From Prosthecobacter sp. (GTDB lineage: Bacteria; Verrucomicrobiota; Verrucomicrobiia; Verrucomicrobiales; Verrucomicrobiaceae): DNA of 64,000 bases. Of the stretch, positions 1 to 64,000 are shown piece after piece. The position numbers and the translations under genes are program-made. The stretch covers positions 1 through 64,000 of the forward strand of contig NZ_JACSRD010000118.1 in assembly GCF_014879935.1 (NCBI RefSeq), read 5' to 3'. Each line of letters begins with the position of its first letter. Positions within the stretch are counted from its first letter, which is position 1. The notes under the pieces were generated by a model that made no database searches, had not been told where the DNA came from, and saw nothing but the letters and a program-made list of their open reading frames with translations.

Positions 1-39
1 CACGAGAAGCTGGACGCGCACTACGGGGCGAGTGTTTGA
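1..39 (+). CDS. 3' end of an upstream gene (partial)
   Basis: The first 13 codons of the window stay open in frame 1 and end with a TGA at 37-39, giving a short tail ending LDAHYGASV. This is consistent with the last residues of a gene that begins outside the window. The product cannot be identified from 12 residues. It would run in the same direction as the small-gene operon that follows 51 bases later. Confidence 0.35.
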   Translation, partial: HEKLDAHYGASV

Positions 40-78
40 TGGATCGAAAAGACGACTGCCCAATCTGAGCTCCTGTGA

Positions 79-84
79 TAGAAT
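79..84 (+). promoter_or_regulatory. possible -10 box of the small-gene operon
   Basis: TAGAAT lies 6 bases before the start codon at 91. No convincing -35 box is visible at the right distance, and the leader would be nearly absent, so this is a weak call. Confidence 0.25.
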
Positions 85-90
85 CAGCTC

Positions 91-426
91 ATGACTGCCA
101 GCTTTGACTCGATCCGTGACGCCGTGCTGCACCTGCCCAAGGGCGATCAAGTGCGCATCCTCACCCTTGTGGCGCTGGACGTTGCGGATGCGCATCCTGG
201 CATCGACTTTCAGGAGAATGTCTGCGGTGGTGCGGCCCGGATCATCCGCACGCGGATTCCTGTCTGGCTGCTGGAATCCCTGCGGCGCGGCGGCAAGACA
301 GACGCTGAGCTGCTGGCTGCCTATCCTTCGCTCAATGCCGAGGACCTCGCCAACGCGTGGAACTACGCGCGTTCGCATCGGGAGGAGATGAACCGGGAGA
401 TCGCGGCCAATGGAGATGAATCATGA
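91..426 (+). CDS. DUF433 domain protein, likely antitoxin partner
   Basis: The 111-residue protein carries the DUF433 pattern: a VCGGAARI segment near residue 45, then TRIPVWLLES, then a DAELLAAYPSLNAEDL stretch that ends in a helix. DUF433 proteins are small, predicted DNA-binding proteins with a helix-turn-helix-like fold and are typically paired with a DUF5615 PIN-like protein. The same pairing is seen here, because the stop overlaps the next start as ATGA. By family context it would be the antitoxin or autorepressor, but no toxicity can be read from sequence. The first ~40 residues are longer than the bare domain and may form an added helical region. Confidence 0.8.
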   Translation: MTASFDSIRDAVLHLPKGDQVRILTLVALDVADAHPGIDFQENVCGGAARIIRTRIPVWLLESLRRGGKTDAELLAAYPSLNAEDLANAWNYARSHREEMNREIAANGDES

Positions 427-764
427 CCGCCCGGCTGTATTCCAACGAGAACTTCCCGCTGCCAGTGGTCGAAGCTCTGCGCCAAAAAGGACATGATGTG
501 CTGACAACCCGTGACGCAGGAAGGGCCAACGAAGGCATCCCGGACGAGGAAGTTCTCGCTTTTGCCATCGCTGAAAAGCGGGCTGTGCTCACGCACAACC
601 GGCAGGACTTCATCCGTCTGCACCGGCTCAACCCCGAACACGAAGGCATCATCGTCTGCACCGACAATCCCGATTTTCCAGCCCTGGCGGTCAAGGTGCA
701 TGACCAACTGCAAGCGGTGAACTCGCTTAAAGGTCTGCTGATTCGAGTCAATCGAGGCCAATAA
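423..764 (+). CDS. DUF5615 family PIN-like protein (putative toxin)
   Basis: This 113-residue protein starts with RLYSNENFPLPVVEALRQKG, where the usual family motif is an acidic D-E-N. It continues with GHDVLTTRD, a PDEEVLAFA segment and AVLTHNRQDFIRLH, the typical DUF5615 layout related to PIN ribonuclease domains. Acidic or polar positions (E9, N10, D36, D57) are where the PIN-like metal site would be expected. The canonical first Asp is Asn8 here, so nuclease activity is uncertain. It overlaps the DUF433 gene by 4 bases and is 7 bases from the next gene, so translation is probably coupled. The likely role is a VapC-like toxin module, which is inference from the pairing. Confidence 0.8.
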   Translation: MTARLYSNENFPLPVVEALRQKGHDVLTTRDAGRANEGIPDEEVLAFAIAEKRAVLTHNRQDFIRLHRLNPEHEGIIVCTDNPDFPALAVKVHDQLQAVNSLKGLLIRVNRGQ

Positions 765-771
765 CGATGCC

Positions 772-1122
772 ATGCCCATCCCGCCCGTCACCCACTGGCG
801 CATCCCGCTACTCCAGTTGCTCGGAGATAGCATGGAGCGTGCGCTTGCTGAGGCTGCCAATGCTTTGGCGGATGCTTTCAAGCTCACGGACGAGGAACGC
901 AGTGCCGTGCTGCCGATCGGTTATCCGGTGGTGCGGCATCGCACGGGCTGGGCTGGCTTTCATCTGCGCAAGGCGGGCCTCGTGGATGACACCAAGCGCG
1001 GCATCCTGCTCATCACGGAGGAAGGCAAGAAGCTGCGGGCGACGAAACCCACCAGCCTGTCCGAGAGCGTGCGGATGAGGATTACTTCGCCGAACGTGAA
1101 GCCTCAAACGTTCCGGGCATGA
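772..1122 (+). CDS. orphan Mrr N-terminal winged-helix domain protein
   Basis: Residues 1-90 match the N-terminal DNA-recognition domain of Mrr-type type IV restriction enzymes: MPIPP at the start, a central LADAFKLTDEERSAVLP, then RTGWAGFHLRKAGLVDDTKRGI, LLITEEGKKL. In complete Mrr proteins (about 300 residues) a PD-(D/E)XK nuclease domain follows. Here the protein ends after 116 residues with an unrelated tail, so the catalytic half is missing. No nuclease motif appears in the next two genes. It could be a DNA-binding regulator derived from Mrr or the remnant of a restriction gene. The stop overlaps the next start (ATGA at 1119-1122). Confidence 0.7.
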   Translation: MPIPPVTHWRIPLLQLLGDSMERALAEAANALADAFKLTDEERSAVLPIGYPVVRHRTGWAGFHLRKAGLVDDTKRGILLITEEGKKLRATKPTSLSESVRMRITSPNVKPQTFRA

Positions 1123-1385
1123 AATTCAACCCACACACCCACCGCCTGTTCACTGATGACGGCCGTCTGATCAAGCGGCTGGCCTGCGCGTTCCAGGTGG
1201 ACTGGAGCAAGCTGGAGGCGACGGAGGATCTGGCGGCGCGGCGTTGTGACCGCTGCCAGCATGCGGTGACGGACACGGCGCTGCGGACGGAGGCGGAGCT
1301 GCTGGCGCTGATGGCGGAGAATCCGCAGGCCTGCCTGAAGGTGAACCTTTCTCAAGAGAACCTGACCCTGACCTACCAACGATGA
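1119..1385 (+). CDS. conserved hypothetical protein with CxxC motif
   Basis: This is an 88-residue soluble protein that starts MKFNPHTHRLFTDDG and has an RRCDRCQHAV segment near residue 43, a single CxxC pair that could bind metal only with a partner or a His. Similar small proteins are widespread in bacteria without a known function. It sits between 4-base overlaps on both sides (ATGA at 1119 and at 1382), so it is clearly part of the operon and translationally coupled to its neighbours. Confidence 0.7.
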   Translation: MKFNPHTHRLFTDDGRLIKRLACAFQVDWSKLEATEDLAARRCDRCQHAVTDTALRTEAELLALMAENPQACLKVNLSQENLTLTYQR

Positions 1386-1855
1386 AAGCCGACGAAGCAC
1401 CAAAGAAGAAACGCCTGCGGGTGATCAAGACCGCGCGGACGGAAGCCGCGATCAACCAGGCGGCGAAGGCGGGCTTCCGCCCGCTGGTGCGGCCGGTGAA
1501 GCCCTCGAAGAAGATTCACAGCAAGTTCAGCGTGTGGCAGAATCAGGCCACCGGTGAGATCGAGGTGGTGGGCGATTTCCGCTCCTGCCACTTCGCCGAA
1601 CCTTGGACACAAGTGATCGGCTGGACGGAGTATTACCCGCATGCCTTTCCAGAGCCGTTCGCCGCCTACCTGATCCCGCCGGACCTCCAGCCGGGCGAGC
1701 GGGTGCTGGTGAAGGATTTGATCGAGGATTTCGTGGGGACGAGCTGGAACCAGGGCGACAATTACCGGCTGGAGTCCGGGGAGGCAGTGTGGGACGGCGA
1801 GGACCTGAAGATCGACTACCAGCCGTCGAGACACCGGCAGGTGGTCTTCGGCTGA
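1382..1855 (+). CDS. hypothetical protein, last gene of the operon
   Basis: This 157-residue protein has a strongly basic, Ala/Lys-rich N-terminus (residues 1-45) followed by a compact region with many aromatic residues, including HSKFSVWQN, GEIEVVGDF and a WTEYYPHAFPEPF stretch. No signal peptide or membrane segment is visible. I do not recognise the family. It overlaps the previous gene by 4 bases and ends 29 bases from the stop of the convergent oxidase gene. Confidence 0.65.
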   Translation: MKADEAPKKKRLRVIKTARTEAAINQAAKAGFRPLVRPVKPSKKIHSKFSVWQNQATGEIEVVGDFRSCHFAEPWTQVIGWTEYYPHAFPEPFAAYLIPPDLQPGERVLVKDLIEDFVGTSWNQGDNYRLESGEAVWDGEDLKIDYQPSRHRQVVFG

Positions 1856-1884
1856 GGCGCTTCCGTCGCAGGCAGCATCTTCTC

Positions 1885-2991
1885 TCACCGCCGCCAGAGG
1901 ATGGACGGCTGGATCTGGGCGAGGGTGGCGCAGCCGGTGAGACCCATGGCGACTTCGAGCTCGGCGCGGAGGATGTTCAGCACGTGGGCGACGCCGATGG
2001 CACCGGCGACGCTGAGGCCGAAGAGGCAGGGGCGGCCGACGAGGACGGCGCTGGCCCCCAGGGCGATGGCTTTGAGCACATCGGTGCCGCGACGGATGCC
2101 GCCATCGAGGAGCACGGGCACGCGGCCAGCGACGGCTTCGACGATCTGCGGCAGGACGTCGATGGTGGCGGGCATGGTGTCGAGGATGCGGCCACCGTGA
2201 TTGGAGACGATGACTCCGGCGCAGCCGCGCTGGATCGCATGGTGCGCATCATCGGGAGAAAGGATGCCTTTGAGCAGGACGGGCAGTCTGGTAAAGCTCA
2301 GCAGCCAGTCCAAGTCGTCCCAGGTGGGGGCGTCGTCGAGCAGGGAGCCGAAGGCGACGTTCTCCCCGGCCATGCGAGGGCGGAGGTCGGGCTGGCGCAT
2401 GCCGCGCAGGTTCACGGCCTCGATGCCGTCCGGCATGCGGAACTGCGCCCGCTGCTGGCGGTTGCGGATGCCGGTGAGCGGGGCATCCACGGTGAGCACG
2501 AGCGCCTGATAGCCCGCGTTCTCCGCCCGGCGCACGAGCTCCTGCGTGAAACCGCGATCCGGCTGCATGTAGAGCTGGAACCAGAGCGCTGTCTCCGCCG
2601 CGGCGGCGATGTCTTCCAGCGGCACCGTGGCGCGGGTGCTGACGACCATGCCGGCCTTCATCGCCGAGGCTCCGAGCACGGTGGCCAGCTCCCCGTCGGG
2701 ATGGGCGAGGCGATGGTAGGCGATGGGGGCGAGCAGGATGGGATGGTCAAAGCTGCGGCCGAACAACTCCACGCGCATGTGGCCGCCTTTCAGGTCCCGC
2801 AGCACACGGGGCACGAGTTTCAGGGTGTCGAAGGCGCTGCGGTTGTCCCGCAGGGTGATCTCATCGGCGGCACCACCGGAGAAGTAAGCCCAGGCGTTTT
2901 CGCCGAGGTGGTGGCGTGCCAGCGGCTCGTAATCGGCGAGCGCCACGACATCGGGCGGGATCTGCGTGAGCGGTGGCAGCGGAAAGGACAT
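1885..2991 (-). CDS. FMN-dependent alpha-hydroxy-acid oxidase/dehydrogenase
   Basis: The 368-residue protein belongs to the glycolate oxidase/L-lactate dehydrogenase/lactate 2-monooxygenase family. It would oxidise an L-2-hydroxy acid to the 2-keto acid using FMN in a TIM barrel. Family landmarks are present: YFSGGA near residue 36, LLAPIAYHRLAHPDGE, the substrate-binding VLTVDAP, the active-site SNHGGR with the catalytic His at about 265, and the phosphate-binding DGGIRRGTDVLKAIALGA near 297. Length is normal for the family. There is no signal peptide, so it is probably cytoplasmic. It is the last gene of a minus-strand run, 30 bases after the lyase-like gene. Which acid it uses cannot be told from the sequence. 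Confidence 0.9.
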   Translation of the reverse strand: MSFPLPPLTQIPPDVVALADYEPLARHHLGENAWAYFSGGAADEITLRDNRSAFDTLKLVPRVLRDLKGGHMRVELFGRSFDHPILLAPIAYHRLAHPDGELATVLGASAMKAGMVVSTRATVPLEDIAAAAETALWFQLYMQPDRGFTQELVRRAENAGYQALVLTVDAPLTGIRNRQQRAQFRMPDGIEAVNLRGMRQPDLRPRMAGENVAFGSLLDDAPTWDDLDWLLSFTRLPVLLKGILSPDDAHHAIQRGCAGVIVSNHGGRILDTMPATIDVLPQIVEAVAGRVPVLLDGGIRRGTDVLKAIALGASAVLVGRPCLFGLSVAGAIGVAHVLNILRAELEVAMGLTGCATLAQIQPSILWRR

Positions 2992-3021
2992 GGGGCGGAG
3001 GCGAAGGGGGCTGCGGGCCGG

Positions 3022-3831
3022 TCAATGCTTCACCGGGGCGGCCTTGGTGACGCTGAGGCCGGTGAACTCCACCCAGCAGGGCCGCGTGGGGGCCCAGGAG
3101 GAGTCGCCACCGCCATGGAAGGTCTCGAAGTAGAGGCCGTCCACGCCGAAGCTGTCCACGCTGCGCCATTCCATGTCGGTGCGCTCGACCATGAGGCGCT
3201 GGCCCTGGCCTTCGAGCGTGGTCCACACGCGCAGGGTGCCATCGCGCTGGCCGGGCGCGTTCATCGTGACGGCGATGCGCACTTTCACAGCGGCATCGGT
3301 GGGAAAGCGGAAGTCGGTGGGAAAGGCGAAGCTGTCGCCATAATCGCCCTTCTGGTTCTTGTGATACACGTAGGCCTCGCCACGGCCGTCCTTGCGCCAC
3401 ATGAGGCGTGCGGAGAAGCCGTTCGTGCCGTCCGCAGGCCGTCCACCGCTGACGTTTTCGGGGCCGCCGCAGAGGCCGGGCAGCTTGCCACCTTTGACGA
3501 AGTCGAAGTCGCTGCTGAAGCGCAGGGTGTAATGCAGCTCGGCCTTCTGATGCCGTCCCATGGGCCAGCGCCAGCCCGCGCCGCCTTTCTCCGGACCGAT
3601 CTGGCCGGTGGCGAAGTTCACGCGCAGCCACTTCAGCGAATCGTGCTCCACGACTTCGCAGCGGCCGTCATTCACGCCGCCTTCAAACTCGCACCCAGGC
3701 CAGTCGGCCTTCCACTGCGCCTTGGTGTAAGGGCCGGGAGCGCCGTGGAAGGTGACGGAGAGCGGCAGATCGGCCGCGAACAGACCGAAGGCGGAGCCCA
3801 GCAGGCAAAGCAGAATGTGGCGGAGGCGCAT
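3022..3831 (-). CDS. secreted polysaccharide-lyase-like protein (PL14-like jelly roll)
   Basis: The protein is about 269 residues from the chosen start. I chose the Met at 3831 because it begins a normal signal peptide (MRLRHILLCLLGSAFGLFA); an upstream ATG at 3867 would add 12 very basic residues. The body contains LHYTLRFSSDFDFVKGGKLPGL, then GFSARLMWRKDGRGEAYVYH, and a late beta-rich FEGQ/FHGG region. This pattern occurs in secreted PL14-like lyase domains of the concanavalin-type beta-sandwich fold. It may cleave or bind an acidic polysaccharide outside the cytoplasm; catalytic residues were not assigned. It lies 42 bases downstream of the PEP-CTERM gene and could be cotranscribed with it. 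Confidence 0.65.
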   Translation of the reverse strand: MRLRHILLCLLGSAFGLFAADLPLSVTFHGAPGPYTKAQWKADWPGCEFEGGVNDGRCEVVEHDSLKWLRVNFATGQIGPEKGGAGWRWPMGRHQKAELHYTLRFSSDFDFVKGGKLPGLCGGPENVSGGRPADGTNGFSARLMWRKDGRGEAYVYHKNQKGDYGDSFAFPTDFRFPTDAAVKVRIAVTMNAPGQRDGTLRVWTTLEGQGQRLMVERTDMEWRSVDSFGVDGLYFETFHGGGDSSWAPTRPCWVEFTGLSVTKAAPVKH

Positions 3832-3873
3832 GCGCCGCGAACAAACACCGTGATGCCGGCGCCGCATGTGAAA

Positions 3874-5883
3874 TCACGCGGTCCGGCGGCGGCGCAACGC
3901 GAGGGCGCAGAGCGCCATGAGCAGCAGCACGGCGCGTGACGGCTCCGGCACGACGACGATGATGCCGTGGCTGGCGAACAGGTCGGTGTTCAAGGCCAGC
4001 CCGGTGCCCAGCACGAGACCGCTGAAGTCAAAGCTGGCCGTGCCGGTCATGCTGCTGGAAAGGGTCGCCCAGTCGAGCAGGTCAAACACGTCGCCAAACT
4101 CGGGCGTGTAGCCGTTGAGGAAGGTGGAGTCGAGCTTCAACACGCCATCGAACTCCGGCGCGGAAGGCCCGTTGGAGACGAGGTGGTCGTGCAGGGACAC
4201 GGTGTTCGCCGCCTCCCAGCCGTCGATGATGGTCGAATTGATCGAGCCGAGGTTGTTTTCATGGCCGCGGATGGAGGCTTCATCGTTCAAGGTGGCGCTG
4301 CCGAGCTGCATGAGCAGCGTGCCGCCGGCGCTGACCGTGAGATCACCGCCGACGGTGAGCAGACCCTCCGCAGCGACGCCGGGAGCGACGACACCGCCAC
4401 TGTTCACGATCAAATCACCGCCGATGACGCCCGTGCCGCCGAGGGTGGCATTCACGGTGACGGCTCCGGTGCCGGTGGCGGAGCCAGTGCTGTTGTTCAC
4501 CAGCAGAACCCCGCCATCCACGAGCGTGGGGCCGCTGTAGGTGCTGGCGGCGGTGAGTTCCAGCGTTCCGGTGCCGAGCTTGGTGAGTCCGAGGCTGTTC
4601 GCGCCGCCATTGGTGTCGCTGATGGCGGTCGCATAGGTGAAGGTGCCGGTGGCGTTGGTCGTGTCGATGCCGAGTGAGGAGCCGTCCTTGAATCCACCGG
4701 ATGCGGTGCCCAGCGCTTTGATCACATCGAGATCTGCAGCGGTGAATTCACCTGTGCCGCCGACATTGAAGGCGGCCGTCGCCCCGGATTCGACGACGAG
4801 GTTCGTGGCGGTCCAACTGGCTGGCGTGTTGTTGTAGAAGGCAGTTTGTTTTGCGAACTGCAGCGTGCCGGCGGAGACCGTGGTGACGCCGCTGTAGGTG
4901 TTCACGCCGTCCATGATGAGCAAACCGGGGGTGGTCTTGGTCAAACCGCCGCCGCCATTGAGCTCGGCCACGTTTTGCAGCGTTCCGGAGGCGGCGACGA
5001 AGGTGAGCACCTCCGTCGCGGTGCCGATGGCGTGGCCGGTCATGTCGAGCGTGGCACCATCGAGCGTGAGCGTGGCGTTTTCCGTGCCTGCGCCGCCGGT
5101 GCGGACGATGTCGCCCGTCACGGTGACGGTGCCGCCGGTGAGGTCGATAGTGGAGTTCACTGTGCGGCCGGTGCCGGCGCTGGCCATGTTGATGGCGGTG
5201 CCTGAGCCGCTGCCGATGATGACGCTGCCGCCGGTGACATTGAGATCCGCGTTCACCGTGCCCCCGCTGCCGCTGTTCGTGCCCATTTCGATCGAGCCGA
5301 TGATCACGGAGGGCGTGCCGCCGGGATCGCTGTCGCCCAGATTGACGGTGGCCGTGGCTCCGCCGGTGCCGGAGCCGCTGCGACCGGCCATGACGAGCGT
5401 GGAGATGTCCAACGTGCCACGGTCAAAGGTGAGCGTGGCGTTGGTGCCGCCGGTGTTGGCGGTGCGTGTGGCCATGGTCAGCGTGCTGATCTTGAGATCA
5501 GACACATGACCGGCGAGGTTCAGCGTGGCGTTCATGGTGGTGCCGGTGCTGCCGATGGTGTTGACCATGTTCACCAGCGCGCGGCTGTCTTCCTGGCCGT
5601 CCGAGCCGCGCAACCTGAAGGTGCCGGTGGTGTCGCCGGGGTCGAACTGCACCACGCCGCTGGAGCGCACGCCGGAGAGGGCGCTGCCGATGTTGAAGAT
5701 GTCCGCGTTGAAGACGTTCGTGCCGCTGCCGAGCGTGAGCGTGTGGGTGGAGCTGCCGCCGCTGCCATCGCCGATCTTGATCGAGCGGGCGGTGATGGTG
5801 TTGTTGATCGCGAGCTTCGCGGAGGATGGATCGGAGGTGGTGCCGGTGTTGATGTCGCCCAGCTTGAAGATGCCGGCGTCGAG
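3874..5883 (-). pseudogene. C-terminal piece of the broken PEP-CTERM beta-strand-repeat protein
   Basis: This is the last ~670 residues of the giant protein that starts at 13063, now in a different frame from the middle piece. The homologous reading begins at LDAGIFKLGDIN (about 5883). It continues with Gly/Thr/Ser-rich beta-strand repeats, including autotransporter-associated repeats such as LTKTTPGLLIMDGVNTYSG and LTKLGTGTLELTAASTYSG. It ends in VPEPS, a hydrophobic segment and RRRRTA, a standard PEP-CTERM sorting signal (exosortase substrate). The open frame can be extended to 5955, but residues before LDAG are the wrong frame of the upstream coding region. Without the frameshift this part would not be made. 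Confidence 0.75.
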
Positions 5884-8290
5884 TGCCGACGGTGGCGGAG
5901 CCGATGGTGGCCCCGAAGACGAGGCTGCCGGTGGTGTTGATGGCATTGTCCGCACTGGCGGCCAGGGTGCCGTTCGCGGCGACGAAGTTCAGCGTGCTCA
6001 ACGGTGCCGCGGCGGCCAGCGTGGTGGTGCCGGAGCCGTTTTGCACCACGGAGCCCGATCCCGTCACCACGCTGGAGACCACGAGGCCGCTGTCGGAGCG
6101 GTTGAAGGCGAGAATCGCGGAGCCTTCCACGATCACCTCACCACAGCCCAGCGTTCCGGTGCTGCCGCCGTTTCCGATCGCGAGGATGCCGGAGCCGACC
6201 CGCGTGCCGCCGGTGTAGGTGTTCGCGCCCGCGAACACGGTCGTGCCCGGGCCGGTGGTGCGCACATTGACCATGCCGGTGCCGTTGTCAGCGATGACCG
6301 CGCCGATGGTGAGCGGCTGCGTGCCGGTGGAATCCTGATTTTGGAGGAACATCGTCGCCGTCGTGTTGTCCGCCGCGCCGGCGGTGAGCGTGCCATTCGC
6401 GGTGAACGTGAGCGCGGAACTGCCATCCGGCTGCAAAACGCCGCCGGTGGCGATGCGCAGCACATTCCCGGCGCCAATGTCCACCACGGCCTCTCCTCCG
6501 GCCGCGCCTTGAAGCAGCGTGTAGATCGTGGTGGTGCCGGGAGCGGCCAACGTGACCGGATTCACCGTGCTGCCGGCCTCGATGATGCGGACATTGTCCG
6601 TGGGGGCGTTCACAATCGTCTGCGTGCCGGTGCCACCGCCGAGCCGGTCGATGTCCTGATCGAAAGTGCTGAGTCCGACGATGAGTCCATCCGGACCGTT
6701 GGTCGAATTGGTGGCCCAACTGCCGCCCGCTGTGGCCCAGCCGCCGAGGATGCCGTTCACGTTCAGATTGTCCGTGGTGGCGATGTTGTCGGCGGAGATG
6801 CGCAGGGAGCCCGCGTTCCGCGTGATCGTGTTCAAGTGGATGATGGAGGAGCCGGCGCTGCGTTCGATGGCGACGGTGCCGTTGATCGTGGTGCTGAGGA
6901 CGACTTCCTCATGAGCGACGGTGCCCGCGAGGTCGAGAATGCCATCGTTCAGGATGAGCGCGGCGGAGTCCGACAGCATCGAGCTGTCCGCAGCGTAGGC
7001 GAGCCGCAACGTGCCGCCGGAAAGCGTGGTGGTGCCGGTGAAGGTGTTCCCCATCGTCAGGGTGAGCGCGGCGGTGCCTGCTTTCACAAAGGAAAGCGCC
7101 GCGTCGATCTCCCCGGGCTGGAGTTCGAAGAAGTTCAGGCCGTCGCGGATGATGACGGCCACGACGGAATCGACCGACTGCGTGACGGTGATGGAGCCGG
7201 CGGTGGTGGCGGCGTTTTCGATGTAGGTGTCTACGGTGGCACCGGTGGAGATGAGGCTGCCGATGGTGATGTTGTTGCCCGAGGTCTGGAGCGTGGCGTT
7301 GTTGCGCATCGTGACATCGTTGCGGGCGCTCAAACCGAGGGAGCTGCCGATGCTGACAATGTGCTGCGTGTCCACATCTGACGTGGCATTGCCCATGATG
7401 AGATTGCCGGCCCAGCCCGAGTTGTCGCCGTTCAGGCCCCAGACAGGGCGTAGCACGAGGTCATCGAAGGGGCTGGTGATGCTGCCGTTGATGATGTTGG
7501 CGCTGCCGCCCTGGGTGATGGAGAGCGTGATGTCATTGCCCACGGCGCCGATGATGTCGCCGTTGAAGTTGATGAAGACCGTCTCCGAGTTCTCGAGGGC
7601 GCCGATGGCGCGGGTGTCATTGCGGGTGCTGCCGCTGCTGGTGGTGGCGGTGATGTCGCGCGCGTCGTCCTGGTAGAAGAACTGCACGTCATCCCGCAGC
7701 GTGAGGGAGCCGTTGTAGTTCACCACATCCGCCTCCGCCAGATAACGCGCGCCGATGCGCTTGGTCTGGGAGCCCGCGCCGTCATCATTGCGCACGATGA
7801 TGTCCTGCGTGATGGAAGCCACGTCACGGTAGCCGCCTTCGTCGCGATAGGTCAGCGTGACGGTGCTGTTGCCGGTGACGTATTCCCCCGCCTGCTCGGC
7901 GAACAGGTTGTGACCGAGGATGATGGGCAGCGTGCCTTTTCCGGCGACATCACCGGCGCTGAAGAGCTCCAGTTGGCCCTCGCTGACGATGATCTGGCCG
8001 GTCCATTCGGGGTTGTTCTCGCGCAGGCCGAGATAACCCGCGCCCACCTTGGTGATGCCGCCGTCGCCGGTGATGTAACCGCCTGAATCATTGAAGTAAT
8101 TCGAGCCGCGCACGGTGTTGATGATCATGGCCCCGGCGATGGAGCCGGCGGTCTGGAAGCCGTCCGGAGTTCCCGCATGGCCGAGGCTGTCGATCTGGAT
8201 GACGCCGCGAAGGCTGATGTTGTTGTTGTGCGGATTGGCCGCGGTGTTCACCGGCGCGAGGTCGAGAATGCTGCCGCCTTCAAAGATGAA
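5884..8290 (-). pseudogene. middle piece of the broken beta-strand-repeat protein
   Basis: This piece is in the same frame as the N-terminal piece, directly after the in-frame TGA at 8291-8293. It reads FIFEGGSILDLAPVNTAANP and onward without a break for about 800 residues. The content is parallel beta-helix-like, low-complexity Thr/Ser/Gly/Asn repeats with typical strand motifs such as ITKVGAGYLGLRE and FVKAGTAALTLTMGNTFTG. Past 5884 the frame becomes Arg/His-rich shadow sequence, and the homologous reading shifts to another frame. A GTG at 8251 could start a separate product, but no signal peptide follows it, so export would fail. Confidence 0.7.
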
Positions 8291-11200
8291 TCACTCCTGC
8301 AGGGCCTGCGTGAGCGCGGTGCCCGAGTTGCTGGCGCTGGTGGGGTGGATGGCCAGCGTGGCGCCGCTGCGGACGATGGTGCCGTCGAGAAACGCGTTGT
8401 TGGAGCCGAAGGGTGTGCGCGTGCCGCTGTTCGTGGTGGTGCCTTCCCACTTCAGCGTGCCTTCCTTCACCTCGGTGAGGCCATTGTAGGAGTTGTTGAT
8501 GTTGGTGATGAGCAGCGTGCCCGCGCCGGTCTTGTCGATGCGGCCCACGGCGGGATAGCTGGCGTAGTCGGCGATCAGATTGGCCTCGGAGGCGATCACA
8601 CCGCCGAAGGTCAGCGTGGTGCCTGCGGCCACGTTCACCTCCCCGCCATTGCCGCCGAGCGTGATGCCGCGGTTCGCATCCAATGTCATGTCCGCGGTGG
8701 TGGCGAGGATGCCGCCGTTGATGTGGAGGCCATCCGTCACGGGTGCGACCGGGGCGGTGCCGAGGTTTGCATCACTGGAGACGCTCAAAGTGCCGCCATT
8801 GAGGAAAGTCCGGCCGGTGAAGGTGTTCGCGCCCGACAGGACCAGCACACCCGAGCCGGTTTTCACCAAGGCATTGCCCGTGGTGCTGCCGGGATTGTCC
8901 TGGATGACGGAACTGATGGTCATCGTGCCGCCGCCATACTGGTGGATGATGAGATCGGCGTCCGCACCGGCCTGCAAGGTGCCGTTGATGATCGATTTCG
9001 CGCCAGTGAGCACCTCCGAGCTGACCATGATGCCGCCGCTGGTCACTTCGAGGCCGTTGGTGGCATCCACGCTGCCGCTGCCATCGAAGTCGAAGTGCAG
9101 CGTATTCACCGGCACCGACGCAAGGCCGCTGAAGCCGGTGCCATTCTCACTCACATCGAGTCCGGTGGTCCACAGGCTGACATCGCTTTCATTCTGACGG
9201 CCCGCGCCGGCGAACAGCGTGAGGCTGCCATTGCCGCCCGTGGTCATGGCAAAGTCGAGCGCGTTCACCGTGTAGGTGGCCGTGGCGGCGTTGTAGGTGT
9301 ACGAATTGCCGTAGGTGGCCCAGGCGATGGCGAGATCGTCTCCCGGCAGGCCGCTGCTGCCCTGAAGCGTGATCGAGGCGGTGCCCGTGCCGGTGGTGTT
9401 TTCGACAAAATTCACCGTGCCACCCGACTGGCGCGTCACCAGCGTGGCGGTGTCGAAGCCGATGTTCATCGTGGCATTGAAATCGCCCGCGGTGACGATC
9501 ACATCCGTGCCGCCGGGAGCGATGAGCGTTTCGATCGTCTGGGCGAGCGTCGCGGTCAGCAGCGCCTGGGCGGTGTAGTTGGCTGTCTCGGCCGCGATGG
9601 CTCCTGTGGCATCCATTTCGATGCCGCCGCCGGCCAGGATGAGCTTCGCGCCGGTGTCGAAGCGGCGGCCGGTGTTCACGCCGTAGTTCGTCAGGCGCAG
9701 CAGGCCGCCGGACATGTTGAGCTGCTCGACATCGCCATCGGTGGTGCCCGCGCTGTTGTAGTTCACCACGCCGCGGCCGATTTTCGTGAAGGAGGAGACG
9801 GTGTCCACGTCCGTGTCATCCAGCCGGAAGTTCAGCGCCATGGTGCCGCCGGCGGCCTGATACACGGTGAGATCGCGCACGTAGGCGTTCGCAGCGCTGG
9901 CACCGTTGTAAACGACACGCTCGGTGCCATTGCCAAAGGTGACGGTGCCGGAGGCGTTCGTGCCGGCCAGCATGACATTGCCGCGGCCGTTGAAGTTGCT
10001 CGTGCCGTCGCCGCCGATGTCGATGCGGCCGATGTTCAGGGCCTGGCCGTCCTTGGTGAGGATGATGGCGGTGTTGAAGGTGGAGTTGTTGTTGTTCGAG
10101 GAGCTGCCGGCGCTGCCGCTCATGTCGATGCCGCTCTGGCCGTTGGCCGTGTCGGTGAAGGAGGCGGCCGCGGTGTAGAAGTTGCCGTCGCCTTCATAAC
10201 GCAGGATGCCCTGCTCGATCATGATGCGGCCGGCGGAGTCCCACTGCTGGCGGACATTGACCACGAGTTCGTTGCTGCCGCCGATCTGGAAGCGCAGCAG
10301 CTTGTTTTCGTTGTCGGGCGTCACCGTCTCCCCGATGCCGCCGTTGATGTTGTCCCGGAACCGGCCGTTGAGGTTGATGACGCCGCCGGAACTGCTGCCG
10401 CCGATGGTGGAGACGAGGCGCGCGTCGTTCAAAGCCGTGTCCGTGCTGATGGGATTGGCCACGTCGTCGCCATAGACGTCGCCATTGAGGTTCAAGGTGG
10501 CGAGGGCGTTGACGGAGATGCGGGAGGTGAAGACCCAGTTCCCCAGGCCGTCCACAGCGTCGATGATGACGTCACCGCCCCACGAGTTGTTGCCGCTGTT
10601 GCTGTAAAGGACGACGCGGGAGGCGTCGATGGCACCGATGTGCAGGTCGGGCGCGGCCCCGCCGGAGGCCGTTTCGACGACGTTCGTGCCGAGTTCGAGG
10701 TAAAGCTGGCCCGAGCCTTCGATGTTCACGTGGCTGGAGTTGCCCAGCGCATGCTGGTCGCGCAGATCGAGGATGCCTTCGGCGATGTTCGTGACGCCGG
10801 TGTAGCTGTTCGAGTTGTCGAGATAGATGGTGCTGGATCCCGCCTTCGTCAGGCCGCCGCTGCCGACGATGTTGGAGCGGATGATGGCGCTGTTGCCGCT
10901 CTCATTGACCAGGATGATCTCACGGCTGCCAAAGTCGAGCACACCGCCGGCGATGTATTGCGTGCTGCCCGGCGTGGAGCCATCCACCGCACGGGCGAAG
11001 AGAATCATGCCGGAGCCGTCGGTGTTGCCGGAGAGGCCGGTGTTCGCGGCGAGCGAATCGCCCAGGTAAACATGCACGCCTGGCGCCAGGACGAGCGCGG
11101 AGCCGATTTCGTTCGTGTTGTTGGTGTTCACGATGGAGGTGGGCGTCTCCGTGCCGAAGCGCAGCGAGTTCATGGCCAGGTTCTCCTGGATGTTCACCGG

Positions 11201-13063
11201 CCGGGTGCCATACCAGTCCACATCGCCATCGATATTGACGTTGTAGTTGATGAGCACGTTCTGATCCAGCGTGCCGAGGTCGGCCAGCGTGATGCTGTGC
11301 GGCGTGGTGAGGCTGTCGCGGGTGAGGAAATACTCCGAACCGGCCTGCGTGCCGTCCCATTTCAACGGACGCAGCTCCGTGGTGGCGACGGAGTCGAAGG
11401 TCATGAAGTGGTTCGACACATTGTTCACCCCGCCAAAGGCGCCGATGACGATCGATTTGTTCGTGGAGCCGTTCACCCCGCCTCCGCCTTTGATCAACGC
11501 CGTGGCGCCGGCGTCGGCGATGAACAGGCGAGCATTCCCGGAAGTGTAGGAGCCGAACGCACCGGGTGTGTTGTCCAGCACCTGGAACTGCGTGATGGAG
11601 CCCGCGTTCCGCGTGTAGGACGAAAAAGTGAGGAAAACGTCCTGTGGCGTGGTGTCATCGAGGTCGAAGTTCACCTTTCCCGAGCCGGTGTCCTGCAAGA
11701 GGGCGCCGAGCGTCTCCGACGCGGCTGCGGCGGCGTTGCCGATCATGCGCAGGCGGCCCTGGCCGCGCAGCGTCAGGGATCGCGTGTCCGCCACGCGGTC
11801 GGTCTCGATGGTGCCGGCGTTGTCGAGGTAGAAGCTGCCGTCACGGCTGACCACGATCGTGGATGGAGCGCCGGAGTAGGTGAGGCGGCCGTCTCCGGAC
11901 AAGACGAAGCCGCCCGCGGCTCCCAGCGCCGCCACGTCGTCCCCGGCACGCTGCACATAGATGTTTCCTTCGATGAGGTTGTTCGCATTGGTGAACACCA
12001 GCGTGCCCGTGTTCACCTTGCTGAAGCCGCCGGTGCCGCCGACAGCGCCGGACACGTAGTGCTCCTCCGGCGAGGTGCGGTTGCTGGTGCTGGTGTCGTT
12101 CACGTCGAAGATGTTCGTGTTCGCCGCGCCGGTGAAGTTGATGCTGCCGCTCCAGATGTCCTGGCCCGCGCCGATGGTGACCAGGCTGCCGAGATCGCTG
12201 ATGAGCCAGCCGCCATTCACATTGAGCGTGGCGGTCTGGCTGGTCTCGGTGTTGACGAGATAAAGCCGCGGAAACACGCGCCGGTCCGTCTGCAGCGTGC
12301 CGTTGCCCAGATTGATCGTGGCCGCGCCGATCAGTTGCGAATCCGCGACACCGGCCGCGCCGTCGAAACGCGCCTCGCCGTTGACGATGTCGAGCGTGCT
12401 GAAGCCGGTGAAGGTGCCGAAGTTGCCTGCGGACGCGTCCCAGTAAAAGCGCATGTTGTTCAAGGCGCTTCCGGTGTTTGAATTGAGCAGCGTGATGCTG
12501 TTGGCGAGACCCGTGCCGCCATCGATGGCGGCCTGCGTGCCGTTCCAGGCTCCTTGAAACTCGAGGTTGATGTCCGAGTCGATGGTGAGCGCGTCATTCA
12601 GCGTCACGTTGGCGTCGATGCGGTCGCTGGAGTTCGGACTCAGGCCGGTGGTGCCGGAGTTGTGGTTGAAGTAAGCGCCGAGCTCGCCGCCATTGTTCAC
12701 ATTGCCCACACCGCCGTTGTCGAACACGATCGTTCCGCTTCCTGGCCCGCTGCCGAGCACGAAGGCGTTGGTGTTGTTGTTGTCGCCGAGAAACAGCGTT
12801 CCCAAAGTGACCGGCACATCGATGTTGATGATGCGCGTGCCGTTGATGCCCTGGATGACGAGGGCGGTGGCTCCGACGCCGCTCGGATAGTCCGATCCCG
12901 GGCTCAGCGCGGTCCAGTTCGAGGTGGTGCTCCAGTCACCGCTGGCATTGACATTCCAGTCACCGTCCTGGCCTGGCGTCTGGGCGTGCAGGCCGCCTGC
13001 GAACAGGCCGAGAAACGCGGAAAGGAGAGCGAGGCGGAGAGGAAGGGTGGTTGGGGGTGTCAT
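8291..13063 (-). CDS. N-terminal piece of a giant autotransporter-repeat surface protein
   Basis: The 1,590-residue piece starts with a signal peptide (LRLALLSAFLGLFAGGLHAQ) and continues as beta-strand-repeat sequence rich in Gly, Asn, Thr and Asp. Autotransporter-associated repeats recur, for example SKVNTGTLVFTNANN and VKTGSGVLVLSGANTFTG followed by a GGTLSV strand. Such proteins form long beta-helices and are exported as adhesins or matrix proteins. Here the chain should continue to a PEP-CTERM anchor at 3874 (about 3,060 residues in total), but an in-frame TGA at 8291 ends it after LTQALQE. As it stands a secreted, unanchored fragment would be made. It is divergent from the hydrolase gene at 13338. 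Confidence 0.8.
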   Translation of the reverse strand: MTPPTTLPLRLALLSAFLGLFAGGLHAQTPGQDGDWNVNASGDWSTTSNWTALSPGSDYPSGVGATALVIQGINGTRIINIDVPVTLGTLFLGDNNNTNAFVLGSGPGSGTIVFDNGGVGNVNNGGELGAYFNHNSGTTGLSPNSSDRIDANVTLNDALTIDSDINLEFQGAWNGTQAAIDGGTGLANSITLLNSNTGSALNNMRFYWDASAGNFGTFTGFSTLDIVNGEARFDGAAGVADSQLIGAATINLGNGTLQTDRRVFPRLYLVNTETSQTATLNVNGGWLISDLGSLVTIGAGQDIWSGSINFTGAANTNIFDVNDTSTSNRTSPEEHYVSGAVGGTGGFSKVNTGTLVFTNANNLIEGNIYVQRAGDDVAALGAAGGFVLSGDGRLTYSGAPSTIVVSRDGSFYLDNAGTIETDRVADTRSLTLRGQGRLRMIGNAAAAASETLGALLQDTGSGKVNFDLDDTTPQDVFLTFSSYTRNAGSITQFQVLDNTPGAFGSYTSGNARLFIADAGATALIKGGGGVNGSTNKSIVIGAFGGVNNVSNHFMTFDSVATTELRPLKWDGTQAGSEYFLTRDSLTTPHSITLADLGTLDQNVLINYNVNIDGDVDWYGTRPVNIQENLAMNSLRFGTETPTSIVNTNNTNEIGSALVLAPGVHVYLGDSLAANTGLSGNTDGSGMILFARAVDGSTPGSTQYIAGGVLDFGSREIILVNESGNSAIIRSNIVGSGGLTKAGSSTIYLDNSNSYTGVTNIAEGILDLRDQHALGNSSHVNIEGSGQLYLELGTNVVETASGGAAPDLHIGAIDASRVVLYSNSGNNSWGGDVIIDAVDGLGNWVFTSRISVNALATLNLNGDVYGDDVANPISTDTALNDARLVSTIGGSSSGGVINLNGRFRDNINGGIGETVTPDNENKLLRFQIGGSNELVVNVRQQWDSAGRIMIEQGILRYEGDGNFYTAAASFTDTANGQSGIDMSGSAGSSSNNNNSTFNTAIILTKDGQALNIGRIDIGGDGTSNFNGRGNVMLAGTNASGTVTFGNGTERVVYNGASAANAYVRDLTVYQAAGGTMALNFRLDDTDVDTVSSFTKIGRGVVNYNSAGTTDGDVEQLNMSGGLLRLTNYGVNTGRRFDTGAKLILAGGGIEMDATGAIAAETANYTAQALLTATLAQTIETLIAPGGTDVIVTAGDFNATMNIGFDTATLVTRQSGGTVNFVENTTGTGTASITLQGSSGLPGDDLAIAWATYGNSYTYNAATATYTVNALDFAMTTGGNGSLTLFAGAGRQNESDVSLWTTGLDVSENGTGFSGLASVPVNTLHFDFDGSGSVDATNGLEVTSGGIMVSSEVLTGAKSIINGTLQAGADADLIIHQYGGGTMTISSVIQDNPGSTTGNALVKTGSGVLVLSGANTFTGRTFLNGGTLSVSSDANLGTAPVAPVTDGLHINGGILATTADMTLDANRGITLGGNGGEVNVAAGTTLTFGGVIASEANLIADYASYPAVGRIDKTGAGTLLITNINNSYNGLTEVKEGTLKWEGTTTNSGTRTPFGSNNAFLDGTIVRSGATLAIHPTSASNSGTALTQALQE

Positions 13064-13337
13064 CTTAAGTTCAGGGCGTTCTCGGTGCCTTTCGAGGGGT
13101 GTTGTGAGGCGGGTGCCAGCCGCGTTTCTTCATGAGGGGAAGCAATGGCGCGGACGCACACCCGGCGGTCGTGACAGGCGGATTCTAGACGTCCTGAGAG
13201 TACCTCCCGCCTCATGCCGGGTGAATAGGAGCGCGGTTTAGATGCCGCTACGGTTTGCCATTGAAGCGGCATCAGGGCGCATTGTGCGTGCTGTCTTGAC
13301 AGGCGCGGGCCGGTGAGGGCATTCTTCCCGCACCACC
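13064..13337. other. divergent intergenic region with inverted repeat
   Basis: The 274 bases separate the minus-strand giant gene from the plus-strand hydrolase and must hold both promoters. A perfect 9-base inverted repeat (GATGCCGCT at 13241-13249, AGCGGCATC at 13265-13273) could be an operator or a small hairpin. A strong -35-like TTGACA lies at 13296-13301. No ECF-type element like those in the locus downstream was seen here. Confidence 0.5.
13296..13325 (+). promoter_or_regulatory. possible sigma-70 promoter of the hydrolase gene
   Basis: TTGACA at 13296-13301 is followed 18 bases later by the weak -10 CATTCT at 13320-13325. Transcription would start only a few bases before the ATG at 13338, giving a nearly leaderless message. 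Confidence 0.35.
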
Positions 13338-14381
13338 ATGCGACGCGCCGTCCTCTTCCTCGCTTTGGCCGCCACCGTCGCGGCCCAGATCACGTCTGAA
13401 AACAACGACATGCTGCGCGAGGGGCTGAAACGCTACCCTGACGCTGACACCGACAAGGATGGCATCCTCACCATGGAGGAAGGCCGCGCCTACCTCGCCA
13501 AGATGAGGAAGAAGCCGACAGCTCCTGCCAATCCGGGAAAGAACGCCTTGAAGCCGGATTTCACCGATGTGGCCTATGGCACGCATGAGCGCGACCGGAT
13601 CGACGTCTATCTGGCGAAGTCGGAACAGCCCACGCCGGTCGTCTTCGCGATCCACGGCGGCGGTTTCCGCAACGGCGACAAAAGCCGCTGGGGCAGCGAC
13701 AAGCAGATGGGTGAGCTGATCGCCAAAGGCGTCACCTGCGTGGCGGTGAACTATCCCTTCCTCGATTCCATGCCGGTCCAGGACATCCTGAGGCATTGCG
13801 CCCGCGCGGTGCAGTTCACGCGGCTGAAGGCTGCCGAATGGAAGCTGGACAAGGCCCGCTTTGCCTCCATGGGCGGCTCGGCGGGCGCTGGAACCTCGCT
13901 CTGGCTCGCCACACGCGACGACATGGCCGATCCCAAGGCTGAAGATCCGGTGTTGCGTGAATCCACGCGGCTCTCCTGCGCCGTGTGCAACGCCACGCAG
14001 GCCACTTACGACCTCACGCGCTGGCAGACGTTTCTCGGGCCGGTGAAACCCGAGTTCAACACGAGCGAAGCCGAGGGAGCGCTCTTCTACGGGCTCTCCT
14101 CCATCGCCGATTTTGCCACGGACCGCGGCAAGGCGGTGCTGCGGGAATGCGACATGCTCGGCTGGATCACGAAAGACGATCCGCCGCTGTTTCTGAACAA
14201 CGCCCAAGTCGTTCCGGCGCCGACGAACCGTGGCGAGTGGCTGCACTGCATCCACCATGCCCGGGAGGTGCACAAGGAGTGCTCCGCCGAGGGCGTGCCG
14301 TGCATCGTCCTGCAGGACGCGCCGGAGCCGAAACCCGACGCCATCACCTTCCTTCTGCAGCACCTGAAAGTTTCGCCCTGA
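13338..14381 (+). CDS. secreted alpha/beta hydrolase (esterase/lipase type)
   Basis: The 347-residue protein has a signal peptide (RRAVLFLALAATVAAQ), then an EF-hand-like loop DADTDKDGILTMEE near residues 37-50, then an alpha/beta-hydrolase domain of the hormone-sensitive-lipase/carboxylesterase type. The oxyanion HGGGF is at 107-111 and the nucleophile elbow GGSAG places Ser at 181. The Asp in KDDPPLFLNN and a His in the CIHHAREVH segment are candidates for the rest of the triad. The calcium loop before the hydrolase domain is common in planctomycete and verrucomicrobial secreted hydrolases. The substrate is unknown. A long antisense frame (13272-14363) is a shadow. Confidence 0.85.
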   Translation: MRRAVLFLALAATVAAQITSENNDMLREGLKRYPDADTDKDGILTMEEGRAYLAKMRKKPTAPANPGKNALKPDFTDVAYGTHERDRIDVYLAKSEQPTPVVFAIHGGGFRNGDKSRWGSDKQMGELIAKGVTCVAVNYPFLDSMPVQDILRHCARAVQFTRLKAAEWKLDKARFASMGGSAGAGTSLWLATRDDMADPKAEDPVLRESTRLSCAVCNATQATYDLTRWQTFLGPVKPEFNTSEAEGALFYGLSSIADFATDRGKAVLRECDMLGWITKDDPPLFLNNAQVVPAPTNRGEWLHCIHHAREVHKECSAEGVPCIVLQDAPEPKPDAITFLLQHLKVSP

Positions 14382-14464
14382 GTGGCAAAACCTGCTTGCA
14401 CGGCGGGCGGAGTCGGCTATTACTCGCGCCCTTCACCGACGCCTGTTGGTTCACCACAGGAAAC

Positions 14465-14540
<76 letters not shown>

Positions 14541-14547
14541 CCTTTCA

Positions 14548-14568
14548 AAGCCTTGTAAATCAAGGCTT
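14548..14568 (+). terminator. hairpin after tRNA-Lys
   Basis: AAGCCTTG and CAAGGCTT form a perfect 8-base stem around a 5-base loop, 7 bases after the tRNA CCA. It is placed like a terminator but lacks a clear T run downstream, so it may be a processing or 3'-end hairpin instead. Confidence 0.45.
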
Positions 14569-14750
14569 CCAGAATGAGATGGCGCAGCAGCTTGTTCGGG
14601 AAGAATTTTTCACCCGGAGATTTTCCGGACACAATTCGCCTCAACTCATGTCCCCATGCCAGGGCGAACCCGCTTCTCGGCCTGCATCGAACGGATAATG
14701 GTCGGCGCGTAGTATCATGAAGTCCGACGGAACCTCAGGCATTTTCGCAT

Positions 14751-14779
14751 TGTTGCGTTTCTCGACCACACGGGTATCG
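14751..14779 (+). promoter_or_regulatory. ECF-type promoter element before the FecR-TPR-barrel gene
   Basis: TGTTGC at 14751-14756, 15 bases, then GGGTATCG at 14772-14779, with the ATG at 14792. It is the most divergent member of the set (consensus TGTAAC-N15-GGGTATYC) but keeps the spacing and the distance to the start. Confidence 0.5.
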
Positions 14780-14791
14780 GCGACTACGACC

Positions 14792-17700
14792 ATGAAAATA
14801 CTCATCCGTTGCCTTGTTGCCTTATTGGGCTTTGCGGGAATTGTCGCCGGCCAGGAGGCCAGAATCGTCTCAGTCGAAAACAAGGTGGAAGCCGCGAAAA
14901 GTGCCGGTGCCTGGGCTGCCGCGCAGGCGGAGCAGCGGCTCGCCATCCAGGACCGCATCCGCACGCTACGCAAGAGCCGGGCCACCGTGCAGCTCACCGG
15001 GCTTTACAACATGCGCATGGAGCAGCTCACGACGGTGGAGATTTCCCCGTCGCTGCTGGATGACAGCAAGCCGCGGCTCGATCTCGGCGGCGGGGCGCTT
15101 TTCATCTTCAGCCGCGAGCAGAGCGGTGAGATCGACATCAAAACGCCCGCGGCGAACGGAGCGCTGCGCGGGACGCAGCTGTTTGTGAAAGTGGAAGGCG
15201 GAAAGGCCTTTTACCAGGTGCTCGAAGGGCGTGTGGATGTCAGCAATGCCCACGGGCGCGTGGAAATCAGCGCAGGCGAGGCGGCGGAGGCGGTCGCAGG
15301 CGCGGCACCACGCAAGACCGCCGTGCTGGAGGCGAAGAACATCCTGCAATGGGCGCTTTATTATCCCGCCGTGATCGATCCCGCAGAGCTTGAGGCTGCG
15401 AATGGGCAAGGTGATGCCTTGAAGGCCTCAAGGGCACTGCAGGCCTACACGGAAGGCGATTTGCTCGCGGCGTTGGAGTTGCCGAATGGCAGCTCGCTGG
15501 CTCTGGAGGCATCGGTTTTGCTCACGGTGGGCCGTTTGGACGAGGTGAGGCCGATTTTGGCGAAAATGCCGGTTTCGAGCCCTTTTCGCAAATCGCTCGA
15601 AAAACTCGTTTTGGCGGTCAACCACGAAAAAACGGCGAATTGGCCTCTCGAAGCCATTTCGACCGCTTCGGAGGCGATGGCGGAGAGTTATTACCGCCAA
15701 TCTCAGCATGACCTCGAAGGTGCACGCGAGGCGGCAAGGCTCGCGGTGAGGCTTTCGCCGCAGAATGGCTATGCGTGGACGCGACTCGGCGAGTTGGAGT
15801 TTTCTTTTGGCCGTGCGGCGCGTGCTTTGGAGGCGCTGGATAATGGTTTGAAGCTCACGCCGCGCAATGCGCAGGCACATGCGCTGCGTGGATTCGTGCT
15901 GAGTGCGCGGAATCGCATCACGGAGGCTCAGCAGGCCTTTGAAACGGCGACGAAGCTCGATGGCGCACTCGGCAATGGCTGGCTGGGGCTCGGTTTGACG
16001 AAGATCAAGCAAGGCCACCTCGCGGAAGGTCGCGCGGACCTGCAAACGGCGGCCACGGTGGAGCCGCTGATGTCGATTTATCACAGCTATCTCGGCAAGG
16101 CCTTCAGCGTGGAAGGTCGTCGTGATGATTCGGAGAAGGATCTGGCACTCGCGCAGCATCTCGACGCGAATGACCCGACGCCCTGGCTGTACAGCGCCAT
16201 CGAGAAGCAGCAGCAAAACCGCAGCAACGAAGCCATCGAGGATTTGCAGAAGTCGATCGACCTGAATGACAACCGCCGCGTGTATCGCAGCGAGTTCTTG
16301 CTCGATCAGGACAAATCCGTGCGCAGCGCGAACCTCGCGGCGATCTACCGCAACAACGGCATGGATGCCGTGGCGCTGCGCGAGGCCGCGCGTGCGGTGG
16401 ACAGCGATTTCACGAATGCGTCAGCGCATCTGTTCCTCGCGAACGCGTTTCACTCGCTGCGTGATCCACAGCGCATCGCTCTGCGCTATGAGACGCCGTG
16501 GTTCAATGAACTGCTGCTGGCGAACTTGCTCTCGCCAGTGGGCGGCGGGCCGCTTTCGCAATATGTGTCGCAGCAGGAGTATTCGAAGCTGCTGGAGGCG
16601 GACGGCATCGGCGCGAGCATCGCGGGCGAGTATCGCGGCACGGGCGAGTGGCGCAGCTCGGCATCCGTCTTCGGCACGCATGGAAACTGGAGCTGGGGCC
16701 TCGATTATTCGCTGCGGGACACGCACGGCACGCGCATCAACAACGAAGCGAGCATCCAGGAGCTCTACGCGCAGGTGAAGTGGCAGGCGACGAGCGATGA
16801 TACTTTCTACTTCCTCGGCAAAATGTCGAAACAGGAGAGCGGCGACACCTTTGAGACCTACAACAACACGCCGCTGGCTCCGGATCTCTTCTTTGATGAG
16901 AAACAGCAGCCTGGATTGCTGCTCGCAGGTTGGAATCACCGCTGGGGACCCGGCTCGCACACGCTGTTCCTCGCTGGTCGCCTCAGCGCGACACAGCGCC
17001 TGCGTGATCCGCGTGCGAATCAGCTCCTCATCGAGCGTGACTCGGCCGTTTTGAATCCTGCGGTGGTCACCACGGTCGGTTTCTTCAATGTGTTCTCAAA
17101 TCCAGCCTTTACCTCCACGCTCGGCGTGGATGGCGAGACGTTGATCCACTCGCCTGAGCTGGTGGCGGCGATGCAGCCCTTCCTTTATTCCGGCAATATT
17201 CTTGGCGTGAATGCCACGCCGTTTGATTTCCAGACGCGGCGTGAGTTTGAGATCTACACGGCGGAGATGATGCACATCCAGAAGATCAAGAACCACAACC
17301 TGCTGGCGGGTGTGCGTTATCAGGATGGCGAGTTCGAGACGACCTCGCGCCTGAGCGTGATCCGACCGAATTTTGCCGGTGGTTTTACCACGCCAGCCTT
17401 CCAGCAGACGGACGTGGTCGATTTCCAACGTCTGAGCCTCTATGCGTATGACTACTGGCAGCCGAAGCCGTGGCTCACGCTCATCGGCGGGGTGTCTTGG
17501 GACCGCATCGACCATCCGCTGAACTTCCGCAATCCGCCGACGAGCGGTGCGCAGACACAAAATGAACGCGTGTCGGCAAAGGCGGGCTTCATCTTGAATC
17601 CCTCGCGCTGGGTGCAGGTGCGCGGGGCCTTCACGCAGGGCCTCGGCGGCGTGACGTATGACGAGAGCGTGCGCCTAGAGCCGGTGCAGATCGCCGGTTT

Positions 17701-18403
17701 CAATCAAAGCTACCGCACGGTGATTTCCGAGAGCCTCGCGGGCTCGGTAGAGACGCCGCGTTTTCAAAACATCGGCCTGAGCATCGAAGGCATGCTGCCG
17801 ACGAAGACATGGTGGGGCCTCACCGGAAACATCATCGAGCAAGACGTGGATCGCGTGGTGGGCGCGTTCACGGGCTTCTCACCGGGCGTCTTCCCCATTG
17901 AGCCGGCGTATTTCCCGAGCAGCACGCGGCAGAGCCTGTCGTATCGCGAGCAGTCGCTGCAATTCACGCTCAACCAGCTCGTGGGCAAACGCTGGGCGCT
18001 CGGCGGCCTGTATCGCGTGACGGAATCCGAGCTGCGCACGACCATGCACGACCTCGCAGCCTTCGGTGCGGCGAATGGCGTGCTCACCGACCGCGCCACG
18101 CTGCATGAGCTCGGCCTATCCGCGAACTACAACTCCCCCCGCGGCTTTTTCGCCCGCATGGAGGCTAATTTTTATGCGCAGAGCCTTCGCGATGATCCGA
18201 ACTCCGGTGTCGGCCCCAGAGTTGGAGATCGCTTCTGGCAGTTCAACGCCTTCGCGGGTTATCGTTTCAACCGTAACCTCTGCGAATTCAGCGTCGGCGT
18301 GCTGAATCTGACCGATCAAAATTACCAACTCAGCCCGCTGAATCCGTGGTCGGACATTGCGAGAGAGAGGACGTTTGTGTTGAGGTTCCGGCTGAGTTTT
18401 TAA
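14792..18403 (+). CDS. FecR-TPR-beta-barrel outer-membrane protein
   Basis: The protein is 1,203 residues from the chosen start, where the Met at 14792 opens the signal peptide MKILIRCLVALLGFAGIVAG; an upstream ATG at 14717 only adds 25 residues. A FecR-like region spans about residues 25-180 (RTLRKSRATVQL, the LRGTQLFVKVEGGKAFYQVLEG strand pair, VEISAGEAAEAV). TPR repeats follow at about 290-530 (AWTRLGELEFSFGRAARALEAL and related). The last ~600 residues form a TonB-receptor-like barrel ending in the outer-membrane signature FVLRFRLSF. I see no plug domain or TonB box, so it is not a standard siderophore receptor. FecR domains normally relay signals to ECF sigma factors, which fits the ECF-type element upstream and the sigma gene at 58104, but that link is inference. 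A near-identical C-terminal remnant lies at 24087. Confidence 0.8.
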   Translation: MKILIRCLVALLGFAGIVAGQEARIVSVENKVEAAKSAGAWAAAQAEQRLAIQDRIRTLRKSRATVQLTGLYNMRMEQLTTVEISPSLLDDSKPRLDLGGGALFIFSREQSGEIDIKTPAANGALRGTQLFVKVEGGKAFYQVLEGRVDVSNAHGRVEISAGEAAEAVAGAAPRKTAVLEAKNILQWALYYPAVIDPAELEAANGQGDALKASRALQAYTEGDLLAALELPNGSSLALEASVLLTVGRLDEVRPILAKMPVSSPFRKSLEKLVLAVNHEKTANWPLEAISTASEAMAESYYRQSQHDLEGAREAARLAVRLSPQNGYAWTRLGELEFSFGRAARALEALDNGLKLTPRNAQAHALRGFVLSARNRITEAQQAFETATKLDGALGNGWLGLGLTKIKQGHLAEGRADLQTAATVEPLMSIYHSYLGKAFSVEGRRDDSEKDLALAQHLDANDPTPWLYSAIEKQQQNRSNEAIEDLQKSIDLNDNRRVYRSEFLLDQDKSVRSANLAAIYRNNGMDAVALREAARAVDSDFTNASAHLFLANAFHSLRDPQRIALRYETPWFNELLLANLLSPVGGGPLSQYVSQQEYSKLLEADGIGASIAGEYRGTGEWRSSASVFGTHGNWSWGLDYSLRDTHGTRINNEASIQELYAQVKWQATSDDTFYFLGKMSKQESGDTFETYNNTPLAPDLFFDEKQQPGLLLAGWNHRWGPGSHTLFLAGRLSATQRLRDPRANQLLIERDSAVLNPAVVTTVGFFNVFSNPAFTSTLGVDGETLIHSPELVAAMQPFLYSGNILGVNATPFDFQTRREFEIYTAEMMHIQKIKNHNLLAGVRYQDGEFETTSRLSVIRPNFAGGFTTPAFQQTDVVDFQRLSLYAYDYWQPKPWLTLIGGVSWDRIDHPLNFRNPPTSGAQTQNERVSAKAGFILNPSRWVQVRGAFTQGLGGVTYDESVRLEPVQIAGFNQSYRTVISESLAGSVETPRFQNIGLSIEGMLPTKTWWGLTGNIIEQDVDRVVGAFTGFSPGVFPIEPAYFPSSTRQSLSYREQSLQFTLNQLVGKRWALGGLYRVTESELRTTMHDLAAFGAANGVLTDRATLHELGLSANYNSPRGFFARMEANFYAQSLRDDPNSGVGPRVGDRFWQFNAFAGYRFNRNLCEFSVGVLNLTDQNYQLSPLNPWSDIARERTFVLRFRLSF

Positions 18404-18561
18404 CCGGTGCGTTTGTGGTTCTCGGGCCGAACGGCATCATTTCCGGACAGCAGCGCGTAGCTTGGGAGTTTTTCCTTCTCATCGTCTTTTGTCCCAGTCT
18501 CCGCGCGCGGTGCGCGTCTCATAGCGCGATGGTGATTTTCGCCACGTCGCACTAGTTGCAG

Positions 18562-18648
18562 TTAATCTCGCCTTCGCCCCAGAAGCGGGCGGGGAGGTTT
18601 GGATGTTTGAAGAAAGCGGGAACAGGTGGAATGCGGCTTCGTTTTCAT
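18562..18648 (-). CDS. possible 28-residue peptide behind the reverse ECF-type element
   Basis: An ATG at 18648 lies 22 bases after the reverse GGGTATCC box, the same distance seen for the other members of the set. It opens a 28-residue basic frame (MKTKPHSTCSRFLQTSK and on). No homology or ribosome-binding site supports it. It may be the leftover start of a deleted gene, or the element may drive an untranslated RNA. Confidence 0.2.
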   Translation of the reverse strand: MKTKPHSTCSRFLQTSKPPRPLLGRRRD

Positions 18649-18670
18649 GGGGGAAGAGCCTCCTGCCGCC

Positions 18671-18699
18671 GGATACCCGCGCGGGGCGGGTTTGTGACA
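18671..18699 (-). promoter_or_regulatory. reverse-facing ECF-type promoter element
   Basis: On the minus strand this reads TGTCAC (18699-18694), 15 bases, then GGGTATCC (18678-18671). Spacing and -10 are identical to the best plus-strand copies. No real gene is obvious downstream to the left. Confidence 0.45.
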
Positions 18700-18751
18700 A
18701 GATCGCCGAAAACCCGCCTCCAAACACCCGCTCCACTTTTTGCGCGGGATG

Positions 18752-18780
18752 TGTAACATGAGCGGATCGTCCGGGTATTC
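18752..18780 (+). promoter_or_regulatory. ECF-type promoter element before the GloVer-protease gene
   Basis: TGTAAC at 18752-18757, 15 bases, GGGTATTC at 18773-18780; the ATG at 18803 follows 22 bases later. An ATG at 18740 lies upstream of this element, so a transcript from here would exclude it, supporting the start at 18803. Confidence 0.6.
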
Positions 18781-18802
18781 ATCCAAGGAAACTCCTTCAT
18801 CC

Positions 18803-21800
18803 ATGTCCCTACTGTTACACCGCCCTCGTCTTCACGCTGCTGCCGCGTTGCTGGTGTTTTTGTGTTTGAGTAGTCCGATCGCCATGGCGCAGGTCTATGA
18901 GAAGGTGTTCGATTTCGGAATCGGTCGCAACCCTCTGGTCAAGCCTGTTGGTTTAGTCCAAGACAATGATGGACAGTTTTATGGCATCACAAGGGCGGGG
19001 ACTTTCTTCAGGATGACGCCTGGAGGAACCGTAACCAATTTGGGGGAGTTTAATAATGGCTATGGAATGACGGGACTTGTCAGGGCAAGTGACGGGAACC
19101 TTTACAGTACGCGCTTTGGGGAAGATATTGAAGGACAAAAAGGGGCTGTTTTCAAAATGACTCCGTTTGGCACTTTAACGCAGATAGCAGGATTTGCCGG
19201 GAACGGCCCTGCAAGCCTGGGGGAACATCCTGCGGCATCGTTGCTTCAAGTGGGCAGCTATTTTTTTGGAACGACTGTTTATGGTGGAACCTTCAACCAC
19301 GGCACGATCTTCAAAGTATCGCTAAACGGTGAGCTGAGCACGGTCATCGAGTTCACAGGCGGTGAATCGAACAACCGTGGCAGCCGCCCGGTCGCGGCCC
19401 TGGTTTTGGGCGATGATGGTAATCTTTACGGCACCACGACCCAAGGTGGCATCCATGGGGGCGGCACCGTCTTTAAAATGACGCCTTCAGGCACCTTGAC
19501 GACCTTGGTGGATTTTACTCATGACGAAGGTCCGAACAGGGGGAGCTGGCCGGGCGTTTTGGTTTCGGGCAGCGATGGAAACTTTTATGGTTTGACCCGC
19601 TACGGTAGCACTCTGGGTGGAGGCACCGTTTTCAAAATGACACCGTCCGGGGTGCTCACAACTTTGGCCGAATTTAGCGCTGAGTATGATCCAGACGAGG
19701 AGACGGGTTATGACACTTTTCCCGATTCACTAATCCAGGGCAGCGACGGGAATTTCTATGGAACGACAGAGACTGATAAAACAGAAGCAGGCGGGGATTT
19801 CGTCGGTGGCACCGTCTTCAAGATGACAGCATCTGGCGACCTGACAACGTTGGTGGAGTTCGACGACAGCGAGGTAACGGATCGTGACGATATTCATCTG
19901 CGCAACAGTTCCCTGATCCAAGGCAACGATGGCGCCTTTTACGGAACAACGGCGTTTGGGGGAGCGGCTGGCGACGGCGCCGTGTTCCGAGTTTCGGCTT
20001 CCGGGTTATTCTCGCACCTGGTGGAATTCGACGGCCCCGCGCAAACGCGCAGCCCGTCTTTTCCCAACGCGCTCACACAAGGGGATGACGGCCGTTTCTT
20101 TGGCACAACGGCTTATGGAGGATTGGGAAATCGTGGAACCGTCTTCGAATTGAAGACCACAGGCGAGTTGACCACCTTCGTCGAATTCGCTGGAAACGGT
20201 CCCGTGAACAATGGAAGCACGCCAATCGCCGCGCTCGTTCAGGGCCAGGACGGGAATTATTACGGGTCCACTGTCTATGGTGGCGCTTCTGAGGAACTGG
20301 ACATGCCCGCTTCCGGGCACGGCACGATTTTCAGAATGACGCCTTCAGGGGTCTTGACTACTCTGGTGAGTTTTACAGGTAGTGAAGGCACGAATAGAGG
20401 TTCTGCACCTGCCGCTGATCTGCTAAGAGACAATGACGGAAACTTCATAGGAGCGACCCAATCTGGCGGCGCTTATGGCCGCGGAACAGTTTTCAAGATG
20501 TCCCCGTCTGGGGGGATGACCACATTGGTGGACTTTTCCTTCACAAGTCCGAACAGAGGACGGGTGCCAAATGCACTCATATCGGGCAATGACGGCAATT
20601 TTTATGGCACTACGCGGGAAGGCGGTATTGGAGGCATCGGAAACGGAACTGTGTTTCGCATGACTCCTGGCGGGATACTGACCACCCTTGTGGAGTTCAC
20701 TTGGAACGTGCCGCCCTACAAGGGATCGCAACCCAACGCTCTGGTGCTCGGCAATGACGGCAATTTTTACGGTACCACCACCGGCGGGGGGATCGGAACA
20801 GACGGCGACTCCCGATCCGGCTATGGCACCGTTTTTCGAATGACGCCGGAGGGGGCGCTGACGACGCTGGTCGAGTTCACTTTAAACGGGCCGCTAAATA
20901 AAGGCTCGCAGCCAACCAAGCTCGTCCTTGCCGGTGACGGCCATTTCTACGGAACAACCACCTACGGGGGCTTTGGAAGCAATGAAGCTGCTGCCATTCC
21001 TGGCGCTCGTTTCACCGGTTACGGAACGCTTTTCAAAATGACGCATTCCGGGGAACTCACAACGATCTGGGAATTTTCCGGGGCGGAGGGGAATCCGTAT
21101 GTGGACCTTGTTGCCGGTGCGGACGGAAACCTCTACGGCACAACAGGCGGGCCTCATGGCACCATTTACCGCCTTGTCTTTCCTGGCGTTCCTTTGATCG
21201 GTCTAACGCAAGCCACACCTGCGCTAGGCGGTCATGTCCAGGTGAATGCGCGGGTCAATGCGCGCGGAACCTTCACTCAGGCGTCACTGGAATACGGCAA
21301 TGACGGCGTGAGTTTCCCTTTCACGATTCCACTGAGTCCGAACTTGAATGGTTTCCAAACTCAAACAGCTGGAACTTCGGTGGAGGGATTGAATCCTGGC
21401 GCAACCTACTTTTACCGCGTTCGTGCGCAAAGCATCCGAGGCACCGCAGTCAGCCCGGTGGGTAGTTTCTCCACTCTCGCGGCCCCGCTTTCAACTGTCA
21501 CACCTGCCACCGATCTCGCCCCCGCCAGCGCGCGTCTCAACGGCACGGTGAACGCTCGCAATTACGACGCCACGGTGCGCTTCGAGTGGGGCACGGATGG
21601 CAACACATTCCCAAATTCGGTCGCCGCCACGCCCGGCACCGTGACGGGGAACAGTGACGTTTCCGTCTCCGTTCCCGTGGCCGGTTTGACCAAAGGCACG
21701 ACGTATTATTTCCGCGTTGTGGCCACCAACGCGGGCGGCACGACCGTCAGCGGCACGCAGAGCTTTCGCACCTTGACGGAGCCCGCCGCGACCATCGGCG

Positions 21801-24025
21801 GGAACTTCGCGCTGACGACGACGAGCGTGCGCGTGGAGGGCAGTGTGAACGCGCAGGGCAGTGACAGCAGCGTGGTCTTTGAATATGGCACGGACGGCGT
21901 GAGCTTTCCGAACAGTGTCGCCGCCACGCCGGGCACGGTGAGCGGGGATGCCGGCACGCCGGTGTCCGCGGTGCTCACGACGCTGTCGCAAGGTGTGACG
22001 TATCACTACCGCATCCGGGCGACGAGCGCGGGCGGTGTGGGCACGAGTGCGAGCGCGAGTTTCTCCATGAATGTGCTCTCCGGCTTCGCGCAGGTGTTTC
22101 CAAACGCGCCGCCGGAATCGGAGGGCTTTTTGACGGTGAACCTCAGCACTGGGGGCATCTTGCACGGGTGGCGCTTCGTCGGCGAGCAGCAGTGGCGCTC
22201 ATCTGGCCTGCCGGTGGCCGGTTTGACGACCTCGAACCGGGAGATCGAATTCCGTCCGGTGCCTGGCTATGTGCAGCCGGAGCCGGAACCGGTGAGCATC
22301 CTCAGCGGCGAGGCTTCGGTTTATGCCTTTGAATACATCAGCGGGGGCAGCACGGGCAGCGGCAACATTCTCGTGACACTGAAGCCTTCCACTCTCGCGG
22401 AGGCGCAGTGGCGGCTGCTGGGCGAAACGGATGCGCAGTGGCGAAACAGCGACACAGCGCTCAACGGCCTGCCGCCGGGCAATTACCTCATCGAGTGCAA
22501 ACCGGTCGCTGGACGTGCCACGCCGCCGAATGTGAACGTTTCCGTCATCAACGGCCAAACGACCGCCGCGACGATCACCTACTTCCTGCCGGACGCGGCC
22601 ACAGGCACGCCGCCAGCGGTGCTTTCCTTTGAGAGCGTCTCCGTGGACACCACGCGGCCTTATGCGCATGTGGGGCAGTTTCGCAGCCAGGTCGGCAGCA
22701 GTAGTGGCTTCGTGGTGAAACCACGCGTCGTCGCCACGGCGGCGCATGTGGTGTGGGATGACGGCCGCGTGGTCGATAATGGCTCCGGTGGCTCGACGCT
22801 GGCCGCGGTGCAGGGGGTGCAGTGGCTCTTCCAAAGGTATCGCGGCGTGCATGAGCCCACGCCGGTCATTCCGCGCGGGTTTTACACCTTTGATGGCTAT
22901 GCGGCGCAGCGTGTGATCGACAACTCGCCCGGTGACTCCTCGCCCGCGTCACAGCACCTTGATGTGGCGGCGGTGTATTTCAGCACGAACGCGGGACGCG
23001 GTGGCTACAGCGGCTTTTTGGCGAGTGATCTGGCGCAAAATGAGTTCCTGCTCTCCAGTGCGAACAAAATGCTCGTCGGCTACCCGATGGATGGCATCAG
23101 CACCACGAGCCAAGGCCGCATGCACGCGACTTCGCCCTCCAATGTGGTCTTCAGCAGCTCTTTTGGCCGCACCTTCACCACGACGGGCATCCGCAGCAGC
23201 GGCGGAAACAGCGGTGGGCCGCTGTGCGTGCAGTTTGAAGGCGGCGCGTATTACCCGACGGCCATCTACCTCGGTGGAGACAATCAGACTGTCGTCCGCG
23301 CCATCGACAGCGAGGTGGTGGACCTTTTCAACCGTGCGGAGATCAGCAGCAACGGTGGAGACAACAACACCGGCGGCGGCATCACGCACACGAGCATCAG
23401 CGGCACCACCAGCAGCAGCACCGGCAGCGTGCAGATCCTCATCGAACCCGAAGCTGCGAGAAATGCAGGAGCAGGCTGGCGTCTCGGTGACAGCGGAAGC
23501 TACCGTGCAAACGGCGCGGTGCGCAGCAGCGTGACGCCAGGTAGCTACACCTTGAACATGATCGCAGTGGCTGGTTTTGACACGCCCACGTCACCCACCA
23601 TCACCGTGAGCGGCGGCCAACTCACCGCAGTGACCTACACCTACGCACCACTGATGAACCCGCAGGAAAGCTGGCGTCAAACTCACTTCAGCACCACCGC
23701 GAACACCGGCAACGCCGCCGACACCTTCGACTTCGACGGCGACGGGTTCACGAATGCGCAGGAATACGCCGCAGGGACGAATCCGACGCTCAGCGGTGAC
23801 TTCTTCAAGGTCACCGACAGCCAGCGCACCGCGTCCACCTTCACGTTGAGTACAGCAGGCAAGGCCGGACGCACCTACACGCTCCAGCGCAGCGTGAATT
23901 TGAGCTCCTGGACAGCCGTTGGCAGTCCGCAGGGACCGCTCGTCAGCGATGGGGCAGTCACTTTGCAAGATGCTGCGATGCCGAATGACGCGGCGTTTTA
24001 CCGGATTGTGGTCACGGGGCCGTAA
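18803..24025 (+). CDS. giant secreted GloVer-repeat serine protease
   Basis: The protein is about 1,740 residues. The start at 18803 is preferred because it opens the signal peptide (MSLLLHRPRLHAAAALLVFL) behind the promoter element. Residues ~33-793 hold about 14 GloVer tandem repeats (DGNFYGTT, then GTVFKMTPSG, then LTTLVEF), likely a beta-propeller-like array. Three Ig/FN3-like domains follow (~796-1090), then the tail shared by four proteins here: a WRFVGEQQW beta repeat, a second QWRLLGE repeat, and a trypsin-like domain with His1315 (TAAHVV), Asp1387 (LDVAAV) and Ser1470 (GNSGGP). A third WRL repeat, a calcium-binding DFDGDGFTNAQEYAAGTNP loop and a conserved end DAAFYRIVVTGP complete it. 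It is probably exported and surface-bound or released. Its role is unknown; it could process host, prey or self surface proteins. Confidence 0.8.
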   Translation: MSLLLHRPRLHAAAALLVFLCLSSPIAMAQVYEKVFDFGIGRNPLVKPVGLVQDNDGQFYGITRAGTFFRMTPGGTVTNLGEFNNGYGMTGLVRASDGNLYSTRFGEDIEGQKGAVFKMTPFGTLTQIAGFAGNGPASLGEHPAASLLQVGSYFFGTTVYGGTFNHGTIFKVSLNGELSTVIEFTGGESNNRGSRPVAALVLGDDGNLYGTTTQGGIHGGGTVFKMTPSGTLTTLVDFTHDEGPNRGSWPGVLVSGSDGNFYGLTRYGSTLGGGTVFKMTPSGVLTTLAEFSAEYDPDEETGYDTFPDSLIQGSDGNFYGTTETDKTEAGGDFVGGTVFKMTASGDLTTLVEFDDSEVTDRDDIHLRNSSLIQGNDGAFYGTTAFGGAAGDGAVFRVSASGLFSHLVEFDGPAQTRSPSFPNALTQGDDGRFFGTTAYGGLGNRGTVFELKTTGELTTFVEFAGNGPVNNGSTPIAALVQGQDGNYYGSTVYGGASEELDMPASGHGTIFRMTPSGVLTTLVSFTGSEGTNRGSAPAADLLRDNDGNFIGATQSGGAYGRGTVFKMSPSGGMTTLVDFSFTSPNRGRVPNALISGNDGNFYGTTREGGIGGIGNGTVFRMTPGGILTTLVEFTWNVPPYKGSQPNALVLGNDGNFYGTTTGGGIGTDGDSRSGYGTVFRMTPEGALTTLVEFTLNGPLNKGSQPTKLVLAGDGHFYGTTTYGGFGSNEAAAIPGARFTGYGTLFKMTHSGELTTIWEFSGAEGNPYVDLVAGADGNLYGTTGGPHGTIYRLVFPGVPLIGLTQATPALGGHVQVNARVNARGTFTQASLEYGNDGVSFPFTIPLSPNLNGFQTQTAGTSVEGLNPGATYFYRVRAQSIRGTAVSPVGSFSTLAAPLSTVTPATDLAPASARLNGTVNARNYDATVRFEWGTDGNTFPNSVAATPGTVTGNSDVSVSVPVAGLTKGTTYYFRVVATNAGGTTVSGTQSFRTLTEPAATIGGNFALTTTSVRVEGSVNAQGSDSSVVFEYGTDGVSFPNSVAATPGTVSGDAGTPVSAVLTTLSQGVTYHYRIRATSAGGVGTSASASFSMNVLSGFAQVFPNAPPESEGFLTVNLSTGGILHGWRFVGEQQWRSSGLPVAGLTTSNREIEFRPVPGYVQPEPEPVSILSGEASVYAFEYISGGSTGSGNILVTLKPSTLAEAQWRLLGETDAQWRNSDTALNGLPPGNYLIECKPVAGRATPPNVNVSVINGQTTAATITYFLPDAATGTPPAVLSFESVSVDTTRPYAHVGQFRSQVGSSSGFVVKPRVVATAAHVVWDDGRVVDNGSGGSTLAAVQGVQWLFQRYRGVHEPTPVIPRGFYTFDGYAAQRVIDNSPGDSSPASQHLDVAAVYFSTNAGRGGYSGFLASDLAQNEFLLSSANKMLVGYPMDGISTTSQGRMHATSPSNVVFSSSFGRTFTTTGIRSSGGNSGGPLCVQFEGGAYYPTAIYLGGDNQTVVRAIDSEVVDLFNRAEISSNGGDNNTGGGITHTSISGTTSSSTGSVQILIEPEAARNAGAGWRLGDSGSYRANGAVRSSVTPGSYTLNMIAVAGFDTPTSPTITVSGGQLTAVTYTYAPLMNPQESWRQTHFSTTANTGNAADTFDFDGDGFTNAQEYAAGTNPTLSGDFFKVTDSQRTASTFTLSTAGKAGRTYTLQRSVNLSSWTAVGSPQGPLVSDGAVTLQDAAMPNDAAFYRIVVTGP

Positions 24026-24086
24026 AACACTGTTAGTGAACAGCCAGGGAAGTGAGGCTGTTTAGCAGATTTCCGCCCCCTGCGGC

Positions 24087-24266
24087 GGCGACAGCTTCTG
24101 GCAGTTCAACGCCTTCGCGGGTTATCGTTTCCATCGCAACCTGTGCGAAGTGAGCGCTGGCGTACTGAACCTCACGGATCAAAACTACCAGCTCAGCCCG
24201 CTCAATCCGTGGTCCGACATCGCGAGGGAGCGGACGTTTGTGGTCCGGTTCCGGCTGAGTTTCTGA
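24087..24266 (+). pseudogene. 3' remnant of a FecR-TPR-barrel gene
   Basis: Fifty-nine codons plus TGA match the end of the barrel gene at 14792-18403, from FWQFNAFAGYRF through NLTDQNYQLSPLNPWSD to VVRFRLSF, with 54 of 59 residues identical by eye. The reading frame has no start and is only the last two or three barrel strands, so it cannot work alone. It sits just before the next protease gene, as the full barrel gene sits before the first one. It is therefore the scar of a duplicated barrel-protease unit. Confidence 0.85.
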
Positions 24267-24309
24267 AGCAGAGGGCGAGGGGGCTCAGGGGGTGCAGAGG
24301 CGGAGCCAT

Positions 24310-24356
24310 GGAGAGGCGATTTGAGGTTCCGGGGCGTTTGGAAGCCCCCATCAAGG
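24310..24356 (+). repeat. short interspersed repeat, copy A
   Basis: GGAGAGGCGATTTG, a variable centre, then TTTGGAAGCCCCC. A related copy lies at 34477-34527. Both stand just upstream of an ECF-type element and a giant gene. Confidence 0.5.
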
Positions 24357-24424
24357 ATCGTGTGACCCGGAGCCAGCAGCAAAGCTTGACGCTCAATGAC
24401 TGGTAAGCTGCAATAAGCGGTTGT

Positions 24425-24453
24425 CGTAACAATCCGCCGCCGCACGGGTATTC
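24425..24453 (+). promoter_or_regulatory. ECF-type promoter element before the leader peptide and second protease
   Basis: CGTAAC at 24425-24430, 15 bases, GGGTATTC at 24446-24453. The first ATG after it is at 24480 (26 bases on), opening a 35-residue frame that overlaps the start of the large gene. Confidence 0.6.
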
Positions 24454-24479
24454 GTGTGGGAAAGACCGTCTCCGCCGTC

Positions 24480-24587
24480 ATGAACACGCTTCGTCCGCTT
24501 CTCCTCGCCTGCCTCGGGCTTCTTTATTGCGCGATGTCACTTCACGCCGCGCCTGAGGACTTGCATCCAACCCACCATAATCCATGA
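24480..24587 (+). CDS. 35-residue orphan signal-peptide ORF coupled to the next gene
   Basis: The frame encodes a near-perfect signal peptide (TLRPLLLACLGLLYCAMSLHA) and then only about 12 residues before TGA. The residues after the cleavage site (APEDL) resemble the mature start of the delta-60 proteins (APGELD, APGDLD). The stop overlaps the next start as ATGA at 24584-24587. It is either a coupling leader peptide or the stump of an earlier protein whose body was replaced by the gene that follows. Its position right behind the promoter element makes translation likely. Confidence 0.5.
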   Translation: MNTLRPLLLACLGLLYCAMSLHAAPEDLHPTHHNP

Positions 24588-27500
24588 AGACCTTATTGAC
24601 TCTTCTTTCCCCTCTATGCTTCAGCATCCCATTATCACCTGCCTGGGCTGCGCCAGGAGAGCTTGACTCGGCCTTCGGAACAGGCGGGAGGGTGATCACC
24701 GTCATTGGCACCAACAATGACTTTGTCACGAGCGTGGCTGTCCAGAATGATGGGAAGATACTGGCTGCGGGATACACGTCTAACGGCAGCAACAATGACA
24801 TGGTGTTGATGCGCTACAACATCGACGGCAGCTTGGACACCAGTTTTAATGGCTCTGGCAAAGTGATCACCACCTTTGGAACGGGCAATGATCAGGCATA
24901 TGGCGTGGCGGTTCAAAACGACGGCAAGATTGTCGTCGCAGGATTCGCTGTCATCAGCAGCACCACCTATATCGCCCTCGCCCGGTACAACTCCGACGGC
25001 AGTCTGGACACTAACTTTGGAGAAGGCGCGGGGAAGGTGGCCAATAGTGCCGGCAACGGAGCAAGTCTCGTGTTGCAGACTGATGGCAAAATTCTCGTGG
25101 GGGCTTCCGGTAGTGGGGGCACCTTTATCCTGGCAAGACATAACACGGACGGTAGTCTGGACACGACCTTTGGCGGAGGGACCGGCAAAGTAACATCTTC
25201 CCTGAACGGTGTCTTGCTCGGCATGACTCTCCAGAGCGATGGTCGGATTGTGGCGGTTGGCTACTCGAACACGGCCAATGAAGATGTCGTTCTGGCCCGA
25301 TACACTACCGATGGCACCCTGGACACGACCTTTGGCAGCGGAACCGGCAAGGTCAGCACGCCAGTAGGTAGCGGGAATGACCGCGGCATCAGCGTGGCGA
25401 TGCAGGCTGATGGCAAGATACTGGTGAGCGGTCACGCCGGGACTACCACGAACGAAGATACCATTTTGCTTCGCTATGACGCTGATGGCGGTCTAGACAG
25501 CACATTTGGCAGCGGAGGGAAGCTCACGTTTTCCCTCGGGACCAGCAACGATCGTGGAACCAGCGTTTTGGTGCAGAGCGACCAAAAAATACTGGTGGGG
25601 GGATATGCGAATGATGGCACCAACCTCAATAACCACTTTTCTTTGATGCGCTTCAATGGCGACGGCAGCTTTGACACCACTTTCAACGGGACTGGCAAGG
25701 TTTTAACTCCCAGTCCCGCAGGTAGTAGTTCTGAATTCATCAATGCCATGTCCTTTGACACTAATGGCATGCTGGTAGCGGTGGGTGGTGCATCGACTTC
25801 GCTTAGTGGTGTGTTTGGCTTCGATCTTATGGTTGCACGCTATCAAACTGCCCCTGGGACCCCGGTCGTGACGACTGGCATGGCTTCGGCGCGGACCGCA
25901 ACCACCGCGACTTTGAATGGCGTCGTCCAGCCAGGCGGGCTGGATACGATTGCCTATTTTGAGTATGGCCTGACGACCTCTTATGGCAGTGTGACATCCA
26001 GTCAGTCGATCGGTCAGACTGGTGCGATTTCCGTCCAGGCGGCAGCCGGCAGCCTGATCTCCGGGGCTGTTTATCACTATCGAATTGTCGCCACTAATTC
26101 GGCGGGAACCAAATATGGCTCGGATGTCACTTTTACACCGTTGCAGCCGCAACGTTATGAGCGAATGGCAGCTTTCAGCGCTCCAACGGGCACCGCTCCA
26201 ATGGCGGGGCTGGTTCAGGGCCAGGATGGTTCGTTCTACGGCACTACCTCGAAGGGAGGTGCCTATGCCAAGGGGACTGTCTTCAGGCTTGGCCCGGACG
26301 GCAAGATGACGGTTCTTCACAGCTTCTCGGGAATGGATGGGGATTCTCCTCAGGCCGGGGTCGTTCAAGCAAGCGACGGGGACTTCTATGGCACCACCTA
26401 TTTTGGTGGGAGTGATGACCGCGGTGTCATTTTTCGGATCACGCCTTCAGGCACCATGATCACGCTCGAACATTTTCAGTTCACCAACGGCAGTAATCCT
26501 GACGGGGAACTATTTGAGGCATCAGACGGCTATCTTTACGGTGTCACCAGATTCGGAGGAACAACCTCCAGCACGACACTGAACCGTGGCACTGTTTTTC
26601 GTATCACGAAGAATGGTGCGTTAACCAAACTGGTCAATCTTGGCACGGGTGGAATTGATATGCAGGCTCCCATCGGAGCCGTGTTCCGGCAGGGAACAGA
26701 CGGGAATTTGTATTCTGGGATGCTTACCGCAGTCTATCGACTGTCACTCAATGGAGCGATGTCTCTTTTTGCAGGTGTCTCCGGCGACCAGAATAATCAT
26801 CCTCTGGTGATTGGTGACGACGGCTACTTCTATGGAGTTAGTGCCAGCGGAGGAACAGCCAGCGCGGGAATGTGCTTCGGCATTTCCCCCGGCGGGGCAT
26901 TCCAGCAACTGGCTTCGTTCACGACGGCAACAACCGGCAAATCTCCTCATGTCTTAGTGCGGTCTGAGGACGGGAGTTTCTACGGAGTGACACAGCAGGG
27001 TGGGACGTTCAATCGCGGAACGTTTTTTCGATTAGGTCTCGACGGTTCGCTCTCAGCCCTTCACCACTTTTCCTCGACCAGCGGCACACCAAACAAAGGG
27101 ATGATCCAGGCGCTGGACGGCAACTTCTATGGAACCACTGCGGCCGTTGGAACCAGTGGTGGTTCAATTTTTAGAATTACTCCTTCCGGCAGTCTCACGA
27201 CCCTGGTAGAACTCAACGGCTTCAACGGGCGCCATGACCGCGCCAGTCTGATGCAGACGACGGACGGCAAGTTCATTGGAACCGGGAGTGGTGGTGGCGA
27301 CCAACAACAAGGCACCGTTTTTTCAGTAAGTCCTGCGGGATCATTGACAAGTTTGGCGAGTTTTGATGCACCAATGCTTGGCAGCGATCCAGTAGCGGCG
27401 TTGGTGAAGGCGGCCGACGGAAACTATTATGGCACGGCGCGCGCAGGCGGAGCCAATAGTAAGGGGACAGTCTTCCGCATGACGCCGGCGGGATTGGTCA

Positions 27501-30500
27501 CGGTGCTGACCGCCTTTGATGGTGGGAATGGCGCGTTTCCCGAGGCCGGGCTGGCGCTGGGGGGCGACGGGAACCTCTATGGCACGACGAAAGAAGGCGG
27601 CAGTTCCAATCTGGGCACGGTTTTCCGCCTCACCACCGCAGGTGTGCTGACGGTGCTGCATCATTTCAGCGGGGCGGACGGCTCCCTGCCGCTGCACCGC
27701 CTGATTTTGGCAGCGGATGGTCATCTCTATGGAACGACCTCGGCGGGTGGAGCGACTGGAAACGGGCTGGTCTTCCGTCTGACCACTGCCAGCGGCACGG
27801 TGACGACGGTGGCGGAGCTGAATGGTGCGAACGGGCAAGCGCCCAATGAACTGCGGCAGCTCCCCGATGGCAGTTTTGTGGGAACGACACGGCTCGGCGG
27901 CAGCGGTAATCTCGGGACGGTGTTCGCGATGGCGGCGGACGGCACGATCACGACGCTGCATCATTTCAACGGAACCAACGGCCAGTGGCCGGAGTCGGTG
28001 CTGGCCCGCGCCCCTGACGGATCACTCTACGGCACCACGAGCGCCGGGGGAACGGCGGACGGGGGCACGCTGTTCAAAATCGTGGCGGGCAGCATCTTCG
28101 TGCCGGTGATGGACTTCGGTTCAGTGCCGGATGAGAAGCCCACCGGCCCGGTTTTCTTCGGGCAGGATGGCAATCTGTATGGAACGACGCGCAACTCGGT
28201 TTTCCGCTTCCTGTTTCCCGGTGCTCCCATCGCGGACGCAGGCTCCGCCAGCAGTATCACGACCACCTCGGCGGTCATTGATGCCAAGGTGAACGCCCGC
28301 GGCAGCAGCACGCAGTCCACCATCGAGTATGGCATCGACGGAGTGAGCTTCCCCCTGAGCGCGACAGCCGCGCCGCTGAGCGTGAGCGGCTACACGACCA
28401 CGCGCGTGGGGGCCACGCTGGCGGGGCTGGTCTCCGGCACGCGGTATTACTACAGGCTGCGCTCGGTGAGCAGCGCGGGCACGACAGTGAGCCCGGTGGC
28501 GTCCTTTGCCACGCAATCGCTGGCCTACGCGGCCACGACACCTGCGGCCGGCCTCGGCCCGACCAGCGCCACGCTCAACGGCATCGTGAACGCCTTCGAG
28601 AACAGTGCCACGGTGACTTTTGAGTATGGGACTGACGGCAATGCATTCCCCATCAGCATCGCCGCCACGCCAGCCACCGTCACGGGGGATGCGGACACGC
28701 CGGTGGCCGCAGCCATCGCCGGCCTGACCAAGGGGGTGACGTATTACTTCCGCGTTCGTGCCACCACCACGGCGGGCACCACCATCAGTGGTGCGACTTC
28801 CTTCCGAACCCTGATCGAGCCCCTGGCGACCACCGGTCCGGCGCTGGCGCTTTCCACCACGACCGCGCGAGTCACAGGAACAGTGCAGGCGCGGGATGCG
28901 GATACGCAGGTCTTTTTCGAGTATGGCACGAGTCCGACCACGTTTCCGAACATCATCGCCGCCATTCCTGGCCTCGTCACCGGTGACAATCCAGTCAGTG
29001 TGGCTGCAGACCTGCCCAATCTTGCCGCAGGTGTGACTTATTACTTTCGCGTGCGGGCGAGCAGTGCGGGCGGCCTTGCTTACAGCGCGGCATCCTCGTT
29101 CCAGCTCCAGGTGCTTTCCGGTTTCACCCAGGTGTTCCCGCCCGCGCCTCCATCCTCGGAGGGCTTTTTGGTCGTGAATCTGACGCCCGCCGGCATCCTG
29201 CATGGCTGGCGCTTCGTGGGAGAGCAGCAGTGGCGGGCCTCCGGCGTGCCTGCGGGCGGGTTGACGACGGGGGACCGCGACATCGAATTCCGTCCGGTGC
29301 CGGGCTATAACCAGCCGCCGACGGAAAGCGTGGGCATTGTCAGCGGCGAGGCGGCCACCGTCATCACGCGTGACTATTATGCATCGTCCACCAGCGGCAG
29401 CGGCGGGCTGAGCGTGACCCTGAAGCCGGACTCCATCACGACCGGCCCGGACCGTGCGCAGTGGCGGCTGCTGGGTGAAAACGACGCGCAGTGGCGCGAC
29501 AGCGGCGCGGGCATCAGCAGCCTCATCGCGGGCAGTTACCTAATCGAGTGCAAGCCGGTGACGGGGCGCGCCACGCCGCCGAATGTGAACGTGATCGTCA
29601 GCAACGGCGCGACAGCCGCGCCGACGATCACTTATTTCCTGCCGGATGCCACGGCGGGCGCGCCGCCGAGCGTGCTGGCGTTTGAAAGCGTGACGGGTGA
29701 CACCACGAAGCCCTACGCTCATGTCGGCCAGATCCGCAGCAACGCGGGGTCGAGCAGCGGATTCGTCGTGAAGGCGCGTGTGGTGGCCACGGCGGCGCAT
29801 GTGGTGTGGGATGATGGCACCCTCTCCGCCGCGCAGGGCCTGCAATGGCTGTTTCAGCGACATCGCGGCACGCACGAGCCGAAACCGGTCTTCCCACGCG
29901 GTTTCTACCTTTTCGACGGCTACGCCGCGCAGCGCGTGATCGACAACTCGCCGGGCGACTCCTCACCTCAATCGCAGACACTCGACGTGGCGGCGATGTA
30001 TTTCGATCAAGATGCCGGACGCGGCGGCTATGGCGGCTTTCTGGCCAGCGATCTGAGTTCCAACGAGTTCCTGCTCTCGAATGCGAACAAGATGCTCGTG
30101 GGCTATCCCGTCGATGGCGTCGCGACGACGAGCCAGGGCCGCATGCACGCCACCGCGCCGTTCAATGTCGTGTTCAATGCCGCGTTTGGCCGCACGTTCA
30201 CCACCAGCGGCATCCGCAGCAGCGGCGGGAACTCGGGCGGGCCGCTGTGCGTGCAGTTCGAAGGCGGCGCGTATTATCCGGCGGCGATTTATCTCGGCGG
30301 GGACAATCAAACCGTGGTGCGGGCCATCGACAGCGCGGTGATCGACCTTTTCAACCGCGCGGAGGTCAGTGGCAACGGTGGTGGCAACAACACCGGCGGC
30401 GGCATCACACACACCAGTGTGACCGGGCAGCTTTCTCCTGGGAATCCTGGGCGCTTTCAGATCCTCATCGAGCCAGCCGCAGCGCGCACCGCAGGCGCGG

Positions 30501-31066
30501 GCTGGTCTCTGGTGCCAGCGTCTCTCACGCCGACATCTACCTATCGTCAAAGTGGAGCACAGACATCGAACCTCAGCGCTGGCGACTACAAAGTGGTGTT
30601 CGTGAGCGTCGGCGGGTTCCAGCCTCCCGTGGAGCAAAGCGTCACCGTCACGGGCGGTCAGGTCAACACTTTCACCTACACTTACGCGCCGCTGATGACT
30701 CCTCAGGAAAGCTGGAGGCAGCAGCATTTCAGCACCACCTCAAACACGGGCAACGCCGCCGACACCTTCGACTTCGACGGTGACGGCTTCACGAATGCGC
30801 AAGAATACGCCGCAGGGACGAACCCGACGCTCAGCGGCGACTTCTTCAAAGTCACTGACAGCCAACGCACCGCGTCCACCTTCACGGCGAGCACCACAGG
30901 CAAGGCCGGTCGCACTTACACGCTCCAGCGCAGCACAAATTTGACCTCCTGGACACCGGTGGGCAGCCCGCAGGGACCGCTGGCGAGCGATGGGGCGGTG
31001 ACCTTGCAAGATACGGCGATGCCGAATGACGCGGCGTTTTACCGGATCGTGGTCACGGGGCCGTGA
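24584..31066 (+). CDS. giant secreted delta-60/GloVer chimeric serine protease
   Basis: The 2,160-residue protein has a signal peptide (MKTLLTLLSPLCFSIPLSPAWA). Residues ~23-420 are delta-60 (DUF5122) propeller repeats (LDSAFGTGGRV, then QNDGKILAAGY). An Ig/FN3-like domain follows, then about 14 GloVer repeats (~520-1215), three more Ig/FN3-like domains, and the shared tail from about residue 1512. The protease triad is complete: His1739 (TAAHVV), Asp1801 (LDVAAM), Ser1884 (GNSGGP). The C-terminus has the DFDGDGFTNAQEY calcium loop and ends YRIVVTGP. The head joins the delta-60 array typical of the 5,563-residue protein to the GloVer array of the first protease, so it looks like a domain shuffle. 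Function beyond secretion and proteolysis is unknown. Confidence 0.8.
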   Translation: MKTLLTLLSPLCFSIPLSPAWAAPGELDSAFGTGGRVITVIGTNNDFVTSVAVQNDGKILAAGYTSNGSNNDMVLMRYNIDGSLDTSFNGSGKVITTFGTGNDQAYGVAVQNDGKIVVAGFAVISSTTYIALARYNSDGSLDTNFGEGAGKVANSAGNGASLVLQTDGKILVGASGSGGTFILARHNTDGSLDTTFGGGTGKVTSSLNGVLLGMTLQSDGRIVAVGYSNTANEDVVLARYTTDGTLDTTFGSGTGKVSTPVGSGNDRGISVAMQADGKILVSGHAGTTTNEDTILLRYDADGGLDSTFGSGGKLTFSLGTSNDRGTSVLVQSDQKILVGGYANDGTNLNNHFSLMRFNGDGSFDTTFNGTGKVLTPSPAGSSSEFINAMSFDTNGMLVAVGGASTSLSGVFGFDLMVARYQTAPGTPVVTTGMASARTATTATLNGVVQPGGLDTIAYFEYGLTTSYGSVTSSQSIGQTGAISVQAAAGSLISGAVYHYRIVATNSAGTKYGSDVTFTPLQPQRYERMAAFSAPTGTAPMAGLVQGQDGSFYGTTSKGGAYAKGTVFRLGPDGKMTVLHSFSGMDGDSPQAGVVQASDGDFYGTTYFGGSDDRGVIFRITPSGTMITLEHFQFTNGSNPDGELFEASDGYLYGVTRFGGTTSSTTLNRGTVFRITKNGALTKLVNLGTGGIDMQAPIGAVFRQGTDGNLYSGMLTAVYRLSLNGAMSLFAGVSGDQNNHPLVIGDDGYFYGVSASGGTASAGMCFGISPGGAFQQLASFTTATTGKSPHVLVRSEDGSFYGVTQQGGTFNRGTFFRLGLDGSLSALHHFSSTSGTPNKGMIQALDGNFYGTTAAVGTSGGSIFRITPSGSLTTLVELNGFNGRHDRASLMQTTDGKFIGTGSGGGDQQQGTVFSVSPAGSLTSLASFDAPMLGSDPVAALVKAADGNYYGTARAGGANSKGTVFRMTPAGLVTVLTAFDGGNGAFPEAGLALGGDGNLYGTTKEGGSSNLGTVFRLTTAGVLTVLHHFSGADGSLPLHRLILAADGHLYGTTSAGGATGNGLVFRLTTASGTVTTVAELNGANGQAPNELRQLPDGSFVGTTRLGGSGNLGTVFAMAADGTITTLHHFNGTNGQWPESVLARAPDGSLYGTTSAGGTADGGTLFKIVAGSIFVPVMDFGSVPDEKPTGPVFFGQDGNLYGTTRNSVFRFLFPGAPIADAGSASSITTTSAVIDAKVNARGSSTQSTIEYGIDGVSFPLSATAAPLSVSGYTTTRVGATLAGLVSGTRYYYRLRSVSSAGTTVSPVASFATQSLAYAATTPAAGLGPTSATLNGIVNAFENSATVTFEYGTDGNAFPISIAATPATVTGDADTPVAAAIAGLTKGVTYYFRVRATTTAGTTISGATSFRTLIEPLATTGPALALSTTTARVTGTVQARDADTQVFFEYGTSPTTFPNIIAAIPGLVTGDNPVSVAADLPNLAAGVTYYFRVRASSAGGLAYSAASSFQLQVLSGFTQVFPPAPPSSEGFLVVNLTPAGILHGWRFVGEQQWRASGVPAGGLTTGDRDIEFRPVPGYNQPPTESVGIVSGEAATVITRDYYASSTSGSGGLSVTLKPDSITTGPDRAQWRLLGENDAQWRDSGAGISSLIAGSYLIECKPVTGRATPPNVNVIVSNGATAAPTITYFLPDATAGAPPSVLAFESVTGDTTKPYAHVGQIRSNAGSSSGFVVKARVVATAAHVVWDDGTLSAAQGLQWLFQRHRGTHEPKPVFPRGFYLFDGYAAQRVIDNSPGDSSPQSQTLDVAAMYFDQDAGRGGYGGFLASDLSSNEFLLSNANKMLVGYPVDGVATTSQGRMHATAPFNVVFNAAFGRTFTTSGIRSSGGNSGGPLCVQFEGGAYYPAAIYLGGDNQTVVRAIDSAVIDLFNRAEVSGNGGGNNTGGGITHTSVTGQLSPGNPGRFQILIEPAAARTAGAGWSLVPASLTPTSTYRQSGAQTSNLSAGDYKVVFVSVGGFQPPVEQSVTVTGGQVNTFTYTYAPLMTPQESWRQQHFSTTSNTGNAADTFDFDGDGFTNAQEYAAGTNPTLSGDFFKVTDSQRTASTFTASTTGKAGRTYTLQRSTNLTSWTPVGSPQGPLASDGAVTLQDTAMPNDAAFYRIVVTGP

Positions 31067-31096
31067 AGCGCTGGTTTGCGGAACGGCGAAGCTCCC

Positions 31097-31164
31097 CTCT
31101 GCGGAACTCTGCATTCTCAGCGGTTGTTTCGGAGTCACCGCAGAGGTCGCTGAGATCCGCAGAG
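31097..31164. repeat. degenerate hairpin repeat (CTCTGCGG type)
   Basis: CTCTGCGGAACTC at the left and GAGATCCGCAGAG at the right face each other as imperfect arms, with internal CAGCGGT/ACCGCAG pairing. It is followed by GATGAAATGCATTTT. The core resembles the larger hairpin repeat at 54309-54388 (GCAGAG, then ATGAAATGC), suggesting one interspersed family. Confidence 0.4.
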
Positions 31165-31247
31165 ATGATGAAATGCATTTTCGAGCGGTGTTACGATTGG
31201 ATTTGCAGCGGGTAATCAGGGAGAGGAAGAAGCAGCAGCGCTGTGTG

Positions 31248-31276
31248 TTGACCTCGCACCTCGACACCGGTTAAGC
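31248..31276 (+). promoter_or_regulatory. possible sigma-70 promoter of the kinase-cyclase gene
   Basis: TTGACC at 31248-31253, 17 bases, TTAAGC at 31271-31276; the ATG is at 31288. The gene lacks the ECF-type element of its neighbours, so it is probably expressed by the housekeeping sigma factor. Confidence 0.4.
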
Positions 31277-31287
31277 TACCCACGACC

Positions 31288-34200
31288 ATGAGCACGCCCA
31301 AGGAAGACAGCTTTGATGAAACGCAGGCGATGAATGCCTTTGGCGTGGCGATGAACGCGGACAAGCCGAAGCAGTGGCAGCCGCCGAGGCCGGAGGAGCT
31401 GCAGGAGATGCTGCCGGGCTATCGCATTGAAAAACTGGTGGGCCGTGGCGGCATGGGCGCGGTGTATCGCGGTGTGCAGACGACGCTAGACCGCAAGGTG
31501 GCCATCAAAATCCTGCCGCCGGGACTCGGTGAGCATGATCCGGCTTTTGTGGAGCGCTTTCTGAATGAGGCGCGGCTCATGGCGAAGCTGGCGCACCCGA
31601 ATGTGGTTACGATCTACGACTCGGGCGAGACGAAGAACGGCCAGCTTTATTATGTGATGGAGCTGATGGACGGCACAGACGTCGCCCGGATGATTTCCGA
31701 GCAGGGCCGCCTGTCTGTGGAGCAGGCGCGGGCGATTTGCCTGCGTGTGTGCGATGCGCTCTCCGCCGCTCACGATCTGGGCATCGTGCATCGTGACATC
31801 AAGCCCGCGAACGTGCTCGTGAGCACGAAGAACGTGGTGAAGGTGGGGGACTTCGGCCTCGCGCGGCTGGAGGACACGCACAGCGGCCTCACACGCACCG
31901 GCTTCATGGTCGGCACGCCGGATTTCCTCGCGCCGGAGGCCATGACGCCGGGTGTGGAGGTGGATGGACGAGCGGATCTGTATGCGGTGGGCGTGATGCT
32001 CTACCAGATGCTCACAGGCGCGATGCCGCGTGGTGCCTTCAAACCAGCCTCCACACTCGTGGCGGGTCTGGATCGTCATTTCGACAGCGTGATCAGCCGC
32101 GCGATGCAGACGAAGCCGGATGATCGCTACGCCAGCGCGGCGCAGATGCGGCATGATTTGGAACAACTCAGTGTGGTGCTGAATTTCCGCGAGACGGCGG
32201 ATACGACGATGGCGGTGCCGGTGGGCAAGCTCACGGCGGAAAACATCGCGCAGCGGCCGGTGACGAAGATTTCGACTGTTTCGCCGAAAAGCGGCCCGCA
32301 GGCCGCTCCAGCGGCCAAAACGGCCGCAAAGACGAAAAAGAAGTCGAAGCTCAGTGAGGCCAAAATCCGCTGGGCGGTCACGTTGCTCGCCATCGTGCTG
32401 TGCGCGGCGGCGGGCTATGTGGCGCTGCGTCGCGTGGGCCAGGGCGTGGTCACGTTGAGCTATGATCTGCCGTTTCTCGTGCACCGGCCAGGTGGCTCGG
32501 GGGATGTGTGCATGGTGTATCTCGATGAGAAGGTCGGCGACACGCTCGACCGCAAAATACAGCCCGCTTTGCTCGACAAACTGGCTGCCGCAGGCGCACG
32601 TGCGGTGGTGTATGATGTGATCTTTGAGTCAAACTCGGCTGATCCGGCGCTGGACGCTGCCTTTGCGGAGTCGATGAAGAAATTCCGCGCGGGTGGTGGC
32701 GTGGTGATGCTGGCTGCCGGACGTGAAGTGACACAGCAGGCCGGTTTGGCGATGGAAAGGCTCATCATCCCGAATGACACGCTGCTGGACGCGGCGGACG
32801 ACTTTGGCCTCGTGGCGCTGGTGCATGATGATCGCTTCACGGTGCGTGAACTCATCGCTGGAACGCGTGATGAGGCCTCCTTGACCTGGAAAACGGCGCA
32901 AAAGCTCGGAGCGCCGCTCGATGAGGCAAAACGGCTCGACCAGCGCTGGATCAACTACACCGGCCCGCATGACACGATCCCGTCGGTGTCGGCGAAAAAC
33001 GTGCTCGAAGGCGTCGAGGCGGCCTTTTTCCGTGGGAAGATCGTCGTCATCGGCGGGAAGCCCGGCATCGTGAGTCCGAAGCTGGGTGAGGATTTGTTCA
33101 ATACGCCGTTTCATCGTTTAGATCGGCGTGGAAACGTGCCGCAGATGAGTGGTGTGGAGGTGCAGGCCAACATGCTGGTGAATCTTTTGCGCGGGAACTG
33201 GCTCGTGCGCAGCAGCGAGAGCAACGATGTCCTTTTGGTGCTCGTCGTGGCGTTGGTGGCTGGGTGGGCCTTTTCACGGCTGCGGCCGTTCACGGGCTTT
33301 CTGCTCGCCTTTGCCGGAGTGGTCATCCTGAGCCTCGCGGGTGTGCTGGCCGTGCATTTTGCGAATGCGTGGTTCCCTTGGAGCGTGGCGGCGCTGGTGC
33401 AGTTGCCCGTGGCACTCGTCGCGGGCACCGGGGCGCACTTTTACATCGAGCGGCACTTCCGCCTGAAGCTCGACGCGGAGCAAAAACGCCTGCGTGAGGC
33501 CTTTTCGAAATACCTGAGCCCCCGCATGCTCGAACGGCTGATGGACGAGGGTTACCTGCTCGATCCCGGCGGCGATAAAACGATGGCGGCGATGATGTTC
33601 ACCGACATCGAGAACTTCACGGACATCTGCCAGCGTGTGCGTGAGCCGATGCACATCGTCGAGCACCTCAACGGTTACTTTCAGCGCACCACGGACCGCG
33701 TTTTCTACCACGACGGCGGCGTGATCAAATTCATCGGCGACGCCATTTTCGCCGCCTGGGGCGTGCCTTTTGATGATGAGCACGCGGCCGTGAAATCCGT
33801 CCGCGCCGCGTGGGAGCTGCACGAAAACGCCGGCCTCAAGATCGGCGGTGAGCCGCTGCGCACCCGCGTGGGCCTGCACTACGGCGAAGTCGTCGCCGGA
33901 AACATCGGCAGCACGAAACACATCGACTACACGCTCATCGGCGACGCCGTGAACCTCGCCAGCCGCATCGAAGGCCTGAACAAAGCTCTCGGCACCAGCA
34001 TCCTGCTCAGTGAGGCCGTGCAGGAGCACATCGCAGGTGAGTTTTGCACCCGACGCGTGGGCCAGTTCAAAGTGAAAGGCCGCGTGGACACCACCACCGT
34101 CTATGAACTCCTCGGCCCCGCCTCCACCACCGAACTCCCCGAGTGGGCCATCTGCTACGAAAATGCTCTGAGCGCCTTCGAAAGCGGCAACCGCACCCGC

Positions 34201-34335
34201 GCGAAGGAACTCTTCGAACAAACCAACCGCCTCCGCCTCGATGCGCAGGGCGATGGGCCCTCGAAGTTCTTTTTGGAACACATTGCCCGCAACGAAACCA
34301 GCACAGCCGGCGTGGTGGAGCTGCGGGAGAAGTAG
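31288..34335 (+). CDS. Ser/Thr protein kinase-CHASE2-adenylate cyclase fusion
   Basis: The 1,015-residue protein joins three signalling parts. Residues ~44-300 are a Hanks-type kinase: VGRGGMGAVY loop, Lys74 in VAIKI, HRDIKPAN with Asp170, DFGLAR, and APEAM. A Lys/Ala-rich linker leads to a membrane segment at ~360-380. A CHASE2 extracytoplasmic sensor follows (~388-645; YLDEKVGD, AVVYDVIFE, FRGKIVVIGG), then two or three membrane segments (~645-720). A class III nucleotide cyclase ends the protein (~768-945; FTDIENFT and FIGDAIFAAWG with the two metal Asp residues, DYTLIGDAVNLASR). The residues fit ATP as cyclase substrate. One external signal could thus control phosphorylation and cAMP. It sits between giant secreted-protein genes but has a different promoter type; targets are unknown. 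Confidence 0.9.
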   Translation: MSTPKEDSFDETQAMNAFGVAMNADKPKQWQPPRPEELQEMLPGYRIEKLVGRGGMGAVYRGVQTTLDRKVAIKILPPGLGEHDPAFVERFLNEARLMAKLAHPNVVTIYDSGETKNGQLYYVMELMDGTDVARMISEQGRLSVEQARAICLRVCDALSAAHDLGIVHRDIKPANVLVSTKNVVKVGDFGLARLEDTHSGLTRTGFMVGTPDFLAPEAMTPGVEVDGRADLYAVGVMLYQMLTGAMPRGAFKPASTLVAGLDRHFDSVISRAMQTKPDDRYASAAQMRHDLEQLSVVLNFRETADTTMAVPVGKLTAENIAQRPVTKISTVSPKSGPQAAPAAKTAAKTKKKSKLSEAKIRWAVTLLAIVLCAAAGYVALRRVGQGVVTLSYDLPFLVHRPGGSGDVCMVYLDEKVGDTLDRKIQPALLDKLAAAGARAVVYDVIFESNSADPALDAAFAESMKKFRAGGGVVMLAAGREVTQQAGLAMERLIIPNDTLLDAADDFGLVALVHDDRFTVRELIAGTRDEASLTWKTAQKLGAPLDEAKRLDQRWINYTGPHDTIPSVSAKNVLEGVEAAFFRGKIVVIGGKPGIVSPKLGEDLFNTPFHRLDRRGNVPQMSGVEVQANMLVNLLRGNWLVRSSESNDVLLVLVVALVAGWAFSRLRPFTGFLLAFAGVVILSLAGVLAVHFANAWFPWSVAALVQLPVALVAGTGAHFYIERHFRLKLDAEQKRLREAFSKYLSPRMLERLMDEGYLLDPGGDKTMAAMMFTDIENFTDICQRVREPMHIVEHLNGYFQRTTDRVFYHDGGVIKFIGDAIFAAWGVPFDDEHAAVKSVRAAWELHENAGLKIGGEPLRTRVGLHYGEVVAGNIGSTKHIDYTLIGDAVNLASRIEGLNKALGTSILLSEAVQEHIAGEFCTRRVGQFKVKGRVDTTTVYELLGPASTTELPEWAICYENALSAFESGNRTRAKELFEQTNRLRLDAQGDGPSKFFLEHIARNETSTAGVVELREK

Positions 34336-34355
34336 GCGAAAGCGGAGAGCATGGA

Positions 34356-34390
34356 GTCGTCCTCGTCCTCCTACTCGAACTCGTCCTCGA
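34356..34390 (+). repeat. TCGTCC/ACTCG low-complexity tract
   Basis: A degenerate run of TCGTCC and ACTCG units follows the cyclase gene by 20 bases. It is non-coding as far as can be seen. Confidence 0.4.
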
Positions 34391-34444
34391 CAGGGCGTGT
34401 GGAGAGTGGTGCGGAGCTTCTGGGCAAAGGGAATAGGGCGAAGA

Positions 34445-34472
34445 GTCAGTGGTCAGAGGTCAGAAGTCAGAG
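34445..34472 (+). repeat. four tandem 7-base repeats (GTCAGNR)
   Basis: GTCAGTG, GTCAGAG, GTCAGAA and GTCAGAG follow one another without gaps. They lie about 75 bases before the ECF-type element of the 5,563-residue gene and could be a regulator site or a simple repeat. Confidence 0.5.
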
Positions 34473-34476
34473 GCAA

Positions 34477-34527
34477 GGAGAGGCGGTTTGCAATCTCCGT
34501 GGGCACTTGGAAAGCGCCCTTCCTTGG
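34477..34527 (+). repeat. short interspersed repeat, copy B
   Basis: GGAGAGGCGGTTTG, a variable centre, then ACTTGGAAAGCGCCC; related to the copy at 24310-24356 with several changes. The intergenic stretch 34336-34608 otherwise holds the repeats and promoter element listed and no gene. Confidence 0.5.
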
Positions 34528-34545
34528 AGCGGCGGGCTGCTGGGC

Positions 34546-34574
34546 TGTTACAAATCCTCCTGAGTAGGGTATCC
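34546..34574 (+). promoter_or_regulatory. ECF-type promoter element before the 5,563-residue gene
   Basis: TGTTAC at 34546-34551, 15 bases, GGGTATCC at 34567-34574. The first ATG is at 34609. Confidence 0.6.
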
Positions 34575-34608
34575 GGGAGCATCCGTCCACTTATCGCGGA
34601 CCATCCCC

Positions 34609-37600
34609 ATGCCAATTTTCGCCTCAATTCTTAGCGTGACGCCCGGAAAGCCGGTCGTTATGATCCGGCCCAATTCCGGCGGGCGTGGCCCGGACGTGCG
34701 CTGGGTGGAACCTACTGATCGTACCATGAATGAGTCCCCGCCCACTTTGCCGGGCAGCCTTGACGCGGCTGCGCGGCTCCGAACACGCCCGGTTCAGACA
34801 CTCCTGTTCGTCCTGATCCATGCTGTCACAAGCTGGATGCCCGCATTCAATGCCAACGCGGCCCCCGGCGACCTGGATACCACCTTCGGCGGCGGCACCG
34901 GAAAGGTGACCACAAACTACGGCACCAACTCATGCAACTTCCATGATGTGGTGGTGCAGGCCGATGGCAAGATCGTCGCGACCGGCACTGTGAACGACAG
35001 CACGGACAGCATTGTGACAGCTCGTTATAATGCGAATGGCACTCTCGATTCCACGTTCAGCGGCGATGGTCTGCAACAGACTGACATCGGCATCAGCCGA
35101 GACTCCGCTTATGCCATCGCCCTTCAGAGCGATGGTAAGATCGTGGTTGGCGGCTCATCGCGCAGCAGCACGAATGATAACTTCGCCCTGATCCGCTACA
35201 ACACCAACGGCACGCTCGACACCACGTTCAACAGCACTGGGACAGTCACCACCGACATGGGCACGAACAACGACTATGTCTGGTCCCTGGCTATCCAAAG
35301 CGATAGGAAGATTCTGGCGGCTGGGTACGCAGGCGGGAACTTGGCCTTGGCTCGCTACAACGAGAATGGAACGCTGGACACAGGATTCGGCAGCAGTGGC
35401 AAGATCACGACTGACTTGGGCAGCGGTGACCAGGCCTACGACATGATCATCCAGGCTGATGGAAAGATCGTGGTGGCCGGGCAGTCGGACGTGAATGGCA
35501 CCAACGACTTCGCGTTGGTCCGTTATCTGGCCGACGGAACACTGGACACCGCTTTCAATGGCAACGGTATGGTGATCACGCCCATCGGAACGGGTAGCGA
35601 CGAGGGACAGTCGGTTGCTCTCCAGAGCGACGGGAAGATCATCGTTGCGGGACGCACCTATGACGGGGCGAAGACCGACTTTGCTGTGGTGCGTTACAAC
35701 GCCAATGGCACTCCTGACACCAGCTTTGGTGCCGCTGGAGTAGTGGTCACTCCCCTGAGCAGTGACTGGGATGAAGCGCATGCCGTTCATATTCAGAGCG
35801 ATGGGAAAATCATCGCATCCGGTTTCGCCACCATCGGGGGTGCCAAGGAGTTCGCGGTTGTCCGTTACAATACGAACGGCACCTTGGATGGCAGCTTCGG
35901 GACCGATGGAGTCAAAACGGCTTTGCTCGGGAGCAGTTCGGAGGCTTACTGCGCCGCCCTCCAAAGCAACGGACGTATTGTCCTAGCAGGCCAGGCATGG
36001 GATGGCAGCAGGTATGATTTCGCCGTAGCCCGTTTCCTAGGTGATCCATCGCCCGAAATAGCGTTGAGTGGCAACGGCACCCTCATCGCCGATGACGACG
36101 TGACGCCCTCAACCACCGATCACAGCGATTTCTCCTCGGCCACCATCCTAGGCGGCACGGCGGCGCGCACGTTCACGGTTCAGAACACTGGGGATGGTGA
36201 CCTCACACTCAGCGCGGTGAGCGTGAATGGCGCGAACGCCGCCGATTTCATCGTGACGCTACAGCCATCCGCAGTCGTCGCTCCCGGCGGCAGCACGACC
36301 TTTCAGGTCGTCTTTGATCCGGCTGCGCCGGGTGTGCGACAGGCGGTCTTGTCTTTTGTCACCAACGACGCGGACGAAGCGAGCTTCGACTTTGCCGTTC
36401 GAGGAGTGGGCACAGGACTTCCCGCGCCAGGGCAACTCGTCGTGCCCGGACACCTTTCGACTGGATTGAAGGGCTGGTGGAGGCTGGATGAGACCACGGG
36501 CAGCAACCGTGCTGATTCCTCCGGCAACAACAACCACCTCACGCCTATCAACGGGCCCACGCGGAACACGGAGAACTACTGGAGTGCCACGGGGGGCTCG
36601 GCACAGTTATCGGAGCCGTCCGATCAAGAGCTGCAAATCAGCAACGCGACCCAGACCGGACTCGGCTTCAGCGGGGCGAACACCCAGTTCACGCTGGCGG
36701 CTTGGGTGAAAGTGGCGTCGTTTGCCACAAGCTATCCCGCCGTCATCTTCAAGCAGGATGCCTCCGCCCATACCGGCTACGGCATGGCTTTGCTGAGCGG
36801 TGGCGGATTGCGCCTGAACATCAACGACAACACCTACTACGATGTGAGCAGTGATTGGGTGAAAACAGGCCGCTGGCAGCATGTGGCGATCAGTCTGGAT
36901 ACGGCGACAAATGAGGCCCGCTACTATGTAGATGGAAATCTCGTGGCGAGCAGGGCCGATGTGACCGCTGACCCTCTGCCATGCACAAAGCCCTTCCGCA
37001 TCGGCGGGGAGGACAACACGGTGCATTACTTCAACGGCCAGATTCATGACGCTGCGGTTTGGAGCCGGGTTTTGGCTCCGCAGGAGGTTAAATCCCTTGC
37101 CTCCGGCATCGATGTGAGCACCGCCTATCGACCGGGCAATGTCTCGGTGGCTCCGACGGCGTGGTGGAAGCTCAATGAACTGAGCAGCGGCACCGGGGCT
37201 GTGACGCGGGCGGACAGCGCAGCGGTCTCACACCCACTCACGGATAACAATACGGTGGGCGCGGCGGGTGGATACTTGGATGGTTCTAGCGCCAGATTTG
37301 CCCGGTCCAGTGCAGAATACCTCACAGCCATTGATTCGGTGGATTGGAATATCGGCAGCGGCAGTGGCTCCATATCCACCTGGGCGAGGTTTGACTCCAT
37401 GACGCCCGGTGTGCATTACCCGCTGTTTTGCCACAACCAGGATGTGAACAACTACATGGCCCTCTACTTGGTCTATCAAGGCGGACGGCACTGGCTGACC
37501 CTGACCGAAGGCATCTCCAATACGATCGTGATCGGCCTGCTCGCTGACTGGCAGCCGAAAGCCGGGCCTTGGTACCACATTGCATGGACCAAGTCAGGGA

Positions 37601-40600
37601 ACGAACACCGCTTCTATGTCGATGGCGTGCAGGTCGGCGGGGCGCAAAACAACAGCTCTCCCATGCACGACTACGCAGGTCCGGTGATGATTGGCAGGCT
37701 CTCCGATGGTTCAGAGTATCTGGATGGTCAGATGGCTGATTTGGCCTTCTGGAAAGGCTACGCGCTGTCGTCTGCCGAAATCAAAGCGCTCGCCGCCGCG
37801 TTGCCGGTGCAAAAGGCAGGCATCGTCTCCTACTGGCCGCTCGACGAGGCCAGCGGCACGCGGAGTGATGCGGTAGGCACGAATCATCTCGCTCCCATCA
37901 ATAGCCCGGCCTCGGCGGCGGGTCTGGTGGGGACGGCGGCGGATTTTGAATCGACCAGCTCCCAATACCTCAAAATCACCAGTGGTGCGCAAACCGGGCT
38001 GAATCCCACGAGTGCGCTTTCGGTCTTCGGCTGGGTGCGACCGGAGTCCGTCGGCAGCAGGCAGGTCATCGCCTCGCGCGGCTACGGGAATTCCGGCTTC
38101 GCGCTGTCTTATGGCTCCAGCGGGACATCCCAGTTTGATACCGGACCTGGAGGAGCTGCCTCAACCTCTACTGTCTCTATCGGAAACTGGTCGTTTCTGG
38201 GCGGTGTGTGGGATGGCGCACGGCAAGTCTATTTCAATGCCGCCCACGAAATCACCGACCCGTCCACCGGCCCCTCCACCACCACGCATGACTTCACTCT
38301 GGGGGCGAATGACCTGCCGGGGGAATTTACCGACGGCCTCGTGGACGAGGTCGTCGTCGCCCGCCGTTGGTTCCGTGATGAGGAGATCAAGGCGCTGTAT
38401 CTGCGCGGCTTGGGTGGCATTCCTGCGATGTCTTTCCTCGCCGCCCAGGAGACGGGTGGGGTCACGATCACTGCCGATGGTGGTGGTAGCGTGGGGTTCA
38501 CCTCGCAGGCGGTCGAAACCACCAGCGCTGCGAAGACGATCACAATCTGGAATACCAGCGATCAAACACTCACGAGCCTCGCGGTGGCGCTCACAGGTGC
38601 GGATGCGGCCAATTTTGTGCTGAACACGACGGGGACGGCCACCTCGCTGGCTGCGGGAGCGAGCACAACCTTCACTGTGGTCTTTGCTCCGCAGATCGGG
38701 GGTCCGTGTTCAGCGAATGTGCAGATCAGCAGCAGTGCCAGCGTGGCGGCGAATCCCTTCGATATCACTCTCAGCGGCACCGGCACGGCGGACGTGCCGG
38801 TGATCACGTCCTTGAGTTCCCACAACGCCAAACCGGGTGACAGCGTCACGATCACCGGCAGCGGCTTCAGTGCGGTGTCTGGAAACAATGCGGTCTGGTT
38901 CGGCGCGGCCAAAGGCACCGTCATGGCGGCCTCGACCACGCAATTGACTGTCACCGTGCCGACGGGTGCCACGGCAGGGCTGGTGACGGTGAGCGTGCAT
39001 GGCTACACGGCCTTCTCCAAGCGGGTTTTCACGCCTTCCTATACCGGACCGGGCTTTTTGGTCGCGGGCATGGAGTTTTACGAGTCTGGCCGCGTCTCCA
39101 CCGGCTCGGGACCGCTGGGGAATTTCATCGCTGACGTGGATCTGGACGGCAAACCGGACCTGCTGAGCGCGAACGGCACCGCGAACAGCCTCAGCGTCTT
39201 CCTCAACATGACTGCGGGCACGGGCACCGCGCCAGCCTTTGCGGCGAAGGTGGACTTTGCGGCGGCGGGAAACCCGGAGGGTGTCGTCGCCGTGGACATC
39301 ACGGGCGACGGCAAGCCTGAGATGCTGGCTTCGGGCGAGCTTTCCGGCGAAGTGCATGTCCTCCGCAATGATTCGACCCCGGGCAGCATCTCCAGCGGGT
39401 CCTTCACCGCCCTTTCGCCTGCCACCGGAGGCACCTACCCGCAGCGGACCATCTCCTGTGATCTGGATGGCGACGGACTGCCTGATCTCATCACTGCCAT
39501 GGCCCAGGGATCATCCGTCGGCATTCACCGGCAGACAGCTCCCGGAGTGTTCGCGGCGCGGCAGTTGGTCTCGACGGATTCCTCGGACACGCGGCGCATC
39601 GTGGCGGCAGACTTCAATTCCGATGGAAAAACGGACCTCGCCGTCAGCCACGCCTCCGGTGAGGTGGTGCTGCTACGCAATACGAGCACCGCTGGCGTCA
39701 TCCTGTTCACCAAAGACCCGGCGCTGTCCGTTTCAGCCCCCTGTTTCTCACTCGCAGCGGCGGATCTGGATGCCGACGGCCAGGACGACCTCATCGCCGG
39801 CATGTCCAACAGTTCCTTCGTCCGGGTCTGGCGGAATACGAGCGGTGGCACCGCGCTGGCTTTTGGCACGCCGATCGACCTCGCCGTCGAGGGCGGTGTT
39901 TACAGTGTCGCCGTGGGTGACCTCAATGGGGATGGAAAGGTGGACATCGCCGCCGCGCACGGTTCCTCCGCAGGCAAAGTATCGCTCCTACCTAACACAC
40001 ACGTCAGTGGTGCGCTCTCCAGCGGCTCCTTTGGCACGCGCACGTTTCTGAATACCGGCGGCACGCCGCAGCATGTCTCCATCGGTGATCTGAATGGCGA
40101 CCTGCTGCCAGAAATCGTGGTGACGATGGGCGGCACGAGCGAGCTTGCCGTGTGGCGCAGTGGTTACGTCCCATCCCCCACCGTGACGGCGATCAGTTCG
40201 TCGAGCGCCAGGCCCGGTCAAAGCATCACCATCACCGGCACGAACTTCAGCACCACACCGGCGAACAACATCGTGTGGTTCGGCAGCGTGCGCGGCGTCG
40301 TCACTGCGGCGACAGGCACGCAGCTCACCGTCACGGTGCCAGTGGGAGCACAGCATGCGCCAGTGACGGTGAGTGCCTTTGGCCTGGCCGGCAGTTCACG
40401 CTCGTTTTTTACGCCTGGCTACCAAGGGGCTGCGGCATTCAGCGGCAGTGACTTTTCAGCGGCCACCACGCTGAGTGCGGGCTACATGGCACGTGTCACA
40501 GCCGGGGACTTCGACGGGGATGGCGCTATCGACCTCGTGACAGGTAACTCGACCGACGGCACCATCACGCTGTTTCGAAATCAGCTCACTCCAGGCTCGC

Positions 40601-43600
40601 TGGGGGCGACGGACGCGTTTCCCACGAGCCTCTTTGCCCCCTCGACGACGAGCGGTGCGACGATCTCCTCTGGCGGCACTGCCTACGAGGTCAAACTGGC
40701 AGATATGGACGTGGACGGACGCCTCGACTTGATCGCGCCGCTTACGGGCACGGATGCCGTGCGTGTATGGCGAAAATCGGCATCAGGGGGCAGCTACGCC
40801 TTCGACAGCGGGGTGAATTTCCCCACAGCAGCCTCTCCTCAATCTTGCGCGGTGGCTGATATCGACGGCGACGGCCAGCCGGATATCATCACCGGACATA
40901 GCGGCTCTCAAATCGCGGTGCTGCGTAATACCAGCACGTCCGGCGTGGTCAATTCGTCGTCCTTTGCGGCAGCAGTCACCTTTGCCACGGACGGTACGGC
41001 GGAGATCGTGGCTGTTGGCGATCTCGACGGTGACGGGAAGCCTGAAATCATCGCCGCCACGCCCTCGGGCAAGGTCTGTATCTTTCGCAATCAGAGCACG
41101 GTGGGCGTGATCGACAGCTCCAGCTTTGCCAGCCGCATCGACATCAGCACCGGGGAGACGATGCGTGGAGTCCGGCTGGGCGATCTCGATGGCGACGGCG
41201 ATCTCGATCTCATCACGCTCGACTACTACAACAACGACGGCAACGAGATCCCTGTGCTACGCAACAAGCACACGGGAGGCGTGCTTTCCGCCACCTCCTT
41301 TGACCGTGCAGACGACCTCATCGGCAACGGCTCCGACCGCAGTCACCTCGATCTGGCAGACATGGACGGAGACGGCAAGCTGGATGTCGCTGGAGTCACC
41401 GGCCTCGGTGATGGCGTGGTGTGGAGGAACCTCAGCCCTGTCGCGGGGCCGCAAAGCATCTCCTTTGACTCGCGTCTGGCTGTGACCATGGGCATTCAGG
41501 CCAATGGCGGCGTTTGCGCTGACTTTGATGGCGACGGCAGGCCAGACATCGCCGGCGTGCGCGACAACGCAGGCCAGCTCACCCTCGTGCGCAACATCCA
41601 CGCCTTCGGCACGCCGCAGATCGCCGTGGAGCAGCCGGTGAGCACAGTGCTGACGGATGGCGTGAGCAGTTTGAGCCTCGGAAACGTGAATGTCGGCCAA
41701 ACCTCCGCCGCGATGACGGTGACGATCCGCAACACCGGCAGCGCCGATCTCGAAAACCTCGCCCTGAGCCTCTCCGGTGCGCAGATGGCCGAATTCAGCC
41801 TCGGAACGCTCCCAGTGACGGTCTTGGCACCCGGAGCTAGCACGACCTTCACCGTCACGTTTTCACCCACCAGCCTCGGCACACGCAGCGCCGCCCTGCA
41901 AATCGCCAGCAACGTCAGCGGAGCCACAAATCCCTTCGACATCACCCTCACCGGCAGCGGCATCAACGGCACGCTCACGACGAATTTCACCTCCGGCAGC
42001 ACCACCGGCCTCACCACGAACGGGTTCACCGCCACCGGCAGCATGGCGAACCTCTTGCTGGGTTACGCACCTGTGCCTTTTTCCCTGCTCACCGTGGTAA
42101 ACAACACCAGTGCGAATCCCATCAGCGGCACCTTCACGAATCTTGCGCAGGGACAGAGCGTAACGCTGGTTTACAACACGATAAGCTACGACTTCTTCGC
42201 CGACTACTTCGGTGGCACGGGCAATGACCTCGTGCTGGTGCTGAAGGGGCCGGGCGTGCTGGATTATGCGTTTGGCGGCACGGGGAAGGTGGTGACGCCT
42301 GTAGGGAATGGTAATGAGCAGGTGAATGATGTCGCGGTGCAGCCCGACGGGAAGATTGTGGCAGTGGGTAGTTCTTACAATGGCAGCAGCGATGACTTCG
42401 CCGTGGTGCGTTACAACGCCGACGGAACGCTGGACTCCGGGTTTGGCTCTGGAGGGAAGGTGACCACGTCCATCGGTAATCAGAACGACCAAGCCTACGG
42501 AGTGGCGATTCAACCAGATGGAAAAATCGTCGTCGCGGGGCTTTCCACCAATGATGGAGTTCAGCATATCGCCGTGGTTCGTTACACTTCATCTGGAGTA
42601 CCGGACAATGCCTTTAGCAGCGATGGCAAAGTGGTCACGCCCGTGGGCACGGCCTCCGAAGGCCGAGATATCGTGCTGCGTGCAGATGGGAAAATTTTCG
42701 TGGGGGGAGACTACTGGAACGGAACCGACACGGATTTCATGGTGGTGGCTTACAACGAGGACGGAAGCATTTTCACCGACTACGGAGGAGGTGGCGGAGG
42801 AGCTGGAATCATTACGATTGCCAACCCGGGCAGGCATGATGAGGCGACATGCATGGCGCTCATGCCAGATGGTCGTATTGTTATCGGCGGCTACTACCAG
42901 TCTGGCACAGACCGCGTGCTCACGGTGTTCAGATTAGCCCCACATGCAGCACCTGATTCGTCTTTTGGATCGAACGGCTGGGTCACCACACAAATCGCAG
43001 CGTCCGATTTCGGGCGTGCGGTCGCTGTCCAGCCAGACGGCAAGATTCTGCTGGCGGGTCATGCTCCCGGTGCGGGCGGCCATGATGCGCTCGTTTTGCG
43101 CTACAACTGGAATGGCGTGCTCGACAGCACGTTTGATGGCGACGGCATCGCCAGTCTGTCCTTCGGATCTTTTGGTGACTATGCGCTGGGCTTGGCGCTT
43201 CAGTGGGATGGAAAGATCCTGGTTTCCGGCTATACGGAAGACGGTGTGGGAGAAAACGCCTTTCTCGCACGCCTGAACCCCAGCGGCAGCCTTGACACGT
43301 CGTTTCATGGAGACGGGAAAGTGACCATGGCCATAGCAGGTGTTCAGTATCAACACGCGAAGGCCATGAGCCTTCAACCCGACGGACGGATTGTGCTGGC
43401 GGGGTTTGCAGCGAGTGGCGGCAACAACGACTTCGCGCTTTCCCGCTATCTGGTCGAAACCACCCTGCCTGCGAATTTTTCCAGTTCTAACACAAGGCCG
43501 CTGAACACCAGACTGGTTTCTGGCAGCGGCTTGACCCTGAATCCTTCGCTGAGCTTCGCCCCGGCACCAGGAACGGAGCTGTGGCTGGTCAACAACGCCG

Positions 43601-46600
43601 GTCCGCACGTCATCCAGGCTCCGTTCACCAACATCGCTCAAGGTGCCGTGGTGCCTCTCGTGTTCAACAATGTCACCTACAGCTTCACTGCCAACTATTC
43701 GGGTGGAAATGGGAACGATTTGACGCTGTTGCTGGCCGGCCCTGGGGGGGCAGATCCGACATTCAATGGTAGTGGACGACATATAGCCGAGCATGCCGGA
43801 CAACTGGATTTTGCATATGACATCGCCATGCAATCGGATGGCAAGGTGCTGACTGCCGGACGTGTCTGGAATGGCGGCTTCAATTTCACGTTCACCGTTG
43901 CCCGCCACAACACCGACGGCAGCCTGGACTCGAGTTTCGGCGGGGGGACCATCGGTTTTGGCGGCAGTCAGGCATTTGCTGTCATCCAACAACCAGACGG
44001 CAAGATATTGGCAGGCGGTAACGGCAATTGGGACTTTAAGCTCGTGAGATGCCTGCCGAATGGCGCCCTGGACAACAGTTTTGGCTCCGGTGGAACGGTT
44101 TTCACTGACTTTGGTGGAACAGAGGACTGCCTTGTCCTGGCAGTTCAGAAAGATGGGAAAATCCTGGCGGCTGGCATCACCAATGTAAGCGGGGGCACGC
44201 AACTTGCATTGGCCCGACATTTCGCCAATGGCGAGCTAGAGGCCGCCTTCGGCACTAATGGTCGCGTGTTGACCTCCTTGCCCGGTGATTATGGCGCTCC
44301 CACGGGCATTGTCATCCAGGAGGACGGCAAGATCGTTTTGTCAGCGATAACCGGCGGTGCGAGCAACGCACTCTACAGATACAATCCCGATGGCACGCTG
44401 GACTCATCCTTCGGAACGGCTGGCCGCCTTGATATTGTATTAGGCCAGGCCTACTCGGGCGGCCCTGACGTGTGCCTCCAGCACGATGGAAAGTTGGTCG
44501 TCGCGGGTGCGATTGGCATGGATTTCGGCGTGGCGCGCTACCATGCTAATGGAACACTAGACACTTCCTTTGGAATAGGCGGCACCACGGTTGTGTCGTT
44601 CACCGCCGGGCGCGATTTTGCCGTTGCGGTGCAACTCCAGGCTGATGGCAAGATTGTCGCTGCCGGGAGGGTCGAGACCGGGGTCGAGGGCGAGCTGGAC
44701 TACGGAGTCGTGCGCCTCCTTGCGAATGGGGCGCTGGACACCAGCTTCCATGGTGACGGTAAAGCCACCATACGCGTTGGCGAAGTGTTGGGCTATTGCG
44801 CTGGCATGACCTTGAGTCCTGCGGGGAAAATTGTCCTGGCTGGATACTCCTACGAGGGAGCCGGCTATGAGTCCGCCCAGGTGGCCAGGCTGGCGACTGA
44901 CTCCGCCGTGGAGGTTGCTTTTTCTGCAGCCTCGGACGTGCCATTGCGTTTCAACGGTCTCGACGGCAGCAACCGCACGCTCAGCATCAATTTGAACTAC
45001 CCGCCGACCGCCGGAACACGACTGAAGGTGTTCGACAACACCGGATTGCAGCCCGTATTGGCTCCGTTCGCGAATCTGGCGCAGGGGCAGATGGTGACGC
45101 TGAACCACAGCAGCGTGAACTACGATTTTGTGGTGAACTACTTCGGCGGAGATGGCAATGACCTGACGCTGGAGTGGGCGAATACGAAGCTGGCGGCGTT
45201 TGGCAGCAACCTGAATGGGCAGCTCGGCATCACGGGCACAGCCACACAGGCAAATGTGCCGACGCAGGTGGTGGCGACGGCTCCGATCTACCAGAAGACG
45301 ATCCTTTCGATGAGCGCGGGCGAGGCACATTCGCTGGCGGTTTGCAGTGATGGCACGGTGGCGGCCTGGGGAAGCAATGCGAACGGCCAGCTCGGCAACG
45401 GCACGACGACGAGTGCCACGACGCCGGTGGCAGTGACGATGAGTGGTGTTCTGAGCGGCAAAAAGGTGGTCGCCGTGGCGGCAGGTGGGCAGCACAGCCT
45501 GGCGCTGTGCAGTGATGGCACGCTGGCGGCGTGGGGAGATGGGAGTTTCGGCCAGATCGGTGATGGCGGTGTCTTGGACCGCACTGCGCCCGTGCTGGTG
45601 AGCACGGCGGGCGCACTCAGCGGGAAGCGTGTGATCGCGATCAGCGCGGGGGCGAATCACAGCGCGGCGCTTTGCAGCGATGGTACCGTGGTGTGCTGGG
45701 GTGGGAACACGAACGGCGAGCTGGGCGATGGCAGCAACACGCAACGCAACGTTCCGGTGGCGGTCTCGGTGCCGTTGCCGAATGGAGTGCTGCTGGGGCG
45801 CACGGCGGTGGAGGTGGCCTGTGGTCAAAATCACACGCTGGCGCTGCTGGCGGATGGCGCGGTGGCGGCGTGGGGGCTGAATGCGAGTGGTCAGCTCGGC
45901 AATGGCAGCACCGCAGCGAGCAATATGCCGGTGTTGGTGAGCACGGGCGGTATTTTGAATGGCAAACGCGTGGTGGAGATCGAAGCCGGGGGCAGTTCGA
46001 GCCTAGCCCGGAGTTCGGATGGAGTTTTGGCGGCGTGGGGCATGAATGACAGCGGACAGCTCGGCGTGAACAGCGCGACGACGAGCTTCACGACGCCTCA
46101 ACTTGTGCTCATGAGCGGTGTTTTGAGCGGAAAGACGGTCACACGGCTGTTTGCGGGCGAAAAGCATGCTGGAGCCGTTTGCAGCGATGGTACACTGGCG
46201 ACTTGGGGCGAGGGCACAGGCGGCGAATTGGGCGACAATGCCGTTCTGGACAGTTTGCAGCCCGTTTTGGCCAACACGTCGATTTTGGGAGGAACAGATG
46301 TTTTTGTCGAAATGAGCTCAGGAGCGTTCGCAGGCCATTCTCTGGCCCTGATCGGCTCCATGACGAACGAGCCGCTGGTCCAAGTGGAGTCGCCAGCCAC
46401 CACGCTGCTGAGTGACAGCACGAGCAATCAAATCGTCTTTGGCACGACATTGCCCGGCACGGTGAAGACGCGAGTGGTGACGATTCGTAACACCGGCACG
46501 CAGACCTTGTCGGGCGTCGGCGTCACCATCACGGGCAGCGGAGCAAATCCGTCGAACTTCGCGATCAGCACGCCGCCGGCGGCAACGCTGGCACCTGGGG

Positions 46601-49600
46601 ATGCGACGAGCTTCACACTGACCTTCGCGCCAAGCACCATCGGCTCGAAGACGATCGTGCTGGAGATCGCCAGCAACATCGTGGGGACCGCGAACCCTTT
46701 TTCCATCGGCGTACAGGGCACGGTGCTGAACACACTGGCGGCGAGCTATACGACGGGGCAGGAAATTCCGGCGGCGGCGGCTGGCTTCACTGCGTCTGGT
46801 AAGACGGTGAACTTTTCCCTGAACTACGCGCCGCCAACGGGCACGACGCTGATGGTGGTGAACAACACGGGCGCGGCATTCATCAGCGGCGCGTTCAGCA
46901 ATCTGACGCACGGCCAGGTGGTGACGCTGACCAACAACAGCATCAACTACAACTTCGTGGCGAACTACTTCGGCGGTGATGGCAACGATCTCGTGCTGCA
47001 CTGGGCCGCCACACGGCTGCTGGCGTGGGGAGCGAACGCGACGGGCGCGCTCGGCAACAACAGTACCGTGCCCGCACTCACGCCGGTGGCAGTCACGAAC
47101 ACTGGCGTGCTGAATGGCAAGACAATCATCGCGGTGGCAAGTGGCGAGCGCCACAGCCTCGCCGTGTGTTCGGATGGCGCGCTTGCGGCGTGGGGAGCGA
47201 ATAACGCGGGGCAGCTTGGTGATGCCACCAACAGCGACCGGCTCGTGCCCGTGCTGGTGAGCGCAGCGGGCGCTCTGAACGGCAAAAAAGTCATCGCTGC
47301 GGCAGCGGGTTACGATTTCAGCATCGCGCTGTGTTCGGACGGCACGCTGGTCACTTTCGGAGAGAACAGCGGCGGCCAGCTCGGCAACAACAGCAACACG
47401 CCGAGCAATGTGCCGGTGACGATCAGCTCCACCGCTGCGCTAAGCGGCAAGGCGGTCGTCTCCATCGCAGCGGGTTATGATTTCGGCCTCGCCTCGTGCG
47501 CTGACGGCACCGTGGTGGCCTGGGGCCAGAATGGCTACGGCCAGTTTGGCAACAACACGATCAACAACAGCCTCGTGCCCGTGACGACAACAATCTCGGG
47601 CGTGTTGAATGGCAAGACCGTGCGCAGCGTGGCGGCTGGAAATTTCCACAGCCTCGCCATCTGCACCGACGGCACGCTGGCAGGCTGGGGCGACAACAGC
47701 TTCGGTGAACTGGGCGATGGCACGAACGACTCCAGTCTCCTGCCTGTGCTGGTGACTTCCAGCGGCGGGCTGGCGGGCAGGACGCCGGTGCAGATCGCCG
47801 CGAGCATGCTGCACAGCGCCGCGCTTTGCTCGGATGGCAGTGTGGTGACATGGGGTGACAATTCCTTCGGCCAGCTCGGCCTCATCGGCATCGAATCGAG
47901 TTTTTCACCGGTCATCGCGGCCACGGGTGGCGTGATGGCGGGACGTGTGGCGGGTTTCCTCGGCGGCGGGCAGATGCACCATGTCATTTCGGTGACAGAC
48001 GGCTATCCCGCCGCGTGGGGTGACAACTCCTCCGGCCAGCTCGGCAATGGTGTGACCTTGGCGAGCTTTGTCCCTGTCGCGGTGAGCACGACGGCATTCG
48101 GAGCCGGTGAACGCGTGGTGCGCGTGTCCACCGGTAGCACCGGCCTGCACAGCCTGGGCATCGTGGCCATGCCGCTGGCGAGCGGTGGTGCGCCCGTGGT
48201 CAGCACGAACGCGGCGGAGAGCATCAACAAGACGAGCGCCACGCTGAAAGGGCTGGTGAACGCCAGCGGCACGGCCACCACGGCGTGGTTCGAGTACGGG
48301 CTCACGACCAGCTATGGCAATGTCATTCCGCTGGTGCCTCAGTCGGTGGGCAGTGGCAGCACGTCGCAGACCTTCACACAGGCGCTCAGCGGCCTGGAGC
48401 CGAACACGCCCTACCATTACCGCATCGTCGCCAGCAACACGAACGGCACGGTCACAGGGGATGATTTCAGCTTCACCACGCTGCCTGATCCGCCGCTGGC
48501 CGTCACCACCAGCGCCAACACGCTCACGAACACCACCGCCACGCTCACCGGCACGGTGAATCCCACCGGCCGTGCCACGACGATCTACTTTGAGTTTGGA
48601 ACAACGACTCTTTACGGCAACACCACCGCGCCGCAGAACATCGCCGTCGGCAGCAGCAATGTGAACGTCATCGCGCCTGTGAGCGGCCTCACGCTCGGCA
48701 CGACGTATCACTTCCGCCTCGTGGCGCAAAACGCCGGTGGAACGGCCTTTGGGGACGATGTGGTGTTCACGACGACTTCGATCTCGCCGCCCACGATCAC
48801 CGGCTTGAGCGCCACGAGCATCAGCATCAACTCAGCAACACTCAACGGCGGTGTGAACCCAAATGGAGCCATCACCACCGTCTTCTTTGAATATGGCCTT
48901 ACCACGACCTATACGAATGCCACAGGCACGACAGGCCTGGCAGCCGGCACACTGGCAGTGAATGTGCCTCTGGGAGTTTCGGCGCTCACCCCGGCGACCA
49001 CTTACCATTACCGCCTCGTTGCCGAAAACTCCGCAGGGATCACCCGCAGCGCCGATGCCACCTTCACCACGCTGCCGCTGCCGCCGATTGTCGAAACGCA
49101 TGCGGCGGCGGCTCTGAGCACCACGAGCGCACGACTGAACGGAAAAGTGAACGCGCAAAATGGCAGCGCGGTGGTCACTATTGAGTGGGGAACGGATGGT
49201 GTGAGCTTCCCGAACTCGCTCACGGCAACGCCATCGCCTGTCACCGGCAGCACTTTGACCGATGTGAGCGTCGATCTGGCGAATCTGGCGCAGTTTACCA
49301 CCTACCACTATCGGGTGAAGGCCGTCAGCGCGGGCGGCGCAACCACGGGCGGCGTTTTGACCTTCCAGCCTGCGATCATCTCCGGCCTCACGCAGCAGTT
49401 CCCGAATGCACCACCAGCCTCGAATGGCAGTTTGACCGTCACGCTGGCTCCGACAGGGCTGTTGAGTGGCTGGCGCTTCGTAGGCGAGCATCGCTGGCGT
49501 GCTAGCGGCGATACGGCGACCGGTTTGGTGCATGGATCGCGCGTGATCGAGTTTCGCCCGGTGCCGGGCTATCTCCAGCCGGGGACGGACACGGTGAACG

Positions 49601-51300
49601 TGACCTCCACGGGACAAATCGCCGATTACGAATACTACGCCACGCCTTCATCCGGCACGGGCGGCATCCTCGTCGTGCTGAAGCCGGATACGCTCGCTCA
49701 GGCGGTCAACGTGGCGGATCGCGGCCAGTGGCGGCTTTTCGGTGAAACGACATGGCGTGACAGCGCGACGACCGCTTCATCGCTCCCCGCGGGCAGCTAT
49801 CTCGTGGAGTGCAAAGCGGTCTCCGGCTACTCCACGCCGGTGCTGGTAAACATCGCTGTCAGCAGCGGGCAGACGGTGAATCCCACGATCGTGTATGCAG
49901 ATGCCTTTAGCCCGACGGGCACGCCACCTACGGTGTTGAGCTTTGGCACGGTCTCCACCGATGCCACCAAACCTTACGGCTATGTGGGACAGATCCGCAG
50001 CAACTCGGGCGTCGGCACCGGTTTCGCGGTGAAATCACGCGTGGTGGCCACCGCTGCACATGTGGTCTTTGATGAAGGATCGCAGTCCTCGGTGCAGGGA
50101 CTGCAATGGCTGCCGCAGGAGGATGCGGGAGGTCACGAACCGCGGCCCGTCACGCCGCGCGGCTATTATTTGATCGATGGCTACGCCACGCAGCGTGCCA
50201 CGGAGACACCGGGATCGTTCTCGCTGGCCTCACGTCAGAAAGACGTGGCCGCACTTTACTTCATCAATGACACCGATGCCGCACGCGGCGGCTTTGCAGG
50301 CTTCCTGGCGAGCGATCTCACCAACAACGAGTTCCTCATCTCCAGCGCACAAAAAATGCTCGTCGGCTATCCCGTGGATGGCATCGCCACGCTCGATCAA
50401 GGCCGAATGCATGCCACACCCGCAACGAACTTGAGCTTTAGCGGCCTCACAGATCGCGTCTTTGCCACCACAGGCATCCGCAGCACCGGTGGCAACAGCG
50501 GCGGCCCTCTGTGCGTGCAGCATACGAACGGAAACTGGTATCCTGCGGCCATTTACCTCGGCGGTGCCACACAGAGCATCGTGAGGGCCATCGACAGCAC
50601 GGTGATCCAGCTTTTCGACACCGCGCAGCAGAGCGGCATCGACGATCAAGGCTACACCGGGGGCGGCATCACGCACAGCGGTTACAGCACCCCGGGAGGT
50701 ACGTCTGGCAAAGGGGCCGCCATCATCAACATCACACCGGCCGGATCAGGTTGGAGGCCGCTTGGATCAACCAAACCCTTCACACCAAGCGGCAACATCC
50801 GCGCGGACCTCATGCCAGGCACCATGTATGTCGAGTTCGCTCCCGTGGTCGGTTACCAGACGCCTGTGCACGAGACCATCCTGATCGTGGCGAACAGCAT
50901 CGAGCCCTTTAGCATCACCTTCCTGCCCAGCCAGACACCGCAGGAAAGTTGGCGGCAAACTTACTTCGGCACCACGGCTAACAGCGGCAACGGAGCCGAC
51001 GGCTTCGACTTCGACAACGACGGGTTCACCAATGCCCAGGAATACACCGCAGGAACCAATCCGACGCTCGGTGGGGACTTTTTCAAAATCACTGACACCC
51101 AGCGCACGGCATCCACCTTCACAGCGAGCACCGCGGGCAAGGCTGGGCGCACCTACACCCTTCAGCGCAGCACTAATCTGATTGCTTGGACGAACGTGAC
51201 CTCGCAGGGACCGCTCGCCACCGATAGCACGGTGACGCTGCTCGATGGTGCGAGGCCTGCTGACGCGGCATTTTACCGGATTCTAGTAACGGGACCGTGA
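34609..51300 (+). CDS. 5,563-residue secreted multi-domain serine protease
   Basis: The ATG at 34609 is 34 bases behind the promoter box; a second one at 34726 would give a more ordinary export signal, with the mature part starting near APGDLD (residue 85). Domains by position: delta-60 propeller (85-480), choice-of-anchor-D-like (481-605), three LamG-like domains (618-1271), anchor-D-like, IPT/TIG and FG-GAP/VCBS repeats (1277-1854), IPT and VCBS again (1856-2331), and anchor-D-like. Then come delta-60 blocks (2550-2950, 3046-3430), RCC1 blocks (3525-3918, 4135-4521), four Ig/FN3-like domains (4528-4920) and the shared tail from ~4925 with His5151, Asp5212 and Ser5297. A linker of about 90 residues ending in GNDL recurs after each of several blocks. 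It is probably a long surface or released protein for binding glycans and proteins; the target is unknown. Confidence 0.8.
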   Translation: MPIFASILSVTPGKPVVMIRPNSGGRGPDVRWVEPTDRTMNESPPTLPGSLDAAARLRTRPVQTLLFVLIHAVTSWMPAFNANAAPGDLDTTFGGGTGKVTTNYGTNSCNFHDVVVQADGKIVATGTVNDSTDSIVTARYNANGTLDSTFSGDGLQQTDIGISRDSAYAIALQSDGKIVVGGSSRSSTNDNFALIRYNTNGTLDTTFNSTGTVTTDMGTNNDYVWSLAIQSDRKILAAGYAGGNLALARYNENGTLDTGFGSSGKITTDLGSGDQAYDMIIQADGKIVVAGQSDVNGTNDFALVRYLADGTLDTAFNGNGMVITPIGTGSDEGQSVALQSDGKIIVAGRTYDGAKTDFAVVRYNANGTPDTSFGAAGVVVTPLSSDWDEAHAVHIQSDGKIIASGFATIGGAKEFAVVRYNTNGTLDGSFGTDGVKTALLGSSSEAYCAALQSNGRIVLAGQAWDGSRYDFAVARFLGDPSPEIALSGNGTLIADDDVTPSTTDHSDFSSATILGGTAARTFTVQNTGDGDLTLSAVSVNGANAADFIVTLQPSAVVAPGGSTTFQVVFDPAAPGVRQAVLSFVTNDADEASFDFAVRGVGTGLPAPGQLVVPGHLSTGLKGWWRLDETTGSNRADSSGNNNHLTPINGPTRNTENYWSATGGSAQLSEPSDQELQISNATQTGLGFSGANTQFTLAAWVKVASFATSYPAVIFKQDASAHTGYGMALLSGGGLRLNINDNTYYDVSSDWVKTGRWQHVAISLDTATNEARYYVDGNLVASRADVTADPLPCTKPFRIGGEDNTVHYFNGQIHDAAVWSRVLAPQEVKSLASGIDVSTAYRPGNVSVAPTAWWKLNELSSGTGAVTRADSAAVSHPLTDNNTVGAAGGYLDGSSARFARSSAEYLTAIDSVDWNIGSGSGSISTWARFDSMTPGVHYPLFCHNQDVNNYMALYLVYQGGRHWLTLTEGISNTIVIGLLADWQPKAGPWYHIAWTKSGNEHRFYVDGVQVGGAQNNSSPMHDYAGPVMIGRLSDGSEYLDGQMADLAFWKGYALSSAEIKALAAALPVQKAGIVSYWPLDEASGTRSDAVGTNHLAPINSPASAAGLVGTAADFESTSSQYLKITSGAQTGLNPTSALSVFGWVRPESVGSRQVIASRGYGNSGFALSYGSSGTSQFDTGPGGAASTSTVSIGNWSFLGGVWDGARQVYFNAAHEITDPSTGPSTTTHDFTLGANDLPGEFTDGLVDEVVVARRWFRDEEIKALYLRGLGGIPAMSFLAAQETGGVTITADGGGSVGFTSQAVETTSAAKTITIWNTSDQTLTSLAVALTGADAANFVLNTTGTATSLAAGASTTFTVVFAPQIGGPCSANVQISSSASVAANPFDITLSGTGTADVPVITSLSSHNAKPGDSVTITGSGFSAVSGNNAVWFGAAKGTVMAASTTQLTVTVPTGATAGLVTVSVHGYTAFSKRVFTPSYTGPGFLVAGMEFYESGRVSTGSGPLGNFIADVDLDGKPDLLSANGTANSLSVFLNMTAGTGTAPAFAAKVDFAAAGNPEGVVAVDITGDGKPEMLASGELSGEVHVLRNDSTPGSISSGSFTALSPATGGTYPQRTISCDLDGDGLPDLITAMAQGSSVGIHRQTAPGVFAARQLVSTDSSDTRRIVAADFNSDGKTDLAVSHASGEVVLLRNTSTAGVILFTKDPALSVSAPCFSLAAADLDADGQDDLIAGMSNSSFVRVWRNTSGGTALAFGTPIDLAVEGGVYSVAVGDLNGDGKVDIAAAHGSSAGKVSLLPNTHVSGALSSGSFGTRTFLNTGGTPQHVSIGDLNGDLLPEIVVTMGGTSELAVWRSGYVPSPTVTAISSSSARPGQSITITGTNFSTTPANNIVWFGSVRGVVTAATGTQLTVTVPVGAQHAPVTVSAFGLAGSSRSFFTPGYQGAAAFSGSDFSAATTLSAGYMARVTAGDFDGDGAIDLVTGNSTDGTITLFRNQLTPGSLGATDAFPTSLFAPSTTSGATISSGGTAYEVKLADMDVDGRLDLIAPLTGTDAVRVWRKSASGGSYAFDSGVNFPTAASPQSCAVADIDGDGQPDIITGHSGSQIAVLRNTSTSGVVNSSSFAAAVTFATDGTAEIVAVGDLDGDGKPEIIAATPSGKVCIFRNQSTVGVIDSSSFASRIDISTGETMRGVRLGDLDGDGDLDLITLDYYNNDGNEIPVLRNKHTGGVLSATSFDRADDLIGNGSDRSHLDLADMDGDGKLDVAGVTGLGDGVVWRNLSPVAGPQSISFDSRLAVTMGIQANGGVCADFDGDGRPDIAGVRDNAGQLTLVRNIHAFGTPQIAVEQPVSTVLTDGVSSLSLGNVNVGQTSAAMTVTIRNTGSADLENLALSLSGAQMAEFSLGTLPVTVLAPGASTTFTVTFSPTSLGTRSAALQIASNVSGATNPFDITLTGSGINGTLTTNFTSGSTTGLTTNGFTATGSMANLLLGYAPVPFSLLTVVNNTSANPISGTFTNLAQGQSVTLVYNTISYDFFADYFGGTGNDLVLVLKGPGVLDYAFGGTGKVVTPVGNGNEQVNDVAVQPDGKIVAVGSSYNGSSDDFAVVRYNADGTLDSGFGSGGKVTTSIGNQNDQAYGVAIQPDGKIVVAGLSTNDGVQHIAVVRYTSSGVPDNAFSSDGKVVTPVGTASEGRDIVLRADGKIFVGGDYWNGTDTDFMVVAYNEDGSIFTDYGGGGGGAGIITIANPGRHDEATCMALMPDGRIVIGGYYQSGTDRVLTVFRLAPHAAPDSSFGSNGWVTTQIAASDFGRAVAVQPDGKILLAGHAPGAGGHDALVLRYNWNGVLDSTFDGDGIASLSFGSFGDYALGLALQWDGKILVSGYTEDGVGENAFLARLNPSGSLDTSFHGDGKVTMAIAGVQYQHAKAMSLQPDGRIVLAGFAASGGNNDFALSRYLVETTLPANFSSSNTRPLNTRLVSGSGLTLNPSLSFAPAPGTELWLVNNAGPHVIQAPFTNIAQGAVVPLVFNNVTYSFTANYSGGNGNDLTLLLAGPGGADPTFNGSGRHIAEHAGQLDFAYDIAMQSDGKVLTAGRVWNGGFNFTFTVARHNTDGSLDSSFGGGTIGFGGSQAFAVIQQPDGKILAGGNGNWDFKLVRCLPNGALDNSFGSGGTVFTDFGGTEDCLVLAVQKDGKILAAGITNVSGGTQLALARHFANGELEAAFGTNGRVLTSLPGDYGAPTGIVIQEDGKIVLSAITGGASNALYRYNPDGTLDSSFGTAGRLDIVLGQAYSGGPDVCLQHDGKLVVAGAIGMDFGVARYHANGTLDTSFGIGGTTVVSFTAGRDFAVAVQLQADGKIVAAGRVETGVEGELDYGVVRLLANGALDTSFHGDGKATIRVGEVLGYCAGMTLSPAGKIVLAGYSYEGAGYESAQVARLATDSAVEVAFSAASDVPLRFNGLDGSNRTLSINLNYPPTAGTRLKVFDNTGLQPVLAPFANLAQGQMVTLNHSSVNYDFVVNYFGGDGNDLTLEWANTKLAAFGSNLNGQLGITGTATQANVPTQVVATAPIYQKTILSMSAGEAHSLAVCSDGTVAAWGSNANGQLGNGTTTSATTPVAVTMSGVLSGKKVVAVAAGGQHSLALCSDGTLAAWGDGSFGQIGDGGVLDRTAPVLVSTAGALSGKRVIAISAGANHSAALCSDGTVVCWGGNTNGELGDGSNTQRNVPVAVSVPLPNGVLLGRTAVEVACGQNHTLALLADGAVAAWGLNASGQLGNGSTAASNMPVLVSTGGILNGKRVVEIEAGGSSSLARSSDGVLAAWGMNDSGQLGVNSATTSFTTPQLVLMSGVLSGKTVTRLFAGEKHAGAVCSDGTLATWGEGTGGELGDNAVLDSLQPVLANTSILGGTDVFVEMSSGAFAGHSLALIGSMTNEPLVQVESPATTLLSDSTSNQIVFGTTLPGTVKTRVVTIRNTGTQTLSGVGVTITGSGANPSNFAISTPPAATLAPGDATSFTLTFAPSTIGSKTIVLEIASNIVGTANPFSIGVQGTVLNTLAASYTTGQEIPAAAAGFTASGKTVNFSLNYAPPTGTTLMVVNNTGAAFISGAFSNLTHGQVVTLTNNSINYNFVANYFGGDGNDLVLHWAATRLLAWGANATGALGNNSTVPALTPVAVTNTGVLNGKTIIAVASGERHSLAVCSDGALAAWGANNAGQLGDATNSDRLVPVLVSAAGALNGKKVIAAAAGYDFSIALCSDGTLVTFGENSGGQLGNNSNTPSNVPVTISSTAALSGKAVVSIAAGYDFGLASCADGTVVAWGQNGYGQFGNNTINNSLVPVTTTISGVLNGKTVRSVAAGNFHSLAICTDGTLAGWGDNSFGELGDGTNDSSLLPVLVTSSGGLAGRTPVQIAASMLHSAALCSDGSVVTWGDNSFGQLGLIGIESSFSPVIAATGGVMAGRVAGFLGGGQMHHVISVTDGYPAAWGDNSSGQLGNGVTLASFVPVAVSTTAFGAGERVVRVSTGSTGLHSLGIVAMPLASGGAPVVSTNAAESINKTSATLKGLVNASGTATTAWFEYGLTTSYGNVIPLVPQSVGSGSTSQTFTQALSGLEPNTPYHYRIVASNTNGTVTGDDFSFTTLPDPPLAVTTSANTLTNTTATLTGTVNPTGRATTIYFEFGTTTLYGNTTAPQNIAVGSSNVNVIAPVSGLTLGTTYHFRLVAQNAGGTAFGDDVVFTTTSISPPTITGLSATSISINSATLNGGVNPNGAITTVFFEYGLTTTYTNATGTTGLAAGTLAVNVPLGVSALTPATTYHYRLVAENSAGITRSADATFTTLPLPPIVETHAAAALSTTSARLNGKVNAQNGSAVVTIEWGTDGVSFPNSLTATPSPVTGSTLTDVSVDLANLAQFTTYHYRVKAVSAGGATTGGVLTFQPAIISGLTQQFPNAPPASNGSLTVTLAPTGLLSGWRFVGEHRWRASGDTATGLVHGSRVIEFRPVPGYLQPGTDTVNVTSTGQIADYEYYATPSSGTGGILVVLKPDTLAQAVNVADRGQWRLFGETTWRDSATTASSLPAGSYLVECKAVSGYSTPVLVNIAVSSGQTVNPTIVYADAFSPTGTPPTVLSFGTVSTDATKPYGYVGQIRSNSGVGTGFAVKSRVVATAAHVVFDEGSQSSVQGLQWLPQEDAGGHEPRPVTPRGYYLIDGYATQRATETPGSFSLASRQKDVAALYFINDTDAARGGFAGFLASDLTNNEFLISSAQKMLVGYPVDGIATLDQGRMHATPATNLSFSGLTDRVFATTGIRSTGGNSGGPLCVQHTNGNWYPAAIYLGGATQSIVRAIDSTVIQLFDTAQQSGIDDQGYTGGGITHSGYSTPGGTSGKGAAIINITPAGSGWRPLGSTKPFTPSGNIRADLMPGTMYVEFAPVVGYQTPVHETILIVANSIEPFSITFLPSQTPQESWRQTYFGTTANSGNGADGFDFDNDGFTNAQEYTAGTNPTLGGDFFKITDTQRTASTFTASTAGKAGRTYTLQRSTNLIAWTNVTSQGPLATDSTVTLLDGARPADAAFYRILVTGP

Positions 51301-51314
51301 CAAGCTGGGTATCC
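51285..51314 (+). promoter_or_regulatory. ECF-type promoter element before the S74 gene
   Basis: AGTAAC at 51285-51290, 16 bases, GGGTATCC at 51307-51314. The -35 half overlaps the last codons of the preceding giant gene; the ATG is at 51347. Confidence 0.55.
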
Positions 51315-51346
51315 GGCTGCAAACACCTCCCGTTCCATTTTTCCTC

Positions 51347-54085
51347 ATGAAAAAGACGCTCCTTCTCCTTGTTGGCTGGTTTGGCATCGCATCCTCCCTC
51401 ATTGCACAAGTGCCTGGCCTCATGAACTATCAGGGCCGTGTCACCGTGAACGGCACTGGCTTCACCGGCACCGGCCAGTTTAAGTTCGCGCTCGTGAACA
51501 CGGACGGCAGCACCACTTACTGGAGCAATGACGGCACTAGCACCGCCGGATCCCAGCCCACCGCGGCCGTTTCACTGCCGGTGAGCAATGGCGTCTATTC
51601 GCTGCTGCTGGGCGATACCGCGCTCGCCAACATGACCGCCGTCCCGGCCAGCGTGTTCACGAATCCGGACGTGCGCCTGCGCGTGTGGTTCAACGACGGC
51701 ACCAACGGCTGGAACCTGCTCTCCCCGGACCAGCGCCTCGCCAGCACCGGCTACGCCTTCATGGCCGCCACCGTCGCCGACGGTACCGTCACCAGCACCA
51801 AGCTCGCCACCGGCCTCACCCTCAGCGGCACGGCCACCTTGAGCGGCGGATTGAGCCTGCCCGCCACTTCCAGTGCCAGTGTAGGCACGATCACCCAGGG
51901 CGGCGCATCGCTCCTGCACACCTACGGCAGCGGAAACACCTTCACGGGCATCAGCGCGGGCAATTTCACGCTCACCGGCTCCGACAATGCCGCCACGGGC
52001 AGCAATGCACTGGCCGCACTCACGACGGGCAGCAGCAACACCGCATTTGGCCGCTCTGCGCTCTTCAGCAACCAGACTGGATCTCAAAACACCGCTGTGG
52101 GCTCCAGCGCTCTCTACTCAAACACGTCTGGCGGCAACAACACGGTGCTCGGGAATCAAGCGCTCTACAACAACACGGTCTCGAACAACGTGGCTGTCGG
52201 TAACATGGCCCTTTTCAGCAACACCACGGGCACTCCCAACACAGCCATTGGCACCAATGCGCTGTATTCAAACACAACCGGAACATCAAACATCGCCATC
52301 GGGCAAACCGCTCTCTACTCCAACACCACAGCTACCCAGAACGTAGCGGTGGGACTGCGGGCCTTGTTCACAAACAACACAGGCAACTACAACACCGCCA
52401 TCGGCTCCTATGCGCTTGAAATGAATGCTTCAGGCTCCAGCAACATCGCCGTCGGTCGCTGGGCGATGAACAGCAACGCAACGGGTGGCTCGAATACGGC
52501 GGTTGGCATGGGGGCGCTCTTCACCAACAACGCGGACAACAACACGGCGGTCGGGCATGAGGCTTTGTATTCGAATGCTTCGGCGATAAACAACACCGCC
52601 GTTGGGAAAGGAGCCCTCCGCACCAATCTGGGGGCCAACAACACGGCCTTGGGCACGATTGCGCTGTTTGCGAACACCACCGGCACCAACAACGTCGCCA
52701 TCGGCTATGATGCATTGTCCGCCAACCAGTCGGGTGCTGGCAGCGTGGCCGTCGGTGTGCAGGCGCTCAATGCGAACACCGTCGGCGGCAGCACCGCCGT
52801 GGGTCTTTATGCGCTCCGGGTCAACACCACCGGGCAATACAACGCCGCATTCGGGCACCAGGCGCTCCAGGCCAACACGACAGGCGCCAACAACACCGCC
52901 ATCGGCAAAAACGCGCTCGCCTCAAACACCACCGCCTCTGCGAATTCGGCGCTGGGAACGGATGCCCTCCTGTCCAACACCACCGGCACCGGCAATGTGG
53001 CGGCTGGCTTTGAGGCTCTCTCCTCCAACATCACTGGAAGCTTTAACTCCGCTGTGGGATATCAGGCGCTGGACGCCAACACCACGAGCAACAACACCGC
53101 TTTCGGATATCAGGCGCTGAAAATGAACACGGGCGGATCTGGCAACTCGGCCGTGGCCGGAGGCGCGTTGTTTAGCAACACGACAGGTGCCGACAACAGC
53201 GCTTTTGGTTTCAACGCTCTCTACAACAACAGCTCCGGGGGGCAAAACTCGGCTTTTGGCCGTGATGCTCTCAATGCCACCACAAACGGCAGCAACAACA
53301 CGGCGATCGGCTTCCGGGCACTCGCAGCAAATACCACGGCTTCTGATAATGTCGCCATCGGAAACCAGGCGTTATATGCCAACACCTTAGGTGGAGGTAA
53401 CACAGCTGTCGGCTTGAACGCACTTGACTCCACCACCACAGGAGGAGGCAATATCGCGCTCGGGTATAATGCAGGCCAGAATCTCACCACGGGCAATTTT
53501 AACATCTACATCGGCAACGAGGGGGTCGCTGCAGAAGCGAATAACATTCGCATCGGTAACGCTAGCGCACACTTTAAAGCCTTCATCGCCGGCATTTCCG
53601 GCGTGACGAGCAGCGGCGGGGCGCAGGTGTTTGTCAATTCGTCGGGCCAGCTTGGCACGGCGACGTCGTCGCGTCGGTTCAAGCATGACATCGTGGACAT
53701 GGGGGCAGCCAGCGAGACGATTTTGCGGATGAGGCCGGTGGCCTTCCGCTACCATGCGGAGCTGGACCCGAACCAGTTGCCGCAGTTTGGCCTGATCGCG
53801 GAAGAGGTGGCGGAAATCGACCCGCTGCTCGTCGTGCGCGATGAAAACGGCGGCATCCAGTCGGTGCGCTATGAGCAGGTGAACGCGATGCTGCTGAACG
53901 AGTTCCTCAAGGACCATCGCCGGGCCGAAACTCGCGATGCGGAGGTGGAGGCGATGAAAAAGCAGCTTCAGGAGCTCGAAGCCCGCGACGCGGCGCACAC
54001 GCAGCGCGAGCGCGAGCTCGAAGAACGGCTCAAAAAGCTCGAAGAGGCCCTTTCCCGCGGTTCCAGCAGCGAAACGAAGCTCTGA
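51347..54085 (+). CDS. YadA-head-like repeat protein with peptidase S74 chaperone domain
   Basis: The 912-residue protein has a signal peptide (MKKTLLLLVGWFGIASSLIA), then a ~130-residue beta domain (VPGLMNYQGRVTVNG, later LSPDQRLASTGYAFMAAT) found at the start of many verrucomicrobial secreted proteins. From about 200 to 730 there are roughly 35 repeats of ~14-16 residues (NTAVG-SALYSNTTG type), like left-handed beta-roll heads of trimeric adhesins. Residues ~774-870 are a peptidase S74/endosialidase chaperone (SSRRFKHDI, then FGLIAEEVAEIDP), which trimerises the protein and usually cuts itself off at the Ser of this motif. A coiled coil closes it. It is likely a trimeric surface fibre, regulated with its neighbours through the upstream element. 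Confidence 0.85.
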   Translation: MKKTLLLLVGWFGIASSLIAQVPGLMNYQGRVTVNGTGFTGTGQFKFALVNTDGSTTYWSNDGTSTAGSQPTAAVSLPVSNGVYSLLLGDTALANMTAVPASVFTNPDVRLRVWFNDGTNGWNLLSPDQRLASTGYAFMAATVADGTVTSTKLATGLTLSGTATLSGGLSLPATSSASVGTITQGGASLLHTYGSGNTFTGISAGNFTLTGSDNAATGSNALAALTTGSSNTAFGRSALFSNQTGSQNTAVGSSALYSNTSGGNNTVLGNQALYNNTVSNNVAVGNMALFSNTTGTPNTAIGTNALYSNTTGTSNIAIGQTALYSNTTATQNVAVGLRALFTNNTGNYNTAIGSYALEMNASGSSNIAVGRWAMNSNATGGSNTAVGMGALFTNNADNNTAVGHEALYSNASAINNTAVGKGALRTNLGANNTALGTIALFANTTGTNNVAIGYDALSANQSGAGSVAVGVQALNANTVGGSTAVGLYALRVNTTGQYNAAFGHQALQANTTGANNTAIGKNALASNTTASANSALGTDALLSNTTGTGNVAAGFEALSSNITGSFNSAVGYQALDANTTSNNTAFGYQALKMNTGGSGNSAVAGGALFSNTTGADNSAFGFNALYNNSSGGQNSAFGRDALNATTNGSNNTAIGFRALAANTTASDNVAIGNQALYANTLGGGNTAVGLNALDSTTTGGGNIALGYNAGQNLTTGNFNIYIGNEGVAAEANNIRIGNASAHFKAFIAGISGVTSSGGAQVFVNSSGQLGTATSSRRFKHDIVDMGAASETILRMRPVAFRYHAELDPNQLPQFGLIAEEVAEIDPLLVVRDENGGIQSVRYEQVNAMLLNEFLKDHRRAETRDAEVEAMKKQLQELEARDAAHTQRERELEERLKKLEEALSRGSSSETKL

Positions 54086-54120
54086 CCTTTTCCGCCATGA
54101 AGCCCCGCGCCACCGCCAGG

Positions 54121-54240
54121 AAAGCAGCCATCTCGCTCCGTCGAGATGAGCCGCTGACTGCCGCAGCGTGGGACAGTTCGAGCATACCTGATGGCTCGCG
54201 AGCGCACTGTGCTCATCTCGCGGAGCGAGATGGCTACTTT
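54121..54240. repeat. MITE-like inverted repeat
   Basis: Near-perfect arms of about 30 bases face each other: 54121-54151 and 54211-54240, differing by one extra T and one mismatch, with 59 bases between. Each arm is itself partly palindromic (CATCTCG/CGAGATG). It looks like a small non-autonomous mobile or REP-type element. It carries an open frame only by chance, so the ATG at 54097 in front of it is probably not a real start. Confidence 0.7.
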
Positions 54241-54308
54241 GCTTCGCGGCATCGCGAATGCCCATTCGGTGAATCACACCGGGAGGGGGCGTTTTGGCCT
54301 TCGGTTTG

Positions 54309-54388
54309 GCCGCAGAGAGGCGGAGGAGCAGAGGGGGCAGAGTTTTATGAAATGCTCTGCGCTCTCTACCTCTTTGCTCCTCTGCGGC
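54309..54388. repeat. hairpin repeat with GCAGAG arms
   Basis: Two 34-base arms (54309-54342 and 54355-54388), 24 of 34 positions pairing by eye, enclose the loop TTTTATGAAATG. The family resembles the copy at 31097. The ATG at 54352 that can open the next gene lies in its loop. Confidence 0.6.
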
Positions 54389-57300
54389 TGAATCGAGCCT
54401 TTGTGATGCTGCTTTCGCTCTTCGCGTTCTCCGCGCAGGCAGCGGTGCGCAGTGGCGGGCCGTATGAGGTGCAGAATGAGGCGGTCGGGATCGCGGGCGG
54501 CAGCGCCGCAGGCGGTGTTTACGGCCATGAGATGGCCCTGGGAGGCGTGGCGGGCGTTTCGAGCGTCTCGGGCGTGGTTTCGGCGCAGGGTTACATCGCG
54601 CAGAAGGTGCCGCTCACCGGTCCGGAGGTCGTGCTGGGGCTGCCGACGGGCTTTTCGACGGTGGACATGACCTTGAACGGCTATGTGAACCCGCGCGGGC
54701 TGGCGACGACGGCCGTCTTCGAATACGGCACGACCACCAGCTACGGCAGCAGCGCCAGCGTGACCTTGAGCCCGAACAACGGCACCAGCACACAAAGCGT
54801 GAGCGCGGTGCTGCCGGGCCTGGCGGTGAACACCGTGTATCACTACCGTCTCAGCGCCACGAACGCCGAGGGCACGAACCGCACCGACGACGGCACCTTC
54901 ATCGTCACCATCACCGCGCAAGCACCAGTCGTGACCGCGCAGGCAGCCTCTGAAGTCGGCATCGACAGCGCCAAACTCAACGGCCAGGTCAATCCCAACG
55001 GTTACGCCGCCACCAGCAGCTTCGAGATCAGCACCAATGGCACGAGCTGGACGCCCATCGCCGCGCAGCCCAGTCCGTTGACCGGATCGGTCGCCGTGGG
55101 CGTCATCGCCACGGCCACGGGCCTGCTGCCCAACACGACTTATCAATGCCGCCTGCGCTCCACCAACGCCGCAGGCACCAGCACGAGCAGCGTGATCACC
55201 TTTGCCACGAATCCGGACCCGCCCGGAGTCATCGCAGCCAATCCCACCAGCATCAGCGCCACGAGCGCGACACTGGCAGGCAGCGTGCTGCCGAAAAACC
55301 GCGCCACGACGGTGTGGTTCGAATACGGCACGAGCACGGCCTACGGCACGAACACGCCCGTGCAGAACATTCCTGTCGGCAGCGCCGCGGTGGATGTCAC
55401 CGCCCCCATCAGCGGCCTCACGAGTGGCGTCACCTACCACTACCGCATGGTCGCTGCGAACATCGGCGGCACCGTGCCGGGCTCGAACGTGAGTTTTGTG
55501 CCCGTGAGCGGCATCACACCGACTGCCGCGCCGAGTGTGACCTCCGGCAGCGCCTTTGTCATGTCACTCGATCTCGTGCTGGTGATCGGCACGGTGAATC
55601 CCAATGGCGGCCCCACCACGCTGCGTTGCGAATACGGCACCACGCCCGCGCTCGGCAGCCAGACGGTGGCCACGCCCGCAGGCAACACGAACACCACACA
55701 GCTCGCACTTGTTTCCATCGAGAGTCTGCTGCCGGGCACGCAGTATCACTACCGCCTCGTCGCGCAGAACAGCCTCGGCACCACCGCCAGCGCCATTTCG
55801 ACTTTTACCAGCGCCTACCCGCCGCCGGAGGCCGTCACCGGCAGCAGCACCGCGCTCAGCACGACGAGTGTGCAGGTGCTGGGCAGCGTGCGGGCGCGCC
55901 ACGCGGCCACGCAGGTGTTTTTCGACTACGGCACGGACGGCACCACCTTCCCGAACAGTCTCAGCGCCGTCCCCGCGGTCCTCAGCAGCGACGTGATGGA
56001 AAACGTGAGCGCCACGCTGACGAATCTCCAGCAAGGCACGACCTACTACTACCGCGTGCGTGCCGTGAGCAGCGGCGGCACGACCACCGGACTCACCTCT
56101 TCATTCCAGGTATCGCTCCTCTCCGGCCTGCTGCGTCAGTCGCCCACTGCGCCTCCGTCCGCCGCAGGCACGCTGACGGTGAACCTCACGCCCGCGAATC
56201 TGCTCACCGGCTGGCGTTTCGTCGGCGAGCAAAGCTGGCGCGCATCCGGCTCCACCGCGACCGGTTTGACCACCCGGGATCGCGAGATCGAGTTCCGACC
56301 GGTGCCGGGGCATATTCATCCGCCAGGAGAACTGATCGCCTCCTCCGAGACGGACATCACTCGTGATTACTACGACACCTCCACCAGCGGCAGCGGCGGC
56401 TTGATTGTCCTGGTGAAGCCCGCCGGGATCACCACCGGTGCCAATCGCGCCCAGTGGCGGCTCCTTGGGGAAAGCGATGCGCAGTGGCGTGACAGCAGCG
56501 ACCTCTATAGCGGCCTCGTGCCTGGAAGCTACCTCATCGAGTGCAAACCGGTTCCAGGACGTGCCACGCCGCCGAACACCAACGTGATCATCAGCGACGG
56601 CCAGACCGCCGCGCCCACGATCACCTACTTCCTCGCCGACTCGTCGAGCGGCGCGGCGCCGTCTCCGCTGAGCTTTGCCAGCATCAGCACGGACACGGCG
56701 CAGCCCTCCGCGCATGTGGGCCAGCTCCGCAGCGATGCCGGTGTCAGCAGCGGCTTCGTGGTGAAACCGCGTGTCATCGCCACCGCGGCGCATGTCGTGT
56801 GGGATGATGGCACGCTGAGCACGGTCAAAGGCCTGCAGTGGCTGTTTCAACGCCACGCCGCCGTGCACGAGCCGCGCCCGATCACACCGCGTGGTTTTTA
56901 TCTCTTCGATGGTTACGCCGCGCAGCGCGTGATCGACAATTCTCCCGGTGATTCGACGCCGCAGTCCCAAAATCTCGATGTCGCGGCGATTTACCTCAAC
57001 GAAACGGCCGCACGCGACGGCTTCAGCGGCTACCTCGCGAGTGATCTGGCCCAAAACGAGCACCTGCTCTCCAGCGCCGACAAAATGCTCGTCGGTTATC
57101 CCGTCGATGGCATCGCACCCGCCTTCCAAGGCATCATGCATGCCACCACGGCGTTCAATGTCGTCTTCACTGCCGGCTACGGCCGCACCTTCACCACCAC
57201 CGGCATCCGCAGCAGCGGGGGTAACAGCGGCGGCCCGCTCTGCGTGCGCCACACGAACGGCGCGTGGTATCCCACCGCGGTGTATCTCGGCGGCAACAAC

Positions 57301-58035
57301 CAGACCGTCGTGCGAGCGATCGACAGCAGCGTGATCGAACTCTTCACGCGTGCCGAGGTCAGCGGCAACGGCGGAGCCGACAACACCGGCGGCGGCATCA
57401 CGCAGACGAGCTACACCACGATCGCCAGCGGCAGTGCAGGTGCGTTGAAAGTGATCATCGAGCCCTCGGGCGCTCGCAATGCCGGCGCAGGCTGGCGACT
57501 TTCCCCCGAGAGCACTTATCGCGCGAGCGGAGCCACGAAATCCGCTCTCAGTCCCGGCAGCTACGTGATTCAATTCACCACCGTGGCCGACTTCGACGCG
57601 TCCGCGCAACAAAACGTCATCGTCACCGCAGGCCAGCTCAATAGCGTGACCTTCACCTATGCCACACCTCAGGAAAGCTGGCGTCAGGCGCACTTCAGCA
57701 CCACCGCCAACACTGGCAACGCAGCCGATAACGCCGATCCCGACGGAGACGGCTTCACCAATGCCGCCGAATACGCCGCAGGCACGAACCCGACCCTCAG
57801 TGGCGACTTCCTCAAGGCCACCGCCCCCGCCCGCAGCGGAGAAACCTTCACTCTCAGCACCGCAGGCAAAGCCGGACGCACTTACTATCTCGAACGCAGC
57901 AACAATCTGACCACCTGGTTCACCGTCACGTCCGACGGTCCCGTCAGTGCGGATGGCCAAGTCACCCTGACCGACCCTTCGATCACCGGAGGCGCGGCCT
58001 TCTACCGCATCCGCGTCACCGGGCCTGCGAATTGA
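54352..58035 (+). CDS. secreted Ig/FN3-repeat serine protease (smallest of the family)
   Basis: The protein is about 1,227 residues from the chosen start. The frame is open back to an ATG at 54097, but that part is made of two repeat elements. The export signal (LNRAFVMLLSLFAFSAQA) is reached from ATG 54352, or tightly from 54406, so the start is uncertain. Five Ig/FN3-like domains follow (nt 54640-56110; FEYGTTTSYG motifs) with no propeller in front. The shared tail then has complete triad residues His814 (TAAHVV), Asp876 (LDVAAI) and Ser959 (GNSGGP), counted from 54352. The calcium loop reads DPDGDGFTNAAEYAAGTNP and the end is FYRIRVTGPAN. No ECF-type element lies in front; it may be read through from the S74 gene, 12 bases before the 54097 ATG. 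Confidence 0.75.
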   Translation: MLCALYLFAPLRLNRAFVMLLSLFAFSAQAAVRSGGPYEVQNEAVGIAGGSAAGGVYGHEMALGGVAGVSSVSGVVSAQGYIAQKVPLTGPEVVLGLPTGFSTVDMTLNGYVNPRGLATTAVFEYGTTTSYGSSASVTLSPNNGTSTQSVSAVLPGLAVNTVYHYRLSATNAEGTNRTDDGTFIVTITAQAPVVTAQAASEVGIDSAKLNGQVNPNGYAATSSFEISTNGTSWTPIAAQPSPLTGSVAVGVIATATGLLPNTTYQCRLRSTNAAGTSTSSVITFATNPDPPGVIAANPTSISATSATLAGSVLPKNRATTVWFEYGTSTAYGTNTPVQNIPVGSAAVDVTAPISGLTSGVTYHYRMVAANIGGTVPGSNVSFVPVSGITPTAAPSVTSGSAFVMSLDLVLVIGTVNPNGGPTTLRCEYGTTPALGSQTVATPAGNTNTTQLALVSIESLLPGTQYHYRLVAQNSLGTTASAISTFTSAYPPPEAVTGSSTALSTTSVQVLGSVRARHAATQVFFDYGTDGTTFPNSLSAVPAVLSSDVMENVSATLTNLQQGTTYYYRVRAVSSGGTTTGLTSSFQVSLLSGLLRQSPTAPPSAAGTLTVNLTPANLLTGWRFVGEQSWRASGSTATGLTTRDREIEFRPVPGHIHPPGELIASSETDITRDYYDTSTSGSGGLIVLVKPAGITTGANRAQWRLLGESDAQWRDSSDLYSGLVPGSYLIECKPVPGRATPPNTNVIISDGQTAAPTITYFLADSSSGAAPSPLSFASISTDTAQPSAHVGQLRSDAGVSSGFVVKPRVIATAAHVVWDDGTLSTVKGLQWLFQRHAAVHEPRPITPRGFYLFDGYAAQRVIDNSPGDSTPQSQNLDVAAIYLNETAARDGFSGYLASDLAQNEHLLSSADKMLVGYPVDGIAPAFQGIMHATTAFNVVFTAGYGRTFTTTGIRSSGGNSGGPLCVRHTNGAWYPTAVYLGGNNQTVVRAIDSSVIELFTRAEVSGNGGADNTGGGITQTSYTTIASGSAGALKVIIEPSGARNAGAGWRLSPESTYRASGATKSALSPGSYVIQFTTVADFDASAQQNVIVTAGQLNSVTFTYATPQESWRQAHFSTTANTGNAADNADPDGDGFTNAAEYAAGTNPTLSGDFLKATAPARSGETFTLSTAGKAGRTYYLERSNNLTTWFTVTSDGPVSADGQVTLTDPSITGGAAFYRIRVTGPAN

Positions 58036-58059
58036 GAGGACTATTTTTTCACCCCGTTC

Positions 58060-58088
58060 TGTAGCGATATGAAGCCGCGCGGGTATCC
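58060..58088 (+). promoter_or_regulatory. ECF-type promoter element before the sigma factor gene
   Basis: TGTAGC at 58060-58065, 15 bases, GGGTATCC at 58081-58088, with the ATG at 58104. The same element as at the giant genes stands in front of the only sigma factor in the window, suggesting autoregulation. Confidence 0.6.
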
Positions 58089-58103
58089 GCCTTCAAACCA
58101 ATC

Positions 58104-58862
58104 ATGAACACCCATGCTCAAGGGCATTTTCCCAGCACCGACTGGACGCTCATCTCTCGACTTCGCAGCCGGCACGAGACCGTGGCGATGACGGCGCTGG
58201 AGGAGTTGTGCGCGGCCTACCACTACCCGCTTTACTGTTTCATTCGCAGGCGTGGCCTCACGCATCACGACGCACAGGACGCTCTGCAGGACTTTTTGGC
58301 GAAGCTGCTGCGCAACGAGTCGCTGCAAGGCACCCATCAGGAGCAGGGGCGGCTGCGCGGGTTTCTTTCCACCGCCTTGAGCCGATTCCTGCTGAACTGG
58401 CATCGCAGCCACGCGAATGAACGCCTCAACGTCAGCATCGAGGCAGAGCAGGAGCTAGCCAGGAACGAAGAGCGTTTCCAGAAGGAGAAACTGACGGACA
58501 GGGACACGCCTGAGCGAGTTTTCGAGCGGAAATGGGCCCAGGAGATGTTGCGTCGTGTGCTGGCGGAGATGGAGGATGACTACCGTCGAAAAGAAAAGCT
58601 GCCTCTCTACCAGGCTCTCCGCCCTGTGGTTCTGGCAGGCGGCAGCCTTGTTGGTGAAGCCACCCAGGAGCTGGCTGCATCACTCGGGATGACACCGGCG
58701 GCACTACGCGTGGCACTCAGCCGGTTCCTTGGCGATTATCGTGACCGGCTGCGCCGGGAAGTACAGCAAACACTCGCCAATCCCGATGACGTCGATGAGG
58801 AACTGGCGTGCCTGGCACGCGCTTTTGAGCGCACGGATCGCATGACGCCGCCATCTGCCTAA
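58104..58862 (+). CDS. ECF-type RNA polymerase sigma factor
   Basis: The 252-residue protein opens with FPSTDWTLI and has a sigma region 2 (ALEELCAAYHYPLYCFIRRRG, then DAQDALQDFLAKLL). A charged linker of about 75 residues follows, then a region 4 helix-turn-helix (EATQELAASLGMTPAALRVALSRFLGDYRD). The layout matches a group of ECF sigma factors common in Planctomycetes and Verrucomicrobia, longer than the usual ~180 residues. It is followed by a 45-residue basic protein and a membrane-anchored protein, a position where anti-sigma factors often sit, but neither looks like a known one. The upstream element is shared with five other genes or leaders of the locus, so it is the best candidate for their regulator. 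Confidence 0.85.
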   Translation: MNTHAQGHFPSTDWTLISRLRSRHETVAMTALEELCAAYHYPLYCFIRRRGLTHHDAQDALQDFLAKLLRNESLQGTHQEQGRLRGFLSTALSRFLLNWHRSHANERLNVSIEAEQELARNEERFQKEKLTDRDTPERVFERKWAQEMLRRVLAEMEDDYRRKEKLPLYQALRPVVLAGGSLVGEATQELAASLGMTPAALRVALSRFLGDYRDRLRREVQQTLANPDDVDEELACLARAFERTDRMTPPSA

Positions 58863-58877
58863 CCCCCTGCCGAGATC

Positions 58878-59015
58878 ATGAAACTGAAACCCACCCCTGC
58901 CCTGTCTGCTGTTGACAAGCTGGACGACCGTTCCATCGCGAGACTCCTCCAGAGTGCGCGCAAACCATCCAAGCGCGGCCCGTCCGGTCGAGGCAGCAAA
59001 AGAAAAAGGCCATGA
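58878..59015 (+). CDS. 45-residue basic protein between sigma factor and membrane protein
   Basis: The frame from ATG 58878 encodes a helical N-terminal half (LSAVDKLDDRSIARLLQSAR) and a strongly basic tail (KPSKRGPSGRGSKRKRP). It starts 15 bases after the sigma stop and its own TGA overlaps the next ATG (59012-59015). This placement supports a real coupled gene. The basic tail suggests nucleic-acid or membrane-surface contact. No family is recognised. Confidence 0.55.
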   Translation: MKLKPTPALSAVDKLDDRSIARLLQSARKPSKRGPSGRGSKRKRP

Positions 59016-60061
59016 GAAACCTCAGATGGTTACTGTTCCTTCTGGCCGTGCTGCTGACCGTTCTCCTGTGCGGCCGCAAACCAAATACCCAGGTGATTCC
59101 GACACTGGCTGACAGAGTGAGGACATCGACCACTCACATTCACGCGGCGCCTCACGCGCCTGAGACCAAGCAGTCTCTCATCGAACTGAAATCGGCGCTT
59201 CGACAGATGGATACGAAGGAGGCCGTCAAATGGATCCAGGCCCAACTAAGGTCCGGTGAAGACACCAGTTTTCAGCTCGATCTGGTCCTTGACGCAGGTC
59301 AGAATCTCTCCGGCTGGCCGTCATGGCGTGTGTTCCTGCTTGATCTGCTCTATTTGACTGACCCCGAAACAGCGGCCTTCAGCTCAAAAGAACTGCTGGC
59401 CACGAGCCGCTCCCCTGACGAATGGGCAGTCGCGATGCGAAACCTCGCCCGCGTGGGAACCGAAGACGAATTGTTGAAATCAAAATCCGCCGAATTGCTG
59501 CGACACAAAGAATGGCAGAAGACCCCCAGCGCGGGCTATCTGGAAGCCTTCGACGTGATCGTGCACACAAGAAACACGGAACTCACACCGGACCTGCTGG
59601 CCCATTGCGACGAACGTGATGCGAAAGCCGTGCGGCACGCCTCATTTCTCACCCTTGATCGGCTGGTCATGGCAGACCCGGCCAAAGTCCTGCCCGATCT
59701 GGCGAGATCGGCCTCTTCTCATCCAAAGAGCGGCTTGATGCTGTCAAACATGATCGCACGCGCCGATGTGGCCGATCCCGTTCAGCGTCAGGCTGTGGAA
59801 ACCTATCTTCTGGATCCAAAGCGCACCGATGATGAGCTGCGCGGCTTTGCCAGCGTCTTTCCCAACGCCAACGTGGCGGTCTCGCACAATCTGCTGACCA
59901 AGACACCAACGCTTCAAGGAGCCGAACTGGCAGTGCGTGATCGGAACTCGCTGGAAACAGTATCAAGATGGCTGTCGGACGAGAGATTCAAAACCGTTCA
60001 TGGCTCTCTTCGAACCATCGTCGTGCGTCTTCAGAGCATGCGTCCAGGCTACGGCCGCTAA
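59012..60061 (+). CDS. membrane-anchored helical protein of the sigma operon
   Basis: The 349-residue protein has one N-terminal membrane segment or uncleaved signal (RNLRWLLFLLAVLLTVLLCG). A long, mostly helical region with Leu-rich pairs of helices follows (VFLLDLLYLTDPETAAF, then ASFLTLDRLVMADPAKVLPDLA), reminiscent of HEAT-like or TPR-like solenoids. No catalytic motif is seen. The body would lie outside the cytoplasm. Translational coupling to the 45-residue gene and co-location with the sigma factor make it a candidate sensor or anti-sigma partner, which is inference only. Confidence 0.65.
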   Translation: MRNLRWLLFLLAVLLTVLLCGRKPNTQVIPTLADRVRTSTTHIHAAPHAPETKQSLIELKSALRQMDTKEAVKWIQAQLRSGEDTSFQLDLVLDAGQNLSGWPSWRVFLLDLLYLTDPETAAFSSKELLATSRSPDEWAVAMRNLARVGTEDELLKSKSAELLRHKEWQKTPSAGYLEAFDVIVHTRNTELTPDLLAHCDERDAKAVRHASFLTLDRLVMADPAKVLPDLARSASSHPKSGLMLSNMIARADVADPVQRQAVETYLLDPKRTDDELRGFASVFPNANVAVSHNLLTKTPTLQGAELAVRDRNSLETVSRWLSDERFKTVHGSLRTIVVRLQSMRPGYGR

Positions 60062-60132
60062 GGCTTGCTGTGTCACCCTTTCCCAGAGCATGATTTGCCC
60101 CCGCATCATTTCTGTTCAAAGCTCGGACATCC

Positions 60133-62754
60133 ATGCCGAAAAAGACCGCTCCCAAGAAAACCAAACGCGCCAGGAAGAAGTCATCTGCCATCCCGCTGCC
60201 ACCGGCAGGAGACTGGCGCAGCACGGATGAGATCGAGGTGCTCCGGCGCATCCAGCGGGCGCGGGATGAAAAGCATGCCATCTCCAACCTCAACGCTGAG
60301 CATCCGGTCTTCTCCACCTTTGCGGTGAAGTCGCCCAGCGGCATGACTTACCAAGTGGAAGTGCGGGATTTGGCCTCTCGTTCCTTTTCCTGCACCTGCC
60401 CGGACTTCCGCACCGCCGGGCTTGGCACCTGCAAGCACATCGAGGCCACGCTCATCTGGCTGAAGCGCCGTCACAAAGCGGACTACCAGCTCGCGGAGAA
60501 AAAGACCTCGCCGCATCTCCATCTCGTGCCGGATGGCGAGCGCCTGCGCGTCGAGCGTCCCTTCACCTCACTGCCTGCCAATCTGCGTCCGCTCTTTGAT
60601 GACGAAGGCTTCCTCATCGGCGATCCCCACGAAGCGCTGCCAAAGCTCCGCCGCACGAGCAAAGTGCGCATCTCACAGGACGTGGAGCCTTTTATCGAGT
60701 CCCGCCGTCATGCCGAGGAGCGCCGCAGCCTACGCCGTGACTACGAGACCGGCGTCGTCGAAGGCCGTCACCCCGAGCACGTCACGCTGCATCCGCTCTA
60801 TCCGTATCAGCGCGAGGGCATGCTGCATCTGGCCTTTGGTGAACGGGCCTTGCTCGCGGATGAGATGGGCCTCGGCAAGACCATCCAGGCCGTGGCAGCG
60901 TGCGCCTTGCTGCATCATTTAGGCAAAGCGAGGCGCGTGCTCGTCGTCACGCCCGCTTCTTTGAAAACGGAGTGGGAGGAGCAGATCAAGCGCTTCACCA
61001 CGCTCGGCCTCCAGCTCGTTTTCGGGCCGCGCACGGCACGAATGAAAGCCTACACCGCCGCTGAGGTGCCGTTTTTCACCATCGTGAACTACGAACAGGT
61101 CGTCACCGACACGCTCGACATCAACACGCACCTCAAGCCCGACATCGTCGTCCTCGACGAAGCTCAGCGAATCAAAAACTGGGCCACGAAGACCGCGCAA
61201 GCCGTCAAGCGCCTGCAAAGCCGCTACGCCTTCGTCCTCACCGGCACGCCCATCGAAAACCGCATCGACGAACTCTACTCCATCGTCGATTTCCTCGATC
61301 CCAGCCTGCTCGGCCCGCTCTTCCGCTTCAATCGCGAGTTCTACCAGCTCGATGAAAATGGCCGTCCGAAGGATTATCAAAATCTGCCCGCTCTCCGCGA
61401 GCGAGTGAAGCCTGTGCTGCTCCGCCGCCGCAAGCACGATGTCGAAACCGAATTGCCCATCCGCACGGACCGCCAGCACTTCATCAAGCTCACACAGGCC
61501 ATGCGGAATGAGTACGACGAGGTCAAACAACAGGTCTCCCAGCTCGTGGCAAAGTCCCTTCGGCGTGCGCTGACCAAAAAGGAGTCCGACATCCTCATGG
61601 TCCTCCTCGGCATGATGCGCATGATTTGTGACTCCCCCAGCATCATCAAAGGCCACGACTGCCAGGACTGCCCTAAGCTCGATGAACTCGACGGCATCCT
61701 GGATGAAGCCCTCTCCGACCCCGATGTGAAAGTCATCATCTTCTCCGAATGGGAAGGCATGCTCAAAAAAGTGCGCACCTGGGCGGAGAAAAACGGCATC
61801 GGCTTCGCCTGGCACACCGGCTCCGTGCCGCAGCAGAAGCGCCGCGCCGAGATCATGGCCTTCCGCAGTGATCCACAGTGCCGCCTCTTCCTCAGCACCG
61901 ACTCTGGCGGCGTGGGACTCAACCTGCAAAACGCCAGCGTCGTCATCAACTGCGACCTCCCGTGGAATCCCGCCAAGCTCGAGCAGCGCATCGCCCGCGC
62001 CTGGAGAAAGCATCAGAAGCGCCCCGTCACCGTCATCAACCTCATCGCCGAGAACACCATCGAGTCCGCCATGCTCGAAACGCTCGCTACCAAGATGACA
62101 CTCGCCGAAGGCGTGCTCGATGGCACGGCGGAATCCCTCGCCAATGCCAAGCTCAAGCGAGGCAACGACGCCAACCTCGCCCGCCTCAAACAGTTCATCA
62201 GCGAAGCTCCGCCGCCTTCCGCCACACCTGCACCGAAGCCACCGCCCAGCGACCCCGCGCTAGCCTTTGCCGACCGCGCCGCCAGCGTGCTCGGTCAAAG
62301 CCTCGTCCATTGCCAGGAAGCCATCCTTCCCGGCGAAAGCAGCCCCGTCGTCCTCACCGTGCTGCGAGATGTCTCACGCTCCGCCGCCGTCAGCGCCCTC
62401 TTCCACGAGACCGAGTGGCGTGGCAACGCCCCCAAGCTCCACGTCCTCGACGAACCAACCTGGCAGAGCCTCCAGCGCCTCGCCGAAATCGGCCTCATCA
62501 CCTTCAACACCCGCGCCACCCGCCACCTCAGCGGCGAGGCACCACCTACTCCGCCCAAACCCGCCCTCACCCCCGAGCAAATCCAGCGCATCACCGACCT
62601 CCGCACCTTCGCCGTCAGGAAGCAAAAAGTCGCCCAACTGCTCATCGCCGAAGGTTTGGAGGAAGAAGCAGAACCGCATCAGCAAGCAGCGCAGCGAGCC
62701 CTTGATGAAGCTCATTTCATCGAAACCATCGACTACGACGACATCCCGTTTTGA
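60133..62754 (+). CDS. SNF2-family helicase/ATPase with SWIM zinc finger
   Basis: The 873-residue protein has a Lys-rich start, then a SWIM zinc finger at about residues 87-104 (CTCPDF, then CKH; CxC-CxH). The SNF2 ATPase core follows: LADEMGLGKT (Walker A, ~242), VVLDEAQRIKN (Walker B, ~341), TGTPIENR, and the C-terminal helicase half (IIFSEWEGM, then STDSGGVGLNLQ, then QRIARAWR). A ~170-residue C-terminal extension rich in Pro and Ala follows. Such proteins translocate on double-stranded DNA to remodel protein-DNA complexes; bacterial SWIM-SNF2 proteins are widespread and their exact targets are mostly unknown. It has no element of the ECF type in front and is probably unrelated to the secreted-protein locus. 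Confidence 0.9.
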   Translation: MPKKTAPKKTKRARKKSSAIPLPPAGDWRSTDEIEVLRRIQRARDEKHAISNLNAEHPVFSTFAVKSPSGMTYQVEVRDLASRSFSCTCPDFRTAGLGTCKHIEATLIWLKRRHKADYQLAEKKTSPHLHLVPDGERLRVERPFTSLPANLRPLFDDEGFLIGDPHEALPKLRRTSKVRISQDVEPFIESRRHAEERRSLRRDYETGVVEGRHPEHVTLHPLYPYQREGMLHLAFGERALLADEMGLGKTIQAVAACALLHHLGKARRVLVVTPASLKTEWEEQIKRFTTLGLQLVFGPRTARMKAYTAAEVPFFTIVNYEQVVTDTLDINTHLKPDIVVLDEAQRIKNWATKTAQAVKRLQSRYAFVLTGTPIENRIDELYSIVDFLDPSLLGPLFRFNREFYQLDENGRPKDYQNLPALRERVKPVLLRRRKHDVETELPIRTDRQHFIKLTQAMRNEYDEVKQQVSQLVAKSLRRALTKKESDILMVLLGMMRMICDSPSIIKGHDCQDCPKLDELDGILDEALSDPDVKVIIFSEWEGMLKKVRTWAEKNGIGFAWHTGSVPQQKRRAEIMAFRSDPQCRLFLSTDSGGVGLNLQNASVVINCDLPWNPAKLEQRIARAWRKHQKRPVTVINLIAENTIESAMLETLATKMTLAEGVLDGTAESLANAKLKRGNDANLARLKQFISEAPPPSATPAPKPPPSDPALAFADRAASVLGQSLVHCQEAILPGESSPVVLTVLRDVSRSAAVSALFHETEWRGNAPKLHVLDEPTWQSLQRLAEIGLITFNTRATRHLSGEAPPTPPKPALTPEQIQRITDLRTFAVRKQKVAQLLIAEGLEEEAEPHQQAAQRALDEAHFIETIDYDDIPF

Positions 62755-62774
62755 AGCTGGAACCTCAACTCTTC

Positions 62775-64000
62775 ATGAGAAAAGCAGCCAAACTTCTTTC
62801 TTTTGCACTTCTCGCGCTCTTTTGCAGCCAAACTCCAGCGCAGGACGCCGCGCAAAACATCGAGCACGCCAGGGACATGGTCTGGACGCGATTTTATCTC
62901 CCGCAGGTTCAGACCTTTGGCGATTACCTCAGCAGCTATGAAAAAGGCAAAGAGCAGGCGCATTTGCCGACGGCGGATGAGGTGAAGCGGCAGCATCCGA
63001 ATCCTTGCGGCTACAGCACGGGCATGGAGGACGGCGCGATCCTCGGCGGAGCGATGCTGAGTGTGCTGTGTGATCGTTTCGCGGTGACGAAAGAGGAGTC
63101 GCTGCGAGAGAAGGCCGCGAGCGTTTTTGCCGGCCTCAAACGCTGCGTAACCGTGCATGGCGTGAAGGGTTTCGTGGCGCGAAATGTTTGCCCGGAGGAT
63201 GCCGCGAGCACTTACATCAACTCGTCACGCGATCAGGTGACGCACTTCGCGCATGGCTTGTGGCAGTATTTTCACAGCCCGCTGGCGGATGAAGCGATGA
63301 AGCAGCAGATCCGCGTGATCCTTGCCGATGTGGCGGAGCGGATGATCGCATTTGTGACGCCGGAGAATGACTTCGATTTCTGCCGCGCGGATGGCACTCG
63401 CTGCCCGCTGAGTATCTGCCGAATGTGGAGCGTGCAGTCGCACGAGGCAGCGCGGTTGCCGATGATTTACGCAGCGGCGTGGGATGTGACGAAGGACGAA
63501 CGCTATCGCGTGGAATGGCGCAAATACGCTGCGGAGGCCATCGCGCAGTCGGCGAACCCCGGCGAGGGCAAACCGGCGTATGCGCTGCTTCAGATGCAGT
63601 GCTCACTGGAGCTTCTGCATGCTCTGGAGCCTGATTCGGCTCTCAAAGCGCAAATTGACGCGCACATGCTTCACGTTCGCGATCTCGCCGCGAAGCGATT
63701 CACGAGTGTTTTAGCCCAAATTGCCAAAAAGAGCCCTGAGGAGATGCGCATGCTCGGTCCTGACTGGCGCAAGGTTCCCGAATGGAAGAACCAAAAAGGC
63801 TATCCCAACCCTCAGTGGGGTCCGTTTCGCGAAATCTGGCATCTCACGCGTGAAGCCGGTGAATCGGCGTTGATTCTGATGATGCTCGATTCGCCCACGC
63901 TGACGGACGAGCAACAGGCGGCGCTGCAAAAGCTCATCGGCAGCTTCGATTACACGCATAACGCGAGCTGTGGGCTTGTTTACCATCTCGCCGCGTATTG
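62775..64000 (+). CDS. secreted helical protein, 3' end outside window
   Basis: The frame starts at ATG 62775, 20 bases after the helicase stop, and stays open to the window end (408 codons so far). A signal peptide (RKAAKLLSFALLALFCSQTPAQ) leads into a helical domain with HGLWQYFHSPLADEA, FDFCRADGTRCPLS and PNPQWGPFREIWHLTREAGE. The spacing of helices and aromatic residues looks like an alpha/alpha-toroid as in some glycoside hydrolases and lyases, but I do not recognise a family and assigned no active site. It is likely periplasmic or outer-membrane associated. Confidence 0.65.
   Translation, partial: MRKAAKLLSFALLALFCSQTPAQDAAQNIEHARDMVWTRFYLPQVQTFGDYLSSYEKGKEQAHLPTADEVKRQHPNPCGYSTGMEDGAILGGAMLSVLCDRFAVTKEESLREKAASVFAGLKRCVTVHGVKGFVARNVCPEDAASTYINSSRDQVTHFAHGLWQYFHSPLADEAMKQQIRVILADVAERMIAFVTPENDFDFCRADGTRCPLSICRMWSVQSHEAARLPMIYAAAWDVTKDERYRVEWRKYAAEAIAQSANPGEGKPAYALLQMQCSLELLHALEPDSALKAQIDAHMLHVRDLAAKRFTSVLAQIAKKSPEEMRMLGPDWRKVPEWKNQKGYPNPQWGPFREIWHLTREAGESALILMMLDSPTLTDEQQAALQKLIGSFDYTHNASCGLVYHLAAY

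What the first reader, a model, noticed from the sequence alone, without database searches (positions are those of the whole stretch)
14751..58088. Repeated ECF-type promoter element links the giant secreted proteins to the sigma factor in the same locus
TGTAAC-N15-GGGTATYC (one copy N16) lies 21-42 bases (from the start of GGGTAT) before the first ATG at 14792, 18803, 24480, 34609, 51347 and 58104. The copies are 14751-14779, 18752-18780, 24425-24453, 34546-34574, 51285-51314 and 58060-58088. The spacing and the GGGTAT core hardly change while flanking sequence does. The sixth site is in front of the ECF sigma gene itself. This suggests an autoregulated regulon for a family of surface or secreted proteases, an S74 fibre and a FecR-barrel. 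The set was collected by eye, so further copies may exist.
Basis: partly seen in the sequence, partly recalled or inferred. Interest (0 to 1): 0.88.

Follow-up and report, generated by a model that had tools for sequence, protein, structure and literature searches.

The report
Shared promoter of giant exported proteins
A repeated two-block promoter sits in front of a regulatory gene and the giant exported proteins beside it, and the same element recurs before related genes scattered through other bacterial genomes, so it very likely marks a real, self-activating gene set.

Summary
GGGTAT is in all six copies, but exact TGTAAC in only one; the working motif is TGTAACA-N14-GGGTAWYC. All four exact genome hits of GTWRC-N15-GGGTATYC lie in this window. 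In relative G015 the motif precedes scattered genes: FecR-barrel, giants, a sigma, the 59012 ortholog. The two closest sigma orthologs both carry it before their own start, and it clusters around related sigma genes. Best reading: autoregulated promoter of a kinase-linked ECF sigma factor. "Proteases" is not supported; the 24480 ATG opens a 35-aa ORF, not the giant gene. FecR-barrel, CHASE2-cyclase, 59012-like protein and giants form an older verrucomicrobial module to which the sigma, a kinase domain and the motif seem added. No transcript data exist.

The parts
14751..14779 (+). weak promoter copy TGTTGC-N15-GGGTATCG, 12 nt before ATG 14792
   Evidence: relatives-only score 14.9, chance level. 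The G015 ortholog has a strong copy (29.0) 8 nt before its first in-frame ATG, about 128 nt before a second, more signal-peptide-like start; G040 and G008 orthologs have none
   Evidence: score 26.2
18752..18780 (+). promoter copy, 22 nt before ATG 18803
   Evidence: score 28.3
24425..24453 (+). promoter copy, 26 nt before ATG 24480 (35-aa ORF) and 130 nt before the giant ATG 24584
   Evidence: score 26.0
   Evidence: score 20.4; not conserved before kinase orthologs of G040, G008, G015
34546..34574 (+). promoter copy, 34 nt before ATG 34609
   Evidence: score 22.0
51285..51314 (+). weak promoter copy with N16, 32 nt before ATG 51347
   Evidence: score 12.6, chance level; a moderate site (18.4, first matrix) precedes an S74-type gene in G057
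58060..58088 (+). promoter copy, 15 nt before the sigma gene
   Evidence: score 22.0; same element before the G040 ortholog
14792..18403 (+). FecR + TPR + TonB-receptor-like barrel protein, 1203 aa
   Evidence: 41 named loci encode relatives
18803..24025 (+). giant GloVer-repeat / fn3-like / TSP3 protein, 1740 aa
24480..24587 (+). 35-aa signal-peptide-like ORF (by eye) overlapping the next start as ATGA
24584..31066 (+). giant delta-60 (DUF5122) / GloVer protein, 2160 aa
31288..34335 (+). Ser/Thr kinase + CHASE2 + nucleotide cyclase, 1015 aa
34609..51300 (+). giant 5563-aa protein (DUF5122, LamG, FG-GAP, RCC1, fn3-like, TSP3)
   Evidence: scanned in two halves
51347..54085 (+). 912-aa protein with S74 chaperone domain
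54097..58035 (+). 1312-aa fn3-like/TSP3 protein starting 11 nt after the previous gene; no motif of its own, probably co-transcribed (inference)
58104..58862 (+). ECF-type sigma factor, 252 aa
59012..60061 (+). 349-aa protein of unknown family; no motif here, motif 10 nt before its G015 ortholog

Best explanation
The element is the -35/-10 promoter of an ECF sigma factor encoded at 58104-58862. The sigma reads TGTAACA(A), then (C)GGGTAWYC about 14-15 nt further on, and starts transcription shortly before its own gene, the giant repeat proteins, the FecR-TPR-barrel and the kinase/CHASE2/cyclase: a self-amplifying regulon. Shown by sequence: the element, its orientation and position, its confinement to this locus in this genome, its recurrence before related genes in relatives.
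For: A matrix from relatives only recovers six window sites above every one of 100 simulations. All four exact genome hits lie here. G015: 22 hits with up to 2 mismatches against 7 control; by my reading 16 of 22 precede module or small genes: FecR-barrel 1, giants 7, kinase-like ORF 1, sigma 1 (247 nt upstream, behind a 63-aa ORF), 59012 ortholog 1, small genes 5, on contigs C1-C5. The sigma genes of G000 and of its 77% ortholog in G040 have the two blocks 15 and 10 nt before the ATG, with a different spacer. Sites >=17 lie within 16 kb of 10 of 15 sigma homologs scoring >=228 bits (9 in the same stretch, 1 in the adjoining one) against 1 of 19 weaker ones (that one shares its site with a close homolog); Fisher p 0.0002, loci taken as independent. 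On the sigma tree the label needs 5 changes, shuffled mean 8.8, 2 of 500 shuffles as low; one clade of 5 (support 88/63) has it 5 of 5. Of these rows only the window's own sites helped to build that matrix. Several copies end 8-34 nt before an ATG, leaving little room for another promoter. AAC, present in the first block of 15 of the 18 matrix sites, is the ECF -35 hallmark given in PMC8103513 (passages).
Against: No expression data. The second block is GGGTAWYC, not the CGT that the same review gives as typical -10. Kinase genes of G040, G008 and G015 and FecR-barrel genes of G040 and G008 have no copy. In G008 and G040 the loose pattern shows no excess (5 against 7 and 2 against 3 control hits). 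G015 and G008 have no sigma as close as G040's (best 58% and 55%), although they carry the motif and kinase and FecR-barrel orthologs; the sigma may be unassembled, or a more distant paralog may read the element. Five of the 15 close sigma homologs (G014:C9, G036 two, G008:C7, G045) have no site nearby; the G053 site points away from its sigma, and the sites of G018 and G000:C41 lie 6-15 kb off. Giant GloVer genes in G000 contigs C194, C237 and C42 have no site >=13. In three of the seven G015 giants and the kinase-like ORF the long frame starts 131-242 nt after the element.
Confidence: 0.76

Rival explanations
1. The element is the binding site of a transcription factor (two GTAAC/GTAWC half-sites 22 bp apart, about two helical turns), not a sigma-factor promoter; another promoter lies nearby.
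For: The blocks can be read as direct repeats, most clearly in the TGTAACA..GGGTAACC copies. Small genes with the element in G015 include a helix-turn-helix-like protein (HTH_31 24.2 bits, below its cut-off of 27).
Against: Copies end as little as 8-12 nt before an ATG; strand is consistent; spacing is 15 with one 16; it clusters with related sigma genes on the tree.
Confidence: 0.13
2. It is an ECF promoter, but read by another of the genome's many sigma paralogs rather than by the one in this locus, or by several of them.
For: G000 has at least 28 matches to this sigma (28 is the number scored). A similar site (TGTAACA..CCGGTATCT, 20.4) lies before a giant gene beside the C41 paralog. G015 and G008 carry the motif without a sigma as close as G040's.
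Against: The element sits directly before this sigma gene in both G000 and G040, and 0 of 18 distant homologs with a locus of their own have a site >=17 nearby.
Confidence: 0.2
3. Chance repeats collected by eye.
For: Two of the six copies (14751, 51285) score at chance level by a relatives-only matrix.
Confidence: 0.01

Closest known systems
ECF43 sigma factors with a Hanks-type kinase (EcfP/PknT, EcfK/PknS; PMC13147305 and PMC8103513, passages)
   Same: ECF sigma genetically linked to a Ser/Thr kinase; in this sigma family 16 of 34 homologs examined lie within 250 bp of a kinase frame, two of the 16 as overlapping open frames
   Different: ECF43 replaces the acidic DxxD motif of region 2.2 by uncharged residues, one of which is phosphorylated; here both acidic residues are kept in 16 of 17 aligned members. 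The window kinase also carries CHASE2 and a cyclase and lies 24 kb from the sigma.
FecI-FecR-FecA signalling (recalled)
   Same: ECF sigma, a FecR domain and a TonB-receptor-like barrel in one locus
   Different: FecR and barrel are one polypeptide with TPRs between them; no separate FecR anti-sigma gene was found beside the sigma among the genes scanned
FecR / CHASE2 pairs such as the Burkholderia BiofilmReg operon (PMC5192318, passages)
   Same: a FecR-domain protein encoded next to a CHASE2 sensor
   Different: there LysM-FecR with a CHASE2 histidine kinase and a response regulator; here FecR-TPR-barrel with CHASE2-cyclase, and no response regulator seen in the window genes scanned

Membership tests
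ECF sigma factor | regions sigma2 and sigma4 present | tested here: inconclusive
   NCBIfam sigma70-ECF 39.2 bits, E 5e-10, below its 42.9 cut-off; Pfam Sigma70_r2 16.5 bits, below 24; Sigma70_r2 in 12 of 17 and Sigma70_r4_2 in 2 of 17 homologs at E<=0.01; the profile of 17 homologs matches a solved SigH over profile positions 16-172 at E 7e-4, and region 4 of other sigmas only weakly, E 0.4-0.6. Likely, not formal.
ECF promoter | AAC in the -35 block | tested here: met
   15 of 18 matrix sites from relatives; 3 of the 7 plus-strand window sites, the others TAC, AGC or TGC
ECF promoter | CGT in the -10 block | tested here: not met
   GGGTAWYC: GGT, not CGT
ECF promoter | transcription starts at the element and needs the sigma | not testable with these tools
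   needs RNA data
autoregulated sigma | own promoter carries the target motif | tested here: met
   G000 (15 nt), G040 (10 nt), G015:C1 (247 nt, behind a 63-aa ORF); not met in other close homologs
ECF43 (kinase-activated sigma) | uncharged replacement of DxxD in region 2.2 | tested here: not met
   D..D kept in 16 of 17 members
ECF43 (kinase-activated sigma) | kinase gene beside the sigma gene | tested here: met
   16 of 34 homologs within 250 bp; in the window in the same locus but 24 kb away
FecI-FecR-FecA | separate FecR anti-sigma and TonB receptor | tested here: not met
   FecR domain and barrel in one polypeptide; the gene after the sigma has no FecR hit

The most novel reading that the evidence does not exclude
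A verrucomicrobial sigma family with up to 28 or more members in one genome uses near-private promoter codes: each sigma, often beside its own kinase, reads an element found mainly before itself and its own giant exported proteins, so that surface architectures are switched as separate sets. Here the set was coupled to an older outer-membrane FecR-barrel / CHASE2-cyclase sensor by fusing a kinase domain onto the cyclase.
Probability: 0.25. Interest if true: 0.72.

Novelty: new variant of a known kind. Interest (0 to 1): 0.56.

Why it matters
It gives a testable promoter code for an expanded, kinase-linked sigma family and for giant exported proteins whose control is, to my knowledge, undescribed, and it ties them to a sensor module with relatives in 41 named verrucomicrobial loci. 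The element lets one list candidate regulon members from sequence alone. A search for TGTAAC together with ECF sigma gave four papers (listing only, none opened), and searches on Verrucomicrobia, kinases and ECF sigma factors (listings, with passages of two papers read) showed none that names this element; the library lacks most subscription journals, among them the ECF reclassification paper.

Tried and rejected
Exact TGTAAC with N14-17: one hit only, too strict. Upstream scan of 30 sigma homologs without turning minus-strand loci wrongly suggested that the G040 sigma lacks the motif; repeated with the correct strand. First scan of genome contigs with the sigma found no relative. While checking this report I found that the G015:C1:1287724 site, which I had taken to precede a kinase, precedes a 63-aa ORF and then a sigma gene; counts were mended, odds left as they were. 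Gene 59012 as an anti-sigma linked to the sigma: relatives in 12 of 96 genomes, and in G015 it lies on another contig than the two closest sigma homologs listed; not pursued. A TGTAAC..GGGTAT element before FecR-barrel genes elsewhere: of 41 named loci, sites >=15 (first matrix) occur in six; the records of G040 and G015 score above 20, the other four 15.1-16.4. Of the 41, 19 upstream regions were printed and read by eye: none has the element, eight share another stretch (TTTCGCCTTGTT or similar). Duplication as origin of the copies.
Full report
OBSERVATION. GGGTATYC occurs six times in the window against 1.12 expected. In the 7.74-Mb genome the four exact matches to GTWRC-N15-GGGTATYC are all in this window; with one mismatch the total is 18 (8 in this contig, 10 elsewhere) against 21 for the backward control, so matches elsewhere are background.

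INDEPENDENT TEST. From 18 sites in other genomes I built a matrix without any window site. It ranks six window sites first (28.3 to 20.4); in 100 simulated windows the best score was 17.8. The 14751 and 51285 copies (14.9 and 12.6) are at chance level by score. Their support is position and orthologs: a strong site before the G015 FecR-barrel frame (29.0 by the first matrix, which that site helped to build) and a moderate one (18.4, first matrix) before an S74-type gene in G057.

GENES. 14792-18403 encodes a FecR-TPR-barrel; 18803, 24584, 34609 and 54097 encode giant or large proteins with GloVer, delta-60, RCC1, FG-GAP or fn3-like parts; 51347 has an S74 chaperone domain; 31288 encodes kinase + CHASE2 + cyclase. 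Apart from S74 no peptidase family was found in them. The ATG at 24480 opens a 35-aa ORF that overlaps the start of the giant ORF.

RELATIVES. G040 keeps the order kinase, giant, sigma, 59012-like gene, with the element 10 nt before its sigma and a copy (21.7) 69 nt before the first start codon of its giant. In G015 the genes are scattered, yet by my reading 16 of 22 hits with up to two mismatches (7 control hits) precede the FecR-barrel, seven giants, a kinase-like ORF, a sigma gene, the 59012 ortholog and five small genes; the other six were not assigned. In four of the seven giants the element ends 22-26 nt before the ATG; in the other three the long frame starts 141-242 nt on. Two of the small genes encode a helix-turn-helix-like protein. 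Scattered genes with one element argue for a regulon rather than a local repeat. Against this: G008 and G040 show no excess of the loose pattern over control, kinase genes in G040, G008 and G015 and FecR-barrel genes in G040 and G008 have no copy, and three GloVer giants elsewhere in G000 have none.

WHICH SIGMA. G000 has at least 28 matches to this sigma. Among 34 homologs with sequence at hand, sites >=17 lie within 16 kb of 10 of 15 close ones (one of the ten in an adjoining stretch) and 1 of 19 distant ones, the latter sharing its site with a close one. G014:C231 was fetched because of a motif hit, so that row is not blind. On the tree the label is clustered (5 changes, shuffled mean 8.8, 2 of 500 as low), and a clade of five, with moderate support 88/63, has it throughout. 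A different clade has another element, TGTTCAA-N12-TTGAGNATT, before its sigma gene in five of seven genomes searched. Across 96 genomes GTWACA-N14-GGGTAWCC has 14 hits against 3 control hits, 8 of them in G015; 4 of the 6 genomes with a hit are among the 11 with a sigma >=225 bits, Fisher p 0.0013 with related genomes taken as independent.

MODULE. The FecR-barrel has relatives in 41 named verrucomicrobial loci (two patterns, so not exhaustive). In 27 of 41 a neighbour matches the window kinase/CHASE2/cyclase protein with at least 280 bits, in 17 a 59012-like protein is present, and in 13 a giant scores at least 300 bits. The two such cyclases that I scanned (L256, L280) have CHASE2 and cyclase but no kinase domain, whereas those of G040 and the window have one and those of G008 and G015 align from residue 26 or earlier, kinase domain included. 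Only the G040 record shows a homolog of this sigma, and only the G040 and G015 records a strong motif, within flanks of at most 10 kb. So sigma, kinase domain and element look like a later addition in the window's lineage (inference).

MECHANISM. Shown: element, orientation, position and co-occurrence. Inferred: the sigma recognises it, transcripts start just downstream, the kinase controls the sigma, and the FecR-barrel and CHASE2 parts sense the outside. Both acidic residues of region 2.2 are kept in 16 of 17 homologs, so the ECF43 phospho-switch described in print (passages) is not the expected route.

VERDICT. A sound observation with a largely right interpretation; a new variant of kinase-linked ECF regulation, of moderate to good interest, awaiting transcript data.

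Noticed in passing
24075-24263: A stranded 63-aa copy, 87% identical to the C-terminus of the FecR-barrel, lies after the 18803 gene.
   Followed up: partly
24480-24587: 35-aa signal-peptide-like ORF overlapping the giant start as ATGA; by eye it resembles the displaced 5' end of another giant gene.
   Followed up: no
18671-18780; G015 C4:79-186, C1:78778-78886, C1:2648007-2648194: Divergent promoter pairs, about 80 bp apart in three cases and 159 in the fourth; in G015 one arm drives a small gene, in the window only a 28-aa ORF follows.
   Followed up: partly
L294-L298 (G033, G017, G018, G042, G034): Palindrome-like element TGTTCAA-N12-TTGAGNATT before another clade's sigma gene; in four of these five genomes it is the only hit with up to one mismatch.
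   Followed up: partly
L253-L293: FecR-barrel, CHASE2-cyclase, 59012-like protein and giant-protein module across Verrucomicrobiota.
   Followed up: partly
L255, L258, L260, L261, L267, L271, L281, L286: A shared stretch (TTTCGCCTTGTT or similar) upstream of the FecR-barrel gene, seen by eye.
   Followed up: no
8291-13063 (-): 1590-aa protein with PATR passenger repeats on the other strand; no motif before it.
   Followed up: no
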